Notes under the pieces: model-generated | Told to the model about the DNA's origin: nothing | The model's database searches: none | Seen by the model: only the letters and a program-made list of their open reading frames with translations | In this document: one piece after another, positions 1 to 56,599 of the stretch | Numbering within the stretch: the first letter of the stretch is position 1 | Layout: the number at the start of each line of letters is the position of its first letter | Position numbers and translations under genes: made by a program | DNA from: a virus | Length of the DNA stretch: 56,599 nucleotides | IMG/VR virus record: IMGVR_UViG_3300042545_001134 | Location: 1-56,599 of that record | Direction: 5' to 3' (one strand)

Positions 1-140
1 TTGAAACACCTAACGGAGATTGGGACTTTATTGATAAAATGTACTTCAAGGGTAAAGAACTTCAGATGGACTTTAACCACCAAGAAACTCGAGGTAAGGC
101 ATTAACAATAGAACTTTGGACATTAGAGAATACCAAATAA
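1..140 (+). CDS. 3' end of an unknown protein gene (partial)
   Basis: An open frame enters from the left edge (frame starting at base 3) and ends at TAA 138-140, giving the last 45 residues (from ETPNGDWDFID to LWTLENTK). The fragment alternates hydrophobic and charged residues and looks like the end of a beta-rich domain. I recognise no family. The stop lies 8 bases before the tRNA cluster, so this gene probably reads into the tRNAs. Confidence 0.6.
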   Translation, partial: ETPNGDWDFIDKMYFKGKELQMDFNHQETRGKALTIELWTLENTK

Positions 141-148
141 TTCTTTAA

Positions 149-222
149 GGACCCTTAGCTCAGTTGGTTAGAGCAACTGACTCATAATCAGTAGGTCACA
201 GGTTCGAGCCCTGTAGGGTCCA
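149..222 (+). tRNA. tRNA-Ile2 (anticodon CAT, AUA-reading)
   Basis: Full cloverleaf: acceptor GGACCCT (149-155) pairs with AGGGTCC (215-221); D-arm AGCTCAGTTGGTTAGAGC; anticodon stem ACTGA/TCAGT with loop CTCATAA (anticodon CAT); T-arm CAGGTTCGAGCCCTG. The CCTTAGCTCAG start and CTCATAATC anticodon region are like bacterial tRNA-Ile2, whose C34 is changed to lysidine, rather than initiator or elongator Met. No CCA is encoded after discriminator A222. An elongator tRNA-Met is the alternative. It would help read AUA codons, which are frequent in this AT-rich genome. Confidence 0.88.
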
Positions 223-227
223 CACAT

Positions 228-350
228 GTGGTCGTACACTTAACTCCAATACCCGAAAGGGAAATCGTTATGTGAAGGCCACTCCCCTTGGTAGACCTTA
301 AAAAGGGCCCTTCCGTTGGTACGACAACGGCTCGCTGGGCCCGGGTCTAC
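228..350 (+). ncRNA. Two stacked hairpins between tRNA-Ile2 and tRNA-Gly, unknown structured RNA
   Basis: No credible gene lies here, but the stretch folds strongly. Hairpin A: GTGGTC (228-233) pairs with GGCCAC (277-282), continued inside by CACTTAAC/GTTATGTG with one mismatch and capped by CCC-GAAA-GGG. Hairpin B: GTAGACC (291-297) pairs with GGTCTAC (344-350), then GGGCCC pairs with GGGCCC and CCGTT with AACGG, and five T follow. It lacks a T-arm, so it is not a tRNA. It could be a processing element of the tRNA transcript, a small RNA with its own terminator, or a very decayed tRNA pair. Function unknown. Confidence 0.5.
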
Positions 351-355
351 TTTTT

Positions 356-427
356 GCGAATATCGTATAGTGGTTATTACTCCATCCTTCCAAGTTGGAG
401 ACGACAGTTCGATTCTGTCTATTCGCT
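356..427 (+). tRNA. tRNA-Gly (anticodon TCC)
   Basis: Acceptor GCGAATA (356-362) pairs with TATTCGC (420-426), discriminator T427. The order TCGTATAGTGG-TTATTAC, loop CTTCCAA (anticodon TCC) and T-arm GACAGTTCGATTCTGTC closely follows bacterial tRNA-Gly(TCC). One T-T mismatch sits in the anticodon stem. CCA is not encoded. Confidence 0.9.
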
Positions 428-432
428 CATAT

Positions 433-503
433 TATCCTCTCGTCTAATGGCAGGACCTCAGATTTTGATTCTGATTGTCGAGGTTCGAATCCTCGGGGGA
501 TAA
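433..503 (+). tRNA. tRNA-Gln (anticodon TTG)
   Basis: Acceptor TATCCTC (433-439) pairs with GGGGATA (496-502), discriminator A503. The anticodon stem TCAGA/TCTGA encloses loop TTTTGAT (anticodon TTG). The T-arm is CGAGGTTCGAATCCTCG. Only five bases separate it from tRNA-Gly, so they are probably processed from one transcript. CCA is not encoded. Confidence 0.9.
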
Positions 504-516
504 CTAAAAACACAAT

Positions 517-605
517 GGAAGGTTACCCAAGTTGGTGAAGGGGGCAGTTTGCTAAATTGTTAGGGTGTCACAGCCGCGAGGGTTCGAGCCCCTCACCTTC
601 CGCCA
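517..605 (+). tRNA. tRNA-Ser (anticodon GCT), CCA encoded
   Basis: Acceptor GGAAGGT (517-523) pairs with ACCTTCC (595-601), discriminator G602, followed by an encoded CCA (603-605). Loop TTGCTAA gives anticodon GCT. A long variable arm (around GGGTGTCACAGCC) and T-arm GAGGGTTCGAGCCCCTC fit a class II serine tRNA. It is the only one of the four with a genome-encoded CCA. Confidence 0.92.
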
Positions 606-638
606 CATAAAAAATATACTTATGATAAACTAAAGGAC

Positions 639-1100
639 ATGAAAATTTTTAAGACATTACACGGAACACCGGTAAATGACATCATCAACTACATCAAAGA
701 TTACCTAAAAGGACGAGAAGACGTTGAACTATTAATTGGTTCAGACTCACAATCGTTTAGTAATTCTAAAACAGTGTATGGGGTTGTTATTGCTCTTTAC
801 ACAAAAGGAAAAGGTGCACACGTGTTATGTACTAAAGATACAACTCCTTTTGAAAAAGACACATCTAGTAGATTAATGACTGAGGTATGGAAGGCGGTAG
901 AAATTGCTGAGTTCCTTAGAGAAAATGGATTACCAAGGGCATCATGGATTGATATCGACTTGAATCCTGACCCAAGATATAAATCAAACAAAGTTCTAAG
1001 ACAGGCGGTTGGTTTAGTTGAAGGTATGGGTTATAGAGTTAGATATAAACATAACGGTGCAATGATAACCTATAGTGCGAACCACTTAGTAAGAATATAA
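639..1100 (+). CDS. RNase H-like YkuK/DUF458 family protein
   Basis: 153 residues. IGSDSQ (33-38) followed by a hydrophobic strand (YGVVIALYT) and a second acidic strand WIDIDLNPDPRYKSNK (about 103-118) fit the DUF458/YkuK family, which has a predicted RNase H-like fold with acidic metal-binding residues; its substrate is not known. Length matches the family. ATG 639 is preceded by AAAGGAC, a fair ribosome site. Its stop overlaps the smpB start by one base (TAATG), so the two are translationally coupled. Beside tRNAs and smpB, a role in RNA metabolism or translation is a reasonable inference, not shown. Confidence 0.7.
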   Translation: MKIFKTLHGTPVNDIINYIKDYLKGREDVELLIGSDSQSFSNSKTVYGVVIALYTKGKGAHVLCTKDTTPFEKDTSSRLMTEVWKAVEIAEFLRENGLPRASWIDIDLNPDPRYKSNKVLRQAVGLVEGMGYRVRYKHNGAMITYSANHLVRI

Positions 1101-1528
1101 TGGAAAAGAACATCAACATAGTTAACAGACGTGCAAAATTCGAATATCATTTTATTGATACCCTCATTGCGGGGGTATCATTGAATGGTGTTGAAGTTAA
1201 GTTCATTAGGAAGGGACATTTAACTTTTACACCTGATTCGTTTTGTCATTTTCAAAATGGTGAACTGTTCTTAAAGAATGTTACCATATCGGGAATTGGT
1301 GATGATAACATGAAGAGAGATAGAAAATTGTTACTCAAGAAAAAAGAGTTGACTAAACTTAATAAAGAACTCACCAACGGTTTAACAATTATACCATATC
1401 GTTTATTTGAGAATGATAGAGGAATGTTTAAAGTTGAAGTGTGTCTTGCCAAAGGAAAAAAACTTCACGATAAACGTGAGACAATTAAAGAAAGAGATAT
1501 TCAAAGGGAAATAAAAAATTTCCACTAA
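1100..1528 (+). CDS. smpB: SsrA-binding protein SmpB
   Basis: 142 residues, close to bacterial SmpB length. Family hallmarks are in order: VNRRAKFEY (8-16), AGVSLNGVEVKFIRKG (24-39), RKLLL (75-79), and the C-terminal block AKGKKLHDKR-x-x-IKERD (117-133), which in bacterial SmpB enters the empty mRNA channel. SmpB binds the tRNA-like domain of tmRNA and delivers it with EF-Tu to stalled ribosomes. A tmRNA gene lies 5 kb downstream on the same strand (6451-6857), so the phage carries both specific parts of trans-translation. The tail after KERD is short (nine residues). Start ATG 1100 overlaps the previous stop by one base. Confidence 0.93.
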   Translation: MEKNINIVNRRAKFEYHFIDTLIAGVSLNGVEVKFIRKGHLTFTPDSFCHFQNGELFLKNVTISGIGDDNMKRDRKLLLKKKELTKLNKELTNGLTIIPYRLFENDRGMFKVEVCLAKGKKLHDKRETIKERDIQREIKNFH

Positions 1529-1633
1529 ATAATTCATTCTTTATGAATACGGAGAATATTTTCCACTAAAACCCCATTTTCGGTGATTATTTTCCATTAT
1601 AAAAAAATATTTTAAAAAAATTTACAAAAACAC

Positions 1634-1663
1634 TTGTTTTTTAAAATATATTATGTACCTTTG
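1634..1663 (+). promoter_or_regulatory. Host-type promoter for the TerD-domain gene
   Basis: TTG around 1634 and a -7 box TACCTTTG at 1656-1663 match the Bacteroidota sigma-A pattern (TTTG, about 19-20 bases, TAnnTTTG). The ATG of the 690-residue gene follows at 1690, leaving a leader of about 20 bases. Confidence 0.6.
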
Positions 1664-1689
1664 TATTACAACAATTAATTACGACATTT

Positions 1690-3762
1690 ATGACGACAAG
1701 AAATTTAGTTTCCTTTCAGAAGGGTTTGGTATGTTCACCAAACGACGGTCAAGATAATAGAATCGCAGTGGCGACCGTTCAATCTCACTTAATGGAGTGG
1801 GGTTATATGTTAGACGAAGATGCATTCTTCGCATTATCCAAATCAGATTTATCGTTCATAGAGAACTTCAACAACGAAGTCGTTACACATTTGAAAAATG
1901 TAATGGGAGGTAATCGTAATTACCAACCTTTATATAAAAACTTCCCACAAGAAGTTATGTCAATGTCTGATTTCGAATTGTATATTAATGCAATTACCCA
2001 CTATTGGAGTAACGGTACTTGGGAACCATCTACCCATACTTTTGAAAAAGAAATCAAGTTTGAGAAAATCAAATACAACTTGATTAAGTATGGCACATCG
2101 GAAAGATTTTCACAAATCTTCACTGATTTGGTTTCAATTAATACATCATTGACACCTCAAGACCTTGAGATTGTTAAATGGTTCGTTAACAGTGGTGAAA
2201 CATTAGTATTCCCTAATACAATTCCATTCAAAGAGAATTTGTGTACATTGGCGGCAATGGGAATTGAGGGATTACCAGTTAAGACATCAACTGACGTGTT
2301 AAGAATCGCCGTTCATCTTTCAGGTGGAGACATCAGTTTACCTAAAGTTCCTGAAAAGGAAATTAGATTAAACAGATGGTCATCTGCAAAGGGTGAGAAC
2401 CCTGAAAGAGAAAAGTTTAAATTCAAGAAGTTCACTCGTAAAGAGAGACGTTACATCTTGGGTTTACTTGAGAACACAAACTGTGACCCACGTGAAATGG
2501 TTTTAAAAGACCAACGTTGGATTCGTTTAGGTGAAATATTACATCCAGGTGAATATAAAAATCAATTCCCAAAATCTTTTGATGCATTCAATAAGATTAG
2601 AAACGAGAAAGTAAAATCTTGGTTCTCACTTGTTAATGAAGGTTTCAATAAAGGTCTTGAGAATGGTTTGAGAGTATTGTCTCAAAAACCCGGTGAATTC
2701 GCAAGAAGAATCGATTGGTTGGTTCGTACATATCCAAAAGATATCGAAGTAATCATGACACACTTCAGCGAAACGGTAAAAGGTACATCGAACAAAGTAT
2801 TGTTTGAAGTTTACGCTCACTTTGAAAATCGTACTGAACCTATGGATAATAGGTCCGTTATGATAAAGGGGTCAAGAAAACGTACCATGTTACCATCACT
2901 ACCAGCAATCCCTAAAGAGATTGTGGAAACCATCCACTCTAAATTATTTGAAACACTTAGAGATAAGTTTTCAGTAATGGATTCTTTGGGTAACTGTTGG
3001 ATTGATGAGGAATTGAAAAAGATTCCTTTACCAACCAACATGAGAAGTATGAACTTTTCAACTAAACCAACAATCAGAGGTCAAAGAGTTCCACTCGATA
3101 ACCCTGATGCAAAAGTTATCAGACCTTTCATTCATTGGATGGATAAACATGGTAGTGAAGATTTGGATTTAAGTGTTACGTTTGTTGGTGAAAAAGTGTC
3201 AGATGTATTATCTTTCAGTAACTTGAGAGTTGGTGAATCTGTTCACTCGGGGGACGTGAGACACAGACAGGGTCCTTGTGCTGAGTACATCGACATTGAT
3301 ATGGAAGATGCATTGAACCGTGGATACAAATATGTAGTCATTGACGTGAGAAACTTCAATGGTGGTAGTTTGAATTCACTTGAAACATCTTTTGGTATCA
3401 TGGAGAGAGAACACCCCGAATCAAATAAAACATGGTTACCTGAGACAATTTCAAATTGTCAATCATTGGGGTCAACGTCGTCAAACACTTTGATTTCAAT
3501 CATTGACCTTGAAACCAAGGAGTATATCATGTTGGATATAGATTCAGAAGGTTTTGTAACCGCAAGAAGTGACTTCAAAAACACCCTTAAAGTAATTCAA
3601 CAATACGCTGAGTTACCAAAAGTAAGTGTTTACGACCTTATTCTTCTACACGTAGAAGGAAGAGGTAAACAAGTTACCCTTGACGAGAATGTGGATACAC
3701 ATTTTAAGTACGAGGACTTCTGTTACTCTTATGAAGAGACAGGAAAATTGATGGGTGTGTAA
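1690..3762 (+). CDS. Large protein with C-terminal TerD-like domain
   Basis: 690 residues. The C-terminal third looks like a TerD domain: DLDLS at 491-495, a long beta stretch, then HSGD at 519-522 and an acidic IDIDME segment; TerD domains bind calcium through such acidic loops and belong to tellurite/stress-response systems. The N-terminal 450 residues are mixed alpha/beta, rich in Lys and aromatic residues, and I do not recognise them. Large TerD fusions occur in bacteria and phages but their biochemical role is unclear. It is the largest gene of the left block, with its own host-type promoter, and is followed by a structured non-coding stretch. The TerD assignment is reasonably firm; function is not. 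Confidence 0.6.
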   Translation: MTTRNLVSFQKGLVCSPNDGQDNRIAVATVQSHLMEWGYMLDEDAFFALSKSDLSFIENFNNEVVTHLKNVMGGNRNYQPLYKNFPQEVMSMSDFELYINAITHYWSNGTWEPSTHTFEKEIKFEKIKYNLIKYGTSERFSQIFTDLVSINTSLTPQDLEIVKWFVNSGETLVFPNTIPFKENLCTLAAMGIEGLPVKTSTDVLRIAVHLSGGDISLPKVPEKEIRLNRWSSAKGENPEREKFKFKKFTRKERRYILGLLENTNCDPREMVLKDQRWIRLGEILHPGEYKNQFPKSFDAFNKIRNEKVKSWFSLVNEGFNKGLENGLRVLSQKPGEFARRIDWLVRTYPKDIEVIMTHFSETVKGTSNKVLFEVYAHFENRTEPMDNRSVMIKGSRKRTMLPSLPAIPKEIVETIHSKLFETLRDKFSVMDSLGNCWIDEELKKIPLPTNMRSMNFSTKPTIRGQRVPLDNPDAKVIRPFIHWMDKHGSEDLDLSVTFVGEKVSDVLSFSNLRVGESVHSGDVRHRQGPCAEYIDIDMEDALNRGYKYVVIDVRNFNGGSLNSLETSFGIMEREHPESNKTWLPETISNCQSLGSTSSNTLISIIDLETKEYIMLDIDSEGFVTARSDFKNTLKVIQQYAELPKVSVYDLILLHVEGRGKQVTLDENVDTHFKYEDFCYSYEETGKLMGV

Positions 3763-4140
3763 ATCACCTGTCAGTTCTTTGAAATATTAATGTGGCTATG
3801 TGAGTCACTGAGAGGATAACCTTTACCTATTATAGGTGACCACGTAGTGGTACTATCTTAGGTCTTAGAGAAGGTGAAAGTATCGGTGCAAATGTCTTAC
3901 TTCTAACATACAAAAATCAGATACAACGTTAGACACACAATTCTCCACATAAACTTATTGACGGCTATGTACCGGGTTACTTCTACAAAACAATTGGATG
4001 TTAAACCACCCGTACTCTTTCCGTCTACCTTATTACCGGCTATGAGTGTAGTTACTTCTAAACCTATCTAAATGAAAAAACCACTCGTTCAATTTCCGGT
4101 ATATTTTATTAACAATAACAATAATTTAAAAACAACAATT
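3763..4140 (+). other. Gene-free stretch with hairpins and a repeated GGCTATG unit
   Basis: About 300 bases without a convincing frame on either strand. It carries two adjacent perfect hairpins (ACCTA-TTA-TAGGT and ACCAC-GTA-GTGGT, about 3816-3853) and two imperfect copies of CTTATTnnCGGCTATG followed by GTTACTTCTA, whose CGGCTATG cores lie at 3962-3969 and 4037-4044, 75 bases apart; a third GGCTATG lies at 3794-3800. It may be an unrecognised non-coding RNA or a long 5' leader of the gene starting at 4141. No tRNA or known RNA was recognised in it. Confidence 0.4.
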
Positions 4141-4590
4141 ATGACAACATCAAAAACAACAGATGAAAAAGTAAAAGAACTATTCGACTTAGTTCAATCA
4201 AAAAAATTAGCAATTGAAAAGGCTGAAAGACCTTGCTGGAAAACAAGTGGTAATTTCGGTTACTCAGCAAATTCAGCACATGACAGAACGTCTATCCCAA
4301 CGGTAACAGACACTCGTAAAATCGTTGAAATGTTCGCATTTCTAATCGATAGAAAAGATAAATCTGAATCTGCAGCAAAAGAACTTGGTGTGGACTATAA
4401 TTTTACTTGGTTAGGATTCGGTGTTGATGAGTGGAAAGAAGATTTTCAAACTCGTGTAAACCAAATCTCAGTCCAAGAAAAACGTAAGGAACTTGCCGAA
4501 TTAGAATCTCGTTTGAATGCAATTATCTCACCTGAGTTAAAGGCACAAATGGAACTTGAGGCAATCGCCAAACTTTTAGAGAATAACTAA
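4141..4590 (+). CDS. Conserved hypothetical, coiled-coil C-terminus
   Basis: 149 residues from ATG 4141. The open frame extends 23 codons upstream, but that part (FINNNNNLKTTI) is translated AT-rich leader, so the inner ATG was preferred. The middle has ANSAHDRTSIPTV and FTWLGFGVDEWKEDFQTRVNQI; the end is a charged helix (RKELAELESRLNAII...). I believe similar proteins occur in other Bacteroidota and their phages, without known function. It sits between the structured stretch 3763-4140 and a terminator. No enzyme motif visible. Confidence 0.65.
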   Translation: MTTSKTTDEKVKELFDLVQSKKLAIEKAERPCWKTSGNFGYSANSAHDRTSIPTVTDTRKIVEMFAFLIDRKDKSESAAKELGVDYNFTWLGFGVDEWKEDFQTRVNQISVQEKRKELAELESRLNAIISPELKAQMELEAIAKLLENN

Positions 4591-4652
4591 AAGTGTTTTT
4601 CTTAGTTTAGTAAAACTAAGTGGTGGAGTCGACTTCGGTCAGCACCCGAAAG

Positions 4653-4684
4653 GGGGGTTGGATTTGTCTAACCTCCTTTTTTTT
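4653..4684 (+). terminator. Rho-independent terminator
   Basis: GGGGGTTGGA and TCTAACCTCC form a ten-pair stem with two G-U pairs around a TTTG loop, followed by eight T. A second hairpin (CTTAGTTTAG/TAAAACTAAG, 4601-4620) lies just after the stop of the preceding gene. Confidence 0.75.
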
Positions 4685-4711
4685 ATCAAATATTTTTTAT
4701 ATCTTTATATC

Positions 4712-5470
4712 ATGAGAATTGTATGTATATCGGATACTCACGGACTCCATAAAAAAATGGAGTTTTTTAACCCATTACCTGAAGGTGATATTTTAATTCA
4801 CGCGGGTGACTGTACCAATGTTGGTAAACCTCATGAGGTTAAAGAATTTGTTGAGTGGTTTCAAAACGTAAAAGGATTTGAAACAAAAATCTTTATTGCG
4901 GGAAACCATGATTGGTCATTCCAAAAAGTTAATGAACCCCACCACTCAGGTGATTATGATTGGTTCCGTCATTTAATCAATGAAGAGAATCTATCCCAAT
5001 CTGATGTGACATATTTAGAGGACACCAATTTTACAATTGAAAGTTCAGAGTTTTCAAAACCAATAAAAATCCACGGTAGTCCATGGCAACCTAATTTTTA
5101 TGATTGGGCATTTAACCTACCAAGATTGGGTGATGAGATTAAAAGTAAATGGGATATGATTCCCGATGATACCGATATTTTAATCACACACGGTCCACCA
5201 CATGAAATCAGAGATTTTGTCAGTAATTGGAGACAAGGTGATAGGAACGTTGGGTGTGAATTATTGAGGTATGAATTGGATAATAGAATCAATCCACTAA
5301 TACATGTGTTTGGACATATCCACGGTGCATACGGTGCCACATACATTAAAGATACTCTTTATGTGAACGCATCAACCTGCACAGAAGGATACGTACCATC
5401 AAATAAACCAATCGTTATTGACGTAACAGAGAATGACGGTAAATTAATCGCAACGTATGTCGAAATATAA
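4712..5470 (+). CDS. Calcineurin-like metallophosphoesterase
   Basis: 252 residues from ATG 4712; the longer frame to 4658 only translates the terminator T-run. Metal-ligand motifs are in the family order: SDTHG (D8, H10), HAGDC (GD at 32-33), GNHD (64-67), ITHGPP, and GHIHGAYG near the C-terminus. The family cleaves phosphomono- or diesters with two metals; the layout resembles small MPPED-type enzymes. The 3' end overlaps the next gene by 14 bases, so the two are co-translated. In phages such enzymes are often linked to nucleotide or RNA-end processing, but the substrate here cannot be read from sequence. Confidence 0.88.
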   Translation: MRIVCISDTHGLHKKMEFFNPLPEGDILIHAGDCTNVGKPHEVKEFVEWFQNVKGFETKIFIAGNHDWSFQKVNEPHHSGDYDWFRHLINEENLSQSDVTYLEDTNFTIESSEFSKPIKIHGSPWQPNFYDWAFNLPRLGDEIKSKWDMIPDDTDILITHGPPHEIRDFVSNWRQGDRNVGCELLRYELDNRINPLIHVFGHIHGAYGATYIKDTLYVNASTCTEGYVPSNKPIVIDVTENDGKLIATYVEI

Positions 5471-6134
5471 TGAACCGATAACAGTAGTAATCTCAACAAG
5501 AAAAATTGATGAGAACTATGTTAAACAAACAAAGAAGAGTTTTTCTCACCCAAAGACACAGGTATTAATTTACGAAAATAATGGTGAATTCTCACTACCT
5601 CAACTTTATAATAAAGGTTTGGATGAATCGGTAAACGATGTTGTGGTTTTCATGCATGATGACATTGATATTGAAACTACCGGTGTAACCAATAAACTTT
5701 TAAGACTTTTTGATACACATCCCGAACATGGAATTATTGGACTTGCGGGTACTGATGATTTGGTGAGTGGTATGTGGTGGCAAAAAAGAGAAAGGATGTA
5801 TGGACAGGTTAAACACGAACATCTTGGTAAGGTACATCGTAATAACTATTCTGGAACGTTTGGAGACGGTTTAAAGGATGTTGTGATTGTCGATGGGTTA
5901 TTTATCGCAGTACACAAGAAAAGGATTGTGGAGAGGTTTGATGAGGAGTTTCCGGGGTTTCACTTCTATGACACACCATTCTGTGTTTTAAACCACTTAA
6001 AAGGGGTTAAAATAGGTGTTACAACTAAAATATTGGTTGTACATAAGTCAGTTGGTGCGGTAGATAAGAAATGGGAAAAGAATAGGTTATTCTTCGAGGC
6101 AAAGTATGGTCACAATCTACCCTTGACTATTTAA
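5457..6134 (+). CDS. Family 2-like glycosyltransferase (GT-A fold)
   Basis: 225 residues. ITVVISTRK at the start, VVFMHDDIDIE (63-73) with an acidic DxD-like motif, GLAGTDDLVSGMWW, and a late DGLFIAVHK followed by FHFYDTPFCV match the short glycosyltransferases related to StrF (Glyco_tranf_2_5). It likely moves an activated sugar onto a small or protein acceptor in the cytoplasm. It overlaps the phosphoesterase by 14 bases. A second, much larger glycosyltransferase gene lies at 13589-15988, so glycan modification is a theme of this phage. Acceptor unknown. Confidence 0.78.
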   Translation: MSKYNEPITVVISTRKIDENYVKQTKKSFSHPKTQVLIYENNGEFSLPQLYNKGLDESVNDVVVFMHDDIDIETTGVTNKLLRLFDTHPEHGIIGLAGTDDLVSGMWWQKRERMYGQVKHEHLGKVHRNNYSGTFGDGLKDVVIVDGLFIAVHKKRIVERFDEEFPGFHFYDTPFCVLNHLKGVKIGVTTKILVVHKSVGAVDKKWEKNRLFFEAKYGHNLPLTI

Positions 6135-6178
6135 TGTATCTGACGTATATTTTATTATATTTATAAAAAAAACCACTT

Positions 6179-6415
6179 ATGAAGAAATTAATTGAAATCG
6201 TAAAACAATTCTTAGGTCTTGGAAAAACAGCAAAGGCCATAACCACAGTAACTCAACTAAACAACGAGGTTAAAGAAGCAATCGTTGAAGTTAAGGAAAA
6301 GGTAGAAGAAGTAAAAAAGAAAACAAGATATTATTCTAAACCAAAATCAAAACCATCTGTAGAAACTACTACAGAAAAAAAATCAAAAAAACCGAACAAA
6401 CCTAAACAACAATAA
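6179..6415 (+). CDS. Small Lys-rich protein with amphipathic helix
   Basis: 78 residues. A short hydrophobic N-terminus (LIEIVKQFLGLG) is followed by a charged helix of VKEAIVEVKEKVEEVKKK type and a disordered tail of Lys, Pro, Ser and Thr. No family recognised; the basic tail would suit nucleic-acid or membrane contact. A TATTTATA box lies at 6158-6165, 13 bases before the start, as in the leader-peptide genes. It ends 36 bases before the tmRNA. Confidence 0.6.
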   Translation: MKKLIEIVKQFLGLGKTAKAITTVTQLNNEVKEAIVEVKEKVEEVKKKTRYYSKPKSKPSVETTTEKKSKKPNKPKQQ

Positions 6416-6426
6416 AAAAGTTTACT

Positions 6427-6434
6427 TACCTTTG
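6427..6434 (+). promoter_or_regulatory. -7 box of the tmRNA promoter
   Basis: TACCTTTG fits the Bacteroidota TAnnTTTG box and is placed 16 bases before the first base of the mature tmRNA, so the tmRNA can be transcribed on its own early in infection. Confidence 0.6.
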
Positions 6435-6450
6435 TATCGTAATATACAAT

Positions 6451-6857
6451 GGGGATGAATGGAATTGATTGGCGTTGGTATTGTACGTGGGCACGTAGTC
6501 GGATGTCATCTACGACTTAAATAAATGGTGGTAACAATTAGACGGCAACGTTTACAACAACATGGAAGTAGCTGGTTTACTAGCAACTTCTAAGGTGGCA
6601 GCCTAACCGCTCCCACTGGACGGGTCGATGGACATATAACCTTGGAACAGAAGTCCTCACGGTGTGGTACCTACCCAAAAAGGTACAAATGGTCTCGTTC
6701 AGAGTGCTACCATAAAAAAAGTGAACTCGACACAGTTTCTGATAACGATGTCAAAATAGGAATCAGATATTTGTCGGTTGTGAATAATCGAATAAACGTG
6801 TAGTCCATTTATGGTATGGCGAACAAGACGAGGGTTCAAATCCCTCCATCTCCACCA
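6451..6857 (+). ncRNA. ssrA: tmRNA (transfer-messenger RNA)
   Basis: The ends form a tRNA-like domain: GGGGATG (6451-6457) pairs with CATCTCC (6847-6853), followed by an encoded ACCA; the T-arm is GAGGGTTCAAATCCCTC. Length (407) is normal. The message part is marked by TTAGAC just before resume codon GGC at 6544, then a 20-codon frame 6544-6603 and TAA 6604-6606. The tag begins GNVYNN and ends SKVAA. A Gly resume codon is usual in Bacteroidota; the VAA end is the expected protease degron type. Internal GC-rich pairs between 6607 and 6800 fit pseudoknots. It partners the SmpB at 1100-1528. A terminator follows directly. Confidence 0.93.
6544..6606 (+). CDS. tmRNA proteolysis tag frame
   Basis: Twenty sense codons from GGC to GCC, then TAA. 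It starts GNVYNN, has a hydrophobic centre (EVAGLLA) and ends KVAA. Host Bacteroidota tags known to me are about half this length and end in ALAA, so this tag is long and different. It is not an independent gene: it is read only when a stalled ribosome switches to the tmRNA. Confidence 0.8.
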   Translation, partial: GNVYNNMEVAGLLATSKVAA

Positions 6858-6863
6858 AAAAAG

Positions 6864-6890
6864 AAACCCCTCAAAAGAGGGGTTTTTTAT
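6864..6890 (+). terminator. Terminator after tmRNA
   Basis: AAACCCCTC-AAAA-GAGGGGTTT followed by TTTT. The reverse strand also ends in a run of T's equivalent (AAAGAAA side is weaker), so it may also stop transcription of the minus-strand gene ending at 6893. Confidence 0.8.
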
Positions 6891-6892
6891 TT

Positions 6893-7378
6893 TTATTTTA
6901 CTACTGTTTGACTTGGGTCGGATAAATTTTGAATGTAAGCGTCAATTAATCTACTAACGGCTTCGGGTTTTTCGTCAGCCTTAAATTTTACTTTAATTTT
7001 AGCCAAACCCGACCTGTCCGTATTCTTACCTGAATCCACCTCAATGCCTTTAATATTGTGTTCATACCCCTGTTTCTTAAATAACCCCAAAAGGGACCTC
7101 TTTAAATCTGAAACATTGGTTTCATCTTCACCAAATATTAATCTGGCTTCAAATTCAATATCTAATTCATCTAAACCAATAGATGAATGGTCCGCCAATA
7201 TGTATAGAGGTACAACTAATTCCCTCTCCCCAATATAGAACGTTTTTACTTTAGGTGTACCGTCTTCATTGAAGTAGTTTCTTAATGAATTAATATGTTG
7301 TCTTTCACTTATACCTTGAGCGACCATTGCCGCTTCCAATAGACCACCAACAAGTTCCTCAATGTTCAATCTAGCCAT
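6893..7378 (-). CDS. DUF2589-like protein (beta-rich), smaller partner
   Basis: 161 residues. The opening LNIEELVGGLLEAAMVAQGIS resembles the first helix of DUF2589 proteins (EDLIGGPL-x-A-x-x-AQ), and the rest is beta-strand rich (ELDIEFEARLIFGED, SGLAKIKVKFKADEKPEAVSRLID). This pattern is shared with the next gene (7436-8032), so they are probably distant paralogues acting together. No function is established for DUF2589. First gene of the long minus-strand block, 57 bases from its neighbour. Confidence 0.6.
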   Translation of the reverse strand: MARLNIEELVGGLLEAAMVAQGISERQHINSLRNYFNEDGTPKVKTFYIGERELVVPLYILADHSSIGLDELDIEFEARLIFGEDETNVSDLKRSLLGLFKKQGYEHNIKGIEVDSGKNTDRSGLAKIKVKFKADEKPEAVSRLIDAYIQNLSDPSQTVVK

Positions 7379-7435
7379 TTATAATTTTTTATGTTACTAA
7401 TATAACATAATTTTTTGACTAAATCAAGTCATTAA

Positions 7436-8032
7436 TTATTTACTTGGGTCAACTGTAAGTGGAATTAAAGATGGCTCTAACATTTGTGTCAAATAGTCAG
7501 ACAATTTCAACATACCTTCAGTTGGAGGTAATTGTTCTGCATGAACTTTAACTTCATATTTTGCTGAGTTATCTGTACTTCTTGTGTTTTCTTTGTGGGT
7601 TGCCACTTTACCCGCAACTGTTGCGTTAAATTTCATACCCCACCAACTTGCAGATGCTGAAGCCGAATAAGAAGATTCACTGTCAGAACTTTCTTTACTT
7701 GTTTCAGATGTCTTAACTTCCATTGTAAATGCAATGTCAGCCGATGTAATTGCCAAAGAAGGTAATGGAACTAATGGTAACATTGGAACTTTATTATACA
7801 ATTTTTGTATTTCTTGTTCACCAGTTTCTCCGTTAGTAACAACCCTGTTCATTTCAACATCTAATGAACGAGCGGTTGTTTTACCGTCTTTATCTTTTTC
7901 AAATGCAACTTCAGAGATGTATCTCCAAGTTACTTCATTTAATTTTGCTTGACCTTTTGCCATTCCGACAATAGGTGAAACAATCAAATCTTCGATTGGA
8001 AGACCTGCGAAATTGTCTGCGATTCCTGCCAT
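7436..8032 (-). CDS. DUF2589 domain protein
   Basis: 198 residues. GLPIEDLIVSPIVGMAKGQAKL (10-31), VPMLPLVPLPSLAITSADIAFTMEVK (about 82-107), a Ser-rich stretch SSDSESSYSASAS, then SHKENTRS-type THKENTRSTDNSAKYEV near 145 are the signature blocks of DUF2589. The family is widespread in bacteria and some phages; its role is unknown, but it is often found in tandem copies with small zinc-ribbon proteins, as here. A TATAAATA on the plus strand (8062-8069) puts a TATTTATA box 30 bases upstream of this start. Confidence 0.8.
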   Translation of the reverse strand: MAGIADNFAGLPIEDLIVSPIVGMAKGQAKLNEVTWRYISEVAFEKDKDGKTTARSLDVEMNRVVTNGETGEQEIQKLYNKVPMLPLVPLPSLAITSADIAFTMEVKTSETSKESSDSESSYSASASASWWGMKFNATVAGKVATHKENTRSTDNSAKYEVKVHAEQLPPTEGMLKLSDYLTQMLEPSLIPLTVDPSK

Positions 8033-8090
8033 AGTTTTTTTTTTAATTTGTTTTTATTACTTATAAATACAAAGAAGTTTATTAAAAGGA

Positions 8091-8294
8091 CTAGTCAAAC
8101 TTTGCCATCCCTTTGTATCTGGTTTTAATTTTTTTTATTTCCCCCATGGCCTCATTATATGATTTTTTGATATCTTCATTGACCGTGAAATCGAGTACAG
8201 TTTCACACCTGGGACACGCTGAAACGGGATGTTTAATAATAAATTCTAATGTTAACCCAAGAGGGGTTTTACACATTGGGCAAGGTAATGACAT
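8091..8294 (-). CDS. Small zinc-ribbon protein
   Basis: 67 residues. CPMC at 5-8 and CPRC at 32-35 give a four-cysteine zinc ribbon, followed by a helical charged tail. It lies 58 bases upstream of the DUF2589 gene in the same direction and is probably part of the same group. A protein of this size with one ribbon usually serves as an adaptor or binds nucleic acid; nothing more specific can be read. Confidence 0.7.
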   Translation of the reverse strand: MSLPCPMCKTPLGLTLEFIIKHPVSACPRCETVLDFTVNEDIKKSYNEAMGEIKKIKTRYKGMAKFD

Positions 8295-8356
8295 AATCTA
8301 AAATATAGGGATACTAATAGAGAATATAAAGGGTATTCGTAATTGGGTACCCCTAT

Positions 8357-8414
8357 AACGAACAAAGGAGTCAATTAAGACCCCTTCGCCGAGATGTGGA
8401 TACCTCCTTTCGTT
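8357..8414 (-). other. Long hairpin in the 5' region of the zinc-ribbon gene
   Basis: AACGAACAAAGGAG (8357-8370) pairs with CTCCTTTCGTT (8404-8414) with a small bulge, around a 33-base loop. On the plus strand it is followed by TTTTT. It lies in a 240-base gap between two minus-strand genes, so it could be a leader structure of the zinc-ribbon gene or part of a terminator. Confidence 0.35.
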
Positions 8415-8473
8415 TTTAGTTTTAGTTATCGTTTACGGGCGACCAAACCAATAAACTCTATTAATAAATATCC

Positions 8474-8511
8474 AAAAAAAAAGAGTTAGTAACTAAACTA
8501 ACCCTTTTTTT
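8474..8511 (-). terminator. Terminator for the 472-residue protein gene
   Basis: On the minus strand GGGTTAGT pairs with ACTAACTC (one G-U) around TTAGTT and is followed by nine T. Confidence 0.75.
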
Positions 8512-8538
8512 AAAATTTATTTTAAATATTTTTTAATC

Positions 8539-9957
8539 TTATTTTTTCCATTTGTATTTCATTGTGATATCTTCGTCACCCCTGTCACCAGTTTCTCTTT
8601 GTCTAACTTCAGTGTAACCTTTTTCTTCCAATGATTTACTTAAAATGTAGTAGTCAGGTCCACTCAATTTAGGTCCTTTCCATACAACTACTTTTCCCCC
8701 TCTTCTTACAACCAAATTGTTACTCGATAAAAGTTCTTGTAATTTATTTTTATCCATTACAGGTTCCGCCGGTACCGGTGGAGGTGTAATTGGAGGAAGT
8801 GTTGAACCCGTAGTTGTTCCTGTTAATGTGGTTGTACTACCTGTTGTTGTTCCTGTGGTAGCAGCAACCGGTGGTGCCGGAACAACAGTTGTTCCTTTAC
8901 ATTTGGCAATGATTGCATCATACGTTTCTTTTGTTAATTCTTTCGAACCACCAAGAGCAACCATTGTCTTAGGTCCAAAGTTACCTGTTTGTAAATCCTG
9001 AGACATACCTAAACAAGATTGGACTTCTCTAATTTGGTCACTACTACATCCATATGCCATTGGGAATGATGTACACGGTGTGTATTTAGTTGAACTTCCA
9101 CCGCCAGTGTTTCCACCACCAGTGTTTCCACCACCACCTTGTGTTCCATCATTTCCATCTGGGTCTAACACCACAACCGCTTCATTCGGATACATTTTAC
9201 CGATTAAGTAAAGAACCGCAGCACCTGTGATACCCAATACCGCCAATGTTTTCCATTGACCTCGAGATAAACTAAACACTTTAATGTTACTTTGACCTAA
9301 AGATTTTGCATCCGCACTAAGAAGTTGACCACCTTTTACAATGTTAACTTTACCACCTTTTACTTTACTAAGAAGTGCCGCCCCTTGTTTACCTTCACCA
9401 ACTAATTTTAAGTTGGTTTTAAGTAATGTGGTTGCTTTGTTATATTTTATCTTATCTAACGCTGCGATGGACTTAGTAATCTGTGAGGTTTTCTGACCCA
9501 TTTTCACTACCTTAGCACCTTTTAAATTATCAATATTACCAACTATTTGTTTACCTGCAGTTTGTAATTCTTTTTTAATAACATCATCTAAACTTTTACT
9601 TGCCTCTTTAATAAGGGTTTGTTTTTCAGCTGCAACTAACTGTTTATAAGTTTTACCGAATTTTTTAATCGCCAAATCCTCAACTAAAACCGATAAACTT
9701 CTTTTATAACCCGGAGCGGCTCTAATTGCCGTCAATGAAACTTGTTTAGAGTTTGATTTTGCTAACGTACCAACAACCTTACTAATTTCTTCCGATGCGT
9801 ATTGTAATACTTTAGCGTCAGATGACCTAAATATATTTTTTAAACCTGTAAGAACACTCTTACCAAATCTAGCCAAAAATGCGCCAATTCCGGCAAATTC
9901 ATCTACCTGTTGCGGTGTGGTTTCCATTTCTTTATTTTCCATTTCTTTATATTCCAT
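8539..9957 (-). CDS. Membrane-anchored protein with peptidoglycan-binding-like domain
   Basis: 472 residues in clear segments: a helical N-terminal region (20-220, with many Lys/Ala helices), one membrane span about 236-253, a Gly/Asn/Thr linker (274-288), a region SSDQIREVQSCLG...GNFGPKTMVAL (305-335) that matches the peptidoglycan-binding repeat, a Thr/Pro-rich linker (355-400), and a C-terminal domain about 405-472. The GNFGPKT motif is shared with the endolysin (DGVFGPGT) and the 33554-34498 protein (GIFGPRT). This suggests a protein that spans a membrane and touches the cell wall, such as an internal virion protein or part of an injection or lysis device. It lies 22 bases downstream of the leader-bearing gene at 9980. 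Confidence 0.55.
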   Translation of the reverse strand: MEYKEMENKEMETTPQQVDEFAGIGAFLARFGKSVLTGLKNIFRSSDAKVLQYASEEISKVVGTLAKSNSKQVSLTAIRAAPGYKRSLSVLVEDLAIKKFGKTYKQLVAAEKQTLIKEASKSLDDVIKKELQTAGKQIVGNIDNLKGAKVVKMGQKTSQITKSIAALDKIKYNKATTLLKTNLKLVGEGKQGAALLSKVKGGKVNIVKGGQLLSADAKSLGQSNIKVFSLSRGQWKTLAVLGITGAAVLYLIGKMYPNEAVVVLDPDGNDGTQGGGGNTGGGNTGGGSSTKYTPCTSFPMAYGCSSDQIREVQSCLGMSQDLQTGNFGPKTMVALGGSKELTKETYDAIIAKCKGTTVVPAPPVAATTGTTTGSTTTLTGTTTGSTLPPITPPPVPAEPVMDKNKLQELLSSNNLVVRRGGKVVVWKGPKLSGPDYYILSKSLEEKGYTEVRQRETGDRGDEDITMKYKWKK

Positions 9958-9979
9958 TTTTTTATTTATTTTTTATTTT

Positions 9980-11110
9980 TTAACCAAAAACCCCCATCGC
10001 TTCAGCGTCCGCCATGATATCGGGGTTTACATCTGTTGATGTATTTTCATTATCTGTCGATGCAGTTGCACTTTGAGTTTTTTCTTTTGATGGTGTTAAT
10101 GCCGTAACAACACCCGCCGTTGCCACACCTACCGCCACAGCCTTTGCCCCTTGTTTTGATAATAATTTACCTAAAAATGCTTGAAGTTTAGTTAGTACAC
10201 TATCAATTGCGCGTAAAATAACTGAAATGACAGTATCTCCCTTAAATTTCTTTGCCAACGAGTTACCTACGTTTTTTAATGTGCCTTTTAATGCTGGTAT
10301 CTTAGTTGCTAATGAGTTTAACATTTTAACCATTGTAGGTGCTGCTTTTTTAACACCAACCTTTTTAATCATTGGAATTGATTTACTAAATACTTTACCA
10401 ATTGCGGCGGTCAACACTAGAGACAATGCGTCCCCAATTAAAAACATGAAAGGTGATTCCTTTCTTTCGGGGTCTTTCGGGTCATAATCATTAGTTGCGA
10501 TTTCATAGATATCTAATAACACAACAATAGCCCAAACAATTGCGTTTGTTTTTACCGCAAGTATTGAAACAACAACGTCAATAACAATACCGACACCTGT
10601 GTATAATCCACGACGAACCCATCTTAAAAATGGTAGAACTCCGTTTTTAAACACCCACTCCATACCTTTCATGATTGTACTACCGACATTCTTGACTCCT
10701 GATTTTATACCATCCCATGCAGTTGATGCTCCCGATTTAATAGTATCCCAAAGACCTTCGTTAATTATTTCACCGTTTTTAATCCATTCATAAACCATAT
10801 CTTTAGACCACTTAGTGTTCTCAAGAATATTGTTTACTTCACTATGAACACTTTCAGTGATTGTATCACCAAGTTTCGTAAGGGATTCTTTTATTAACTC
10901 GTTGAATACATGGGTATTTTCCCATATACTTCCAATTGATTTTCCATCTCCACCAGCAACAAAAACCTCGTCCATCATGATAAGGTATTTGTTATTTTCA
11001 GTTAATACAAAATCAAACACAAAATCTCTTTTTTCAACAAGACCATACATCTTTTTGATGTTCTGTTTTTCAGACTCTGTAATTACGATTTTTCTTTGAT
11101 TTGAGTACAT
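9980..11110 (-). CDS. Leader-peptide membrane protein, several spans
   Basis: 376 residues. The N-terminus RKIVITESEKQNIKKMYGL (6-24) is the shared leader. An amphipathic region around 116-150 contains INEGLW, which also fits a prohead-protease-like (I/L)-x-E cut. Hydrophobic segments follow at about 168-205, 221-243 and 327-343, with a Ser/Thr/Asn tail. It looks like a channel or membrane-active virion protein. A TATTTATA box (plus strand 11127-11134) lies 16 bases upstream. The next gene downstream (8539) may be its partner. Function inferred only. Confidence 0.55.
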   Translation of the reverse strand: MYSNQRKIVITESEKQNIKKMYGLVEKRDFVFDFVLTENNKYLIMMDEVFVAGGDGKSIGSIWENTHVFNELIKESLTKLGDTITESVHSEVNNILENTKWSKDMVYEWIKNGEIINEGLWDTIKSGASTAWDGIKSGVKNVGSTIMKGMEWVFKNGVLPFLRWVRRGLYTGVGIVIDVVVSILAVKTNAIVWAIVVLLDIYEIATNDYDPKDPERKESPFMFLIGDALSLVLTAAIGKVFSKSIPMIKKVGVKKAAPTMVKMLNSLATKIPALKGTLKNVGNSLAKKFKGDTVISVILRAIDSVLTKLQAFLGKLLSKQGAKAVAVGVATAGVVTALTPSKEKTQSATASTDNENTSTDVNPDIMADAEAMGVFG

Positions 11111-11149
11111 AATTCTTTATTATCTATATAAATATACCGATTTATGAGT

Positions 11150-11398
11150 TTATTTTAAAGGGTTTGATTTACCTCTTTTTAATAATGAACCAACAATATC
11201 CGACCATTTGGTAACACCTACTTGATTCGCAGGACCTCGAGTCACCCCACTCTCCCATTTACCAACCTCGGGATATCCCTGTTTTGAACCAGAACTCGAT
11301 GTTCCGGCGGTTGGTTGTGCGGCTGCGGGGTCCTCACCTTGTTCGGTAATCCCACTTTTTATGAGGTTATATTGTTTCTCCGATACTATTATTTTCAT
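11150..11398 (-). CDS. Short leader-peptide protein
   Basis: 82 residues from the inner ATG at 11398 (MKIIVSEKQYNLIKSGITEQ), which matches the shared leader; the longer frame begins in the promoter box. After the leader the chain is Gly/Ser/Pro-rich and probably disordered (AAAQPTAGTSSSGS) and then has a short GKWESG...WSDIVGSLL segment. A TATTTATA box lies at 11406-11413 (plus-strand TATAAATA). If the leader is cut off, only about 60 residues remain. Confidence 0.6.
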   Translation of the reverse strand: MKIIVSEKQYNLIKSGITEQGEDPAAAQPTAGTSSSGSKQGYPEVGKWESGVTRGPANQVGVTKWSDIVGSLLKRGKSNPLK

Positions 11399-11459
11399 GT
11401 TATCATATAAATATCCCAAAAAAAGTTTAAAAAAAATTTGTGATATTCTAAAAAATAAA

Positions 11460-11467
11460 TATCTTTG
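11460..11467 (+). promoter_or_regulatory. -7 box of the lipoprotein gene
   Basis: TATCTTTG, a host-type TAnnTTTG box, 31 bases before the chosen ATG. Confidence 0.55.
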
Positions 11468-11497
11468 TCTAAATAATAACCATAAATGGTAACTAAT

Positions 11498-12061
11498 ATG
11501 AAAAATTTAATCTTTATTATTGGAGTAATACTCCTTACGGGATGTGAGAAGTATGAATTGGAAAGTCCACCCAAATTAACGGGTGGTAAGTGGATTTTAA
11601 CCGATTACGATATTATCGTAATAAGTTCAATTAGTGACGTTACAGTTGTGAAGAATGATACTGTGTGTATTAATTCGTTTAGTTTACAACATGTAGATAG
11701 TGGTAGAATCGTGATGAGACAAGACTATAATGGTACCGCATTAGATAGACGTTTTATAAAAGGAAGAACAACTTGGGAATTTGATGGTAATGATAAAGAA
11801 TTGTATTGTAACTATATCCAAATGCCGGGGGTTCCTCGACCTAACCCATTTTGGGTTAACTTATCATTGTATGATAAAAATTTAGAAATACTGAACACCA
11901 CAAATGGGTCAGTTACTAATTACACGTATCAAGCAAATGATGTTGGATACCCAAGGACTTTGACATTATTAAGCCCATCAATTGTTACGGATTTGTATAT
12001 GTCTGACGGTACTCGAGATAAGGCTGTAACTGTAAAGATTACCTTATATTTTATGAGGTAG
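11498..12061 (+). CDS. Lipoprotein of unknown function
   Basis: 187 residues from ATG 11498 (an in-frame ATG at 11486 adds four residues). MKNLIFIIGVILLTGC is a lipoprotein signal peptide with lipobox LTGC; the mature protein would be lipid-anchored. The rest is beta-rich (GGKWILTDYDIIV...) like the small Bacteroidota lipocalin-type lipoproteins, but I cannot place it in a family. A host-type promoter directly precedes it, so it may be made early; phage lipoproteins often block superinfection at the cell surface, which is only a guess here. A second lipoprotein lies at 43900-44517. Confidence 0.7.
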   Translation: MKNLIFIIGVILLTGCEKYELESPPKLTGGKWILTDYDIIVISSISDVTVVKNDTVCINSFSLQHVDSGRIVMRQDYNGTALDRRFIKGRTTWEFDGNDKELYCNYIQMPGVPRPNPFWVNLSLYDKNLEILNTTNGSVTNYTYQANDVGYPRTLTLLSPSIVTDLYMSDGTRDKAVTVKITLYFMR

Positions 12062-12062
12062 A

Positions 12063-12431
12063 TTACTCGTCATAGATGGTTTCATCCATCTGTGCAAATA
12101 GTTTGATGTATTGTCCCGCCTTTGAGTTTGCCTCATCTTCAATATCCCCTCCGATATCTGCGGGTTTGACTTTTAAACGACCTTGTTCGAATTGTTTGTG
12201 GTGAACCATTTCGTGGGCAATACTTCTTAAAATATCAACCAACGCTCTGTTTTTAACATTTATCTTAACAAACTTCTCCTCATTAGAATAATTGTAGGCC
12301 GCGGTTGTTTTGAGTTTACCTCTCCCGTTCTGTAAAACCACAGTAGGACACTTCTCTAATTGAAGTTCCTTCTTTACAAATTTTACAAATTCGGATACCT
12401 TGTCTCTTTTATTCTCGTCTAAAAAACTCAT
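12063..12431 (-). CDS. Small zincin metalloprotease-like protein
   Basis: 122 residues. IAHEMVHHKQ (HExxH at about 73-77) followed by DIEDEANSKAGQYI is a zincin motif with a likely third ligand or helper Glu. The core is small and has no signal peptide, so it acts in the cytoplasm or virion. A second small zincin is at 18447-18842. An AATAAATA (12435-12442, plus strand) gives the upstream TATTTATT box four bases before the start. It converges with the lipoprotein gene, one base apart. Confidence 0.7.
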   Translation of the reverse strand: MSFLDENKRDKVSEFVKFVKKELQLEKCPTVVLQNGRGKLKTTAAYNYSNEEKFVKINVKNRALVDILRSIAHEMVHHKQFEQGRLKVKPADIGGDIEDEANSKAGQYIKLFAQMDETIYDE

Positions 12432-12517
12432 ACCAATAAATACTACGAAAAATTATTTTAGGTATACGTAAATTTGTATATATAATTAATCGGTTTTTTC
12501 ATATACTTACCAATACA

Positions 12518-12844
12518 ATGGACTGGTACGTAATCCAATATTTGTATCCAACGGCACTGAATAGGTTCTGCAACACAATGTTTCCAAACGTTGGCATACC
12601 TTGTGTTTCGGTGTTGGAGTTCTATGATATTAAAAAATTATATCACTTTTTTGACAAACAGGGAATCTACCTAACAGTTGAAATGATTACACGTGATATG
12701 TGGGTTTATATGGTATCATTAGATAATGGGAGAGTTATCGCCCCGAGTCAAGATTCTAAAAAAAAACGAGAAGACGTTGAGGTACAAGGTTTCTATGAGT
12801 GTTTTCAATTACTTGAGAGTAAATTACGAAATAGTTATATATGA
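12518..12844 (+). CDS. Hypothetical protein
   Basis: 108 residues, rich in aromatic residues (MDWYVIQYLYPTALNRF, VLEFYDIKKLYHFFDKQ). No family recognised. The stop overlaps the next ATG (ATGA at 12841-12844), so it is coupled to it. The start ATG 12518 lies close behind a TATACTTACC stretch, so the mRNA leader would be very short. Confidence 0.6.
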   Translation: MDWYVIQYLYPTALNRFCNTMFPNVGIPCVSVLEFYDIKKLYHFFDKQGIYLTVEMITRDMWVYMVSLDNGRVIAPSQDSKKKREDVEVQGFYECFQLLESKLRNSYI

Positions 12845-13155
12845 TGGAAGAGAACTTTTTATTCCTATTACAGTCGGCAAAACATATTAAATCGGGGAAT
12901 TATGCTGATGATGATATTGATTTCATCACTGAATTAGTATTAACCATTGACAATGAGATATTAATTGGGTATAATAGTACATGTAGTATTACTTCGTTGG
13001 GTAATGATTTAGAATTTTTCAATAAAATTGTTAACTTTCTACTTCGATACTATGAGGAAACCGAAGAATATGAAAAATGTGAACTTTTACAAAATAAACT
13101 AACTGAGTCTACGGACATAAAGAATCAAAAATTGACAGAAAATGAGCATAATTAA
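12841..13155 (+). CDS. Hypothetical acidic protein
   Basis: 104 residues, acidic and helical, with YEETEEYEKCELLQNKL near the C-terminus. It overlaps its neighbours on both sides (ATGA before, 14 bases after), forming a three-gene unit 12518-13285. No family recognised. Confidence 0.6.
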   Translation: MMEENFLFLLQSAKHIKSGNYADDDIDFITELVLTIDNEILIGYNSTCSITSLGNDLEFFNKIVNFLLRYYEETEEYEKCELLQNKLTESTDIKNQKLTENEHN

Positions 13156-13285
13156 AATGAGTGATGAAGAGAAACAAAAAATTCTCGAAAAACACAAACA
13201 GTCCATCAAGGACTCAAATGACAAAAAAGAAGAATTAAAGAAGGGTTTACAAAAACCTGAAAACACAAAAAAACCTAATCAATAA
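13142..13285 (+). CDS. Small charged protein, 47 residues
   Basis: ATG 13142 overlaps the previous gene by 14 bases. The product (MSIIKMSDEEKQKILEKH..., ending KKPNQ) is a highly charged helix rich in Lys and Glu. Codon use and the coupling argue that it is real. The terminator overlaps its stop codon. Confidence 0.5.
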   Translation: MSIIKMSDEEKQKILEKHKQSIKDSNDKKEELKKGLQKPENTKKPNQ

Positions 13286-13303
13286 GATTAGGTTTTTCTT
13301 TTT
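13274..13303 (+). terminator. Terminator overlapping stop codons
   Basis: CCTAATC-AATAA-GATTAGG followed by TTTTTCTTTTTT. It contains the stop of the plus-strand 47-residue gene and the end of the minus-strand gene 13275-13517, so it separates two converging units. Confidence 0.75.
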
Positions 13304-13517
13304 TAGACAATGTTCTCGAAAAGAAAATATACGACAACCAAAAACATCCGGAAATAAAGTAAAAAATTATATCTGCAGCCCAATATGAGCCAGTTATTTC
13401 CATCAGTAATCTGAAAAGGGCGTCGTACCCAAATGGGAGAAAGAACATTGCTAACATTAGCGACGTATCTCTGAAGAGGGTTAATCTCTTTTCCTTGTCT
13501 TTTAATTTTACTATCAC
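13275..13517 (-). CDS. Small membrane protein
   Basis: 80 residues: a charged N-terminus, then two hydrophobic spans (about 20-42 and 46-67) and a charged KKEKPNLID tail. Another minus-strand frame (13303-13530) overlaps, but it lacks a coherent membrane profile, so this frame was chosen. Holin-like in size and topology; no family match seen. Confidence 0.55.
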   Translation of the reverse strand: MIVKLKDKEKRLTLFRDTSLMLAMFFLPFGYDALFRLLMEITGSYWAADIIFYFISGCFWLSYIFFSRTLSKKEKPNLID

Positions 13518-13588
13518 CTTCGGGGTCCATGTATTATAATTAATCTTATTATGGGTCTAAATCTAAAACGAAATCCTTAATATAAATA

Positions 13589-15988
13589 TCACCAAGTAGG
13601 AAGATAAAATTGATTAAAGTGTCTTAAAATTTCATTAGACATATCTATTGAGCGATTATACTGATGTACTATTTTAAATAGTTCACCATTACTATTATAA
13701 ACCACTTTATTTCTACTAATTTGAATATTTCTAAATCTACCCTTATCAATTGGGTCGTTGAATATTGTATGTAAATGCGCCGCCAATGGTACATCTTCTC
13801 TTAATCCCGTTTTTTTCAGTATTTGAGACGCATACATTAGTTTTAAAATTATTGCTTGGTCTACTCCGTAAATTGATTTTGTATGTTCAGGAATTTTACC
13901 ATATTCATCTAAAACAATATCGGCAAATTCGGATAGTGTTTTTCTATTACCCGCAATAACCCCACAGTTTAATACTTCATACGGACCTACTGCATTTGCC
14001 ATATCATTACCATAAACATTTCCAATAACACCATAGTTCCATTTTTGGTCTTGTATCGGAATACCTTCAGATGATATAATAATATTATCCTTAGGTAGTG
14101 TATCTAAAATTTCAAACGGATTCCCTTGGAAATAGATATCACTAAAGTCCACGCACAATATTGTTTCATAATCGTGAGTATTTGCGAATTCTTTAAACGC
14201 AACTAATCTATCTAAAAATAGATTATCATAAACAGGTTCCCTATCTATAATTTCAAAATCAAACGCAGTTAATTCTCGTCTAACCGTTTCGTCTTTTTCT
14301 TTTGATGCGTCGATAACATATAAATCGTAATTATATGACGCAAAATAACTAACACTCTTTATAAATGGGAACTTAATAGATGAGTTAATATCTTTTATGT
14401 AAGTTATTACCACATTTTTATTTTTAACGTTAGTTGGTGCCAAAAATAATGGTTCTATATTATGTTTATAGATATTCTCGTCTATTTTAGTTAATGAATG
14501 GGTTCGACCATAATGGTTGGTGTCGAACATACTATCAACATTTCTATTTGGTGTGGTTCTTAAAATTCGACTACTATTACTATAGTTTACCGCTTGGAAC
14601 TCTCTATTATGATTTTGATACTTTGTATCGTATTCTACTGTATAATCGAGTAATGTCGTCACATCAACTGTTTTGATACCGGATTGGTGTAGTTTTGTGT
14701 TAAGGTCATTATCCTCAGACCCCCAACCCCAAAAACCATTTCTATAACCACCAACCTTAAAGAAATCATTATAATGCATCAATGTACTACCATAATCACC
14801 CATGTTAAAGTACGCCTCGTTTAAATTTGGCCACTTCCACTCACCATCAATAGGATAAACATCAACATGGTGAATATAGAGGAATTTATATTTGTTCTTT
14901 TTTCTAAAGTTAATAACCGAATTACAGGACAATCCGGCATTCCACTCACCAATATTATCTAACTCCGCAATTAAAATATCGTAAGTAATTCCCCTATCTT
15001 TAAAGAATTTTGGGGTTTTAACTAAATAATCTTTTAGATGTTGTTCACGATTTCTGTATGGTACAACGATTAATACGTCCTTTTCTTCTGGTTTATTTAA
15101 TGTTGCGGAACTAAACTCTAAATTATTTAGTATTTCAAATTCATTAAGACTTCTAACGGTACCTAATGGATAATCTGTTTTATATGTTGGGTCAAAATAT
15201 TTTTTTTCTGCATGCTCGTTTGATTTGTTTTCCCTATGCATCGTATTCTGAACTTCGTTGTAGTGTCTTGGTGAACCACCACCAGTGTTATATTTGTGCC
15301 AAATTAAACATTCAGGTGTCCCAAAAAAATCCCACCCATTGGTAAACGCTCTAAGTGTTTGGTCGGTTTCTTCATAGTTCCAATATAACTGTGGGTCATA
15401 TGGTAACTCTTTTACGTATTCAATTGGTGCAAAAACAAATCCAGCAGCGAATGTTGTCCCTAAAATGGGTTTATTATCACCATGGTCTAAATTACATGCA
15501 TTTTTATCGAGACCAAACCCTAAAGAGGTAACGGCCTTTCTATTAAATGCCCTAATTTCATTCTTAATGATGTTACTTTGAGTCTTACCATTTTCATAAT
15601 CAAATGCGGACGGGTAAAATGATAAAACCGGTTTTTTACTATTTGACTCTTTTAAATATTGTATAAATTTATCATCCCAATCCTTACCAAAACGCATGTG
15701 TGCATCAATTTGTAAGTAATATTTTTCTTGTTCAATAAATGTTTGAATTTTGTGTCTAACCCAAGATACCCCTTTAGTATTTTTATAATCTAAAGAGTAA
15801 ATCTCAACCTGTCGATTACCAAAATCCATTTTATAAATCTCATCAGCCTCAAAATCAGTTTGGTTAAATACAACAACCCTTATTCTATCTGGGTCTTTAG
15901 CGTTTTCATATAGGTCATTAATTGTGTTTATTAAGTCAGCATCTCTATAGGATGCAATGCTTACAAAAATTTCACAGTTTTTAATCAT
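13589..15988 (-). CDS. Three-domain glycosyltransferase fusion
   Basis: 799 residues. Domain 1 (1-285): FVSIASYRD at 8-16, QIDAHMRF (93-100), TTFAAGFVF and WHKYNTGGGSPRHY match the GlcNAc-transferase family of the Skp1 enzyme type. Domain 2 (300-460): VVPYRNREQHL (308-318), HHVDVYP (373-379) and FWGWGSEDND (419-428) are hallmarks of beta-1,4-galactosyltransferase-like GT7 enzymes. Domain 3 (520-799): CVDFSDIYFQGNPF (612-625), NCGVIAG and GVDQA suggest a third GT-A-like enzyme. One chain could therefore build a short glycan on a phage or host surface structure. No signal peptide. No TATTTATA box; the upstream gap has a TACCTTTA-like box. Confidence 0.8.
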   Translation of the reverse strand: MIKNCEIFVSIASYRDADLINTINDLYENAKDPDRIRVVVFNQTDFEADEIYKMDFGNRQVEIYSLDYKNTKGVSWVRHKIQTFIEQEKYYLQIDAHMRFGKDWDDKFIQYLKESNSKKPVLSFYPSAFDYENGKTQSNIIKNEIRAFNRKAVTSLGFGLDKNACNLDHGDNKPILGTTFAAGFVFAPIEYVKELPYDPQLYWNYEETDQTLRAFTNGWDFFGTPECLIWHKYNTGGGSPRHYNEVQNTMHRENKSNEHAEKKYFDPTYKTDYPLGTVRSLNEFEILNNLEFSSATLNKPEEKDVLIVVPYRNREQHLKDYLVKTPKFFKDRGITYDILIAELDNIGEWNAGLSCNSVINFRKKNKYKFLYIHHVDVYPIDGEWKWPNLNEAYFNMGDYGSTLMHYNDFFKVGGYRNGFWGWGSEDNDLNTKLHQSGIKTVDVTTLLDYTVEYDTKYQNHNREFQAVNYSNSSRILRTTPNRNVDSMFDTNHYGRTHSLTKIDENIYKHNIEPLFLAPTNVKNKNVVITYIKDINSSIKFPFIKSVSYFASYNYDLYVIDASKEKDETVRRELTAFDFEIIDREPVYDNLFLDRLVAFKEFANTHDYETILCVDFSDIYFQGNPFEILDTLPKDNIIISSEGIPIQDQKWNYGVIGNVYGNDMANAVGPYEVLNCGVIAGNRKTLSEFADIVLDEYGKIPEHTKSIYGVDQAIILKLMYASQILKKTGLREDVPLAAHLHTIFNDPIDKGRFRNIQISRNKVVYNSNGELFKIVHQYNRSIDMSNEILRHFNQFYLPTW

Positions 15989-16090
15989 ATTGGTCTCTTT
16001 CTGATAAAAATAATATTTTTTAGGGGATAAGTAAAGGTATGTTTTGTTTTTTCAAAAATATTGCTTATACTTTAAATATAAGTATTAATA

Positions 16091-16456
16091 ATGGGAACAA
16101 CATACCAACCAATCGTGATAAGTCACGCAGAAAATATCATAGAATCATTTAATGAAAGTGGTTTTTTTGAGGATTATGAAATTGAAGATAAGAGTTATGC
16201 CATGGGTTATCTATGTGATAAACTAACGGATAAATTCATTTTAGGAGAACTAAATGAGGATATTGAGGAATATGTGTTTACCGAAGATGAAATGGAAAAA
16301 ATATTACGGGAAATAATTGCCGGAACCTACTTAACCGAATTACAAGATAAAGGGTTGGTCGATTCAATTGAAGACAATAATGAAGAAGAAAGATTTTTCC
16401 TAACAGATTTAGGTAAAGAATGGGCCGATAAGATTAAAAAAGAAAAAGAGGAATAG
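16091..16456 (+). CDS. Hypothetical acidic protein, possible winged-helix end
   Basis: 121 residues, acidic. The C-terminal part (LTELQDKGLVDSIED...RFFLTDLGKEWADKIKK) has the look of a winged-helix segment of MarR/PadR type, where a wing is followed by TxxGK. The N-terminal half is helical and unrecognised. It converges with the gene ending at 16458. Confidence 0.6.
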   Translation: MGTTYQPIVISHAENIIESFNESGFFEDYEIEDKSYAMGYLCDKLTDKFILGELNEDIEEYVFTEDEMEKILREIIAGTYLTELQDKGLVDSIEDNNEEERFFLTDLGKEWADKIKKEKEE

Positions 16457-16457
16457 G

Positions 16458-16892
16458 TTATTTGTGTTTTATTAACAATTCACCAATAACCTCAATTAGA
16501 CCAACTAATTTCTGAAATTCAACTTGTTCGATATTCATATCTCCCTTGGTTGATTTATATAATTTGTCAAGAAGTTCTTTATATTCTTTTTTACTAGATT
16601 CAACATCAAACTTACCTTCCGCTGCCTTTTTATAATAAGGTAACTTCACCCTAAAGTGATGGTAGGTCAACAATGAGGGTCCACCCTTTTCTTTTGCGTT
16701 ATCCACAATTTTCTTAGCACCACCCATTCTTTTTTCTGCAAACGTATCGAATGATTTTGGGTGGTTATCATGTCCACATTTGTGACAGACATACAAATCG
16801 TCACCACCTTCGGACTTTTTCCATTTCCAATCACAGTGTTCACAATTAATCATCTCAGATGATTCATTTAATATGTCAAAAAATTTTATCAT
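16458..16892 (-). CDS. Leader plus zinc-ribbon protein
   Basis: 144 residues. The start MIKFFDILNES resembles the T4-like form of the shared leader (hydrophobic helix ending in E). A treble or ribbon zinc motif follows: CEHCDWKW at 18-25 and CHKCGHDN at 36-43, then a helical domain (YKKAAEGKFDVESSKKEYKELLDKL). The ribbon with SEGG between the Cys pairs is, to my knowledge, common in uncultured phage proteins. Its ATG overlaps the stop of the upstream gene by four bases. Confidence 0.6.
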   Translation of the reverse strand: MIKFFDILNESSEMINCEHCDWKWKKSEGGDDLYVCHKCGHDNHPKSFDTFAEKRMGGAKKIVDNAKEKGGPSLLTYHHFRVKLPYYKKAAEGKFDVESSKKEYKELLDKLYKSTKGDMNIEQVEFQKLVGLIEVIGELLIKHK

Positions 16893-17215
16893 TTTTTCTT
16901 TTCGTCAACTTGTTGTTGATTAGTTCCTCTTTTGTGGTCCCTTATTTTGTTTTTAAGCACTTTAAGCATTTTGTTTGCGTCATTTAAATTTGATGAGATT
17001 GAACTTAAACGTCCACTTGAGATTGTTTTTAACCCTTCAGGTATACAATCCTGTACTTTACGTAGTTCTTTAACGGTTTCCGCCAATTGACCCTCAAGTT
17101 CATCTATTTTGAATTGAACCTTATTGTAGTCGTTTCTATTGACTTTGGATGTTTCTTCAGAAATTATTTTTCTGATGGTCTCCATTATATATTCTTCGTT
17201 AATTTTGTGTTGCAT
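16889..17215 (-). CDS. Leader plus coiled-coil protein
   Basis: 108 residues from the inner ATG 17215; the upstream extension (MGEFFFRK...) runs through a terminator. MQHKINEEYIMETIRKIISEE is a version of the shared leader. Residues 30-75 form a heptad-type coiled coil (VQFKIDELEGQLAETVKELRKV), and the tail is basic and Gln-rich. A TATTTATT box lies at 17219-17226. Coupled by four bases to the zinc-ribbon gene downstream. Confidence 0.6.
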   Translation of the reverse strand: MQHKINEEYIMETIRKIISEETSKVNRNDYNKVQFKIDELEGQLAETVKELRKVQDCIPEGLKTISSGRLSSISSNLNDANKMLKVLKNKIRDHKRGTNQQQVDEKKK

Positions 17216-17246
17216 AATAATAAATACTTGGTAAAAGAGTATTTTC

Positions 17247-17279
17247 CTAAAAAAGAACTCCCCCATTTTATTGGGGGAG
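17247..17279 (-). terminator. Terminator of the ribbon-helix-helix gene
   Basis: CTCCCCCA-TTTTA-TTGGGGGAG (17258-17279); on the minus strand it is followed by TTCTTTTTT. Confidence 0.75.
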
Positions 17280-17331
17280 CGTGGTTTTATAATATTAGGG
17301 TAAGTCCCTTTAGGGGGGTTAAATAAGTGAG

Positions 17332-17565
17332 TTACTCAACTCTAAAATCGTTGTTTTCTTTACTACTAATTTCGTTATCTTGTTTCATACCCTCTTTAAT
17401 GTAGGTACGTATTAGTTTAGAAACACTCATATTCTTCTTAGTGGCAACTTTCTCGATTTCTCGAAAATACGCCGGTACTACTCTAAATGACAACATTTGT
17501 ACCAATTGTTTCGATTTTGGTACGTCAGGTGTATGTGTATCTTCGTTAAAATTATTGATTTCCAT
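17332..17565 (-). CDS. Ribbon-helix-helix DNA-binding protein
   Basis: 77 residues. LSFRVVPAYFREIEKVATKK-MSVSKLIRTYIKEGMK (25-61) is a ribbon-helix-helix fold: a beta-strand (SFRVV) and two helices, with SVSKLIR in the turn. Proteins of this kind dimerise and bind palindromic operators. It is the clearest transcription factor in the window and a candidate reader of the inverted repeats described elsewhere. A TATTTATA box is at 17580-17587. Confidence 0.75.
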   Translation of the reverse strand: MEINNFNEDTHTPDVPKSKQLVQMLSFRVVPAYFREIEKVATKKNMSVSKLIRTYIKEGMKQDNEISSKENNDFRVE

Positions 17566-17636
17566 AATTGGGATTTTTATATAAATATTTGGTATTACGC
17601 AAATAATTTCGTATTATTTAAATAAAACAAATAATC

Positions 17637-17990
17637 ATGTCAACAGAAACACAAATCTCAGCAACCAAACAGTGTGAGGAGTTATATCCTGAAACAACTG
17701 CGGAATTTAAAAAAATCCTAAAGGAACAATATGAGTTGTTCTGTAAAAAACAATTAAATTACGGACCAGATAACATTTCAGTGGGAACAAAGTTAGCAAC
17801 CCCCGAAGAAATTAAGTTGTCACAAACAGGATTGTGGTTCCGTATGAATGATAAAATCCAACGATTAAAACAGTTAGTTCTCTTGGGTAGAGAAGACCAA
17901 GTTGGTGAAACAGTTCAAGACACATACTCGGACCTATCCGTTTATGGAATTATCGCACAAATTGTTATTAGAGGTAAATGGGGTAAATAA
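17637..17990 (+). CDS. DUF1599 / nucleotide modification associated domain 1 protein
   Basis: 117 residues. FCKKQLNYGPDNIS, GLWFRMNDKIQRLKQL, then a Glu-rich segment and DTYSDLSVYGIIAQIV match the DUF1599 (Nmad1) domain: an all-helical fold, MazG-like, with E and D residues that would bind metal and nucleotide. Nmad1 proteins have been linked to base or nucleotide modification in phages. It has its own unit with a terminator at 18023-18051. Confidence 0.78.
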   Translation: MSTETQISATKQCEELYPETTAEFKKILKEQYELFCKKQLNYGPDNISVGTKLATPEEIKLSQTGLWFRMNDKIQRLKQLVLLGREDQVGETVQDTYSDLSVYGIIAQIVIRGKWGK

Positions 17991-18022
17991 CAATTAGTTA
18001 TGTGTCAAAAACCAAAAATAAG

Positions 18023-18051
18023 GGGGGTAAAAATGTACCCCCTTTGTTTTT
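18023..18051 (+). terminator. Terminator
   Basis: GGGGGTA-AAAATG-TACCCCC followed by TTTGTTTTT. Confidence 0.75.
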
Positions 18052-18094
18052 AAAGTAAGACCCAAAATATTTATAATAAACGAAAAAAGGGCAT

Positions 18095-18454
18095 ATGAAA
18101 ATCAACACAAATCATCCGACATTTATTTCCTTCTTAGACGGTGTGAATGGGAATATACTATCTAACATCAGTCCTGAAAAGTATTTTTCATTAACCCCAT
18201 CAAGGAAGGTAAGTTTACAATATTTAACTTTAAAACTCGTTATCCAATCAGTTAAGATTAGAGCCAAGTTGACCGATAGTGAATTATCGGAGTTTACCGA
18301 AATTCTAAAAAAGAAGAACGAGGAAAATGAAAATTACGAGTTTGCTGCGGTTTTAAAAGATGTTCTTACAAATTTTGACACCCTAAATGAGATGACTAAA
18401 ACCGGTATAAGACAGAAAAGAACTGTTAAGACCGATAAAACAACAAATGAGTAG
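18095..18454 (+). CDS. Hypothetical helical protein
   Basis: 119 residues. Mostly helical, with a Lys/Thr-rich C-terminal tail (RQKRTVKTDKTTNE). No family recognised. TATTTATA at 18068-18075, 19 bases before the ATG. The 3' end overlaps the following zincin gene by eight bases. Confidence 0.6.
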   Translation: MKINTNHPTFISFLDGVNGNILSNISPEKYFSLTPSRKVSLQYLTLKLVIQSVKIRAKLTDSELSEFTEILKKKNEENENYEFAAVLKDVLTNFDTLNEMTKTGIRQKRTVKTDKTTNE

Positions 18455-18842
18455 GGGAGAAATTGATACTAAACTAAAAATCATATATGCCAAATCCGCA
18501 TTGGAGTGGTGTGAGGTTACTTTAGGTATTAACACCCGTAAAAGACGTAAACTGGAACTAAGGATAAGTGAAAGAAAAAGAAAAAGTGGTAAGTTTTATT
18601 TTTATGGTAATTATTGTTTTTACAGGAATCGAATTGTGATTTACATTTCTAATTGTAAAACATACAAAGACATTGCATCAACGATAATCCACGAATACAC
18701 TCATTATTTACAATCAAGAACAAAATATGAGGAATACGAGAAGTTATATTACTATTCAACCAACCCATATGAAAGACAGGCGAAGAGAAATGAGGTAAAG
18801 TATACTAAAATGTGTTTAAGTGACATTAGGAAAAGTCTCTAA
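18447..18842 (+). CDS. Zincin (SprT-like) metalloprotease-like protein
   Basis: 131 residues. IIHEYTHYLQ (HExxH at about 81-85) and a following ERQAKRNEVKY segment resemble the SprT-like or WLM-type zincins, with the third ligand probably the Glu in YERQA. Preceded by two beta-strands (GKFYFYG, RIVIYIS) as in those folds. Very basic (Arg/Lys-rich). It is probably a cytoplasmic protease; in phages such proteins may cleave host targets, but this is inference. It converges with 18816-19040, overlapping by 27 bases. Confidence 0.65.
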   Translation: MSRGEIDTKLKIIYAKSALEWCEVTLGINTRKRRKLELRISERKRKSGKFYFYGNYCFYRNRIVIYISNCKTYKDIASTIIHEYTHYLQSRTKYEEYEKLYYYSTNPYERQAKRNEVKYTKMCLSDIRKSL

Positions 18843-19040
18843 AACCTCAGCTTCAGGTATTTCCCTTAAAAATAATAATAAAACATCACCTCCTTGGTGA
18901 TTGTTTTGTTTTAGGACCATATCACAATACCAATAGTCTCTAACAGTCGTTATACCTTCCGGTTTTATTTGAGATTCTTTAACTTTTCTATAGACCCAAA
19001 ATAATCGACCTTGGTAATTTAATAATTCTTTTTTTAACAT
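18816..19040 (-). CDS. Hypothetical protein
   Basis: 74 residues: YQGRLFWVYRKVKESQ, DYWYCDMVLKQ, GGDVLLLFLREIPEA. Small beta-rich domain, no family recognised. Its ATG overlaps the stop of the secreted nuclease gene by one base, so it is translated with it; a possible inhibitor or accessory factor, unproven. Confidence 0.55.
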   Translation of the reverse strand: MLKKELLNYQGRLFWVYRKVKESQIKPEGITTVRDYWYCDMVLKQNNHQGGDVLLLFLREIPEAEVLETFPNVT

Positions 19041-19645
19041 TAATGTTTACATGTTGATGACTTGTGTTGTTCCCATTTAGTTGTGGGTTTTTCATTGGCG
19101 AAATAATAACACTCCGTCTTTTTAGATTTGTCCCAAGTAATAAACATATGAAACCCGTCAGGAACTGTTGCACCTGTAGGTAATTTTACACTTTTTATTG
19201 AGTAATCTAAAATTATCTTAACTGTTATTGGTTCAGTATCATCCCATTTTCTAACTTGGTCTTCTAATATTCTCCACTCACCTCTATTAAGGTATTGGTT
19301 TTGTAGTGCGCAATTCAAATAAGAGAACGTCTGTTTAAGATTTTCCATATTATCTGAGAACGCGGCTGCCGGTGCTAAATGTCCTTTATCGTATAAATTT
19401 GTGGCGTAATCCGCAGCATCTGATGTGTGGATTGTCTTTTCAGTATAGAAATCCATAGAACCTCTATTAACGGTTGTTGGTCTATTTGTTGAGTGATAAA
19501 TCAACCATAAAGGTTGTTCTAACTTCTGAGAGTATGATACTTCAAATACTTTATTTTTAACGTGAACAACATCTTTTATCGGTAGGAATGATGACGCTAA
19601 TAGAGTTAGTAGGGTTAGATTAACTATTAAAAGGAATTTTTTCAT
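19040..19645 (-). CDS. Secreted DNA/RNA non-specific endonuclease (NUC family)
   Basis: 201 residues. A signal peptide (MKKFLLIVNLTLLTLLASSF) precedes the domain. DKGHLAPAAAF (86-96) contains the catalytic His of the D-R/K-G-H motif, and NQYLNRGEWRILE (116-128) holds the metal-binding Asn. The family cuts DNA and RNA without sequence preference, using one Mg ion. Export suggests it destroys nucleic acid in the periplasm or medium, for example competing phage DNA or DNA from lysed cells. It overlaps the upstream P-loop gene by 26 bases. Confidence 0.85.
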   Translation of the reverse strand: MKKFLLIVNLTLLTLLASSFLPIKDVVHVKNKVFEVSYSQKLEQPLWLIYHSTNRPTTVNRGSMDFYTEKTIHTSDAADYATNLYDKGHLAPAAAFSDNMENLKQTFSYLNCALQNQYLNRGEWRILEDQVRKWDDTEPITVKIILDYSIKSVKLPTGATVPDGFHMFITWDKSKKTECYYFANEKPTTKWEQHKSSTCKH

Positions 19646-20195
19646 GGGTGTTGTTTTTTATATAGTTAAATATGTCATCTGAGGTATTGGGACCTACAGA
19701 GAATTCAACAAATGGTATGTTATGGGTTATTAGTTTATTCTTAATGTCTTCATCAATCTGTTTTGATTCGTTAAGATTTTGAAATCTACCATTCTCATCA
19801 TACGTTGAATCGTCTCTTTTTAATAGGATGTTTAGATTATTATACTTTTTGAATAGACCTAAAACAAAAAAATCAAACGAATCATCATAAAAAGATGCGG
19901 GATATGATGGTTCCGAATCGTATCGGTCCTTATAGACCATACCTAAAATTATGGGAGAATCAACAATTATGTGTTGAACTTTACCATACAATCTACTGAT
20001 ATTCCTGTGTTGGTTTGCGGTGATATAAAATTGGTCCTTAATTGCGGAATAATTTTCCTCCCACGCAACTATTTTAGGAAACTCAAAGGTTAATTCAACA
20101 TCCATGTGGGTTTTCTTCATTAGGGTAAACAATTGGGCACTTTGGGTTGATTTACCAATACCGGGGCCGCCAAAAAAATTAATTATTAAACTCAT
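19620..20195 (-). CDS. P-loop NTPase / nucleotide kinase-like (AAA_28)
   Basis: 191 residues. Walker A GGPGIGKST (9-17), a central HIIVDSPIILG strand (Walker B-like, about 74-84), and RDDSTYDENGRFQN, a lid-like basic stretch. The layout matches the AAA_28/NadR-type kinases that phages use for nucleosides or cofactors. Substrate not readable. It overlaps the secreted nuclease by 26 bases, an odd pairing unless the unit is about nucleotide scavenging. Confidence 0.7.
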   Translation of the reverse strand: MSLIINFFGGPGIGKSTQSAQLFTLMKKTHMDVELTFEFPKIVAWEENYSAIKDQFYITANQHRNISRLYGKVQHIIVDSPIILGMVYKDRYDSEPSYPASFYDDSFDFFVLGLFKKYNNLNILLKRDDSTYDENGRFQNLNESKQIDEDIKNKLITHNIPFVEFSVGPNTSDDIFNYIKNNTHEKIPFNS

Positions 20196-20287
20196 GTTGA
20201 AAATATAAGAATTTTTAAGATAAAGGTCAAGACCTAATACAATTTGGGGATAACGTTATATTTATTGTAATAAATAAAAAACATAAT

Positions 20288-20614
20288 ATGGATTCACAGT
20301 CATTCTATACTGTTTTAATAACAGCAGTTACAGTTTTAGGTTCCGCAAGTGCTTGGAGATTCTACGAAAAAAGAGCCATGAGAAAAGAGAGGTCAGAAGA
20401 TTATATGAAAGATGAATGTCGAGAAAGGATAGCAAAATTGGAAGTCTTGTTGGAAAGGTCTTCAATAGAAAAGGATGACATGCGTTCAAAAATATTAGAC
20501 CTTACTCGTGAAGTGGCCGAACTTAGGGTAAAAGTGGAATTCTTAGAAGACAAGAACATAGAATTAAAAAAAAGTGTAACACCTAAAACAACAAGAACTA
20601 AAAAAACACAATAA
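20288..20614 (+). CDS. Membrane-anchored coiled-coil protein
   Basis: 108 residues. One N-terminal span (about 7-24), then a long charged coiled coil (34-95) and a Lys/Thr tail. The topology is that of an inner-membrane spanin or a scaffold anchor; neither can be decided. Box TATTTATT at 20259-20266. Its stop overlaps the next ATG (TAATG), so it is coupled to a leader-bearing gene. Confidence 0.6.
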   Translation: MDSQSFYTVLITAVTVLGSASAWRFYEKRAMRKERSEDYMKDECRERIAKLEVLLERSSIEKDDMRSKILDLTREVAELRVKVEFLEDKNIELKKSVTPKTTRTKKTQ

Positions 20615-21000
20615 TGAAAAAATACGTATTAACAGAATCACAATTTAAATCCTTAATGGATAAAGTAATCACCGAAGAAAGTGGTAAGGGTAAGGGATAT
20701 GGTTGTCCTCGTTCGGGTACACTTGGTCAATGTCTACAAAAATCAGGAATTAAAGGTAAACCAATGTTCAAATTAGAAGGTCCAACCCAATTATTCTCTA
20801 TGTTATATCAAGTAATGGCTGGAGATACATGGAACGGAATTATGAATACCGTATTAGGATTGGATGGATTTTATGGTAAGGATGTAAAGAGTTATGAAAG
20901 ATACTCAAATATCAATTTAAGTATGAATCCAGGTCTTGGTGGTAAAAAAGAATCAATTCAACAAGGATACGTTTTACATTTAGAAGGTCCTTACGATTAA
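20614..21000 (+). CDS. Leader-peptide protein, possible LysM-like end
   Basis: 128 residues. MKKYVLTESQFKSLMDKVITEE is a text-book copy of the shared leader, with a VITE|E site. After it, GYGCPRSGTLGQCLQKSG, then YQVMAGDTWNGIMNTVLG and a final IQQGYVLHLEG resemble a LysM repeat (xAGDTxxxI...L...NPxL...IxxGxxLxL), which binds cell-wall glycans. That reading is moderate at best. It is translationally coupled to the coiled-coil membrane protein. Confidence 0.55.
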   Translation: MKKYVLTESQFKSLMDKVITEESGKGKGYGCPRSGTLGQCLQKSGIKGKPMFKLEGPTQLFSMLYQVMAGDTWNGIMNTVLGLDGFYGKDVKSYERYSNINLSMNPGLGGKKESIQQGYVLHLEGPYD

Positions 21001-21563
21001 GAATCTTTTGTCAATTGGTCAAAAACCTCAATAATGTGGGTTAAACCATCATAAGAAAAACATTCAGAGTAACCCGAAAAGTTCTCTAAGAGGGGTCGAT
21101 ATTTTTTGACTCCTCTTTTTTTTGCTAATCGGTCTTTAATCTTCCCCTCCAACTTTTCAGCATCCTTAGTGTCGATTCTTCTCAGTATGGTTTGAAGTAC
21201 ATATCCTTCATATCCGTAGTCTTTACTAAATCTACGCATGATAAACTTCTTAGAAGTTATCCCCACTTTTACAAATGTATTACCCGTACTCTCCTCTTTC
21301 ATCAATATAAGGTATAAAGATTTAGGTAACTCTTTGATTTTCTTTTGTTTATCCTTAGTATGTTTTGATAATTTCTTAAAAACATATGTTTTTGCATCTT
21401 CCAAACTATTGAAGTCTTTCACGTCCCTATAAGGGTTGGGTAAATACTTCTTAAATCGTTGAGAATAAAGGAGTTTACCACTATCTACGGTATATATTTT
21501 TTTGGTCCCTGACTTCTTTTCGTAGAAGGAGTAAAATCCCATTTTAAGTATCGGCTCGGCCAT
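20997..21563 (-). CDS. GIY-YIG-like / T5orf172-type protein
   Basis: 188 residues. LYLILMKEESTGNTFVKVGITSKKFIMRRFSKDYGY (about 84-119) has the two-strand core and the K-V-G-I-T...R pattern of the T5orf172/MUG113 branch of the GIY-YIG superfamily; later E-rich helices (AEKLEGKIKDRL) include the likely catalytic Glu. Could be a nuclease or a DNA-binding protein. It overlaps the end of 20614-21000 by four bases on the opposite strand. Confidence 0.6.
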   Translation of the reverse strand: MAEPILKMGFYSFYEKKSGTKKIYTVDSGKLLYSQRFKKYLPNPYRDVKDFNSLEDAKTYVFKKLSKHTKDKQKKIKELPKSLYLILMKEESTGNTFVKVGITSKKFIMRRFSKDYGYEGYVLQTILRRIDTKDAEKLEGKIKDRLAKKRGVKKYRPLLENFSGYSECFSYDGLTHIIEVFDQLTKDS

Positions 21564-21600
21564 GTTGAATTACTTTCCTAATACATATTCGTAGTTTTAT

Positions 21601-21630
21601 TTTGTATATCCCAATTTTTTTATATCTTTG
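21601..21630 (+). promoter_or_regulatory. Host-type promoter for the zinc-finger gene
   Basis: TTTG (21601-21604) and TATCTTTG (21623-21630), 18 bases apart, a close match to the Bacteroidota consensus. Confidence 0.7.
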
Positions 21631-21652
21631 CGACAGTTAAAACCAAAAATAA

Positions 21653-21985
21653 ATGGAAAACATAAAAAAGTGTACCGGTTGTAGAAATGAACAACCACTG
21701 AGTAATTTTTACAAAAACAAGTTAGTTCACGATGGTCACAGTAACTATTGTGTTGAATGTACTCGTGTTAATTCTAAGAAGTATTTCCAAAGAAAAAAGG
21801 AAAAAGTGGTTAGGGTTGAAAATGACAATTTAATGAAGATGGTTCTTTTATCTAATAACGATTCTAACAACGCAGATAACCTTATGAAGGTCATGATGAT
21901 TGAAAAGATGTGTAAGACCATTTTAGATGAAGTTGAACACTTAAAGAGAGGTTTCGTTAAGACTGAGTCGGAAGTAGTAAGATAA
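21653..21985 (+). CDS. Four-cysteine zinc-finger protein (HNH-associated type)
   Basis: 110 residues. KKCTGCRNEQPLSNFYKNK...SNYCVECTRVNSKKYF (5-45) is the CxxC...CxxC finger found at the start of many phage HNH endonucleases, but here no HNH core follows; the rest is helical (MMIEKMCKTILDEVEHL). Either a truncated homing endonuclease or a small DNA-binding regulator. It is expressed from a good host-type promoter. Confidence 0.65.
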   Translation: MENIKKCTGCRNEQPLSNFYKNKLVHDGHSNYCVECTRVNSKKYFQRKKEKVVRVENDNLMKMVLLSNNDSNNADNLMKVMMIEKMCKTILDEVEHLKRGFVKTESEVVR

Positions 21986-22035
21986 TGTGCACAAACCTAT
22001 GTTTATAGGTATTTATTGTATATATTAATTTTACT

Positions 22036-23559
22036 ATGAAGTTCAACGAAATTATAACAAATGTCATTTATGAAGAGATAAAGAATAAAAAACTCTTCAA
22101 CGCATTAATGGACAAGTGGAAGATGGAAAAACCTAACCTATCTCCAGATGAGGCGGAAACGTTAATCACCTCTTTCCAACGAATCCAAAATGGTTTAAAA
22201 CCAGAAAAACCACAAGTCTTTTCATTCCTAAGCAGGTTCGATGGAGAACAAGGTTTTGAAAGATTCGACCCCAATAATCTAAAGGATATTACAAAGTATA
22301 GTTACCAACAAATATTATTTTTAGTTGGTGAATATGATGATGCTGAGGAAGAAGTTCAAGGTGATGTATTTGTCGGTAAGGACACTAAACCAACCGAAGA
22401 AAGGATTGCAGCATCTAAAGAACTATGGAGTGGAGAAGAAAACCTAATCATAAACGAGGACGGATTAAGAGTATACAGTATACCTGACCAAAAAACCTCC
22501 ATGAAATATGGTTATTATGTTCAAGTAATAAACAAGGCCATACCAAATAGTAACGGTCCTTGGTGTGTAACGTGGAGAGCCGACCAAGGAACAAACATGT
22601 GGGGTAATTATCGAAACAATAGAAGTTTTTATTTCGTTATTGACGAATCAAAAGATACCACAGATAAATACTATTTGGGGGCACTACAAAGAGATGTTAC
22701 AGTTAAATCGGATTTTAGATTAACCTCAACACAAAATAACGGGGATAATCCAATGACTTGGGAGGAAATTGTTCAAATTTACCCTAAACTTGATAACCAC
22801 AAAGATAAGATTGTTGTAAAACCTTACTCTCAAAATGAATTAGAGGAAAAAAGTATAGTGGGTCAGATTACCGAGAGAGTAGGTCATCAATATGAATTTA
22901 AAAGACTTGGTAAAGACCTTAAAAGGGCATACATCAATAACCAAGGTGTACTTAGTAGTCCAGAATCTTGGAGGTCGATGGATGATAAACTAAGAGCGCT
23001 TTATATTTTATCAACAACTGAGTATCAAGTAAAAGATAAGTTTAATAACTTTGATTTTGTTAATGAAATTAGGAAAGTTGGTAGTGAATTTAACCTTTTA
23101 AATAATCGTTTAAAACAAGTAGGTTTAAGTGGTGTTGGTGTTATATATGACCATTTAATGGCCACTGAATTCAGAGTTGCGAGAGTGTCGGCTGACAATG
23201 AAAACATCAGATTATATGAAAGTAAAATCAACGGTAAATCGGGATTATACAACGTAAGAGCAACCGATTGGGTTGAATTGGGGGGACACAGATACGAACC
23301 ATTATACGAACAAATCGATACTGATTTATTCTTTGATGATGAGGGAGAAACGTATGTTGTTGAGACATTCAGTAAATCAATGCAACCATCTAATGATTCC
23401 TTTTATTCTGTTTATTCAGTGGGTGATTCAAATCCCGAATTAAATTCACATTTCCTATCCTCAACGGCGTGGGAAAAATTAAAAAGTAATTTAAAATCTG
23501 AAGACGAAGATGTCTCTAAGAAACCCGGTGAAGAAACCGATATAAAAGAATACAAATAA
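22036..23559 (+). CDS. Large leader-bearing protein with W-C-x-T-W motif
   Basis: 507 residues. MKFNEIITNVIYEEIKNK fits the T4-like leader form. Residues about 176-182 PWCVTWRADQ followed by RSFYFVIDES resemble the EWCTTWGPQ...HLYILIKN block of the 29042-30859 protein, a motif I remember from many phage hypotheticals. The rest is mixed and acidic, with a charged C-terminal tail. No catalytic role known. Box TATTTATT at 22010-22017. Ends at a bidirectional terminator shared with the endolysin. Confidence 0.55.
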   Translation: MKFNEIITNVIYEEIKNKKLFNALMDKWKMEKPNLSPDEAETLITSFQRIQNGLKPEKPQVFSFLSRFDGEQGFERFDPNNLKDITKYSYQQILFLVGEYDDAEEEVQGDVFVGKDTKPTEERIAASKELWSGEENLIINEDGLRVYSIPDQKTSMKYGYYVQVINKAIPNSNGPWCVTWRADQGTNMWGNYRNNRSFYFVIDESKDTTDKYYLGALQRDVTVKSDFRLTSTQNNGDNPMTWEEIVQIYPKLDNHKDKIVVKPYSQNELEEKSIVGQITERVGHQYEFKRLGKDLKRAYINNQGVLSSPESWRSMDDKLRALYILSTTEYQVKDKFNNFDFVNEIRKVGSEFNLLNNRLKQVGLSGVGVIYDHLMATEFRVARVSADNENIRLYESKINGKSGLYNVRATDWVELGGHRYEPLYEQIDTDLFFDDEGETYVVETFSKSMQPSNDSFYSVYSVGDSNPELNSHFLSSTAWEKLKSNLKSEDEDVSKKPGEETDIKEYK

Positions 23560-23560
23560 A

Positions 23561-23588
23561 AAAGGGGGTTTAAAACCCCCTTTTTTTA
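23561..23588 (+). terminator. Bidirectional terminator
   Basis: AAAAAAGGGGGTT-TAAA-ACCCCC then TTTTTTT; the reverse strand also ends in T's, so it serves the gene on the plus strand and the endolysin gene on the minus strand. Confidence 0.85.
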
Positions 23589-24425
23589 TGATAATAATGA
23601 ATAATATTCTTTAAAGTGTTTAATTCTATCGGCTAATCCGATTGTTCCACCATTTACTCTTTTTGTAATTTGAGTTACAACTTGGTCACTTGAACCTGTG
23701 TCTGCAATTTTGTGTAAACCATTCTTACTGAAGAACCATGCGGCAGATAACAACGCATAATTAGATGCGACCTTATCAGGGTTTGAACAAATGTCTTCAT
23801 TAATTGATTTACCAAATGCGGTATAGTTTTCTTTACCTGTCAATTGGATGTATCCACGACCACGAAATTTAAAACCTTCTTTTGTTGCTTCCGCACCGTT
23901 ACCCATTCTACCACCATAGACTCTTGACGCAATTGCTTCAGGTTTTCTTTGGTATTGATTGGCAAGTGCTTCTGTTGGGAAATACTTTTTAAAGATACCC
24001 ATTAGACCTTTTGCTGAGTAATTCAAGTTTTCTTGAGTTGCCTTAAATCCACCACTTTCGTGACCACATTGAGCCAAGAAATGTGCAAGTCTTAATGGTG
24101 TGTTAATTCCAAATTTTGCCGCAGTATCGGGAATCATCGCGATAACCGCTTCGGGAATGTGACCTCTTAATTTCTCTAATTTAAGACCTGTACCATTAGG
24201 TACCGGTGCTGGTTCAGTGATTACACCTACAGGTGTGGTACTTTCCCCGAACATTTTTGCCCAAGTTCCATCCCCAACAAGACCGTCAGGTGTTAAATCA
24301 TGTTCTATTTGCCATTTTTTTACTTCTTTTTCTGTACCGGGACCGAACACACCGTCAGCACCCAATCCCAATTTTGATTGGAGTTTTTTTACATCATCTC
24401 CTCTTGAACCTACTTTTAATAACAT
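23586..24425 (-). CDS. Endolysin: peptidoglycan-binding plus GH19 lysozyme/chitinase
   Basis: 279 residues. Residues 5-58 are a peptidoglycan-binding repeat (GDDVKKLQSKLG, DGVFGPGTEKEVKKWQ). A linker (64-78) leads to a glycoside hydrolase 19 domain: GHESGGF (E123) and QENLNYS (E132) carry the likely catalytic acids, with FKFRGRGYIQLTGKENY and the late NGG motif typical for the family. It cleaves the glycan strands of peptidoglycan. No signal peptide, so a holin is needed. A TATTTATA box at 24454-24461 fits late expression. Confidence 0.93.
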   Translation of the reverse strand: MLLKVGSRGDDVKKLQSKLGLGADGVFGPGTEKEVKKWQIEHDLTPDGLVGDGTWAKMFGESTTPVGVITEPAPVPNGTGLKLEKLRGHIPEAVIAMIPDTAAKFGINTPLRLAHFLAQCGHESGGFKATQENLNYSAKGLMGIFKKYFPTEALANQYQRKPEAIASRVYGGRMGNGAEATKEGFKFRGRGYIQLTGKENYTAFGKSINEDICSNPDKVASNYALLSAAWFFSKNGLHKIADTGSSDQVVTQITKRVNGGTIGLADRIKHFKEYYSLLS

Positions 24426-24483
24426 AGTTTTAGTTTTATCTGTTTTATTTAACTATAAATACTATAAAAATATTTAAACATTT

Positions 24484-24514
24484 TTTGGAATATTCGAAAA
24501 TAGTATTATCTTTG
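24484..24514 (+). promoter_or_regulatory. Host-type promoter of the CAP gene pair
   Basis: TTTG (24484-24487) and TATCTTTG (24507-24514), 19 bases apart. Confidence 0.65.
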
Positions 24515-24540
24515 TTTCATCAATAACTAAAATTTACATT

Positions 24541-25086
24541 ATGAAACGTTTAATTTTAATCTTGCTATTAGTCCCTTCATTAGGGTTTTCACAGACTGTA
24601 GTTAACAATGACTCATTGTTATATCATTTTAAACATATCTTAAATAACTATCGTAAATCCTACGGATTGAACCCTCTTGAGGTCGATGGAGTAATGAAAT
24701 CATTTACCGATAAATGGTCAAAACAAATGTCATTAACCAATTTGGTTGGTCACGGTAGTGGGGATAATTCATTTCAAAAAAGAATTGAAACGTGTGGTTG
24801 TTTCCCACCCGCAACGTTTTGTCTTGAAAACTGTACTGAGATTTACACACCGGACGTAAATACAAATGACCCAGTTTCATGTCCGGTTAAAAACATCGAA
24901 CCGTACATTAAAAAGACGTTTTCGGGTAATATCACCCAATATGAGTTGGCATATTTTGCATTTTTAAACTTTAAAAATTCACCACCACACAACGCGGGAA
25001 TGTTAAATAAGGATACCAAATATTTCTATATTTCGGGCAGTAGAAAGAATGGGTCAACATTTATTGCATATATTGGGAGGAGTTAA
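24541..25086 (+). CDS. Secreted CAP-domain (SCP/PR-1) protein, copy 1
   Basis: 181 residues. A signal peptide MKRLILILLLVPSLGFS precedes a CAP-like fold: LNNYRKSYGLNPLEV, a WSKQM helix, GHGSGD, and SPPHNAGML near the end (the H-N pattern of the family). Six cysteines (CGCF, FCLENC, SCP) could form disulfides, fitting export. The next gene is a paralogue. CAP proteins bind lipids or act on cell surfaces; role in a phage unknown. Confidence 0.7.
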   Translation: MKRLILILLLVPSLGFSQTVVNNDSLLYHFKHILNNYRKSYGLNPLEVDGVMKSFTDKWSKQMSLTNLVGHGSGDNSFQKRIETCGCFPPATFCLENCTEIYTPDVNTNDPVSCPVKNIEPYIKKTFSGNITQYELAYFAFLNFKNSPPHNAGMLNKDTKYFYISGSRKNGSTFIAYIGRS

Positions 25087-25104
25087 TCTATTTATAAACG
25101 TAAT

Positions 25105-25650
25105 ATGAAGTTAAAGGTAGTCTTATTTGTTTTTATGGTGGTATCGATTACATCATACGGTCAAACTGTTGTTAATAACGACTCTGTATTATATTACTTC
25201 AAAACAATACTAAATGATTATAGAATGGTTAATGGTTTAAAACCTTTGACCATTGATAAGAAAATAAAACCGTTTACAAAATCATGGGCCGAACACATGT
25301 CATCAGTGAATAAAGTTTATCACGGTATTGACAGTACTGGTTTTTCTTTTAGGGCTCAAAAATATTTCGGTAGTGACACTTATTGTGTTGAGACATGTTG
25401 TACTATAACCACACCGAAAGTTTTAAGTGATGGATATATTACCTGTCCGATAAGGGAATTAATCCCATTATTAAGAAAATCATATGATGGGACCGCAACC
25501 CAAGAAGACTTTGCTTATTTTACATTTATTCTTTGGAGAACATCTCCAGACCATAATGAGGCATTACTTGACCCGAACATTAAAAAATTCTATTTAAGTT
25601 CATCCCCATCAAAAGATGTCACATATATGGAATTTGTTGGGACAAATTAA
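25105..25650 (+). CDS. Secreted CAP-domain protein, copy 2
   Basis: 181 residues, the same length as the gene before it. Signal peptide ending TSYGQ; then TVVNNDSxLYxFKxILNxYR as in copy 1, WAEHMSS, YHGIDS, and SPDHNEALL at the position of SPPHNAGML. Similar Cys placement (CVETCC, CPI). Clearly a tandem duplicate that has diverged. Besides sharing the copy-1 promoter it has its own TATTTATA box at 25089-25096. Confidence 0.7.
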   Translation: MKLKVVLFVFMVVSITSYGQTVVNNDSVLYYFKTILNDYRMVNGLKPLTIDKKIKPFTKSWAEHMSSVNKVYHGIDSTGFSFRAQKYFGSDTYCVETCCTITTPKVLSDGYITCPIRELIPLLRKSYDGTATQEDFAYFTFILWRTSPDHNEALLDPNIKKFYLSSSPSKDVTYMEFVGTN

Positions 25651-25684
25651 TCAAATAAAGATATTTATAGTTTAAAGAAAAGTT

Positions 25685-26143
25685 ATGGCTAAGTTTATAT
25701 TCACAGAATCACAAATGAAAATAATAAAAACTCAGTTAAATGAGAGTAGAGAAGATACATACGATGTTGGTAAATGTGACATTAATCTTTATTATGGTGA
25801 ATTAACATATAAAGGACACGAGATTAACGACATCAGTGCTCCTGAAATTAGTTTTACATTTTATATTGATATGGATATTAAGAGTTATGGTATAAGAGGT
25901 ATTTCTCTTTATAATCCTGAAGGTCCTTCTGAAATTGAGTTGGAGGTTTCTTATTATACCGGTGAAGACGATGATGAGAGTGAAGACATAGTAACAATAC
26001 CATTAGATTGGGAAAATGTTAACGAAGATGATGGCGATAATGGGTGGATAGGTTATGAAAACCGAATCGAGATTAGATTAAAAAATGATGAAAGTGGTAA
26101 TATTGTTGTTGATTCGATGACCCTTTTCAAAAATAGTTTTTAA
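25685..26143 (+). CDS. Leader-peptide protein, acidic beta-rich
   Basis: 152 residues. MAKFIFTESQMKIIKTQLNES is the shared leader with an LNE|S site. The rest is acidic, with beta-strands and runs of Asp/Glu (GEDDDESEDIVT, NEDDGDNG); possibly a calcium- or protein-binding domain. TATTTATA at 25662-25669, 15 bases before the start. No family recognised. Confidence 0.6.
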   Translation: MAKFIFTESQMKIIKTQLNESREDTYDVGKCDINLYYGELTYKGHEINDISAPEISFTFYIDMDIKSYGIRGISLYNPEGPSEIELEVSYYTGEDDDESEDIVTIPLDWENVNEDDGDNGWIGYENRIEIRLKNDESGNIVVDSMTLFKNSF

Positions 26144-26186
26144 TACTTTACAGATTGTAAGGTTTTCACTTTACACTTTGTAAAAT

Positions 26187-26297
26187 TTCCTTATACTTAT
26201 TATTAGACCTTGTGGTTGAATCGGAAGTGTCCCTGAGACATTTGAGTTGGAATTGATACCAACGAATTCGGGTTCAAATACAAAAAAATATAAGGAA
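26187..26297 (+). promoter_or_regulatory. Leader that can hide the ribosome site of the next gene
   Basis: TTCCTTATA (26187-26195) is perfectly complementary to TATAAGGAA (26289-26297), which contains the AAGGA ribosome site just before ATG 26298. TACACTTTG-like sequence just upstream suggests that the transcript starts near 26187. Between the arms lie hairpins TGTC-CCTGA-GACA and GTTGG-AATTGATA-CCAAC, which give a superficial tRNA-Leu look, but no acceptor or T stem closes. A translational switch is possible. Confidence 0.4.
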
Positions 26298-27137
26298 ATG
26301 AATTACACAACCTCAAATAGGTATGTTGTACCTCAATCGTTTGTTACTAAGAGTAAACAAAGATTAAAACAGCACATTGACACCGTTTATCTTAACAACG
26401 GTGATGAGTTCGAAATCGAACTTTACAACCCAACATCAAATAAAGTTTTAGCTAAGATTGAACTGAATGGTAAATCCATCGGTAATGGTATTATACTTCG
26501 TCCTGGTGAGCGAGTATTCCTCGAAAGGTATATGGACGAGGCAAAGAAGTTTTTGTTCGAGACATACGTTGTAAATGGGAATAATCAAGAAGTTAAAGAT
26601 GCAATTGCCAACAATGGTGATGTGGTGGTTAAATTTTATGATGAAACCACATTTTTTAACTCAGGAACAAGTACATCAACAGTTGGTCTGTCTTACCCAT
26701 GGTGGACTACAACGGGTACCTCATTAAATTACCCACCGGGTGTTAGAACCTTTACCACGAGTAATCCTAATACATACTTTACAAATAGTTCAGGTATTAG
26801 CGGTGTATCCAATGGAACCATTACAACATCAAACTATAGTTATACGACTAACTCAATTGTTAATGATTCTAATGTGAATTACACTAAATCAAAAACGAGT
26901 GAAGTTAGACACGTTGAAACAGGTAGAGTTGAAAAAGGTTCTAATTCTGACCAATCATTTACATATGATAATACAAGTTTCAACTCGTATCCGTGTAAAA
27001 CCAATTGGTGGAAATTAAAACCATTAAGTACAAAAGTTCTTGTTAAAGAGGACTTGGTTGTCTATTGTTCCGAATGTGGTTCAAAGAGAAAAAAAGACAA
27101 CCATAAATTTTGTCCACAGTGCGGAACAAAATTCTAA
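26298..27137 (+). CDS. Protein with beta-sandwich-like N-terminus and C-terminal zinc ribbon
   Basis: 279 residues from ATG 26298; the longer frame starts with TTG at 26247 inside the leader structure. Residues 30-110 (FEIELYNPTSNKVLAKIELNG, LRPGERVFLERYMDEAKKFLFETY) form a compact domain that I have seen repeated in large-phage proteins. Then a Ser/Thr/Asn-rich low-complexity stretch (120-230) and a C-terminal zinc ribbon CSECGSKRKKDNHKFCPQCG. Probably a structural or decoration protein; unproven. Confidence 0.6.
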   Translation: MNYTTSNRYVVPQSFVTKSKQRLKQHIDTVYLNNGDEFEIELYNPTSNKVLAKIELNGKSIGNGIILRPGERVFLERYMDEAKKFLFETYVVNGNNQEVKDAIANNGDVVVKFYDETTFFNSGTSTSTVGLSYPWWTTTGTSLNYPPGVRTFTTSNPNTYFTNSSGISGVSNGTITTSNYSYTTNSIVNDSNVNYTKSKTSEVRHVETGRVEKGSNSDQSFTYDNTSFNSYPCKTNWWKLKPLSTKVLVKEDLVVYCSECGSKRKKDNHKFCPQCGTKF

Positions 27138-27163
27138 AATAAACTAATCACAAGGTCTTTAAG

Positions 27164-27190
27164 GGGGGTTACATTTTGTAACCCTTTTTT
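27164..27190 (+). terminator. Terminator
   Basis: GGGTTAC-ATTTT-GTAACCC followed by TTTTTT. Confidence 0.8.
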
Positions 27191-27482
27191 ATTTAAAAGA
27201 AATTGGAATTGTTTTAATATCTGATATACGAACATTTTTAAGTGCCAATGTTCCATGGGCGATTGGTGCAAACACACCTTGTTGATGTAGAAATTGAAAA
27301 TAATAATAAAGGTAACCCGGGTCAACTCTATCTTTAAATTCATCCATTATTTTAACACCAATGTTTTCTTCGTAGAAATCTTTGGTTGGTGTTCCTACAG
27401 TTTTTTCAGAACCTTTACGTTGTAACCAAAAATCCGCATCGGGGAAGTTGGTTTTAAAAATACAAATATCTCCTATAGTCAT
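27189..27482 (-). CDS. HsdS-like target-recognition fragment
   Basis: 97 residues. GDICIFKTNFPDADFWLQRKGS at the start and DPGYLYYYFQFLHQQG...GTLALKNVRISDIKTIPIS at the end resemble the second half of a type I restriction specificity domain (YLYYxL, G-x-x-x-x-x-L, I-x-x-I-x-I). A complete HsdS is four times longer, so this is either a stand-alone single recognition domain or a decoy. It ends the leader-gene operon 27486-32178, four bases away. Confidence 0.5.
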   Translation of the reverse strand: MTIGDICIFKTNFPDADFWLQRKGSEKTVGTPTKDFYEENIGVKIMDEFKDRVDPGYLYYYFQFLHQQGVFAPIAHGTLALKNVRISDIKTIPISFK

Positions 27483-27485
27483 AAT

Positions 27486-29042
27486 TTAATTTATTTCGCT
27501 TAATCTATCATTTAGGTGTGAGTTAAAATCTTCATCGTCAATATCTGGTGACCACCTGTCATCTAAACTAAATTTTGGTTTATCATAATAACTTCCCAAC
27601 ATTTCATCGAATGCACAACTTGCACTTTCATCACATCTTTCCATTATTTCGTCAACCTCTTCTTCACCTAACCCCATATCACTAATCACCTTATTTAAAT
27701 CAATACGAATTGTTACCCCCTCGTCATTTAATTTAGTAACATCCCCGTATTCTTCTAAAGTACTACGTAGTTCCTTCATCGCATAATCGTAATATGAACT
27801 ATTCGCCGAATCAGAATATGCGGAACCTAATGAATTTTTAATTTCATAATCATTATCATACTCATCTATTAGAGACTCCAATGATTCCTCAGGGTCGTAA
27901 TCCTCACCCGCTCTTTGTTGGATTATGTTACGTATGGTCTGTGAGTTTTCTTCGTTTGTGTAATACTCCAATGCACCTTTCCAATCGTCGTGGTAACCTT
28001 CCATTAAATCCCATATATCTCCCGATAATAGAGTTTCAATATACGATGTTTTACCAGTGTTACCATTCTTATCTTTCCACTGTCTAACCGTCCAATCACC
28101 ATCAACGTAGTTACCAACATAGGTTGGTTCGATATCTAAATCAAAAACCATATCAATTTCTTGATACTGACTTGAATCTAAAATACCCATCTTAACTAAT
28201 TGTCTTTTTAGTTGTCTCGTGTTAAACAATTCGGGACGCGAATCATAAACTTTTTTAATATCTGACTCAGGTAAATCTGTTATTTTAAAATCGGTTGAAC
28301 TTTGATATTCGGAACCAAATCCTTGTATTGTTTCTTTATTGATAATTAAATCAACAATATATGGGTGAAACTCCTCTTTTGGTTTGGAGTTTTTTGTTCC
28401 CTTCATTTGGTAAATAATACCATCACTACTCCCCACCGCAGCAGTCAGGTGACTTTTATTGATTGTATATTGTTCGTTGATTCTTTTGGTTTCCCTTAAT
28501 GAGTAAATTGTGTTATCTGAACTTGTTCTACCGCAATGACCCATTCTATTACATTCCTCATCAGAATTATTTGTTTCGAGGTCAGACCAATAAAACCCAA
28601 TACCGTCTTTTCTATAGTCACGAAGAATTGTATTTTCCTCAATATAATTAATCGCCCCCGACCCCGTATCTAACGATTCGTGCCACTCTCTTGATTTTTT
28701 ATATAAATTACCAAAACCAACATTTTTATATTCATTAACGTTACCGTTTAGTCCAACACGAATCCAATCCATAATGGATACAATTTCACTTCTTCTTCCT
28801 CGTACACCCGAACCTTTATTGAAAACACCAATCGCCTCTTGTTTTGTGATGGGCTCTTCTTGCTCCATTGAACGAATTAGAACTGTATATTCAATTAATT
28901 TGTTACCTAACCATACAGATAGGGCACCCGATAATTTAGATAATAAATCGGCATTATCCTCACTGAAACCAAGTTTTTGGATAAGAACATCCTTCTTACT
29001 TGCCTCAATTATTAATTCTTCTATTAGGTTTATAATCTTCAT
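27486..29042 (-). CDS. Large leader-bearing protein with H-C-G / HLTAAVG motifs
   Basis: 518 residues. MKIINLIEELIIEA is strikingly like the T4 capsid-targeting peptide (hydrophobic, ending x-x-E-A). GHCGRTSSDNTIYSLRE, then SHLTAAVGSSDGIIYQMKG and HPYIVDLI form a block (about 168-245) common in phage hypotheticals, with invariant His, Cys and Lys-rich positions; its chemistry is unknown to me. The C-terminal half is very acidic. Its ATG overlaps the stop of the previous gene by one base. Confidence 0.55.
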   Translation of the reverse strand: MKIINLIEELIIEASKKDVLIQKLGFSEDNADLLSKLSGALSVWLGNKLIEYTVLIRSMEQEEPITKQEAIGVFNKGSGVRGRRSEIVSIMDWIRVGLNGNVNEYKNVGFGNLYKKSREWHESLDTGSGAINYIEENTILRDYRKDGIGFYWSDLETNNSDEECNRMGHCGRTSSDNTIYSLRETKRINEQYTINKSHLTAAVGSSDGIIYQMKGTKNSKPKEEFHPYIVDLIINKETIQGFGSEYQSSTDFKITDLPESDIKKVYDSRPELFNTRQLKRQLVKMGILDSSQYQEIDMVFDLDIEPTYVGNYVDGDWTVRQWKDKNGNTGKTSYIETLLSGDIWDLMEGYHDDWKGALEYYTNEENSQTIRNIIQQRAGEDYDPEESLESLIDEYDNDYEIKNSLGSAYSDSANSSYYDYAMKELRSTLEEYGDVTKLNDEGVTIRIDLNKVISDMGLGEEEVDEIMERCDESASCAFDEMLGSYYDKPKFSLDDRWSPDIDDEDFNSHLNDRLSEIN

Positions 29043-30859
29043 TATAATAAATTCTTGATGTTTTTTACATTCTCGAACAATTTATAATTGGTCGCATATG
29101 TTGCGAGATTTTCAATTTTAACCGGTCCACTTTCACGAGTACCTTTCTTTTTATCACCCAGCACGATGACGATAGACCCCTTCTCACAATCAATTTTCAT
29201 TGAGGGTAAAAAAATATCAAACTCCTCGTTTTCAATTCTATCGGAACCTTTGAATACTTTCTGTACAACATCATTTAAAATTTTACGATATTCAGCACAC
29301 GTCTTCACACCTTCAAAGTCATTGAATACTTTTTCAAAATAATCCTCAATGGGTTTTTGTAAATCTTCATATGTCACCTCATCGGTTTGGTGGTCCCAAA
29401 TACCCTCATAATCGTTATCAATATTGTAGTAACTTGCATAACCATCCAAAACATCAATCATATAATTTTCTTTTCCGTCGATGATTGTGTAATCTTTTTT
29501 TACTAGATATAGTAAAAAATAAGGTATTTTAACTTTTACAAGATTCTCTTTGGTGTAACTATCAAAGTCCATGTATTTTACAATATCATCAACTTGAGCC
29601 TGTGCTGCGTTCTCAAGGTGTATAGTATTTTTATTTACATAATCACTGGAATACCATTCCCAAATATCATCATCTTGAGTGAAATTATCATAGTGGTCCA
29701 TTTTAAATTGTTCGTAATCCGAATACCCGTATAATGTCTTTAATTCTTCACCATTTCTTTTATAATATTCCTCCAAATAGTTAGCCAACACATCTTTTAT
29801 GTAATCACTATCTTCATTGTACATTCTATCCCACAAGACTTCACTCCCATTATTAGCCTCACCCTCATAATAACTCAATGTATCTCGAGTGGTATTTAAA
29901 CTTCCGCCATATGAGGTTATAAATTCAACATTTAACCACTCACCTTCAATTTCCAACGATGCCAAATCATCATCCGTTATAATCTTTTCTAATGCATCAA
30001 TATCTTTATTGATTAATGCGGCGATTATTGGGTTGTTTTTTGCTGATGTGGAAACCAATTTATTTACCAATATCGTAGTATCGTCATCATCAAGGGCATT
30101 TAACCTTTCGATTTGAGTTTTTAGTGTACTCTCATCTACATCATCACCAATAAGTGACGGGAAAAAGAAGTGTTTCACCTCCTCATTCTTATTTAAAAAT
30201 TCTTGTATGTTGATTCTCGCATCTTCTTTATCCATATATTGTTTGGATTGAAAGTGGAGTTGATATTTTTCATTAATATCTGAGTTCTTTATTAAAATAT
30301 AAAGATGCCCCTGTGAGTGATATCTTGAATATAAACTACCTCTATCCTGATGTTTTGGGTTTAAAGATTGTGGACCCCAAGTTGTACACCATTCAGTGTT
30401 TACTCCTAAGTAACAAGATGCCTTCTCCGTGAATGGTACAAAAATCGTCCATAACTCACTTTGAAAGACCTTCCTATACTCTTTCTCATCTAATGCGGAG
30501 ATAATCGAACCAAGGTCTCTTGTGTCCTTCGCATAGTATCCTTTTACTACGTCATATAAATCATTTAATGATTTAATCTTATTTGAATCGAGTGAGACAC
30601 TATGTTTGTAAACATAATCCAAATATTCCTTTGCTCTTGGTAAATCCTCAAGTTTTAATGTTTTCTTTCTATATAAGTTAATCAACAATTTGGCAAACTT
30701 ACCAATTCGTTGAATACCATTTTCGTTTGATTTACTTTGAGGGTCAGACATAACAACTTGATTGAACTCTTCTCTTGGAATGTCCTTATAGTATGAGTTA
30801 TAAATCTCATCGGGAGTCGCCTCCAATAGTAATGATTCAAATAAATCCTCTAATCTCAT
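29042..30859 (-). CDS. Large leader-bearing protein with EWCTTW motif
   Basis: 605 residues. MRLEDLFESLLLEATPDE again looks like a T4-type capsid-targeting leader with an LLE|A cut. Residues about 147-215 (SCYLGVNTEWCTTWGPQ, GHLYILIKNSDINEKYQLHFQ) form a domain seen in many phage proteins. The remainder is acidic, with long Asp/Tyr-rich helices. It shares one base with the genes on both sides, forming one operon of three leader proteins. Confidence 0.55.
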   Translation of the reverse strand: MRLEDLFESLLLEATPDEIYNSYYKDIPREEFNQVVMSDPQSKSNENGIQRIGKFAKLLINLYRKKTLKLEDLPRAKEYLDYVYKHSVSLDSNKIKSLNDLYDVVKGYYAKDTRDLGSIISALDEKEYRKVFQSELWTIFVPFTEKASCYLGVNTEWCTTWGPQSLNPKHQDRGSLYSRYHSQGHLYILIKNSDINEKYQLHFQSKQYMDKEDARINIQEFLNKNEEVKHFFFPSLIGDDVDESTLKTQIERLNALDDDDTTILVNKLVSTSAKNNPIIAALINKDIDALEKIITDDDLASLEIEGEWLNVEFITSYGGSLNTTRDTLSYYEGEANNGSEVLWDRMYNEDSDYIKDVLANYLEEYYKRNGEELKTLYGYSDYEQFKMDHYDNFTQDDDIWEWYSSDYVNKNTIHLENAAQAQVDDIVKYMDFDSYTKENLVKVKIPYFLLYLVKKDYTIIDGKENYMIDVLDGYASYYNIDNDYEGIWDHQTDEVTYEDLQKPIEDYFEKVFNDFEGVKTCAEYRKILNDVVQKVFKGSDRIENEEFDIFLPSMKIDCEKGSIVIVLGDKKKGTRESGPVKIENLATYATNYKLFENVKNIKNLL

Positions 30860-32178
30860 TATTGTGTTTTAATTGTTTTACTAAACGGTGGTATTGGTGT
30901 TAATTCAAATCTTCTATTTGGTGCGGTATCTTCCACCTTGGTTGGGGCTTGTGCTGTCCACCCTGGCCCAAACTTAGTTGTTTCACCCGCACCATAGAAA
31001 CCAAAACTAAGTCCTGTTCCCGTTAATTTTTCATTTATAATATCTGCAATTCGTTTTGCTCTTGCCTCAGATAAACATTTATTATATTCACCTCTTGTTG
31101 CCACTGATTTACACGGAGCATATTTCCCCGTTATTTTTTGTTCTGAATTGGCATCAATACTTGCGTAACCTACAATTTTAGGTGACGACTTCATAATGTG
31201 GTCCGTAAGTGGTTTACCGTGTTGATTAGCATTTGTTTTCATTTTATTCACAAACCCATCAATTTGACCCATTGATTTTCCTTCATCAATAAAGTTAGTC
31301 TCATCAAATTTAAAAACGTCAACTAATGAGAATTCAACTTTAATTACGGTCTCACTTGGAGTTTTACCCGTTGTTGTTGCGGTTCTTGGTACATCTCCCC
31401 CAATTTTCATATTGGGGTTACTATTGAAAACAAATTTCTGTAATTCTAAAAATAAACCTCCCGATTGTAGATACGCATAAACATCATTGTTCACTTTCAT
31501 TGGTAACCTATTATACTTAAAATATGTACCTAATGGGTATTCATCACCCGCGGCAACTGACTCTTTAGATGTGGCCCTATCAGGTTTACCCGTAAAACCC
31601 AATATAAAACGTCCACCATTCTGACGGTCAGTTTTAATGGTAACATCAACCATACCCTTTTCTATTTCCAACAAGTATCTTGGGTTTTTTTCAAAAAACA
31701 TCGCCACTTTAGGGTCCTCTTTTAATATGTCAGCGGCGAACGCCGTTGAGACTGCCCCAACTTTGAACATTCCGTCAAAATCTCCAACATAATAGTATTC
31801 TTTTGTTTCCTCAAGAGGTACCTCACCCTCAACCACTTTACCATTTTCAGTACCTTTAATAACAACAGAGTATGAGTCATTTGGACCTTGTTCCACTCGA
31901 ATTGTAAGTAAGTTTAATAGTTCAGTCTGTTTGTTTGGAAGAATTTCCATATTCATTCTCTCCTCGATATATCTTATCACATCGGCATCAGAAATAAAAT
32001 CAGGTTGTTCGTTAATAACTTTACTAACCAATTTAACTAAATCCGATTCGGTTAATTTAACCATTTTTTGTTTGGTCGTTGGTGGGGACACCGTTCTATC
32101 TGAGGATGTTGGTTGCTCAAGTATATTTTGAACCATATTCTTTAAATCATTCTCAGTAAGTTTTATAATTTTCGCCAT
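30859..32178 (-). CDS. OmpA-like protein with two leader copies
   Basis: 439 residues. Two leaders stand in tandem: AKIIKLTENDLKNMVQNILEQ (2-22) and, after a short Pro/Ser linker, MVKLTESDLVKLVSKVINEQ (39-58). The C-terminal part is OmpA-like: KCLSEARAKRIADIINEKL, then GAGETTKFGPGW and TAPNRRFEL, the peptidoglycan-binding motif with its Asn-Arg-Arg end. The middle is beta-rich. It heads the three-gene operon. TATTTATA box at 32195-32202. A wall-binding virion protein is the best inference. Confidence 0.65.
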   Translation of the reverse strand: MAKIIKLTENDLKNMVQNILEQPTSSDRTVSPPTTKQKMVKLTESDLVKLVSKVINEQPDFISDADVIRYIEERMNMEILPNKQTELLNLLTIRVEQGPNDSYSVVIKGTENGKVVEGEVPLEETKEYYYVGDFDGMFKVGAVSTAFAADILKEDPKVAMFFEKNPRYLLEIEKGMVDVTIKTDRQNGGRFILGFTGKPDRATSKESVAAGDEYPLGTYFKYNRLPMKVNNDVYAYLQSGGLFLELQKFVFNSNPNMKIGGDVPRTATTTGKTPSETVIKVEFSLVDVFKFDETNFIDEGKSMGQIDGFVNKMKTNANQHGKPLTDHIMKSSPKIVGYASIDANSEQKITGKYAPCKSVATRGEYNKCLSEARAKRIADIINEKLTGTGLSFGFYGAGETTKFGPGWTAQAPTKVEDTAPNRRFELTPIPPFSKTIKTQ

Positions 32179-32254
32179 AATATTAAATGTTACCTATAAA
32201 TATACCAAAATCCGTCTTTATGTTGTAGGAATAACCTTGGGTTGTGTCTTTTAA

Positions 32255-32338
32255 ATTTTACCCAGTATTTATACTAGCACTAGATTCTAGCAATCTAGAA
32301 ATAACTAGAAAAGCATCTAGTATTATACTGGGTAAAAT
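32255..32338. repeat. 84-base palindromic element packed with CTAG
   Basis: ATTTTACCCAGTAT (32255-32268) and ATACTGGGTAAAAT (32325-32338) are perfect 14-base inverted repeats. Inside, ATACTAG pairs with CTAGTAT, and CTAGATT-CTAGC-AATCTAG forms another perfect hairpin. Six CTAG tetramers occur in about 50 bases. It lies in the gap between two diverging leader-peptide genes and touches the ATG at 32342. It could be an operator, a recombination or packaging site, or a mobile-element remnant. Confidence 0.75.
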
Positions 32339-32341
32339 CAT

Positions 32342-32611
32342 ATGAAAGTAATTGTTTCTGAAAAAACGTTAAGTAAGGTAATTGGTAAGTTAGTTACCGA
32401 AAACTATGAATCTGAGAAATTATACCACAGAGAGTCGTTGGTGAAGAAATTATTGGTTAAAAACCAAAAAGGTTTCTTTGTTGCTCCTAAAGAGATTAGG
32501 TCATTAATCGAAAGATTACCGTATATTGAATGTACTGATTCCCAAGGTAACCCCCAAACTTGTACTAAAATACCCGAAGTACTCTACGTTTATTTAACCG
32601 GAAGATATTAA
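32342..32611 (+). CDS. Short leader-peptide protein
   Basis: 89 residues. MKVIVSEKTLSKVIGKLVTE is the shared leader. The remaining 65 residues (SLVKKLLVKNQKGFFVAPKEIRSLIERLPYIECTD, ending VYLTGRY) look like one small alpha/beta domain, not recognised. The ATG follows the CTAG palindrome by three bases, so this large hairpin would sit in or directly before the mRNA leader. Confidence 0.6.
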   Translation: MKVIVSEKTLSKVIGKLVTENYESEKLYHRESLVKKLLVKNQKGFFVAPKEIRSLIERLPYIECTDSQGNPQTCTKIPEVLYVYLTGRY

Positions 32612-32616
32612 TAAAA

Positions 32617-32645
32617 AAACCCTCATAAGAGGGTTTAATTTTTTA
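32617..32645 (+). terminator. Terminator
   Basis: AAACCCTC-ATAA-GAGGGTTT followed by AATTTTTT; it also fits as a bidirectional stop for the converging gene at 32666. Confidence 0.7.
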
Positions 32646-32665
32646 TAAGGTATTCAAATTGGTTA

Positions 32666-32884
32666 TTAAAAGAATCTTTTAAAACTTGCTTTGATTTTTT
32701 CAACTGATTCGTTCACTAAATCATCAGTCTCATTTTCAATACCGTCTTCAGAATCGCATTCCTCACACACTTCCTCTTCGTTTTGTTCCATTTCAACTGA
32801 TTCGTCAGTTTCTTGTGTAACGAATGAATGACGACGTTCCATAATCATTTTCAATTGACTTTCTGTGATTTTAATTTTTTTCAT
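32666..32884 (-). CDS. Short leader-peptide protein, acidic
   Basis: 72 residues. MKKIKITESQLKMIMERR is the cleanest leader copy. The rest is highly acidic (EQNEEEVCEECDSEDGIENETDD) with a CEEC pair and a basic amphipathic tail (EKIKASFKRFF). TATTTATA box at 32899-32906. Little room for a folded domain, so the leader is the main recognisable part. Confidence 0.6.
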   Translation of the reverse strand: MKKIKITESQLKMIMERRHSFVTQETDESVEMEQNEEEVCEECDSEDGIENETDDLVNESVEKIKASFKRFF

Positions 32885-32929
32885 TTTTTCGGTTTCTATA
32901 TAAATATCAAGTTATTGTAAAAGATTAAA

Positions 32930-33442
32930 TTACTTAAAGTAACCATCGATTCCAAATTTACGTACAAGTCTATTTCTTCTTTTACATGCTGGATTCTGTC
33001 TCGTACCTCCACGGAAGATTAATTTACCCAATTTTACAATAATAATAATCGCAATTAAACCGGCAACAACTATAACCGCAACCGCAGGTACTGCCACTCC
33101 GGCAATTAAAATTGTCGCACCAACTTGTTCTTGAACAACCGGTTGTTGTGTTATTGGTTGTTCAGGTTGTTTTTTAATTGATTTAACCTGTTTTAAGACC
33201 ATAATAAGGTCATTAACATCCATTGTATCCAATTTAGATTTAATGTTGTTTACAACGTCCGCATACTCCGCTGGTGGTTCCTCAATTGGACACTCAGGTG
33301 ATACTTCCATTTTCTCTTCGGGTGTTAATACGATTCCTGCCTGAGCCAACGCATTGTCAAATTGTTGTTCTTCTGTTGATTCGGTATAAAGTCCTCTGAT
33401 ACGGTTTCTTTCTTCTTCTGTTAATGTAAATTTTTGTCCCAT
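32930..33442 (-). CDS. Leader-peptide protein with one membrane span
   Basis: 170 residues from the inner ATG 33442; the longer frame reads through the promoter box. KFTLTEEERNRIRGLYTES is a variant leader. A Pro/Gln-rich middle (QPEQPITQQPVVQEQ) precedes a long hydrophobic span (about 117-143) and a basic C-terminus (KRRNRLVRKFGIDGYFK). The same order (leader, helical part, PxQ linker, span) occurs in 34617-35246, so they are probably related in role. TATTTATA at 33455-33462. Confidence 0.6.
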   Translation of the reverse strand: MGQKFTLTEEERNRIRGLYTESTEEQQFDNALAQAGIVLTPEEKMEVSPECPIEEPPAEYADVVNNIKSKLDTMDVNDLIMVLKQVKSIKKQPEQPITQQPVVQEQVGATILIAGVAVPAVAVIVVAGLIAIIIIVKLGKLIFRGGTRQNPACKRRNRLVRKFGIDGYFK

Positions 33443-33553
33443 ATTAATGTTTATTATAAATATCATAAAAATGGGGATAGAAGTAGCGAATTCCTATCCC
33501 CGTGTCCGTGACTAGTCCCGGTCCTAAAGTGAGGTTTTCAAACCTCAACTATC

Positions 33554-34498
33554 TTAATTTGTCGGTTGCTGTACAAGACCTGGTGTCACTGTTTCAGGAT
33601 TTGATACGGTTGGTTTCAACGGTTCCATTGGTTTTAGTTCCTCAGTATCTCTTGATAAAAATTTACGTCCATTAGTGTTCCAAGCTTTTTGAGTTCTTGG
33701 ACCAAAAATACCGTATCCCTTACCATTTTGACCTTTATTAATAATACCACCATTATATCCCACGGCCCAACCTTTAGCATTTACGTCTAACCAATCTTGG
33801 AATAATTTAATTCCATTGGCATCTTTTAATTCTTTTGGTGTTGGTATCAATACTTTTTTAGGTGCAACTTTAAATTCTGGGTCTTTACATGTGTAATTTG
33901 CCATCGTTTTATTTGCCAACATTTTTCTACCGTTAGCAAAATACGTAACACCATTTATTAAGTATGACATTGTACCATCACTATATTTTTGTTGTTTTGC
34001 ACCTTTAAATCCCGTTACACATGGATACTTTAACCAAGGGTCAGTCGCGGGTGCGGCAGGTGCTGCTACAGGTGTCGCTAATAATTTGAAACTATTGGTT
34101 TTAAAATACTTAACAGATGGTTTGTATTTGTCGGCATTTGTTTCATAGGTATTATTTACCCCAATACTTTTCAAGTGTTTAGAAACCATTTCCACGGTGT
34201 ATAAATTATCCACGCCCATATCACTATTAATCCATCCCGCAACATCTAACTCTGAATATAGTTTTTTAAGTTCGGCATTTACTAATGAAAATTGTGCAGC
34301 GTCTTTAATCTTCAAAACTCCATTTCTAAATTTTGTGGGGTCAGTACCGGGACCACTAACTGATGCGTGTATCTCTTTCGCGATACCAATATTTATGTCC
34401 ACGGCTTGTTCATTTAATGGATTACCATATCCATGTTTCTTATGCATATTAAGGATTTCTTCCTTTTCTGACTCTGTTAGTAAAAAATTTTTATACAT
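33554..34498 (-). CDS. Leader-peptide protein with peptidoglycan-binding-like end
   Basis: 314 residues. NFLLTESEKEEILNMHKKHG then NPLNEQ is a longer leader with an LNE|Q site. An Ala/Pro linker lies about 165-175. Near the C-terminus LFQDWLDVN...GYGIFGPRTQKAWNTNGRKF (about 240-290) matches the peptidoglycan-binding repeat (FQxWL...GxFGPxTxxAW). A wall-directed virion protein is a fair guess. TATTTATA at 34513-34520. Confidence 0.6.
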   Translation of the reverse strand: MYKNFLLTESEKEEILNMHKKHGYGNPLNEQAVDINIGIAKEIHASVSGPGTDPTKFRNGVLKIKDAAQFSLVNAELKKLYSELDVAGWINSDMGVDNLYTVEMVSKHLKSIGVNNTYETNADKYKPSVKYFKTNSFKLLATPVAAPAAPATDPWLKYPCVTGFKGAKQQKYSDGTMSYLINGVTYFANGRKMLANKTMANYTCKDPEFKVAPKKVLIPTPKELKDANGIKLFQDWLDVNAKGWAVGYNGGIINKGQNGKGYGIFGPRTQKAWNTNGRKFLSRDTEELKPMEPLKPTVSNPETVTPGLVQQPTN

Positions 34499-34616
34499 TG
34501 TTTTAGTTTTTTTATAAATATTTAATTTTATGGGGTTATCATCCGTTTAACCGAATAAAATATTATTAAAGAAAAGAAAATAGACAAATAAACCGTCTGT
34601 GATATCAATCTCTTCA

Positions 34617-35246
34617 TTACCCGCAATTCCATAATATTGGGTCAGTTTCAAATAGGTTTTTAAAATCCAAGAATATAAGTTCCGCTAGTTTCACCAAGAA
34701 ACTCTTTTGGATATCTAAACCACAACTAACACTTATACTTCCAAGACCTTCGTAAATGTGACACCTTAAAAGACGTAAAATTAACCACGCACCAATTGCG
34801 ATGAATACACCTACAGGTAATGCCAATAAAAATACTTTAACTGATTCAAATGCCGCCATTGCTCCCGCCTGTTCATTCATTTGTGCCGGTTGTTCTTGTG
34901 GTGTTGGTTGTTGTTTATCTTGTCTTTTTTGTCTTCTCATCGCCTTTAGTTCCTGAATCATCAGTTTTAACTCATCTTTCGATGCGGTTGGGAGAACGGG
35001 ATTAAGAATTGATGCAACTTTCTTTTTTGCATTTGTAATTTCGGGAGTCTCGGCGGTTGAACTTGAAACATCCTCTTTAGATACCCCAAGTTGACTTATC
35101 TCGGATGCCAATGTTTTAACAAATTGTAACCCCTGAGCGGATTCGGGACTAAAACAATTTGATTCATCCTCGTTGATTTTACCTTTACAGCAACCCATGA
35201 TAGATTTAATTCTACCTATTTCTTCGTTTAATGTTTGTTTTTTCAT
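34617..35246 (-). CDS. Leader-peptide protein with membrane span
   Basis: 209 residues from inner ATG 35246. MKKQTLNEEIGRIKSIMG...KINEDE is the second leader subtype (LNEEhxRxKxIMG, then I-N-E). A helical middle ends with KAMRRQKRQDKQQPTPQEQP and a hydrophobic span follows (about 144-168), then a Cys-containing end. The longer frame would start inside the previous gene. Variant box TATAAATG (plus 35254-35261). Related in design to 32930-33442. Confidence 0.6.
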   Translation of the reverse strand: MKKQTLNEEIGRIKSIMGCCKGKINEDESNCFSPESAQGLQFVKTLASEISQLGVSKEDVSSSTAETPEITNAKKKVASILNPVLPTASKDELKLMIQELKAMRRQKRQDKQQPTPQEQPAQMNEQAGAMAAFESVKVFLLALPVGVFIAIGAWLILRLLRCHIYEGLGSISVSCGLDIQKSFLVKLAELIFLDFKNLFETDPILWNCG

Positions 35247-35250
35247 TATT

Positions 35251-36303
35251 TTATATAAATGGTTGAATAAATTTAGCATAATTAGTTCCACCATCAGGTC
35301 TACTTTCTTTGATGCCGAAATAATATAACATTTCGGGGTCATTAATACGAACTTCTTTTTGTGGAACTGTGTTCATGTTAGTAATAAATTTCTTGTCATA
35401 GGCAAAACGAACCACCCTTTCAATTTTATCGTCATCACCCCAATAAAATACCCACCTAAGGATAGGTGCGGTCCATGGGTCAGCAACCACATTTGTGTTC
35501 CATTTAATCTCATATGCGGTCATGTGTTTGTTGTCCCACTTATTTCTAAGTAACTTTTCACGTTGTTTAACAAACATATCGTCTACCGCCACCATACCAA
35601 GAGAATTTTTACCGTTAGCATAATACGACCCAGTTAAAATCATATTTGCGTTAATGTCTGTATATGTTTCAATAGTATCGGTACTCGTTTTACCCGTTGT
35701 AGTTACGGTTGTTATGTCTTTCTTGTATTTGAATACAAGTGTAACGTTCATAAACTGACCTGGGTTGGGATATTTGGTTGTATCTCTTACTTCATCCTTA
35801 ACACCACCTGTATTCAATACGATGGTTTTAAACGCAACTTTCGCAACATCAGAATCGGAGATTTTATTTTTTTTAAGGAAGTTGAATAGTGCGGGGCGAA
35901 ACGACTGTGCTCTTAACAACGCCAATTGAACATTCTTTTTATACAGGGGGTCCTCAAGGTTTTGACCTTTTGGTGCAACTGCGTAATTATTTTCCTTATC
36001 GTATGGTGTTACCTTACCTAACCATGTGTTACTTGCACCGGCTGTAAAGGTTCCATTAGTAAAAGTCATTTCACCACTTTTTAACATAGCGGGACCATTC
36101 GGTGTTGCATTAATCTTTTCCAATAATGTTTTGGTGAAGTCAGCAAGAAATGGAGTTGGGTCCGACGAGTTAACGGGATACGCCGCCTTAAAGTTAAAAC
36201 TAACTTTAACTTCAATAGGGGTTGTTACCTCATTTAATAATGATGTCCCATTCTTACCGATTAACGATTTAAGTTGGGACTCCGTGATGATGATTTTTCT
36301 CAT
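35251..36303 (-). CDS. Leader-peptide protein, OmpA-like relative
   Basis: 350 residues. RKIIITESQLKSLIGKNGTS then LLNEV is a full leader with an LNE|V site. The body is beta-rich; LALLRAQSFRPALFNFLKK...IVLNTGGVKDEVRDTTKYPNPGQF (about 135-195) is reminiscent of the OmpA-family core (RA...L, N-x-G-x-x-D-x-x-R). The C-terminal YYFGIKESRPDGGTNY is unrecognised. TATTTATT box at 36317-36324. Confidence 0.55.
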   Translation of the reverse strand: MRKIIITESQLKSLIGKNGTSLLNEVTTPIEVKVSFNFKAAYPVNSSDPTPFLADFTKTLLEKINATPNGPAMLKSGEMTFTNGTFTAGASNTWLGKVTPYDKENNYAVAPKGQNLEDPLYKKNVQLALLRAQSFRPALFNFLKKNKISDSDVAKVAFKTIVLNTGGVKDEVRDTTKYPNPGQFMNVTLVFKYKKDITTVTTTGKTSTDTIETYTDINANMILTGSYYANGKNSLGMVAVDDMFVKQREKLLRNKWDNKHMTAYEIKWNTNVVADPWTAPILRWVFYWGDDDKIERVVRFAYDKKFITNMNTVPQKEVRINDPEMLYYFGIKESRPDGGTNYAKFIQPFI

Positions 36304-36336
36304 ATAGACTAATATTAATAAATACCTGAAACGGTA

Positions 36337-36504
36337 TTATTGTTTAACGGTGGTTAGATAATAACTCAACCCATTATATATAATGAATTGTATATTGTCT
36401 TCACCTTCAATGGGACGGTAACGTGTCCAAATTTCGGTTAATCCTATTTCCCCTTTAATGGGTTTCATTGTTATTTTGTTTTCTTCAAATCTAATCGTAC
36501 GCAT
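36337..36504 (-). CDS. Small protein, 55 residues
   Basis: MRTIRFEENKITMKPIKGEIG... to ...YYLTTVKQ. It fills an otherwise empty gap between the leader gene and the small membrane gene with the same direction, uses normal codons and has a beta-strand pattern. No family recognised. Short, so moderate confidence. Confidence 0.5.
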   Translation of the reverse strand: MRTIRFEENKITMKPIKGEIGLTEIWTRYRPIEGEDNIQFIIYNGLSYYLTTVKQ

Positions 36505-36529
36505 ATAATATTTTTACTATAAGTACCGA

Positions 36530-36712
36530 TTAATTCCTATGAAGAATAACTTTTTTCAGTGAATCGGATTTTTCGATTGTAATTTCAATGTTAATGTTTT
36601 TCTCACCTCTAAGACGGGCAAGTTCCTTTTGTTGAAAGTAACAGATGATAAGGAGACTTATTGCTCCCGCCATACTGATGTGTTTTTGATATTTTTGAAA
36701 AAATTTAATCAT
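36530..36712 (-). CDS. Small membrane protein, 60 residues
   Basis: A basic N-terminus, one span (ISMAGAISLLIICYFQQ, about 12-28) and a charged cytoplasmic tail (LARLRGEKNINIEITIEKSDSL). Positive-inside rule gives N-in. It lies seven bases from the methyltransferase stop. Could be a holin or superinfection-exclusion peptide; undecided. Confidence 0.55.
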   Translation of the reverse strand: MIKFFQKYQKHISMAGAISLLIICYFQQKELARLRGEKNINIEITIEKSDSLKKVILHRN

Positions 36713-36719
36713 TGTTCTT

Positions 36720-37268
36720 TTATTTTTTTATCCACCATTGTTGTTGATTACCAATGGCATTTATGTTGTCCTCTCCAAACATTTCGTTTACCGACTCATA
36801 TACACCAGGCCAACAGGTGCAGTAATCATCACCACAAATAAACCCACCGGGTTTTACTTTGGGTAACCAAGACTGTATATCGTTTTTAACGGAATTATAA
36901 TCATGAGCCCCGTCGATGTACACAATATCAAAATACTCATCTTCGTATAATGACGATTGTGAAACGGAATTATTCTTATGGATGTTTATAAGGTCTTTTA
37001 AGGGTATTAAATTGTTTCGAGTTATAGTTTCATAGTCCACACCCTTAACGTGTTCTGGTGACCCCTCAAAGTGGTCAATGGCGTGATATTCGAAATCAAC
37101 ACCTTTATTGATTAGGTCGACACATATCAGTGCGGTACCTCTACCCTGGTAAACCCCAATCTCGGCGATTTTTAATTTACCTGACGGGTTATCTACAATT
37201 GTATTAAATAATTCCCCTTGTTCATGTGGTTGAGCCCAACCTTCTATATTTTGATAGAAATGTTCCAT
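36720..37268 (-). CDS. Class I SAM-dependent methyltransferase
   Basis: 182 residues. EIGVYQGRGTALICVDL (36-52, motif I), DFEYHAIDHFEG (acidic end of strand 2), DIVYIDGAHDY (motif with DG-H) and LPKVKPGGFICGDDY match the Methyltransf_24-type family. These enzymes often act on sugars or small molecules, which fits the glycosyltransferases in the window. Target not readable. TATTTATT box at 37285-37292. Confidence 0.8.
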   Translation of the reverse strand: MEHFYQNIEGWAQPHEQGELFNTIVDNPSGKLKIAEIGVYQGRGTALICVDLINKGVDFEYHAIDHFEGSPEHVKGVDYETITRNNLIPLKDLINIHKNNSVSQSSLYEDEYFDIVYIDGAHDYNSVKNDIQSWLPKVKPGGFICGDDYCTCWPGVYESVNEMFGEDNINAIGNQQQWWIKK

Positions 37269-37326
37269 AATTAAGATTTACACAAATAAATATGGTCCCC
37301 TTTAATTAACGGTCCACAATCTCATT

Positions 37327-37346
37327 CCGGCGTACGAGGTTCATTT
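37327..37346. repeat. 20-base direct repeat, copy 1
   Basis: CCGGCGTACGAGGTTCATTT, identical to 39631-39650. It overlaps the stop codon of the small membrane gene (TGA inside TTCATTT on the minus strand). Confidence 0.85.
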
Positions 37347-37580
37347 TTTAGAGAACATTCTCAATGCACTTATCATAAGGATGGTCATACCAACCCCGAG
37401 GGTGCAAGAAACGTCAAAAGACATATTATGAATTCCTGAATGGAACAAAGATGCGAACACCACGGCGGTTAGAATATAAATCCAAAACAACTTAATGAAA
37501 TGATACATCCCAACTGCCAGTATGGTAAATGCGCCCAAAAAGAATGCAAATACAACTTCTAATAATTTTATCATAAACAT
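37341..37580 (-). CDS. Small membrane protein with three spans
   Basis: 79 residues, almost entirely hydrophobic: about 4-24, 28-46 and 54-73, separated by short polar turns; ends MFSKK. No family recognised. It could be a holin by size. Stop inside the 20-base repeat. A terminator (37606-37632) separates it from the gene upstream. Confidence 0.55.
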   Translation of the reverse strand: MFMIKLLEVVFAFFLGAFTILAVGMYHFIKLFWIYILTAVVFASLFHSGIHNMSFDVSCTLGVGMTILMISALRMFSKK

Positions 37581-37605
37581 AAATAGAATATATATGGAAC
37601 AAAAA

Positions 37606-37632
37606 ACCCCACCTTTAAGGGGTAGGGTTTTA
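37606..37632 (-). terminator. Terminator
   Basis: ACCCC-ACCTTTA-AGGGGT; T-rich on both sides (TTTT on plus after GGG, TTTTTT on minus), so it may be bidirectional. Confidence 0.6.
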
Positions 37633-37651
37633 ATGATTTATTTTAACTTTA

Positions 37652-38050
37652 TTATTTTCTAATCGAAAGAGCACTATCCAATTCGTCATTCGTACCCTCG
37701 AATCCTGGCATTTCAGTATTATCCCTATAGTCCGTTCTACCATCATCCTCGGATTTTGTGAAACCCATAAATTTATATGCCTCTTCATCACTTTGGTTTA
37801 AAACCATTTTATTAAGACTTGTATAAAACTGTTTCATGAATGTCCATTTAATACCACCTTCTTGTTGGGGACCAACAAAATGACTATATTCATCCACTAA
37901 CATTTTTGAAATTTTGTTTGCGGCCTCATCTGCCGCCATCATAGCGATTTGAAGACCACCTAAACCTTCAGATAGTGTGGATTCATTATTAATCCCCATT
38001 ATTTCTTTAACTCGGGATAACTCTTCGTTCAATTTTATTTTGTTTGACAT
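37652..38050 (-). CDS. Leader-peptide protein, second subtype
   Basis: 132 residues from the inner ATG 38050. KIKLNEELSRVKEIMGINNES followed by TLSEG is the LNEExxRxKxIMG subtype, as in 34617-35246. The rest is helical and acidic (EEAYKFMGFTKSEDDGRTD), no family known. TATTTATT box at 38066-38073. Confidence 0.6.
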   Translation of the reverse strand: MSNKIKLNEELSRVKEIMGINNESTLSEGLGGLQIAMMAADEAANKISKMLVDEYSHFVGPQQEGGIKWTFMKQFYTSLNKMVLNQSDEEAYKFMGFTKSEDDGRTDYRDNTEMPGFEGTNDELDSALSIRK

Positions 38051-38088
38051 AATATAATGTTTAAGAATAAATATCATATAAAATGAAA

Positions 38089-38112
38089 AACCCCTCGTAT
38101 TAGGAGGGGTTA
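38089..38112 (-). terminator. Terminator of the cyclophilin gene
   Basis: AACCCCTC-GTATTAG-GAGGGGTT; on the minus strand TTTTTCATTTT follows. Confidence 0.7.
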
Positions 38113-38116
38113 ATTA

Positions 38117-38548
38117 TTAAATTAGTTCGATGGTGTTAATCTTATCACCTTGTCTGATGTTGTCAATTATATCCAACCCTTCCACAACCTTACCGAAACA
38201 GGTATGGTTTCTATCGAGGTGTTGTGTTCCTTGTCTACCGTGGCAGATGAAAAACTGTGAACCACCGGTATTTCTACCAGCGTGGGCCATAGATAACACA
38301 CCTTTATCGTGGAATTGTTTATCGGCGTTTACTTCGCACTCGATGGTATAACCGGGTCCACCGTTACCAATACCGTTAGGACAACCTCCCTGAATAACAA
38401 AGTTAGGGATAACTCTATGGAAGTTTAATCCATCATAGAATTTCAAACCAATTAGTTTAAGGAAGTTACTTACGGTGATAGGGGTTTCGTTGTCGTACAA
38501 CTCAGCAACCATGTCACCTCTGTCTGTGGAAATTTTTACTTTACTCAT
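38117..38548 (-). CDS. Peptidyl-prolyl cis-trans isomerase, cyclophilin type
   Basis: 143 residues, the minimal cyclophilin. FHRVIPNFVIQGG (about 42-54) with the catalytic Arg, GGSQFFICHGRQGTQHLDRNHTCFG and a final DKINTIELI are family blocks. No signal peptide: cytoplasmic. It would speed proline isomerisation during folding of phage or host proteins. No TATTTATA box upstream, unlike its neighbours. Confidence 0.92.
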   Translation of the reverse strand: MSKVKISTDRGDMVAELYDNETPITVSNFLKLIGLKFYDGLNFHRVIPNFVIQGGCPNGIGNGGPGYTIECEVNADKQFHDKGVLSMAHAGRNTGGSQFFICHGRQGTQHLDRNHTCFGKVVEGLDIIDNIRQGDKINTIELI

Positions 38549-38604
38549 ATATCTCGTTTTTCCAATAATACGAAAAAAATATTAATCAATCAAGACTATG
38601 TTAT

Positions 38605-38632
38605 AAATAAAAAACCCACCTTGTGGGTGGGT
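38605..38632 (-). terminator. Terminator of the LamG gene
   Basis: ACCCACC-TTGTG-GGTGGGT; minus strand continues TTTTTTATTTAT. Confidence 0.7.
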
Positions 38633-38639
38633 CTTAATA

Positions 38640-39545
38640 TTAAAATCCAAAACTAATTTTTTCATTATCGAACTTCGAAAGTACTTCGGAATCGGGTAAT
38701 GCCCCGTTATATATTTTAACTGATTTCAACCAACCACCCCAATACTCAGCGCCATCCCATCTTCTCATCAATCTAATACCACTCTCATTACTACTTAAAG
38801 TTTGTCCTGTTACTTCTTGAGTTTCAGCAAGACCACCATTCACATAAAGTTTAAGGTTTGTACCATCAAAACTACCGACGATATGATACCACGCATTTAT
38901 GGTGTCGATTGAATATCCCGTATCTGTATAGTGCCAAGAACCATTGTAGAATGATGTTGCCAAATTGGCGTTATTTGGTGGACTAAATCCACTACAACCT
39001 AATACGTAGTTTATTCCATAAGAACCCCCTTGAAGGTACGATTCATTAACAATGGTAGGAGCGTCACCTGTATTGGTTCCCGTATAGTAATGCCACACTT
39101 CTACCGTCCAAGTTGGTAACAATGGAAGTGATGTTGGAGTACTGGCCCATTGGTCGGTACCGTTAAAACTTAAAAACGCCCCGATATATTCTGGTGAACC
39201 ATGTAGTGTGAATTCTTTATCACCAACTAAATCGGTCCAAGTTGTTCCTGTACCGGGATATGATAATGGGTCACCTGAGTCCAAGTGTAATAACAACGAC
39301 GTAGTTGATGTAATAGACCAATCAATCACATATGTAACATGTGTACCAAAATCATTTGTTCTTTTTGTAACCTGATATCCATATGTGTCAATTAAAATTA
39401 ACATCATGTCATCGTCCATATGTGAGGAATGAACTAAAATACTATATAGACCCTTATCACATGCGTCCACAACTAAGTCGTTTATGTAACTTAACGAACT
39501 TATCGTTAAATCACTATCTAAATTACTATCTGATGAAATATCCAT
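38640..39545 (-). CDS. LamG / concanavalin-like surface protein
   Basis: 301 residues. The last 190 residues are a LamG-type jelly roll: LLLHLDSGDPLSYPGTGTTWTDLVG, FLSFNGTDQWAS, WTVEVWHYY, AWYHIVGSFDGTNLKLYVNG and a WGGWLKSVKIYNGALPDSEV end. Such domains bind glycans and are common in phage tail or head-fibre proteins. The N-terminal 110 residues are beta-rich, perhaps an attachment domain. TATTTATA at 39561-39568 suggests late expression. No signal peptide. Confidence 0.75.
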   Translation of the reverse strand: MDISSDSNLDSDLTISSLSYINDLVVDACDKGLYSILVHSSHMDDDMMLILIDTYGYQVTKRTNDFGTHVTYVIDWSITSTTSLLLHLDSGDPLSYPGTGTTWTDLVGDKEFTLHGSPEYIGAFLSFNGTDQWASTPTSLPLLPTWTVEVWHYYTGTNTGDAPTIVNESYLQGGSYGINYVLGCSGFSPPNNANLATSFYNGSWHYTDTGYSIDTINAWYHIVGSFDGTNLKLYVNGGLAETQEVTGQTLSSNESGIRLMRRWDGAEYWGGWLKSVKIYNGALPDSEVLSKFDNEKISFGF

Positions 39546-39630
39546 TATATTCTGTTTTTATATAAATACCACTTAGTGGGTATGTGGATAAAGTCCAATA
39601 TAATAAAAAATTCATCCCGGCGTCGGAGTA

Positions 39631-39650
39631 CCGGCGTACGAGGTTCATTT
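39631..39650. repeat. 20-base direct repeat, copy 2
   Basis: Identical to 37327-37346; it lies 10 bases after the stop of the DUF262-HNH gene (minus strand). An extra CCGGCG stands 15 bases before it. Confidence 0.85.
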
Positions 39651-39659
39651 ACCAATGAA

Positions 39660-40931
39660 TTAATAGTTATTCGATAATTTAAGGTTGTCTTCGGCAATCA
39701 TAAGGTCCATATTATCGAAGGTTGTGGAACCTCCTTTTGAATGGGGTTTATTCTTATGGTTCCCATGGACTCTCTTTCCGTTGGTGGACTGCAATGGGGT
39801 AATAACCTCGGTTGTACCATCCAAACGATTAATAACACCTCCAGTCTCAATGCACTTGGCAATCTTATCCTTCTCTGTAAAGGTCCTAACACTATCGAGG
39901 GTATAAAAGAAATCAGATACAAAGGGAATCATATCGTTATATATGGTGTTGAACTTAACTATATGGAATTGTACAATGTTCCTATTGATATTGGCCCAAT
40001 TGGAATCTGATGGGTTGTAGTATGTAGAATCAATTCTGTGGTTCTCCAATTCAAGGTACTTGTTAACAAAATCTTGAATTGTATCTTTCTTTAGGACCGA
40101 GTTATATGAACGGTCCATATCTAACAGATACATGAATAGATTAAATGAAAAGGACTTGGTAATATCTGAACCTGTTTGATGTATCAGTTGAACACATATA
40201 CTCCACGTCTTGAGAGTATCCAAGAATTGTTTCTCGTTATATATAACCGAACTTTTAAATAGGTTGTTTAAGTTGGTATTGGTAATAGTACTTCCTTTGG
40301 ATTGGTGATATAATAAGAAGTGACTCATAAGTTCCAAATCCTTCATCCTTGGAAAGGTGACACCTTTAATGAGTTTGGTTGTCTCACTATAGGTATTACC
40401 CCATTTACGAATAAAATCAGATATAATACCATGACACGCGTTTCGTTTCTCTTGTTTGTTCCAACTCTCACCACTGTTAAGGTATGATGCAATATCATGT
40501 AAATCTAACTTGGTGGCGTTATTAATGATTACCACAGAAATGGGAATGTTAAAGAAGTCCCACACATCGTCAGGGACATCATTCCAGTTAACCTCATCAT
40601 GTAACTTCATAAGATAACGGGTTCTATTACCCCCATCTATTGAAACATATCTTACACCCTGATTATGTAGTTCAGAAAAGTATTGGTGGTCATAAGTACT
40701 CTTTGTGGTTTGTGCAAGAGTCATACAACCCTGAACATCCGCCATTACAATGTTACTTACATCTTTTCCTAATAATAGACACTCCCTATATTCGACCCCA
40801 TTACGTTTTGTCCACACTTGTCTTCGTTGAATCGATTCATCATAACAAATTTTCTTCCCTAATTGTAGAAAATTTTTAATACTCATGTCTTGTCTCATCT
40901 TACCAATTGGTATAGTTCTGTTTGTTTCCAT
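39660..40931 (-). CDS. DUF262 (ParB-like) plus HNH nuclease protein
   Basis: 423 residues. SIDGGNRTRYL (97-107) is the DUF262 motif (DGxxR). The middle is helical. The end (about 388-420: HGNHKNKPHSKGGSTTFDNMDLM...NLKLSNN) is an HNH-like metal site with conserved His, Asn and GG. DUF262-HNH proteins are related to the GmrSD restriction type and to phage-associated nucleases. Here it may attack host or competing DNA, or act as a selfish nuclease. A good host-type promoter precedes it. Confidence 0.7.
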   Translation of the reverse strand: METNRTIPIGKMRQDMSIKNFLQLGKKICYDESIQRRQVWTKRNGVEYRECLLLGKDVSNIVMADVQGCMTLAQTTKSTYDHQYFSELHNQGVRYVSIDGGNRTRYLMKLHDEVNWNDVPDDVWDFFNIPISVVIINNATKLDLHDIASYLNSGESWNKQEKRNACHGIISDFIRKWGNTYSETTKLIKGVTFPRMKDLELMSHFLLYHQSKGSTITNTNLNNLFKSSVIYNEKQFLDTLKTWSICVQLIHQTGSDITKSFSFNLFMYLLDMDRSYNSVLKKDTIQDFVNKYLELENHRIDSTYYNPSDSNWANINRNIVQFHIVKFNTIYNDMIPFVSDFFYTLDSVRTFTEKDKIAKCIETGGVINRLDGTTEVITPLQSTNGKRVHGNHKNKPHSKGGSTTFDNMDLMIAEDNLKLSNNY

Positions 40932-40953
40932 ATATGGTTTATTAATTGTGGGA

Positions 40954-40984
40954 CAAAAGTATGTATATTTTTGAATATTCCAAA
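40954..40984 (-). promoter_or_regulatory. Host-type promoter for the DUF262-HNH gene
   Basis: On the minus strand TTTG (plus 40981-40984) and TACTTTTG (plus 40954-40961), 19 bases apart; ATG at 40931. Confidence 0.6.
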
Positions 40985-41225
40985 AAATTCTGAAAATTTT
41001 TTTTTCACTATAGGGGGTGTTTCCCGATTTCCCAAAATTTTCTGGAAATTTCCGGAACGGGTTTCCCCTAAAAAGTCGATTTTTTGGATTTTTTCTGGAA
41101 AAATTTCAGTCACGGCATTGACCCCCCTTTTAGACATAGGTAAATACCCCTATATAAGGGGGGATACGGGAGGGAGGGGGGTATGGTTTAAGGGGAGGGG
41201 GTAGGTATATAACCATAGGGGGTGG
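40985..41225. other. Gene-poor divergent region with G-quadruplex motif
   Basis: Between the divergent genes at 40931 and 41333. It holds A/T tracts, repeated TCTGGAAA-type words (41040-41105) and a G-rich run at 41158-41201: GGGGGG, GGG, GGG, GGGGGG with short loops, then GGGG and GGGGG, enough for an intramolecular G-quadruplex on the plus strand. CCCCTATATAAGGGG (41147 on) is palindromic. An open frame covers part of it on each strand, but both have poor codon use. Transcription polarity switches here. Confidence 0.5.
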
Positions 41226-41332
41226 TGCCAATCAATAATCAACCTGTGGACCTGGGTGGTGAAAATAAATTTGATATAATCGAAATATCTTTTTATCTTC
41301 GTATTGTCTACTAACCAATAGACCCAAACATT
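41226..41332 (+). promoter_or_regulatory. Cassette 1: right half-site and promoter
   Basis: TGCCAATCAA (41226-41235) without a left partner, then AAAATAAATTTG (TTTG 41270-41273) and TATCTTCG (41294-41301), followed by a GTCTA/TAGAC hairpin at the mRNA start (41306-41323). Confidence 0.6.
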
Positions 41333-41605
41333 ATGATAAAGTCATTTGAATTTAGTTATTGTCTTGATGAGGTAGAGTTCATTGAGGGCAATGTAAACAT
41401 CACTATTGATGAGAGTGTGGAGATTGTAAACAAGTTAATGAAGTCCGATGAGATATATGTCGGAGAAAGAACAAGGGGGAGTGTAACCTTTGATGAGAAC
41501 ATTCAACCTATCGTTTACGATGTCAACTATGAGTATTGTAGTGAAGTCGGAGAGGATTGGGATGAGGATAAGTGGGAGGTGTTAAGTGTTCAAGTTCAAC
41601 TATAA
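41333..41605 (+). CDS. Hypothetical small acidic protein
   Basis: 90 residues, beta-rich and acidic (SYCLDEVEFIEGNVNITIDE, YEYCSEVGEDWDEDKWEV). First gene of the plus-strand accessory block, behind its own promoter and with its own terminator (GGGGGTAC-GAAA-GTATCCC, 41611-41629, then T's). No family recognised. Confidence 0.65.
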   Translation: MIKSFEFSYCLDEVEFIEGNVNITIDESVEIVNKLMKSDEIYVGERTRGSVTFDENIQPIVYDVNYEYCSEVGEDWDEDKWEVLSVQVQL

Positions 41606-41610
41606 CCAAA

Positions 41611-41928
41611 GGGGGTACGAAAGTATCCCTTTTTTTTTGACCACAGATTTACCATCGGGATTCAAATGTAATTTTGATTGGCACCGACCTTTACCTTACT
41701 ACCAATGTTTATGTTGCCAAACAAGTTTAGCGAACCAACATCTGTTCCCGACATCTTCCCCTTTGCCAAACAAATTATTTCTCCGAAGGTCAGGGTTCGG
41801 GTTCAAAAAAAATGTTGATAACTATGTGGATAACTAAACGAAAAAAAATATAAAAAAAATACTTTTTTATTTGGTACTAATCAATTTTTGACTATATTTG
41901 TGTACCAAACAATTAAAAAACATCAGTT
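41611..41928 (+). promoter_or_regulatory. Cassette 2: terminator, half-sites, promoter
   Basis: Terminator 41611-41638; left half TTGATTGGCA 41674-41683; right half TGCCAAACAA 41715-41724; then about 100 bases including TGTGGATAA (41825-41833), a DnaA-box match; -33 TTTG 41870-41873 and -7 TATATTTG 41892-41899, 18 apart. Confidence 0.6.
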
Positions 41929-42453
41929 ATGACAAAAGAAACAATCAACATCACAAAAAACGAGTTAATCACTTTATTAAGTGAAATTGACAAACCAACT
42001 TTTACTAATGTAGTAATGGAAACAATGGTACGAATGAACAAGACCAATAACCCATACTATAACAAAGTAGTAAAAAGAAGTAAGTGTAACTATTCGTTAG
42101 GGGTAAACTACGAAAATCGTGTGAACAACAACTACGAAAAAGAGGGTATTGAAAATACCTTTGAAACTGAAAAACCAAGTGGCAAAACCCACATTTCAAA
42201 ATGTCTTTTAGTTAGTGACAAAGACAATTCAGTTCACTATGTAATGTTGGAACGATTTGACGAAATCAAACCTACAAACGAATTTATCTTTGAGGGTAAC
42301 GAAATTGACAAACAACTTTTTCAAGATTTTATGGTAAAGTACACCGAGAGTGTTAAACAAGAACAAGAGAGAAAAGTATCAGTTATCACACCGAAAATTG
42401 AGAACATCAAAGAAATCTCACTCAACGGAATGAAGTACATCATTGGGGAGTAA
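41929..42453 (+). CDS. Hypothetical protein
   Basis: 174 residues. It starts like a small DNA-binding or regulatory protein (ITKNELITLLSEIDKPTFTNVVMETMVRMNK) and ends with charged helices. KTHISKCLLVSDKDNSVHYVMLE suggests a beta core. Not recognised. Ends at terminator TCCCCAC-TTGAAAAA-GTGGGGA (42477-42499) with a T-run. Confidence 0.65.
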   Translation: MTKETINITKNELITLLSEIDKPTFTNVVMETMVRMNKTNNPYYNKVVKRSKCNYSLGVNYENRVNNNYEKEGIENTFETEKPSGKTHISKCLLVSDKDNSVHYVMLERFDEIKPTNEFIFEGNEIDKQLFQDFMVKYTESVKQEQERKVSVITPKIENIKEISLNGMKYIIGE

Positions 42454-42476
42454 GTTCCCCAACTATGAAAACCGAA

Positions 42477-42738
42477 GTCCCCACTTGAAAAAGTGGGGAT
42501 TTTTTTTGTCCGAAGAATTTTTCGGGACTCGTGGATTTTGAACTTTGTTTGGCATCGTATTACACGGGGGAGGAAGACGGATTCTGAAATTTGATTGGCA
42601 ACAATGGTATAGATAATTGTATTACATATACTACCCCTGCCAACCAATATTCCGGATGGAGACTCGTCTGAGTGAAAAATAAATTTGGAGTATAAGAAAA
42701 TTTGTTTTATATTTGTATAACCAATAAAAATAAAAGTT
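42477..42738 (+). promoter_or_regulatory. Cassette 3: terminator, half-sites, promoter
   Basis: Terminator 42477-42508; two left halves (TTGTTTGGCA 42545-42554 and TTGATTGGCA 42591-42600); right half TGCCAACCAA 42638-42647 followed by TATTCCGGATGGA; ACTC-GTCT-GAGT mini hairpin; -33 TTTG 42684-42687; -7 TATATTTG 42708-42715. Confidence 0.7.
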
Positions 42739-42954
42739 ATGAAAGTTATCAATTCTCGTATTACGGAACAACCCAAAAGTTTCTTTGACCCGATACCACA
42801 AGTATTCGTTACTATGGAGAATGGAGAAGAACAATTCCTATTTGATTATTATCCCGATGAGATTAGTTTCACACCTAATGAGTTCGTGGGATTAACACTT
42901 GATGAGTGTAGACACTTGAAGTTTATCAAAGACAAGAAGTATCTAACAAGTTAG
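42739..42954 (+). CDS. Hypothetical protein
   Basis: 71 residues: KVINSRITEQPKSFFDPIPQVFVTM, then EQFLFDYYPDEISFTPNEFVGLTLDEC and a basic end. A compact beta-strand pattern with no family match. Translated from its own cassette promoter. Confidence 0.6.
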   Translation: MKVINSRITEQPKSFFDPIPQVFVTMENGEEQFLFDYYPDEISFTPNEFVGLTLDECRHLKFIKDKKYLTS

Positions 42955-42957
42955 TGT

Positions 42958-43068
42958 ATGAGTAAGTCATCATATAAAGAAAGATTCAAGAGTTTGGGGG
43001 TACTGATTTTGGTATCCCCTTTTTTGATTTATTATTATCTAAGGTTTTTCCTGACGGGGAGATGGTGA
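42958..43068 (+). CDS. Possible 36-residue membrane peptide
   Basis: ATG 42958 three bases after the previous stop. The peptide (MSKSSYKERFKSLG then LILVSPFLIYYYLRFF) is basic then strongly hydrophobic. It would run through the terminator hairpin (GGGGGTACT...GGTATCCCC, 42996-43021) and end at 43068, so it may be an accident of sequence; the hydrophobic stretch comes from the T-run. Confidence 0.25.
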   Translation: MSKSSYKERFKSLGVLILVSPFLIYYYLRFFLTGRW

Positions 43069-43245
43069 ACCTTCCCCGATTTTGGTCGGCAATCGTATTA
43101 CATATGGTGTGGTGCCAATCAAATTTCCGGATGGACGGAGATGAGTGGGGTGGTCAAAATAAATTAAAAATAATTGAAAATAAATTTGGTTTATTAAAAT
43201 ATAATGATTACATTTGAATATGTTAAACACTAAAACTATATTATT
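42996..43245 (+). promoter_or_regulatory. Cassette 4: terminator, half-sites, promoter
   Basis: Terminator 42996-43026; left half TTGGTCGGCA 43082-43091; right half TGCCAATCAA 43113-43122 followed by ATTTCCGGATGGA; AAAATAAATTTGG with TTTG at 43185-43188; -7 TACATTTG 43209-43216. Confidence 0.7.
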
Positions 43246-43653
43246 ATGTCATTAGAATTCAATCCAAGAGCACAAGACCATAAGTTTTATGGTACAACTA
43301 TCGGTCAATTTACCGAAGAAGAAAAAGAACTATTCCAAGTTGACCTTATGATGTCAATGGGTTTTTCAATGGTACACCTCTCAAACAAAGATGATGGGGA
43401 GATGAAAGACGAACTGAACAAATTGGGAATGTTAAGGACACACCTTTGTATTCAACTTTTAGAAATCCCCGAAGTGTTATGTAAGATTATGGGGTTTGAA
43501 AAAACACACGAGATGATTGAGGAAAGTAAGTATGGGTTTTCGAGTTTCTTAAAATCCCAAGATGAGAACACGAAAGAACACATGGAAGAAATTGAGGAAT
43601 TAGTTAGTAACCTCAAACGAGATGTTATGATGAGTAACATATCGATGAACTAA
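43246..43653 (+). CDS. Hypothetical helical protein
   Basis: 135 residues, almost all helix: FTEEEKELFQVDLMMSMGFSMVHLSNKD, then LLEIPEVLCKIMGFEKTHEMIEESK and MEEIEELVSNLKRDV. Ferritin-like or bundle-like look, without metal-ligand pattern. No family recognised. Confidence 0.65.
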   Translation: MSLEFNPRAQDHKFYGTTIGQFTEEEKELFQVDLMMSMGFSMVHLSNKDDGEMKDELNKLGMLRTHLCIQLLEIPEVLCKIMGFEKTHEMIEESKYGFSSFLKSQDENTKEHMEEIEELVSNLKRDVMMSNISMN

Positions 43654-43672
43654 AAGATGTTTGTTTCGAAAA

Positions 43673-43899
43673 GACCTCCACAGAAATGTGGGGGTTTTTT
43701 TATGTCCACAGAATTTGGGTTCAGGGACCTGGTGAGAATTTGATTGGCAACGTATTACATGTAGTAGTGGTTCACTGGTGTGCCAATCAAAATGTTTCCG
43801 ACGCCACGGGGTGAGTGAAAATATGTTGAAATTATTTTTTCTTAATGTTGTGTATAATGATATGTGTTGTATATTTGGGTATAATTAAAAACAAACAAA
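43673..43899 (+). promoter_or_regulatory. Cassette 5: terminator, half-sites, promoter
   Basis: Terminator CCTCCACAG-AAAT-GTGGGGG plus T's to 43702; the tail ATGTCCACAGAA; GGTTCAGGGACCTGGTGAG; left half TTGATTGGCA 43740-43749 and right half TGCCAATCAA 43781-43790 pair perfectly; TTTCCGACGCCACGGGGTGAG; weak -33 TTG 43848-43850; -7 TATATTTG 43870-43877. Confidence 0.75.
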
Positions 43900-44517
43900 A
43901 TGAAAAAGGAGAACATCGCACAAGGAGTAGTGGTCGGAACTATCGTTATTCTTTCACTTTTACTATCAAGTTGTGAAACACAACATTGGAAGTTTGATGA
44001 GGGAATGAAGTTCGGTACGAGTTTGACTATTAAGAACAACACCTATGGAGTGAATGACTTTAAGGTTGGTGAAGTTGGAACGTATGTCGTATCATCGGGT
44101 AGTATTGATTATGGTCGTAACATTGGAAGTACGTGGTATTTCAACGAGTACGAACCTTCTATTACTAACGGAACATATAGTGGTGAGTTACTTACGAAGT
44201 TGTACCAAGATAGTATCGGTACTATTACTTTCAACGAAAACGGAAGTGGAACACTCAACATTACCAATCAGGACACCCTGACGACAGCGGTGAAGTTTGT
44301 TTGGCAAGTTCTTAAAGAAACCAACAACGGAACTTACTTATCTATGGAGTTTGAGAACATACCAATTAAAACGTATGTAACCGAAGAACCTTTGTTTGTG
44401 TTTGGTTATGAAAAGGTGGGAGAGAAGTTGTGGAAGTATGAAACCACAATGGACACTTATAGTGGTAGGTGGAAATGGATAGGTAACAAGTTGTTAAATG
44501 ATGAAGGGGGTAATTAA
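43900..44517 (+). CDS. Lipoprotein of unknown function
   Basis: 205 residues. The start KKENIAQGVVVGTIVILSLLLSSC is a signal peptide with lipobox LLSSC (Cys at about 26). The mature part is beta-rich (GTYVVSSGSIDYGRNIGSTWYFNEYEPSI...) like small outer-membrane lipoproteins of Bacteroidota. With the one at 11498, the phage has two lipoproteins, which could mask receptors or block superinfection; unproven. Its terminator overlaps the stop codon. Confidence 0.7.
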   Translation: MKKENIAQGVVVGTIVILSLLLSSCETQHWKFDEGMKFGTSLTIKNNTYGVNDFKVGEVGTYVVSSGSIDYGRNIGSTWYFNEYEPSITNGTYSGELLTKLYQDSIGTITFNENGSGTLNITNQDTLTTAVKFVWQVLKETNNGTYLSMEFENIPIKTYVTEEPLFVFGYEKVGEKLWKYETTMDTYSGRWKWIGNKLLNDEGGN

Positions 44518-44724
44518 CCCCCTTTTTTTATGTCCACAGAATTTACATCCCCGGTCTTCTGGAAATTGGTTGGCAACCAATTTGTTGACACCAACAATAT
44601 GGTCTGTTGCCAATCAAAATGTTTCCGACGCTGCTGTCTGAGTTGGGTGGATAAAAATAAATGAAAATAAATTTGGTTTATAAAAGAATTTGTTTTATAT
44701 TTGTATAAACAAACACGAAAAACT
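44503..44724 (+). promoter_or_regulatory. Cassette 6: terminator, half-sites, promoter
   Basis: Terminator GGGGGTTAATT-type hairpin with AACCCCC and TTTTTTT (44503-44528); ATGTCCACAGAA; left half TTGGTTGGCA 44566-44575 and right half TGCCAATCAA 44608-44617 pair with one G-U; TTTCCGACGCTGCTGTCTGAG; -33 TTTG 44672-44675; -7 TATATTTG 44696-44703. Confidence 0.75.
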
Positions 44725-45051
44725 ATGGACTTACAAGTATTAAAACCTCTTTGTCAAAGAGAGTTCGACCCAAACGAAACTTTAAAAGTTTTAAAACACA
44801 ATCCAACAATCTTTTGGACTTGGGGAGTTAGTAAAATGGCTAATGTAGAAGACAAAGGTTTACTGATGAAAGTAAACGGACACCACCACAAGGGGTATGT
44901 TTTTATTACATTGGCGTTTGATGACACCTATTCAGTACATATTATTTCCACACATGGAAATATTAAACAAACCTTTGATATGGTTTACTTTGATGTCTTA
45001 ACGGAAATCATCGACAACCGAATCGAAAGAATTAAAAATTATTCGTTTTAG
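44725..45051 (+). CDS. Hypothetical protein
   Basis: 108 residues from ATG 44725; the longer frame starts with TTG within the promoter. It has a NPTIFWTWGVSKM segment, HHHKGYVFITLAFDDTYSVHII (beta-hairpin with His cluster) and a helical end. No family recognised. Confidence 0.6.
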   Translation: MDLQVLKPLCQREFDPNETLKVLKHNPTIFWTWGVSKMANVEDKGLLMKVNGHHHKGYVFITLAFDDTYSVHIISTHGNIKQTFDMVYFDVLTEIIDNRIERIKNYSF

Positions 45052-45094
45052 TTGTCATTGGTATTTAGGAACTATTAAAGACAACTAATCGAAG

Positions 45095-45457
45095 GGGGTG
45101 AGAAATCATCCCCTTTTTTTGTGCTCAATTGGCACTGTATTTCAGGAACTGTACTGGTCCCGACAGGTGTGAATTTGATTGGCAGAACGGAAACCCTTGT
45201 AAATAAAGGAAGTATTACATCTGGGCGCTGCGCTGGTAAACCAGCACGTGCTGCTGTTCTGAGCTCAGTGAATTTGATTGGCACTGTATTACAGATAATA
45301 AGTAAACATTTTTGCTTACAAAACTTGCCAATCAATATTCCGGATGGAGCCACGGTTCGTATCCCCATAAAAATATTTTAAAAATAAATGTAAATAAATT
45401 TGGATATTAAAAAATATGTTGTATATTCGTATAATCAAACAATAAAAATATATAACT
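45095..45457 (+). promoter_or_regulatory. Cassette 7: terminator, three half-sites, GC-rich insert, promoter
   Basis: Terminator GGGGGTGA-GAAA-TCATCCCC (45095-45120); partial left half TCAATTGGCA 45125-45134; left halves TTGATTGGCA at 45175-45184 and 45274-45283, bracketing a GC-rich insert; right half TGCCAATCAA 45326-45335 with TATTCCGGATGGAG; -33 TTTG 45399-45402; -7 TATATTCG 45422-45429. Confidence 0.75.
45175..45283 (+). repeat. GC-rich structured insert, copy 1
   Basis: Bracketed by two left half-sites. It begins GGCAGAACGGAAACCC and has GTAAATAAAGGAA, then GC-rich hairpin sequence (GCTGG-TAAA-CCAGC, GAGCTC). The copy at 53416-53535 shares the GGCAGAA, GTAAACCC/GGAAACCC and GTAAATAAAGGAA words in the same order. 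Confidence 0.6.
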
Positions 45458-45751
45458 ATGATTAATGTAATTTTAGACACACGACCTAATGTGTACGGAT
45501 TCGGACACGATTGGTTCTTGAATGTAGAGACGAACTCTTGTTCAAAACAATTCAGACTTGGACAAGATGTTAAAGTTTGTTCACGACTTTTAGGAATGAC
45601 ACCTAAAGAAGTTACAACCGAAATTGGAAGTAACGACTTACGAAGAAAAACTACTCGTAAGAAACTTGGGGAGTATATTCTATACAAGATTGGTATTTGT
45701 TACGAAGAAGAAATTGAAACTTTACAACCTTGGGAACTTTCAGTTGATTAA
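45458..45751 (+). CDS. Hypothetical protein
   Basis: 97 residues: VILDTRPNVYGFGHDWFLNVETN, then LGMTPKEVTTEIGSNDLRRKTTRKKLGEYILYKIG. The second half looks like a helix-turn-helix-type segment (MTPKEVTTEIG...LRRKTTRKKL), but this is weak. No family assigned. Confidence 0.6.
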   Translation: MINVILDTRPNVYGFGHDWFLNVETNSCSKQFRLGQDVKVCSRLLGMTPKEVTTEIGSNDLRRKTTRKKLGEYILYKIGICYEEEIETLQPWELSVD

Positions 45752-45771
45752 GACCTTTCATTTTTGTTTAA

Positions 45772-46045
45772 CCCTCGGACTTAATTGTTCGGGGGTTTTT
45801 TTATGTCTGAAGAACTTGAGTCAGGGGCCCGGGTGAGAATTTGATTGGCAACAAATCTTGCCGAACAAGTTTCACAGTGGGCCCTGAACTGAGATGGAAA
45901 CTTCTTGATGTTGCCAATCAATATTCCGGATGGTGCATGGTGAAGTATCCTTCAGAAAAATAATTTGAAAATAAATGAAAATAAATTTGGAATATCCAAC
46001 TATTCATATTATATTTGTGTATTGTTAATCACTAATACTATTATT
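45772..46045 (+). promoter_or_regulatory. Cassette 8: terminator, half-sites, promoter
   Basis: Terminator CCCTCGGAC/GTTCGGGGG plus T's (45772-45802); GAGTCAGGGGCCCGGGTGAG; left half TTGATTGGCA 45841-45850 and right half TGCCAATCAA 45912-45921 pair perfectly (12 pairs with the next AC/GT); loop contains CAGTGGGCCCTGAACTGAG; TATTCCGGATGG; -33 TTTG 45986-45989; -7 TATATTTG 46010-46017. Confidence 0.75.
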
Positions 46046-46249
46046 ATGTCAGAAAAACTGAAAATTCAAAGTTCAATCGTACCAACTGAAAGACCATCTT
46101 TCAACGAATGGGTACAAGAAAAAAATGTATCGGGTTTGTATCTTGAACCAACGGAGTACTATCGAGGTAATTCTACCACAATAGGAATGATGTACCTTAA
46201 AAAAGAAGAAACCCCATTATCTAAATTTATTAAATTCTTTTCAATATGA
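46046..46249 (+). CDS. Hypothetical small protein
   Basis: 67 residues from ATG 46046 (the long frame from 45965 runs through the promoter). It begins KLKIQSSIVPTERPSFNEWVQEKN and has a YRGNSTTIGMMYLKKEE strand. No family. Overlaps the DUF4314-like gene by four bases (ATGA), so the two are coupled. Confidence 0.6.
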   Translation: MSEKLKIQSSIVPTERPSFNEWVQEKNVSGLYLEPTEYYRGNSTTIGMMYLKKEETPLSKFIKFFSI

Positions 46250-46482
46250 TGAGTAACGAATTAATCGGAAAAAGAATCAAACTTATTACAATGTTTGATG
46301 ACCCACACCCAATCGAAAGTGGAAGTATGGGAACAATTTCTCACGTCGGTGGTGATGTGATGAATGTAACTTGGGACAACGGGAGAAGTCTTGGTGTAGT
46401 AATCGGAGTAGACAAGTACGAAATACTTGAAGACACTGACCTACCACCCCACAATTTTCTTGTCTTTTCGGGAAATATCTGA
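46246..46482 (+). CDS. DUF4314-like protein
   Basis: 78 residues. LIGKRIKLITMFDDPHPIESGSMGTI...VNVTWDNGRSLGVVIGVDKYEI follows the DUF4314 pattern (GxxIxLxxMxDDPxPIxxGxxGxV, WDNGRSL, PGVDxY). A small SH3-like barrel is likely; function unknown. It lacks a terminator before the following half-site. Confidence 0.75.
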   Translation: MMSNELIGKRIKLITMFDDPHPIESGSMGTISHVGGDVMNVTWDNGRSLGVVIGVDKYEILEDTDLPPHNFLVFSGNI

Positions 46483-46591
46483 GGGACAGCACACGGGTGG
46501 AATTTGATTGGCAACAAAATAAAGTTTCACCCATTGTATATCCCAAAAATTAATCGTATATTTGTACCACAATTTAAAACCCTATATAGAG
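46483..46591 (+). promoter_or_regulatory. Cassette 9: left half-site only, promoter
   Basis: GGGTGGAATTTGATTGGCA with TTGATTGGCA at 46504-46513, no right half; -33 TTG 46534-46536; -7 TATATTTG 46557-46564. No terminator before it. Confidence 0.65.
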
Positions 46592-46915
46592 ATGTTAATT
46601 AAACTAACGTATTACGGAACAGGTAAACCAACTTTGGTGAACCTTGAAAGTGTAGAAACAATGTACCAAGTGATAGACAAGAATAGAACTCGTTTATCTA
46701 CAAAGGTGTCATTTAAAGGTGGTAACTATATCAACGTAGAGGAAGAACTGCAGGAAATTTTAAAACACCAATCGAATCTGATGAAAGGCATCGACCAAGA
46801 TTTTGATTGGCAAAGTCCAACAATAGACGATATGTTAGAACTTGATTACAATCGTCAACAAACACATCCTAAACGTGATTGGACACGTAACGAAAGAGTT
46901 ATTAATAACTATTAA
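46592..46915 (+). CDS. FlbD-like small protein
   Basis: 107 residues from ATG 46592. The first half (MLIKLTYYGTGKPTLVNLESVETM...TKVSFKGGNYINVEEELQEI) resembles the FlbD family, a small beta-fold with a (L/V)NxxxIE pattern, also used in phages. The second half is Asp/Gln-rich and binds nothing obvious; DFDWQ is coded by the only in-gene copy of the half-site sequence. Function unknown. Confidence 0.5.
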   Translation: MLIKLTYYGTGKPTLVNLESVETMYQVIDKNRTRLSTKVSFKGGNYINVEEELQEILKHQSNLMKGIDQDFDWQSPTIDDMLELDYNRQQTHPKRDWTRNERVINNY

Positions 46916-46926
46916 AATAAACGACT

Positions 46927-47097
46927 ATGATTAGTATGTTAAAAGAATTCTACACTTTGAGTAAAGAAGTGTATTACACAGATAGGAAAGAATTTTGGGA
47001 ATCCATATTAGGTATGGTACTCATAGTGGGAATGTTCTTGGTAACGTTCTACGTACTCATCCCTATCTTCACGGAAGGCCCGTCATATCTTGATTAA
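46927..47097 (+). CDS. Small membrane protein, 56 residues
   Basis: ATG 46927, stop 47095-47097. A charged N-terminus (KEFYTLSKEVYYTDRKEFW) and one strong span (SILGMVLIVGMFLVTFYVLIPIF). It lies 11 bases after the previous gene and before the terminator, so it belongs to the same transcript. No family; an inner-membrane peptide of unknown role. Confidence 0.6.
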   Translation: MISMLKEFYTLSKEVYYTDRKEFWESILGMVLIVGMFLVTFYVLIPIFTEGPSYLD

Positions 47098-47138
47098 TCA
47101 TTGTTTGGTTCATATTGATTAGTGTTTGGTTAGTAAGA

Positions 47139-47401
47139 AATCCCTCATCAGAAATGGTGGGGGTTTTTTCTGCTCTGAAGTTTCTTTCCCACTGCGGTCC
47201 GCATGCGGGACCAGGTCCAATTTTGGTTGGCAGTGTATGACATATAAAGGGTGTATTACACTTAGGGTTGCCAATCAAATTCAGGGATTAGCATGACGGT
47301 GAGCAACTCCTCAAGAAAAAATAAATTTAAAATAATTGAAAATAAATTTGGATTATACTTAAAACTGTTTTATCTTTGTGTAACAATTAAAAAATAATCA
47401 A
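47139..47401 (+). promoter_or_regulatory. Cassette 11: terminator, half-sites, promoter
   Basis: Terminator CCCTCATC-AGAA-ATGGTGGGGG plus T's (47139-47170); GC-rich stretch with GCATGCGGGACCAGG; left half TTGGTTGGCA 47223-47232 and right half TGCCAATCAA 47269-47278 (one G-U); -33 TTTG 47347-47350; -7 TATCTTTG 47371-47378. Confidence 0.7.
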
Positions 47402-48259
47402 ATGACAGAACAAACAAATCGTGTTCAAGATGTACTGAATCAGACAGGCTTGAATTGGACAGTTAGAGAAGAATCTCTTACAACTGAAAGTGGTATCATT
47501 ATCCCACAACAAAAGGCAATCATCCGTGATGATACGAACACGGTATTGTCAGTTCACGGTGAGGGTTATTACCCTTATCAAAATCATCAACTAATTGAGT
47601 TACTTGATAAGGTATCTCAACAAGTAGGTTTACCTATTCACAAAGGTGGTATGTTTGGTGATGGTAAGAAAGTGTTTATCCAATTAAAGTCTAATGACCT
47701 TAAGCTGGGAACAGACAGAGTAGAGGGTTTCATTACTGGTGTTAATTCATTCGATGGTTCAACATCATTGGCATTCGGACCCAGTAACATTACTATCTCT
47801 TGTCAAAACACATTCTTCGCAGCGTTCCGTAACATGGACACTAAAGTTCGCCACACTAAAAACATGGTGATGAGAGTAGATGAAATCTGCCGTGGTTTGG
47901 AAAGAGTTATTGAAGAAGAAGCTGTGATGTTTGAAGATATCAAACAAATGGCGGACACTAAAATGACAAAGGAAAACCAAGAGTGGGTATCTCGTGTATT
48001 GTTTAATATCGAAAGAGAAGTAAACCTTAACGATGAGAAGTCGTTGTCAACTGTTACTCGTAACAAACTATCTCGTTTTGAAATTGACCTTAATGGTGAA
48101 TTGAAAGATAAAGGTGATAGTCTTTGGGGTTTGTTTAGTGGTGTAACAAAATACACAACTCACTCAATGATTAAAGGTGATAATAGTGAGAACAAAATGT
48201 TTGGTGTTTACGGACAAAGAGAACGAAACATTTTCAAACAACTTGTAGAGTTGGTGTAA
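47402..48259 (+). CDS. DUF932 domain protein
   Basis: 285 residues, close to the family length. GLNWTVREESL, VLSVHGEGYYPYQNHQLIELLDKV, GGMFGDGKKVFIQL, FITGVNSFDGSTSL and the invariant CQNTFFAAFRN block (about 140-150) with VRHTK are the DUF932 signature. The family is common in phages and plasmids; its role is unknown, though a DNA-related role has been suggested. Terminator follows (48290-48322). Confidence 0.88.
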   Translation: MTEQTNRVQDVLNQTGLNWTVREESLTTESGIIIPQQKAIIRDDTNTVLSVHGEGYYPYQNHQLIELLDKVSQQVGLPIHKGGMFGDGKKVFIQLKSNDLKLGTDRVEGFITGVNSFDGSTSLAFGPSNITISCQNTFFAAFRNMDTKVRHTKNMVMRVDEICRGLERVIEEEAVMFEDIKQMADTKMTKENQEWVSRVLFNIEREVNLNDEKSLSTVTRNKLSRFEIDLNGELKDKGDSLWGLFSGVTKYTTHSMIKGDNSENKMFGVYGQRERNIFKQLVELV

Positions 48260-48289
48260 TACGATAAATTTATTTTTTTCTAATCTAAA

Positions 48290-48452
48290 ACCCCGTTGTC
48301 GTGAGATAGTCGGGGTTTTTTTATGCGCTGAAGTGTGCAGTGGAGCCGCACAGTTGCAGCTCAGAATTTGTTTGGCATAAAAAAATATAAAATAAATTTG
48401 GTATAATAAAATAATTGTTTTATCTTTGTATAATAATCAAAACACAAACACT
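48290..48452 (+). promoter_or_regulatory. Cassette 12: terminator, left half-site, promoter
   Basis: Terminator CCCCG...CGGGG plus T's (48290-48322); GCAGTGGAGCCGCACAGTTGCAGC; left half TTGTTTGGCA 48368-48377, no right half; -33 TTTG 48397-48400; -7 TATCTTTG 48421-48428. Confidence 0.65.
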
Positions 48453-48674
48453 ATGATAAAATCTATTGATGAAAAAAAGAGAGGTAAGGTAGAGATTGAC
48501 CTTACCGGTCCTGACGGAAACGCATTTGTACTATTAGGTCTTGCGAGTAAATGGTCTAAACAAGTTGGTTTAGATTCTAAAAAGATTCACGATGAAATGA
48601 CAAGTGGAGATTATGAGAACTTAGTCGACACTCTCGAAAAGTATTTCGGAGATTATATTATCCTTTATCGTTAA
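48453..48674 (+). CDS. Small conserved phage protein
   Basis: 73 residues from ATG 48453. VEIDLTGPDGNAFVLLGLASKWSKQVGLDSKKI...MTSGDYENLVDTLEKYFGDYIILYR: one small alpha/beta domain with a Gly-Pro-Asp-Gly turn that I remember as common in phage hypotheticals. Function unknown. No terminator before the next gene, 16 bases away. Confidence 0.65.
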   Translation: MIKSIDEKKRGKVEIDLTGPDGNAFVLLGLASKWSKQVGLDSKKIHDEMTSGDYENLVDTLEKYFGDYIILYR

Positions 48675-48690
48675 TAACATAATAAAATAT

Positions 48691-48927
48691 ATGGAAAAAG
48701 AAATCATTTTAGAGCAGTTAGAAAAAATAACAAAAAACAAATGTGGTGGTTGGGAATTGAGATATTTTCATCACACCCTCTACGACACAATCAATAATAG
48801 TATATTAAAAGTATTGGAGGAAATAACAAGTAGTGATGACTTTGAGAAAAAATTAGAAGAAAAGATGATTGAATGTACGTTGAAAAAAATAAAGTTGTCG
48901 TCAATCTACGAAAAACTAAACCAATAG
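48691..48927 (+). CDS. Hypothetical protein
   Basis: 78 residues, helical with charged repeats (EQLEKITKNKCGGWELRYF, LKVLEEITSSDDFEKKLEEKM). No family. In one transcript with 48453-48674. Confidence 0.55.
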   Translation: MEKEIILEQLEKITKNKCGGWELRYFHHTLYDTINNSILKVLEEITSSDDFEKKLEEKMIECTLKKIKLSSIYEKLNQ

Positions 48928-48932
48928 GTTAA

Positions 48933-49278
48933 GAACCCCGAATAACATCGGGGTTTTTTTATGCCAACTGTGCACTGTACCTGCACAGGTGACAGGGGTG
49001 ATTTTGTTTGGCATTACATATCATCTAAGAACCTATCACTATATTCCTTTTCATCATCTTTTATTTCTTTGTGTAACCTATACATGTAATAGATAACAAA
49101 GACAAACAACTCAACCCATATCGTATATAATATTCCTTCTACCATGTGTAATAAATATGCCAACCAAAATCGGGAGTCGGACGACAGGTGGTCATCTCCG
49201 TAAAAGATTTTGGTCATTCACAAATAAATTTGGTAAAAAGAAAAAATTATTATATCTTTACATTCTAAATTAAAAATT
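48933..49278 (+). promoter_or_regulatory. Cassette 13: terminator, half-sites with a gene in the loop, promoter
   Basis: Terminator CCCCGA-ATAACA-TCGGGG plus T's (48933-48960); ATGCCAACTG; left half TTGTTTGGCA 49004-49013; right half TGCCAACCAA 49158-49167, 145 bases apart (usual spacing is 13-85); AAATAAATTTGG with TTTG 49229-49232; -7 TATCTTTA 49253-49260. Confidence 0.7.
49014..49145 (-). CDS. Small membrane protein inside a cassette loop
   Basis: 43 residues from ATG 49145 (a longer frame from 49217 would read through the right half-site). MVEGILYTIWVELFVFVIYYMYRLHKEIKDDEKEYSDRFLDDM in outline: one strong span followed by a charged tail. Its stop begins exactly one base after the left half-site, and the start is 13 bases from the right half. 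It runs against the direction of the block. Confidence 0.5.
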   Translation of the reverse strand: MVEGILYTIWVELFVFVIYYMYRLHKEIKDDEKEYSDRFLDDM

Positions 49279-49527
49279 ATGGAATATTCAGTAGAACCAA
49301 AAATGTTAAAACAATGGACTGACTTATCGAAAGAAGTCCTTCAAGGTAAAACAATTACCGAAGTTCGGTATCTCAATGATGAAGAAATGAAAATGATGGG
49401 TTGGTACAAACGACCAATTTGTTTTTTCTTAAACGATGGTACAAGTTGTATTCTCTCTTGTGATGATGAGGGTAATGATGGTGGAGTTTTATTTTATGGA
49501 AAGGATGGAGTACTTCCCGTATTGTAA
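49279..49527 (+). CDS. Hypothetical protein
   Basis: 82 residues. KTITEVRYLNDEEMKMMGWYKRPICFFLNDGTSCILSCDDEGNDGG suggests a small beta-barrel with two Cys. I recall similar small proteins in other phages but no function. Its own promoter and terminator (ACCCCGA...TCGGGGT, 49531-49556) frame it. Confidence 0.65.
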   Translation: MEYSVEPKMLKQWTDLSKEVLQGKTITEVRYLNDEEMKMMGWYKRPICFFLNDGTSCILSCDDEGNDGGVLFYGKDGVLPVL

Positions 49528-49530
49528 ACA

Positions 49531-49681
49531 AAGACCCCGAGTAACATCGGGGTTTTTTAATTCCCGTGGCGGGAAGGTTCAGGGCGGAATTTGATTGGCA
49601 AAAATAAATGAAAATAAATTTGTTTTATAAAGGTATTAGTTTTATATTTGTATCGTCTACTAACCAATAGACACCAACACT
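49531..49681 (+). promoter_or_regulatory. Cassette 14: terminator, left half-site, promoter
   Basis: Terminator ACCCCGA...TCGGGGT plus T's; CCCGTGGCGGGAAGGTTCAGGGCGG; left half TTGATTGGCA 49591-49600, no right half; -33 TTTG 49619-49622; -7 TATATTTG 49643-49650; mRNA starts with the GTCTA/TAGAC hairpin (49655-49672). Confidence 0.65.
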
Positions 49682-50068
49682 ATGAAAAGTACAATTAAAG
49701 AGTATTATGATTTCTTGAAGAAACAAGATTCAGAGAGATTGGAAAAATTATCTCAAGTAAAAGGTCAGGTTGATAATCAAATGGATACCTATATGTCCAA
49801 ACATGGTTGGGTACGAAAAGGTAAAAGTCAAAAGGTATTCTACACCAAACAATTCAATGGTAAGGATATCGTTGTCGAATATCGTTGTAACTACGGAAAG
49901 GACTTTGATTGTGGGTTACCCGAGTTCGTACACGACAAGTCAATCCCTCATAGTGTTGATAAAATACAAATGGGTTACTTTCATTGGAACGACCAAGACA
50001 CAAGTGGTTGGAGTTTAGATGTGGTAATGGAACGAATGGAAGTCTTTTATGACAAGTACACGAAGTAA
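49682..50068 (+). CDS. Hypothetical protein
   Basis: 128 residues. An N-terminal coiled helix (SERLEKLSQVKGQVDNQMDTYM), then a beta-rich part with KVFYTKQFNGKDIVVEYRC and a FHWNDQDTSGWSLDVVMERM end. No family. Terminator CCCTCACAG-AAAT-GTGGGGG follows (50076-50100). Confidence 0.65.
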   Translation: MKSTIKEYYDFLKKQDSERLEKLSQVKGQVDNQMDTYMSKHGWVRKGKSQKVFYTKQFNGKDIVVEYRCNYGKDFDCGLPEFVHDKSIPHSVDKIQMGYFHWNDQDTSGWSLDVVMERMEVFYDKYTK

Positions 50069-50075
50069 AACGAAA

Positions 50076-50308
50076 CCCTCACAGAAATGTGGGGGTTTTT
50101 TATTTACCTGAAGACTTGAGTCGGGGCCCCTGATGGAATTTGGTTGGCACACAATAGACCATTACAATATGTAATACGTTGCCAACCAATATCCGGATGG
50201 AGACTCACATCTGAGATGGTCTATCAAAAAAAAATAAAAAAAGTATAAAATAAATTTGGTTATACGAAATATTGTTTTATCTTTGTATTGTAATCAAACA
50301 AACAAATT
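50076..50308 (+). promoter_or_regulatory. Cassette 15: terminator, half-sites, promoter
   Basis: Terminator 50076-50102; GAGTCGGGGCCCCTGATGG; left half TTGGTTGGCA 50140-50149 and right half TGCCAACCAA 50180-50189 pair perfectly; TATCCGGATGGAGACTC; -33 TTTG 50255-50258; -7 TATCTTTG 50278-50285. This is the best example of changes on both arms that keep pairing. Confidence 0.75.
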
Positions 50309-50509
50309 ATGTCAAAGTATCAAGTATTATCACCCGATGGGTTTACCATCGAAAGAGAACCCTCTTACTACACAAGTAAGAAAAAGGCGATGGAATCGTT
50401 TTTAAAGTGGAAAGAAAATTACCAAAGACAAGGTTACTACTCATCTACAAAGTATGGTAGAATTCATTTGTCTGATTTAGGAGAGTATTGTCAATTTATA
50501 AAATTATAA
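50309..50509 (+). CDS. Hypothetical small protein
   Basis: 66 residues: KYQVLSPDGFTIEREPSYYTSKKKAMESFLKWKENYQRQGYYSS, a beta-beta-alpha pattern rich in Tyr. Common shape among phage accessory genes; no family name known to me. First of five tightly spaced genes (50309-51601). Confidence 0.65.
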   Translation: MSKYQVLSPDGFTIEREPSYYTSKKKAMESFLKWKENYQRQGYYSSTKYGRIHLSDLGEYCQFIKL

Positions 50510-50513
50510 TCGT

Positions 50514-50834
50514 ATGGAAAAGTTCAATCAATTATGTGTATGGTCAGGCACACTTGTAGGTGTAGACCAAATTAAAGATTTTGAAAAGTTTATGTTAGAG
50601 GATGTAGGTGCTCGTGTTAAATACGAAACTGAAATCGAAACATTACCAACTGATGGTGTACCCGAAACGGGAGGAAGAAACGATTTGTTCTTCTTTATTC
50701 ACGATGACGACATCATGAAATTCGCGGTACCTCGTTTATCAATGGGTATTCGTTGGTGGGAAGATGTGTTAAGTAATGGTGGTGGAGTATTGTACAAAGA
50801 AGAAGTATTAATAAAATATCCTAAAACTTGGTAA
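50514..50834 (+). CDS. Hypothetical protein
   Basis: 106 residues. WSGTLVGVDQIKDFEKFMLEDVGARVKYETEIETLPT...GGRNDLFFFIHDDDIMKFAVPRLSMGIRWWEDVL. The IHDDDIMKF segment and a WWED motif are distinctive but not placed. Four bases after the previous stop. Confidence 0.65.
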   Translation: MEKFNQLCVWSGTLVGVDQIKDFEKFMLEDVGARVKYETEIETLPTDGVPETGGRNDLFFFIHDDDIMKFAVPRLSMGIRWWEDVLSNGGGVLYKEEVLIKYPKTW

Positions 50835-50836
50835 TC

Positions 50837-51103
50837 ATGGAAAAATTTAATTTCTACCTTGACCAAAAGGTAACAACATGGATGAGAACGGAATTCTCAG
50901 TCGAAGGTGAATCCCGTGAAGTTGCTCGGCAGATGGCAGTGGACTTCGTAAAGAAAGGTAATACATCAGAGTTACCTTGGGAGGAAGTGATGGACACCAA
51001 AGAGATTATGTTTCTTAAAGATAATGGTGGTATGTCTACCGAAGAAATCTTTGAAGAAGATGGAACTTATGTTTATGTAAATGGAAAGGACGAAGATGAG
51101 TAA
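50837..51103 (+). CDS. Hypothetical protein
   Basis: 88 residues from ATG 50837. FYLDQKVTTWMRTEFSVEGESREVARQMAVDFVKKG resembles small phage proteins with a YxLxxKVTxWxRxxF start. Acidic C-terminus. It overlaps the next gene by eight bases. Confidence 0.6.
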   Translation: MEKFNFYLDQKVTTWMRTEFSVEGESREVARQMAVDFVKKGNTSELPWEEVMDTKEIMFLKDNGGMSTEEIFEEDGTYVYVNGKDEDE

Positions 51104-51263
51104 TCTAATTGAATGTACCTTTTGTTATTGGGTGGGTGAGGAAGATGAACTCCTTACACAAATGGTAGATAATCAGAATAACCCACAAGACCACACCTTG
51201 TACGAGGAAGTAGTATGTCCACAATGTAAAACCAAAGAAGACCTATCATGCAATATAAAGTAG
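51096..51263 (+). CDS. Small zinc-ribbon protein
   Basis: 55 residues from ATG 51096. CTFC (7-10) and CPQC (44-47) form a two-knuckle zinc ribbon. Between them an acidic loop. Nucleic-acid or protein-binding role is likely. Overlaps its neighbours on both sides (8 and 16 bases). Confidence 0.65.
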   Translation: MSNLIECTFCYWVGEEDELLTQMVDNQNNPQDHTLYEEVVCPQCKTKEDLSCNIK

Positions 51264-51601
51264 TATCGTCATCAAACCCATCTGAACTTTCGTCGAAGGT
51301 ATCTGAGATGGTGAATTTAGGTTGGCAACCGGTAGGTGGTCATCAAGTAACCACAACACGAGAAGTGAATCGTTATAGTGGACAACAACACATGGATACG
51401 ATGTATCACACCGAGTACACCCAAACAATGGTAAAGGATGTATTACACATTAAAGACGAAGTTGTGAAAGTCCTTAACACGTTAAAGACCGATGCCGAGA
51501 TGGCGTTAAGTGGAGAATGGGATTGTACTACATCGGAAGGAATGGAAAGTTTCAATGACCAAATTGAACTAATAGATAAAGTACTTGACATTTTGAAATA
51601 G
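51248..51601 (+). CDS. DUF1737-like protein
   Basis: 117 residues. QYKVVSSSNPSELSSKVSEMVNLGWQPVGGHQV...YTQTMVK (1-62) matches the small DUF1737-type fold: a strand, a helix with (V/L)NxxxxxGWxPxGG, and two more strands. The second half is a helical extension. Function unknown. Last gene of the five-gene run. Confidence 0.75.
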   Translation: MQYKVVSSSNPSELSSKVSEMVNLGWQPVGGHQVTTTREVNRYSGQQHMDTMYHTEYTQTMVKDVLHIKDEVVKVLNTLKTDAEMALSGEWDCTTSEGMESFNDQIELIDKVLDILK

Positions 51602-51663
51602 GTTTCGTATTATTAAGTATATAGACTACATTTCATAGTTGTGGTTTGTGTTTGGTTGAATGG

Positions 51664-52009
51664 GGGTAAGAAATTATCCCCTTTCTTTTTGTCCAAAATT
51701 CCCGATACAATATACGCCAGGGGGAATTTCTGGGCCACCAGTCGATTTTTGCTTGGCAAGAATTAGTATGTTGCCAACCAATATTCATCAGGACCCAGGG
51801 TCAGAACTTCAGGATAATCGTTAAGAAAGAAATTCTAAAATAAATTTGGATATTCCAACTTTTATTATTAACTTCGTTCTATACAAAGTCAAAGTTATAT
51901 GTGGATAACTTTCATCAAAATAAATAAAAATAAATTTGGTGGACTGAAATAAACTTTATATCTTTGTATTGTAAATTAATTATTATTCATTTAACTAAAT
52001 CAAAAGAAG
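51664..52009 (+). promoter_or_regulatory. Cassette 16: terminator, half-sites, two promoters
   Basis: Terminator GGGGGTAA-GAAA-TTATCCCC plus T's (51664-51689); left half TTGCTTGGCA 51749-51758; right half TGCCAACCAA 51772-51781 (one mismatch); promoter 1: TTTG 51845-51848, TAACTTCG 51869-51876; DnaA-box match TGTGGATAA 51900-51908; promoter 2: TTTG 51935-51938, TATCTTTG 51959-51966. Confidence 0.7.
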
Positions 52010-52756
52010 ATGATTTCAAACGGAAAAAAAGTGAACCAAGTGTTCCAAACAAAAAACTACGGAATTTTTAAGTTCCGTACCGACAACCGAGTACTTAACC
52101 CTACTCACATTAAAAAACTATCTGAAAAGATGAAGAACATTGGGTGGATTCCCGGTTCTTATGTTGTAATCAACGAGAAAGGTGAAATTATTGACGGACA
52201 ACACCGAGTAAGTGCCGCCAAAATGGTAGGAGTTCCTATCTCTTACACCATTGAAAGAAAGTCAAACTTTGACACCATTCGTAGTTTGAACCAAAACCAA
52301 AAGAATTGGTCATTCACCGATTACATTCACGGATATGTTAAAGAGGACAATGTACATTATACATTGTTAGATGAATTCCTTACCGAGTTCAAAGATTTCA
52401 AACCAACCGAGGCGTTGATGTTTTTACAAAACAATTCAAATCCCGTACATCGTGATGTATTTGAAAGTGGTTCGTGGGAATCAAAAGATGTGGAGTTAGG
52501 TAAAGATTGGGCTAAAAAGATTCAATCACTTAAACCATTCTTTGATAAAGGTTACAACAAGTCAATCTTTGTAAGGTCAATGATTAAGTTGATGTCAAGA
52601 AAACCCGAGTTTACCTTTGAGGAGTTCTTACACAAAGTTCAACTAAGACCTGGAATGATTCACCTTTGTGGTTCAGTTGAATTATACACCGAAATGATTG
52701 AGGACATCTACAACTATCGTAGACGAAACAATGAAAAACTTAATCTTCGTTTTTGA
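52010..52756 (+). CDS. ParB/sulfiredoxin-like nuclease-domain protein
   Basis: 248 residues. GEIIDGQHRVSAAKMVGVPISYTI (58-82) is the ParB nuclease-type motif (DGQHR...A). The N-terminal LNPTHIKKLSEKMKNIGW fits its helix. No helix-turn-helix is obvious downstream; the rest is helical. Such proteins in phages modify or cut DNA or serve as NTP-using regulators. Two tandem promoters suggest strong or differently timed expression. Confidence 0.75.
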   Translation: MISNGKKVNQVFQTKNYGIFKFRTDNRVLNPTHIKKLSEKMKNIGWIPGSYVVINEKGEIIDGQHRVSAAKMVGVPISYTIERKSNFDTIRSLNQNQKNWSFTDYIHGYVKEDNVHYTLLDEFLTEFKDFKPTEALMFLQNNSNPVHRDVFESGSWESKDVELGKDWAKKIQSLKPFFDKGYNKSIFVRSMIKLMSRKPEFTFEEFLHKVQLRPGMIHLCGSVELYTEMIEDIYNYRRRNNEKLNLRF

Positions 52757-52780
52757 TTTAGGAACGATGAATAACGAGAG

Positions 52781-52940
52781 GGGGTATCTGAAAAGATATC
52801 CCTTTTTTTTGTGTCATACATTTCCTTCCCGCCGCAGGACCTGAGATGTCGGATTTTGTTTGGCAAACTTTTTTTTGATATTTTATTGTTTATTCAAATA
52901 TTCTTCTTACCTTTGCTCTTGAAATCAACTACATAGTATT
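52781..52940 (+). promoter_or_regulatory. Cassette 17: terminator, left half-site, promoter
   Basis: Terminator GGGGGTATC-TGAAAA-GATATCCC plus T's (52781-52810); CCCGCCGCAGGACCTGAG; left half TTGTTTGGCA 52856-52865, no right half; weak -33 TTG 52886-52888; -7 TACCTTTG 52908-52915. Confidence 0.65.
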
Positions 52941-53312
52941 ATGTTTCAAAAAGAAAAAAAGAACAACGCGGTCTCATTGAAGAAATCTTTAAATGAAATT
53001 CGTAAGTGTTTAAACAAAAGTATCCCTAATATTTCTGATAAAGAATTAGTAGGGGTGAAGTTTTCTCGTATTGGTGCAGAGTATCGTATAGAGAACGCTC
53101 CCATTCCACCATCTGATACAATCGGATTACAACTTGAAAAGTCATTCAACGACTTCATGAGTAATCTGAATATAAACTATGGTGGAGTTAAGATTGAAGG
53201 TTCCATGTTTTTGGGAACTAAATCGGACATGTTCATGTTGGGTTACAACAACTACGAACGAAAAGGAAAGAAAATAACCAAAAATGGTTATTCAATAGAT
53301 GGAAGTTTATAG
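52941..53312 (+). CDS. Hypothetical protein
   Basis: 123 residues. NAVSLKKSLNEIRKCLNKSIPNISD then VKFSRIGAEYRIENAPIPPSD. No family recognised; basic N-terminus and mixed fold. Terminator CCTCGGCAG-AAAT-GTCGGGG follows. Confidence 0.6.
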   Translation: MFQKEKKNNAVSLKKSLNEIRKCLNKSIPNISDKELVGVKFSRIGAEYRIENAPIPPSDTIGLQLEKSFNDFMSNLNINYGGVKIEGSMFLGTKSDMFMLGYNNYERKGKKITKNGYSIDGSL

Positions 53313-53340
53313 TGTAGATTAATAATTGTTCGGTTCAGGA

Positions 53341-53675
53341 AACCTCGGCAGAAATGTCGGGGTTTTTTTATGCTGCAAAATCTGTAGCAACGCAGCGCGC
53401 AAACATCCAGTGATTTTGTTTGGCAGAATGTAAACCCCCGTAAATAAAGGAATTCTTATTTCTAGTTAAAACAGCACATCGCCAGTAATGGCAGCGCAAC
53501 CTGGTGCTGTTGCTGCCAGGTGATTTTGTTTGGCAGTTGCCAACCAACATTCACAGTGGGCCCCTGAAGACGACTCGAAAAAATAAATGAAAAAAAATAT
53601 AAAAATAATTTGGTTATACGAAATATTGTTTTATCTTTGTACTGTAATCAAAACATAAACAAAAAAATTAAAATT
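53341..53675 (+). promoter_or_regulatory. Cassette 18: terminator, half-sites, GC-rich insert, promoter
   Basis: Terminator CCTCGGCAG-AAAT-GTCGGGG plus T's (53341-53367); left halves TTGTTTGGCA at 53416-53425 and 53526-53535 around the second insert copy; right half TGCCAACCAA 53538-53547 only two bases after the second left half; -33 TTTG 53609-53612; -7 TATCTTTG 53632-53639. Confidence 0.75.
53416..53535 (+). repeat. GC-rich structured insert, copy 2
   Basis: Bracketed by two left half-sites as in copy 1 (45175-45283). Starts GGCAGAATGTAAACCC and GTAAATAAAGGAA, then a GC-rich stretch with GGCAGC...GCTGCC and CAGCAC...GTGCTG inverted pairs. Confidence 0.6.
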
Positions 53676-54275
53676 ATGGGTCAGTATTTTAAAGCAATCG
53701 TATTAGGTAACGAACCTAAAGACGGAGAACAAGAAGTAGTAAAGTCGTGGGTATATTCACATGAATATGACAACGGACTTAAACTGATGGAACATTCCTA
53801 TCAAGGAAACACTTACGTTTCTACATTTGAAAAGGAATTAACTCGTAGAGGTACAAACTATAAAAGTCGTGTAGTTTGGGCTGGTGATTATGCGGATGTG
53901 GAACCTGGAGTAAAAATCATTCAAGAAGGTAAAGAGTACGATGCAAATTTGTATTCACTTTGTCATGACGGCAACGAGGTTAAACCTAAAGTGGGAAACA
54001 CTAAAGATTACCCGTACATTTTAAATCACTCTAAAAAATTATTCGTGGATAAAAACAAGGTTCCCGAAATTCAGGATTGGGAAGGCACAAAGATTCACCC
54101 TTTACCATTATTAACATGTGAAGGTAACGGACAAGGTGGTGGAGATTTTAGGGGTGAACATGTTTTAATTGGTTCATGGGCAAGAGATGTTATTTCTGTG
54201 GAAAAAGATAATCCCGTAATAACTCACGGAACTATGGACTACACCGAGATAATTTTTGATTTGAAAGAAGGATAG
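53676..54275 (+). CDS. Conserved MGQYF-type phage protein
   Basis: 199 residues from ATG 53676. MGQYFKAIVLGNE at the start and DNGLKLMEHSYQGN...VVWAGDYAD (about 38-75) are recurrent in phage and bacterial hypotheticals of this type. A NHSKKLFVDK segment and a late GGGDFRGEHVLIGSWARDVISV follow. No function known. Only a hairpin without T-run follows. Confidence 0.75.
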   Translation: MGQYFKAIVLGNEPKDGEQEVVKSWVYSHEYDNGLKLMEHSYQGNTYVSTFEKELTRRGTNYKSRVVWAGDYADVEPGVKIIQEGKEYDANLYSLCHDGNEVKPKVGNTKDYPYILNHSKKLFVDKNKVPEIQDWEGTKIHPLPLLTCEGNGQGGGDFRGEHVLIGSWARDVISVEKDNPVITHGTMDYTEIIFDLKEG

Positions 54276-54283
54276 ATAAATAA

Positions 54284-54391
54284 TCCCCCCTAACAGGGGG
54301 GAATTTGTTTGGCAAAAATAATTGAAAATAAATTTGGTTTATAAAAGTATTCGTATTATATTTGTATTACCAAACATTAAACACTAAAAAT
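54284..54391 (+). promoter_or_regulatory. Cassette 19: hairpin, left half-site, promoter
   Basis: CCCCCC-TAACA-GGGGGG (54284-54300) without T's; left half TTGTTTGGCA 54305-54314; -33 TTTG 54333-54336; -7 TATATTTG 54357-54364. Confidence 0.65.
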
Positions 54392-54787
54392 ATGAAAAGT
54401 ATTAAAGTTCGTTTCAATCTCGGTAGAGGTAAAAACTATTTGAAGTGGAAGGTAACACATCCTGATGGTGATGTTATCTACTATAGTCCTGATGAAGTAC
54501 AAATGGTAATGACCGAGTGTACATTTAAGAACCACAAGAGTACCGCACAGAAAATTTTCGATGGTGCACACAAAACAGTTTGTGCGTGGATACTATGTAA
54601 GGACATTAAGATTTACACAGGTAAACCAATCACGGATGAAAGTAGAAGGGTTCGTTATAATCCACGTGTCCAACCTAACTGGATATTCGATGGTCATATC
54701 ATGGATAATGATGGGGTGCCGAAATTACACACAATTGAAAGTGGCGTTTATATCACAGAAGGAAAAGGTGAAAATTGTTTGGCATAA
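54392..54787 (+). CDS. Hypothetical protein ending in a half-site
   Basis: 131 residues from ATG 54392. Basic, beta-rich (VRFNLGRGKNYLKWKVTHPDGDVIYYSPDEV, a likely WKVxxPDG domain), ending GENCLA. The last codons and the stop (AATTGTTTGGCATAA) are the left half-site of the next cassette, so the coding end and the element share bases. No family assigned. Confidence 0.65.
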   Translation: MKSIKVRFNLGRGKNYLKWKVTHPDGDVIYYSPDEVQMVMTECTFKNHKSTAQKIFDGAHKTVCAWILCKDIKIYTGKPITDESRRVRYNPRVQPNWIFDGHIMDNDGVPKLHTIESGVYITEGKGENCLA

Positions 54788-54865
54788 AATAAATAAAAAA
54801 AACTTTAAAAATAATTTGGTATAATAAAATAAATGTTATACCTTTGTACCACAAACAAATTTAAT
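54771..54865 (+). promoter_or_regulatory. Cassette 20: left half-site inside the coding end, promoter
   Basis: TTGTTTGGCA 54775-54784, directly followed by TAA; -33 TTTG 54815-54818; -7 TACCTTTG 54839-54846. No terminator. Confidence 0.65.
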
Positions 54866-55177
54866 ATGAAAAAGACCAAAGAACTTTATCGAAGTAAACT
54901 ACACACAAGAGATAAATCTCACGATGTAGTAATCATCCAAGACATTACAAGAGTAAGTGGATGTAAATTAAAAATGACCTACGAATGTTACAACGCAGTT
55001 GAACGATTTACAGGTGAACGACTTGTAGGTGGTAAATGGGAGTTTAACTTCTCGATGTCAGATTTGGGTGTATCATCCGATAGTTCAATGTATGTGAGTA
55101 GTCAAGATAACCGACTATCACGAGCAGAGGACTTAATGAAAAGAGGAATAGAATTGTTTAACATTTTAAATCAATAA
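54866..55177 (+). CDS. Hypothetical protein
   Basis: 103 residues from ATG 54866. SHDVVIIQDITRVSGCKLKMTYECYNAVERFTGE suggests a beta-sheet start; SRAEDLMKRGIELFNIL a final helix. No family recognised. Four bases before the next gene. Confidence 0.6.
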   Translation: MKKTKELYRSKLHTRDKSHDVVIIQDITRVSGCKLKMTYECYNAVERFTGERLVGGKWEFNFSMSDLGVSSDSSMYVSSQDNRLSRAEDLMKRGIELFNILNQ

Positions 55178-55181
55178 GAAA

Positions 55182-55730
55182 ATGGGATTAGATATGTATC
55201 TCTCGAAAAAGACCTATGTTAAAAATTGGTCTCATCAAACTCCTGAAGAAAAACATTCAGTTGAAGTTAAGAAAGGTGGTGTATTACGCACAGACATCAA
55301 ACCTGAAAGAATAAGTTATATTACTGAAGAAGTAATGTATTGGAGAAAGTCAAACCAAATTCACGGATGGTTCTGTAACAACACGGAAGAATTGGTGGAC
55401 AATGTAAGGTACGATGTATCGAGAGACCATCTTGAACAACTACTCTCTGATTGTAAGAAGGTTTTGGAAATCTTAAACACTTCAACTAAATCAATAACTC
55501 AAGTTGCTGGTGGTTGGAAAGATGGTAAGGAATATATGGTTGATGTCGAAGTGTATGACAATGTGGATGAGGTGATGGAAATTCTACCACCAACACAGGG
55601 GTTCTTCTTTGGTTCAGATACTATCGATGATTGGTATAAGCAGGACATCGAAAACACTATCAATGTTCTTACCGAAGAACTAACAGGTATAGAGGCGTAT
55701 TCGGATTACTCATACTACGCATCTTGGTAA
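55182..55730 (+). CDS. Conserved MGLDMYL-type phage protein
   Basis: 182 residues. MGLDMYLSKKTYV, then EEVMYWRKSNQIHGWFC (about 49-65) and LPPTQGFFFGSDTIDDWYKQDIENT (about 128-152) match a widely spread but unnamed family of phage and bacterial proteins. Trp, His and Gly residues in YWRKxNxIHxWF look functional. Role unknown. Confidence 0.75.
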   Translation: MGLDMYLSKKTYVKNWSHQTPEEKHSVEVKKGGVLRTDIKPERISYITEEVMYWRKSNQIHGWFCNNTEELVDNVRYDVSRDHLEQLLSDCKKVLEILNTSTKSITQVAGGWKDGKEYMVDVEVYDNVDEVMEILPPTQGFFFGSDTIDDWYKQDIENTINVLTEELTGIEAYSDYSYYASW

Positions 55731-55739
55731 ATTAAAAAT

Positions 55740-55808
55740 AATGGGAATACCATTAGGAATAATGGTATTCTCTTTATATCTTTGTATCACATATAAAAAA
55801 TAGAAATC
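55740..55808 (+). promoter_or_regulatory. Hairpin and promoter without a half-site
   Basis: GAATACCATTA (55745-55755) and TAATGGTATTC (55760-55770) form a perfect 11-pair hairpin with no T-run; -7 TATCTTTG 55777-55784 follows. The cassette half-site is absent here. Confidence 0.6.
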
Positions 55809-56450
55809 ATGCCAAACTGGTGTAATAACTTCATAGAAATTCAAGGGGATAAGAAAACTATCCAAAAATTAAGTCGAATCATTGAGAGTTCAAAGATTCC
55901 GGGCGATGATAATCGTGGTGTGTTCTCCGCATTGATTGGGATTAAACCATCTGTTACAGCGGAAGATTATGATAAAGGTGAGTGGTATGACGCAAACACA
56001 TCTTGGTTTGGAACTAAATGGGACATCTCATATGATGAATGTAATTACACATTTGATGATGAGTCCATTTCATTTAGTTGTGAAACGGCGTGGTCGCCCC
56101 CAATTTCATTCCTTGCCACTTTATGTAAGATGTATGGGGTATCAGGTGTTATTACATATGAGGAGGGTGGTTGTGACTTTGCGGGTAAGACCACAATCAA
56201 TGAAGAAGGTGATATATTGGAGGAAGAAGATTACACATACAATGAAGGATTATATTTTCTTAATAATGAATGTTTTTGGATGGAGTTGGAAAGTAACATT
56301 GAATACCACGCAGACGAGAATACTTCACCAGATGATTTCGTTTCCAATTACGATTATGTAACGGACGAAGACAAAGTAGAAATAAAGAAACTTTACGAGG
56401 AGTATCTCGTAGATAACGATATCACAATAGAGAAAGAAGAAAATGCATAG
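55809..56450 (+). CDS. YubB / Api92-like ferredoxin-fold protein
   Basis: 213 residues. MPNWCNNFIEIQGDK, then WDISYDECNYTF, FSCETAWSPPISFLATLCKMYGVSGVITYEEGGCDFAGKTTINEEG follow the YubB/Api92 pattern (MPNWCxN, W...D, ETAWSPP, EE...FxG). The C-terminus is very acidic. Function not known. It overlaps the next frame by eight bases. Confidence 0.8.
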   Translation: MPNWCNNFIEIQGDKKTIQKLSRIIESSKIPGDDNRGVFSALIGIKPSVTAEDYDKGEWYDANTSWFGTKWDISYDECNYTFDDESISFSCETAWSPPISFLATLCKMYGVSGVITYEEGGCDFAGKTTINEEGDILEEEDYTYNEGLYFLNNECFWMELESNIEYHADENTSPDDFVSNYDYVTDEDKVEIKKLYEEYLVDNDITIEKEENA

Positions 56451-56599
56451 TACACAACATAGGTCAGTAGTAGAACCCCCCGAGAGGGTTTCGTTTGAAG
56501 AATGGTTTGAGGAGTTTAATGTTTCACGACTCCACAGAGCAAAAAGTATGGAACAACGAGTTCTATTAGATGAAACAGCAGCGTTCGCTGAAGAATATG
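56443..56599 (+). CDS. Hypothetical protein, 5' part
   Basis: ATG 56443 overlaps the previous gene by eight bases and the frame stays open to the window edge (52 residues seen, starting MHSTQHRSVVE with EEWFEEFNVSRL). Acidic and helical. No family recognised; the end is outside the window. Confidence 0.5.
   Translation, partial: MHSTQHRSVVEPPERVSFEEWFEEFNVSRLHRAKSMEQRVLLDETAAFAEEY

Follow-up and report, generated by a model that had tools for sequence, protein, structure and literature searches.

Why do 17 proteins with seemingly unrelated bodies, encoded in one stretch of a viral genome, open with similar short N-terminal sequences? The window, i.e., the whole stretch of DNA analyzed (56,599 nt), belongs to a 310,691-base viral record described as that of a giant freshwater phage, distantly related to T4. 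A preliminary description of this DNA proposed that these proteins share a leader that acts as a modular targeting propeptide, with import into a phage compartment as the alternative. Capsid-targeting leaders (CTS) have a precedent in T4 (PMC9026906, PMC5694885, PMC3012670).

Leader classes and chance resemblance

All 17 carrier starts were located in the window exactly where the preliminary description had placed them; those at 17215, 33442, 35246 and 38050 are internal ATGs within longer ORFs. The resemblance among the leaders is far above chance, whereas the supposed single leader resolved into several (at least four) interchangeable classes: ITESQLxxLI, NLQExIxRIKxMMG, TESExxxI, and the short T4-like xxLLxEA. 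The grammar common to all classes is M, h-x-E, an amphipathic stretch, h-x-E, and then an unrelated body. The h-x-E near the leader start is a candidate second cut or helix cap.

Using a leave-one-out PSSM at a threshold of at least 10 bits, we recovered 8 of 389 N-termini in the record, compared to 2 of 1443 internal windows. Pairs of similar N-termini with non-homologous bodies were then counted at a score of at least 44, with shuffled and internal sequences as controls. There were 7 such pairs in the record versus 0 (shuffled) and 2-3 (internal), 31 in the relative G003 versus 3, 8 and 2 in controls, and 12 in the cultured Flavobacterium phage immuto versus 0, 1 and 1, some high-scoring pairs in these counts not being leader pairs. 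A general two-E regular expression showed only about 3-fold enrichment over forced internal starts and is too loose for carrier counts. The tally is 17 carriers in the window and about 25 in the whole genome; profile and pattern searches of the record added carriers beyond the range initially described, e.g., at record positions 87834, 92582, 170978, 258647, 272752, 274804 and 275214.

Carriers in the window

TESQ leaders precede protein 20614-21000 (MKKYVLTESQFKSLMDKVITE↓E, 20614..20676, (+); the arrow marks the predicted cut), protein 25685-26143 (MAKFIFTESQMKIIKTQLNE↓S, 25685..25744, (+); SLDE↓D in ortholog L169), the 72-aa acidic protein 32666-32884 (MKKIKITESQLKMIME, uncertain end, 32837..32884, (-)) and protein 35251-36303 (MRKIIITESQLKSLIGKNGTSLLNE↓V, 36229..36303, (-)). 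A TEEE leader opens the membrane protein 32930-33442 (MGQKFTLTEEERNRIRGLYTE↓S, 33380..33442, (-)), with Y at P3 in place of I, L or V. TESE leaders are found on the 376-aa membrane/tape-measure-like protein 9980-11110 (MYSNQRKIVITESEKQNIKKMYGLVE, 11033..11110, (-)) and on protein 33554-34498 (MYKNFLLTESEKEEILNMHKKHGYGNPLNE↓Q, 34409..34498, (-)). The MMG class, defined by pattern scans, is represented by proteins 34617-35246 (MKKQTLNEEIGRIKSIMGCCKGKINE↓D, 35169..35246, (-)) and 37652-38050 (MSNKIKLNEELSRVKEIMGINNESTLSE↓G, 37967..38050, (-)).

Short leaders precede the zinc-ribbon/helical protein 16458-16892 (T4-CTS-like MIKFFDILNE↓S, 16863..16892, (-)), protein 22036-23559 (MKFNEIITNVIYE↓E, 22036..22074, (+); ortholog leaders end LLE↓E before VKNKKL), protein 27486-29042 (MKIINLIEELIIE↓A, 29004..29042, (-)) and protein 29042-30859 (MRLEDLFESLLLE↓A, 30821..30859, (-)), in which E↓ATP is invariant in 5 orthologs. 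Further leaders open the 82-aa protein 11150-11398 (MKIIVSEKQYNLIKSGITE↓Q, 11342..11398, (-)), protein 16889-17215 (MQHKINEEYIMETIRKIISE↓E, 17156..17215, (-)) and protein 32342-32611 (MKVIVSEKTLSKVIGKLVTE↓N, 32342..32401, (+)), and the OmpA-like protein 30859-32178 (-) has two leaders in tandem, MAKIIKLTENDLKNMVQNILE↓Q (32116..32178, (-)) and MVKLTESDLVKLVSKVINE↓Q (32008..32064, (-)).

Pfam and PHROGs named almost none of the window bodies. AlphaFold models of the 16458 and 29042 proteins, made from very shallow alignments, had no PDB fold match and show solely poor order at residues 1-13 (pLDDT below 50 at these residues in protein 29042-30859).

Leader ends and the head protease

An (L/I/V)-x-E had been reported usually to follow the leader, and about 14 of the 17 window leaders indeed have a clean I/L/V-x-E end, whereas in carriers 9980, 32666 and 32930 the cleavage site is either not clean or not conserved; in the 9980 family, the leader is kept in orthologs but h-x-E is not conserved. 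Position P1' is occupied mostly by S, E, Q, D or N, and rarely by A. In family 11150, the leader core is followed by an indel-rich spacer and then by a conserved [ILV]xE, which is kept before Q or E in 29 of 29 distinct full-length orthologs, spacer indels notwithstanding.

The same h-x-E end is found in the propeptide of the phage's own major capsid protein (MCP, gp23), where LINE↓A aligns to T4 E65↓A66 and is constant in 68 relatives. The record contains a T4-type head module, and the genome encodes, at 279532-280215 of the record, the gp21-type protease that the targeting proposal calls for (phrog_207, E=6.5e-40). Among leader contigs, gp21 was detected in 22 of 41, and gp23 was present in 8 of 8 gp21-bearing contigs tested, which served as positive control for the gp23 search; among the 19 contigs with leaders and no gp21, 17 were tested and gp23 was absent from all 17. 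Both genes are present in every tested leader-bearing contig that shows a head module. The best MCP matches (RM378, immuto, and uncultured phages), together with PMC4360716, suggest a tentative placement among the Far-T4 phages.

Because the leaders end in the predicted cut motif of the phage's head protease, they most likely load proteins into the head. It is extremely improbable that they instead direct proteins, uncut, to a phage nucleus-like compartment, the cell envelope or the tail: some carriers look membrane-like, OmpA-like or peptidoglycan-binding, and no site is conserved in the 9980 family, but the leaders contain no signal-peptide-like hydrophobic core, their end matches that of the capsid propeptide, and replication-type proteins are not among the carriers found. 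Given the head module and the absence of such proteins from the carriers found, the compartment-import alternative gains no support. The replication-type proteins named in the record, from sequence alone, are ribonucleotide reductase, a recombinase and a helicase.

Leader exchange among viral genomes

Viral contigs were scanned with leader patterns unanchored, i.e., an N-terminal position was not demanded, and yet the motif was N-terminal in nearly all of the about 150 distinct proteins retrieved. The pattern ExIxRIKx[IM]MG matched 108 distinct viral proteins, in 98 of which the motif lies 3-12 residues past the first ATG, and ITESQLKxhI matched 41, all with the motif within 17 residues of the start. 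An [ILVM]xE directly follows the leader in 90 of 96 and 30 of 36 cases (83-94%), compared to 12.6% and 12.1% of body windows. A reversed leader pattern had 1 viral match, and a scan of bacterial and archaeal genomes (257 Gb) yielded 13 pattern matches, no leader among them.

A single leader was found ahead of unrelated bodies, and a single body behind different leader classes across homologs. For example, protein 33554-34498 is matched in two relatives by the leader alone (...HGYxxxLNE↓Q), the bodies being unrelated. Conversely, the body of 16458-16892 has other leader classes in relatives, and in family 27486, homologs whose leader is of the MMG class have an unchanged leader-body junction, E↓A/G-S-K, homology beginning at the predicted scissile bond E↓A.

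Enzymes also occur among the carrier bodies, e.g., a CCA-adding polymerase as well as a P-loop protein. None of the best 15 phage homologs listed for the G003 CCA-adding enzyme covers its leader. We rejected G003 pterin-4a-carbinolamine dehydratase as a carrier: its IIITESQM is the enzyme's native N-terminus and has no h-x-E. ITESQ-like starts also arise by chance or in native enzymes such as this one.

The carriers could also be prohead core (scaffold) proteins, largely destroyed or lost like T4 gp67, gp68 and gp22. T4 gp22, gp68 and gp24 also start with short h-x-E motifs (same regular expression), and small, acidic carriers also exist (32666); however, the bodies are diverse, vary between relatives and include the enzymes above, so that delivered cargo fits better, and we consider the core reading unlikely.

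MMG-class leader DNA keeps unusual codons, with a median of 87% identity to the consensus, and its conservation may therefore be partly at the DNA level. This, the capacity of TESQ/TEEE to serve as helix-capping sequences, and the similar dehydratase N-terminus would suit a leader that has no targeting role but serves generally as an N-terminal helix or as a translation-start cassette, with a T-E-S-Q helix N-cap spread by recombination among 5' ends that resemble each other. Such a cassette leaves unexplained the h-x-E end conserved across indels and the swapping of unrelated leader classes on one body; moreover, bacterial genomes contain no leader-like matches and leader contigs are tied to gp21/gp23, which makes it very unlikely.

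Late-promoter-like motif

TATTTAT lies upstream of 9 of 10 window leader genes with a 40-nt or longer gap before the start, compared to 43 of 199 other genes (p=1.7e-5). TATTTAT is its own reverse; therefore, the opposite-strand motif, and not a backwards read, served as control, and was found at 0 of 10 window leader genes. TATTTAT also precedes the scaffold, gp21, portal, sheath and tube genes. With looser leader calls, enrichment was weaker elsewhere (p=0.026 in G003, none in immuto). The motif points to possible late expression of leader genes alongside head genes.

Capsid-targeting interpretation

It is highly probable that the leaders are capsid-targeting propeptides acting like the T4 CTS. 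The modular targeting propeptide first proposed gains support, as far as sequence can tell, from gp21, the LINE↓A match, leader exchange between homologous bodies and the shared late-type motif. We infer the following sequence of events: late in infection, a cargo protein would be made with a 10-30-residue amphipathic leader, which would bind the prohead core or scaffold; the tagged protein would be enclosed in the prohead, where the gp21-type protease would cut after [ILV]-x-E at the leader end; the mature body would stay in the head and later enter the next cell together with the ejected DNA.

Since the leader classes are interchangeable, any gene could turn into cargo by gaining one, and the leader itself may be a recombination cassette for acquiring new cargo. 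We see about even chances that, in a widespread, uncultivated T4-related clade, the CTS has turned into an open loading code, whose interchangeable classes pack and inject dozens of proteins per genome, including CCA-adding enzyme, P-loop and cell-wall-binding proteins. In T4, the known internal proteins (IPI, Alt) act against host defences or in host takeover. Leaders readable from sequence alone would allow injected proteins to be catalogued in phages that have never been grown; each genome contains dozens of candidate proteins, mostly of no known family, whose part in anti-defence or takeover could be assayed individually. The leaders may also be of use as tags for directing proteins into large phage heads.

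Comparison with known systems

The open-access literature yielded no prior description of such leaders, no virion proteomics of a leader-bearing relative, and no proteomics of immuto. What is new is the set of leader classes, the size of the repertoire (17 carriers in the window, about 25 in the genome) and the candidate enzyme cargo. Immuto (NC_055915), a cultured relative with MCP pieces 40% identical and with gp21 and gp23, has recurrent leaders (MENFDLKKFLVENKLTxNSKxLKE, MKKQILSEQFxRMQxLAGIITE) with h-x-E ends and unrelated bodies, although the leader sequences are mostly its own. The predicted ends are ITE for the immuto proteins at 25061 and 111675, and LINE, LLKE or ILKE for those at 1803, 117631 and 118632. 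Inner-head (ejection) proteins of phiKZ and SPN3US likewise lose N-terminal propeptides with a terminal E to the head protease (PMC5694885); several of these propeptides exceed 100 residues, and a short module common to them has not been described, whereas the leaders here are modular and 10-30 residues long.

The TESQ and MMG profiles had no match in the 59% of the T4 genome searched, and likeness to the T4 CTS MKTYQEFIAEA is seen in the short class only, most of the at least four classes lacking clear likeness to it. T4 IPIII and gp23 are cut at E↓A, whereas A at P1' is rare in the leaders here. T4 has four internal proteins, compared to about 25 carriers in this genome, and enzyme bodies occur behind leaders here. 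Nevertheless, both phages have gp21/gp23-type head genes, the T4 CTS (IPI, IPII, IPIII, Alt) is likewise a short N-terminal leader on unrelated proteins with h-x-E before the mature body, and the IPI N-terminus, MKTFKEF...TITE↓A, is organized like the leaders described here (PMC9026906, PMC5694885).

Leader classes and their distribution

All 17 start positions named in the preliminary description are real. We called approximately 390 ORFs on the whole viral record G000 (310,691 bases, of which the window is bases 1-56599), and scoring with a leave-one-out matrix built on the TESQ-like core put 8 of 389 N-termini at 10 bits or more, compared to 2 of 1443 internal windows. In all-against-all comparisons of N-termini of proteins with non-homologous bodies, high scores were more frequent than among shuffled or internal segments; this was true of G000, of the related 287-kb record G003, and of the cultured Flavobacterium phage immuto. 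Thus, the proposed sharing of a leader holds beyond these controls; however, this is not one leader but a family of classes, namely ITESQLxxLI (TESQ), NLQExIxRIKxMMG (MMG), TESExxxI..HGYxxxLNE, and a short T4-like xxLLxEA. All classes follow one layout: an h-x-E close to the start, then an amphipathic stretch, a terminal h-x-E, and an unrelated body. The h-x-E at the leader start may serve either as an additional cleavage site or to cap a helix; a loose two-E regular expression was only about 3-fold enriched in G000. A stand-alone ORF of 47 amino acids at 13142-13285 (MSIIKMSDEEKQKILEKHKQ) resembles a free TESE-class leader.

Two DNA patterns, neither including the start codon, were scanned over viral contigs. 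ExIxRIKx[IM]MG matched at least 120 stretches; among the matches listed, there were 108 distinct proteins, in 98 of which the motif lies 3-12 residues past the first ATG, and in most of the others an ATG stands immediately ahead of the motif within a longer frame. ITESQLKxhI matched 60 stretches (41 distinct proteins, the motif being N-terminal in all 41). The reversed MMG pattern gave a single match, and none of 13 MMG matches in 257 Gb of bacterial and archaeal genomes had leader anatomy.

The MMG leader DNA (L146-L264) has a median identity of about 87% and unusual, non-random codons (AAC, CTA, ATA), with conservation ending some 10-20 bases past the leader. Because of these features, either recent cassette spread or codon selection near the start would add to the protein-level conservation; the pattern would fit a leader that moves between genes as a DNA cassette.

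Exchange of leaders between bodies

The body encoded at 16458-16892 (GAxKIxxxAKEKGGxxLLTYHHFxVKLPYY) follows three leader classes across relatives: the short T4-like leader in the window, G003 and immuto, TESQ leaders at loci L287, L300, L305 and L274, and the MMG leader at L225, L201 and L196. Similarly, leaders of the 27486 family are short in the window and of the MMG class in L165, and the homology within this family starts at the predicted bond (IIE|ASKK, ILE|ANRK, LVE|ASKL, LTE|GSKL). The leader of carrier 33554 recurs on unrelated bodies. A zinc-ribbon module (CGWSW..EGGDDPY.CHKCG), found directly behind many different leaders and internal h-x-E sites (window 16458-16892, loci L378-L456), looks like a mobile domain.

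In G003, a CCA-adding enzyme/poly(A) polymerase (L117:9613-10791) carries a TESQ leader; its Pfam PolyA_pol match runs from residue 48, and the alignments of the 15 best-listed phage homologs all start at residue 30 or later. This arrangement suggests that the head contains an enzyme of tRNA repair. The large leader proteins at 22036-23559, 27486-29042 and 29042-30859, some with a WCTxW-like motif recurrent in these phages, matched no Pfam family, and the 29042 protein had no PDB fold match.

Predicted cleavage site and head genes

Of 96 proteins with the MMG core, 90 have [ILVM]-x-E no more than 8 residues past it, compared to 12.6% of equal-sized body windows; for the TESQ core, 30 of 36 have it within 14 residues (12.1% of body windows). 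In 29 distinct full-length orthologs of the 11150 family, a spacer of variable length separates the core MKIIISEKQYKLIL from the body GYPEVGKWESGV, and [ILV]-x-E ahead of Q or E is kept in all 29 (counted by eye) despite the length changes, as would be expected of a protease site. The leader of 9980 and its orthologs is conserved, the site is not; the sites of carriers 32666 and 32930 are doubtful.

The gp21-like prohead protease, which the preliminary description suggested looking for, is present: between about 186 and 290 kb, G000 has a T4-type structural module that encodes a head maturation protease (phrog_207, E=6.5e-40), a gp23-type major head protein (1e-65) and a portal (1.6e-65). T4 gp23 is cut at E65|A66, releasing a 65-residue propeptide (PMC5694885); the aligned position reads LINE|A in G000 and IVSE|A in immuto, and LINE|AA is constant in 68 related gp23 N-termini. 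Of 41 leader contigs searched, 22 encode gp21; gp23 turned up in all 8 gp21-positive contigs searched and in none of 17 searched among the 19 gp21-less contigs, which look like fragments without the head module. The 268,739-base record G013 (L152) has two gp21 and two gp23 sets, reflecting either two joined phages or real duplication.

Among annotated head proteins, the top-ranking matches come from an uncultured 484-kb phage, Rhodothermus phage RM378, immuto and Microcystis phage Mel-JY01. Together with the description of freshwater Far-T4 phages (PMC4360716), these matches suggest that G000 probably belongs to the Far-T4 phages and infects a member of the Bacteroidota. The window also contains four tRNAs (149-605) and a tmRNA gene (6451-6857, tag GNVYNNMEVAGLLATSKVAA).

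Upstream motif

For several leader genes, TATTTAT is positioned some 11-31 bases ahead of the start; examples of the many TATTTAT(A) sites in the window lie just upstream of the minus-strand genes 11110, 32884, 34498, 36303 and 38050. Of the window leader genes preceded by a gap of 40 nt or more, 9 of 10 have the motif, versus 43 of the 199 other genes with such a gap (p=1.7e-5); for the opposite-strand control, the counts were 0 of 10 and 11 of 199. TATTTAT also precedes the scaffold, gp21, portal, sheath and tube genes, was not found within 60 bases upstream of gp23, and hardly occurs between 40 and 86 kb. The motif, common to structural and leader genes, may act as a late promoter in this group of phages. 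At 266252-266950 of the record lies a weak match to a gp55-like late sigma factor (phrog_234, E=0.0011).

Comparison with T4

No proteomics of any leader-bearing phage was found in the searchable literature. The steps seen here are the leader, the site motif, the protease gene, the matching major capsid protein site, leader swapping, and the common late-type motif; in the proposed mechanism, the leader would bind the core and be cleaved, and the carrier protein would be packaged and ejected. In T4, internal proteins enter the core via a capsid-targeting sequence (CTS) of 10-19 residues, which gp21 removes, and many of these proteins leave the head together with the DNA; across T-even phages, the bodies of the internal proteins are diverse, with the CTS alone in common (PMC9026906, PMC5694885, PMC3012670). 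One of them, IPIII, is required for infecting one tested host strain (PMC9391042). By analogy, the leader findings fit the T4 CTS scheme.

Follow-up and report, generated by a model that had tools for sequence, protein, structure and literature searches.

A CTAG-rich palindrome in a T4-like jumbo phage resembles an array element of the tail sheath/tube gap

The 84-bp palindrome at positions 32255-32338 of the window, the 56,599-nucleotide stretch analysed here as the first 56.6 kb of the 310,691-bp record of a T4-like phage, is by sequence comparison a displaced duplicate beside late leader genes rather than a conserved trait of that spot, and its regular counterpart occupies the intergenic gap that separates tail sheath from tail tube. 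We tentatively favour, at somewhat less than even confidence, an explanation in which the element would be a DNA array read by a putative phage protein that modulates adjacent late promoters. On this view, the palindrome would be an additional copy, displaced and of unusual symmetry, of a cis-acting DNA element normally found between the sheath and tube genes, the CYRG boxes of which (CTAG, CCAG or CTGG) would be bound by a phage-encoded, dyad-recognising protein; once bound, the array would act on transcription from neighbouring late promoters, which for the regular copy means that of the tail tube gene and for the window copy those of the two leader genes, encoding 89 and 439 aa. Such a protein-site reading is supported by the existence of an element family, its single conserved position, the spacing of its boxes and its place upstream of the late-promoter-like motif TATTTATA. 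Dozens of related jumbo phages from the environment share a non-coding array that is fixed, single-copy and fast-remodelled, which would amount to an undescribed cis-acting system, and the displaced second copy in this phage allows the element to be compared in two settings within one genome.

The window palindrome consists of perfect 14-bp outer arms separated by 56 nt. On the plus strand, the left arm ATTTTACCCAGTAT (32255-32268) holds the 5' terminal box of the family, CCCAGTAT, which is common to the sheath/tube copies, and the right arm ATACTGGGTAAAAT (32325-32338), its perfect complement, holds the 3' terminal box ATACTGGG. Within these, an inner arm ATACTAG (32271-32277, plus strand) pairs with CTAGTAT (32317-32323, plus strand), and a central nested hairpin CTAGATT-CTAGC-AATCTAG (32280-32298, plus strand; arms at 32280-32286 and 32292-32298) is present in the DNA-parameter fold, RNA folds giving alternative pairings. 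The coordinates thus confirm the nested inverted repeat of the original prediction, as well as its six CTAG in about 50 bases: these start at 32274, 32280, 32287, 32295, 32305 and 32317 and form a 47-bp array (32274-32320). The tetramer, which the original prediction called usually rare, is scarce elsewhere, with 17 occurrences in the whole window against about 93 in shuffles, a strong avoidance in which the array accounts for six of the 17, and with only 151 in the whole 310-kb record. The maximum per 50 bp, six in the window, was two in 90 of 100 window shuffles, three in nine and four in one. Inverted repeats of 14 bp with 40-70 nt between the arms occur once in the window against 0.06 expected, and the copy folds with z-scores of about -7 on either strand. 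The claim that the palindrome stands far above background holds for nesting and CTAG density but not for length alone, since another perfect 14-bp repeat, with a 1-nt loop, lies at 23558-23586; nesting and CTAG density, not arm length, are what distinguish it. It is also the most symmetrical of the tabulated copies, with all 12 compared terminal positions paired.

The palindrome lies between diverging genes and ends 3 nt before the ATG of one of them, in line with the original prediction: a 439-aa ORF on the minus strand (30859-32178) starts about 77 nt away, and an 89-aa ORF follows on the plus strand (32342-32611). The same prediction took this divergent leader-gene spot for the setting of the element, which it normally is not, the conserved location being the sheath/tube gap. 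Relatives of the 89-aa gene (in L008-L014, at 47-69% identity) have no such element upstream and no third copy of this type was found in three collection scans, which is why we consider the window copy a displaced duplicate. Its nearest match is a displaced copy in contig L001, between an ORF that we take, from inspection of its sequence, to be peptidyl-prolyl-isomerase-like and a set of small ORFs including a 77-aa one resembling the 89-aa ORF; beyond the boxes, the two copies have ACTAGCACTAGA and CTAGAAAAGCAT in common. The 439-aa ORF has no Pfam or PHROG match and no relative in IMG/VR. Other matches from two of these scans were set aside as chance: a pattern built on the sequence common to the window and L001 copies hit 10 other contigs, all non-palindromic, coding-looking and devoid of terminal boxes, and a compact-palindrome scan hit five others.

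The absence of the palindrome at the 89-aa gene of relatives and the closely similar displaced copy in L001 would also suit a small mobile repeat, a MITE- or REP-like palindrome inserted at 32.2 kb. We regard this as very unlikely: large records carry one element at one fixed place, the three scans produced a single compact displaced copy besides that of the window, and there is no target-site duplication at 32255/32338. REP elements and MITEs share with this family short palindromes bearing tetranucleotide signatures, but the elements described here occur once per genome (twice in this phage) at one fixed site, and show neither a GTAG-type foot nor a target duplication. As a separate observation, the ORF series at 30859-36303 of the window and those of L008-L014 encode a common N-terminal leader (ITESQLKxxI, LTESDLxKLV), after which the bodies are unrelated and in most cases match no family; the leader is possibly a head-targeting signal.

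Looking for the same element elsewhere in the phage and its relatives, as the original prediction proposed, reveals a second copy in the record and a large family beyond it. The second copy (record positions 237377-237478) is flanked by ORFs with PHROG matches to tail sheath and tail tube, and is the sole other comparable non-coding CTAG cluster of the record. Relatives were gathered from IMG/VR by a tail-tube search and a pattern scan, giving 91 unique sheath/tube gaps in 55 non-redundant groups, and most of these hold a homologous element, with CCCAGTAT on the sheath side, ATACTGG or ATACTAG on the tube side and 1-14 CTAG, CCAG or CTGG boxes in between. Large records have it as a single copy in one fixed place, and the present phage, with two, is atypical. 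In sense order, the regular copy comprises the sheath stop; a hairpin, often with a T-run; in many cases a GTTCCACNNGGAAC hairpin; the box element itself (about 70-190 nt); an A-rich ACTACGAAAAA; a small palindrome, TTGAC-NNN-GTCAA; about 50 nt; TATTTATA; and the tube ATG. The array expands and contracts by tandem units (L052, L126, L136), and some relatives (L055, L083, L084) keep the terminal arms with no CTAG at all in the element. Three gaps (L053, L068, L138), perhaps a distinct subfamily, have two tandem TACGAAAA / TTGAC units, and by their tube gene GGTCC/GGACC arms replace CCCAG/CTGGG.

The element is missing before the tube gene of distant named tail-tube relatives (Flavobacterium phage immuto, Microcystis phage Mel-JY01 and Rhodothermus phage RM378) and of the uncultured relative LR756508, and a nucleotide search of cultured phages with the window region gave no match. 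Nothing in Rfam 15 exceeded the gathering score in the window region or at eight loci with the element or variants of it; weak microRNA and pseudoknot matches, far under their gathering scores, were dismissed. Titles and abstract openings of publications on CTAG with tail genes or palindromes, and on Bacteroidetes jumbo phages, contain no description of it. With neither an Rfam match nor a mention in those titles and abstract openings, the element is to that extent undescribed, and it resembles iteron or operator arrays. The earlier statement that no usual element fits agrees with the empty Rfam search and with the lack of a T-run at the palindrome, and nothing in the ORFs inspected contradicts its exclusion of a transposase or tRNA. 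In particular, an intrinsic terminator was rejected, the 14-bp arms being followed by CATATGAAAG on the plus strand and TTAAAAGACAC on the minus strand, neither a T-run, and no gene reading into the site. Terminators and intercistronic hairpins resemble the element in being large inverted repeats between genes, but differ from it in that the window genes diverge, the palindrome is without a T-run and pairing is not the conserved feature.

What is conserved across the family are boxes more than pairing. In the gaps, CTAG, CTGG and CCAG exceed all other tetramers in over-representation (10-13 fold), and the distances separating CTAG boxes have peaks at 6, 9 and 15, which is accounted for by a module, CTGG-AA-CTAG-NNNNN-CTAG-TATTTAT, in the alignment of subgroup A (22 groups). 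The spacers are T-rich in L052 and A-rich in L045, with CTAG retained in both, and this flip of spacer polarity around a preserved palindromic box suggests a strand-symmetric site, as in DNA binding. The terminal boxes are conserved as sequence, and changes in their partners are mostly one-sided (31 of 43 have C-G and 12 have C.A), with the pairs immediately outside the box core not conserved, which favours boxes recognised as DNA over paired RNA. Overall, the strong hairpin appears exceptional to the window copy, and box sequence better kept than pairing across the family. A ribbon-helix-helix profile search of the phage for a protein binding these boxes stayed below cut-off.

The same data bear on the rather unlikely alternative of a structured RNA, in which the transcribed hairpin would act in processing or stability between cistrons, terminate transcription in an unusual manner or form a small non-coding RNA. 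The window copy folds strongly whichever strand is taken, and across 65 elements the mean folding z-score is about -3.1 in sense and about -2.7 in antisense; L055 has a compensatory arm change (CCCGGTA/TACCGGGT), the small subgroup B has three pairs with changes on both sides, and a small downstream hairpin covaries (TTGAC-AAA-GTCAA / TTGAT-AAA-ATCAA). The L055 compensation and subgroup B covariation, together with the relatives that keep the arms and lack CTAG, leave some room for an RNA or cruciform role. Against it stand the predominance of one-sided changes, the unconserved outer pairs and the spacer flips, as well as subgroup A, which has essentially no conserved RNA structure, and the empty Rfam search. 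Furthermore, many relatives (e.g., L034) already have a hairpin with a T-run between the sheath stop and the element, and none of the window's genes reads into the palindrome.

The position of the element relative to late promoters bears on the DNA-array explanation that we favour. In 90 of 91 gaps TATTTAT, the core of the TATTTATA motif, is found 37-56 nt before the tube ATG, and within the elements it shows a sense-strand bias (45:10). In the record, 59 of 295 ORFs have it upstream in sense, in most cases at a distance of 10-37 nt, and 20 have the reverse motif. A motif similar to TATTTATA also precedes the tube gene of the cultured Flavobacterium phage immuto. These positions suggest that TATTTATA behaves as a late promoter of the phage group. 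T4-type late promoters (TATAAATA) are gp55-dependent, and the likeness lies in a TATTTATA-type late promoter that adjoins the elements, with similar motifs inside them; the box array sets the present system apart, as it is absent from the cultured relatives examined, and we know of no counterpart in T4. In the window, a TATTTATA motif (32266-32273, plus strand) in the left half of the palindrome is oriented towards the 89-aa gene, and another (32195-32202, minus strand), about 50 bp from the palindrome, belongs to the 439-aa gene. If the inner motif were a promoter, as its placement suggests, transcription would start inside the element and the full hairpin could not form. CYAG directly precedes none of 45 ordinary late promoters in this phage and none of 40 in genome G001, so the element does not belong to the standard promoter. 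Two ORFs are candidate factors for reading the TATTTATA late motif: a 269-aa sigma-70 factor (record positions 176791-176997, L260) and a weaker, sub-threshold 232-aa sigma-like ORF (266387-266572, L261). Early genes carry TAnnTTTG, which we take to be a Bacteroidota promoter motif, and the host is on this ground probably a member of the Bacteroidota; a tail-tube search of bacterial and archaeal species genomes for the host returned one weak partial match.

Arrays of short palindromes are known from MetJ met-boxes, TrpR operators with CTAG half-sites and plasmid iterons. As in these iteron and operator arrays, a short site is here repeated at preferred spacing and conserved against a drifting background, with dyad-symmetric boxes in AT-rich non-coding DNA near a promoter and copy variation by tandem units. 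The boxes differ in being only 4 bp long (CYRG) and flanked by large inverted CCCAGTAT/ATACTGGG ends, and the cognate protein is putative. An AT-rich, iteron-like array present once per genome could also be bound by an initiator or partition protein and serve as a replication origin, a centromere-like partition site or a packaging or recombination site, which we hold to be unlikely. Its single, fixed, non-coding position, the tandem-unit growth and loss, the regular box spacings and the parS-like GTTCCACNNGGAAC hairpin often found just upstream would fit, but the present phage has two copies, and GC skew in this phage and in G001 tracks gene strand with no inflection at the elements, weak evidence if replication is recombination-dependent. 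The GTTCCACNNGGAAC motif, for its part, has a variable centre and frequently precedes a T-run, which would make it terminator-like. A more specific proposal would make the CTAG array, fixed in the sheath/tube gap, a phage-specific control centre of the iteron type that serves a large uncultured clade of T4-like jumbo phages as origin, centromere or packaging start, CTAG having been purged from the remaining genome so that the site stays unique. We judge this improbable; if true, the window copy would be a second such centre in one genome.

The GTTCCACNNGGAAC hairpins of the sheath/tube gaps (e.g., L034, L035, L078), often with a T-run after them, resemble bacterial parS in their own right, and the exact TGTTNCACGTGNAACA core of bacterial parS centromeres is not kept in them, their centre varying between relatives.

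The depletion of CTAG in the window and the record could also reflect CTAG-cutting hosts, the tetramer being purged elsewhere and kept here either as a decoy or as a cluster that senses modification, in connection with restriction or methylation at CTAG. BfaI and FspBI (C^TAG) originate from Bacteroidota, and the phage encodes a 285-aa N6/N4-type DNA methyltransferase (record positions 106117-106854, L259; closest phage matches in cyanophages, about 32% identity). This nevertheless seems highly improbable, as CCAG and CTGG boxes substitute for CTAG in the element, the analysis of the methyltransferase did not point to a particular target sequence, and many bacterial genomes are poor in CTAG for unrelated causes.

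CCCAGTAT, the CYRG boxes, ATACTGG and TATTTATA provide a sequence handle for finding the putative reader protein, and the array lends itself to natural tests of how late genes are controlled, an origin is used or partition proceeds in phages not yet culturable. The other CTAG groups of the record, at 190-197 kb, fall where repetitive Thr/Pro coding sequence abounds. The Thr-Pro repeats with which these clusters coincide are similar to those of G001, where a giant repeat frame (TPTNTVTP...; L249/L250, about 108-125 kb) has a stop-free stretch of 4,017 codons that continues beyond, with a GC skew of -0.74.
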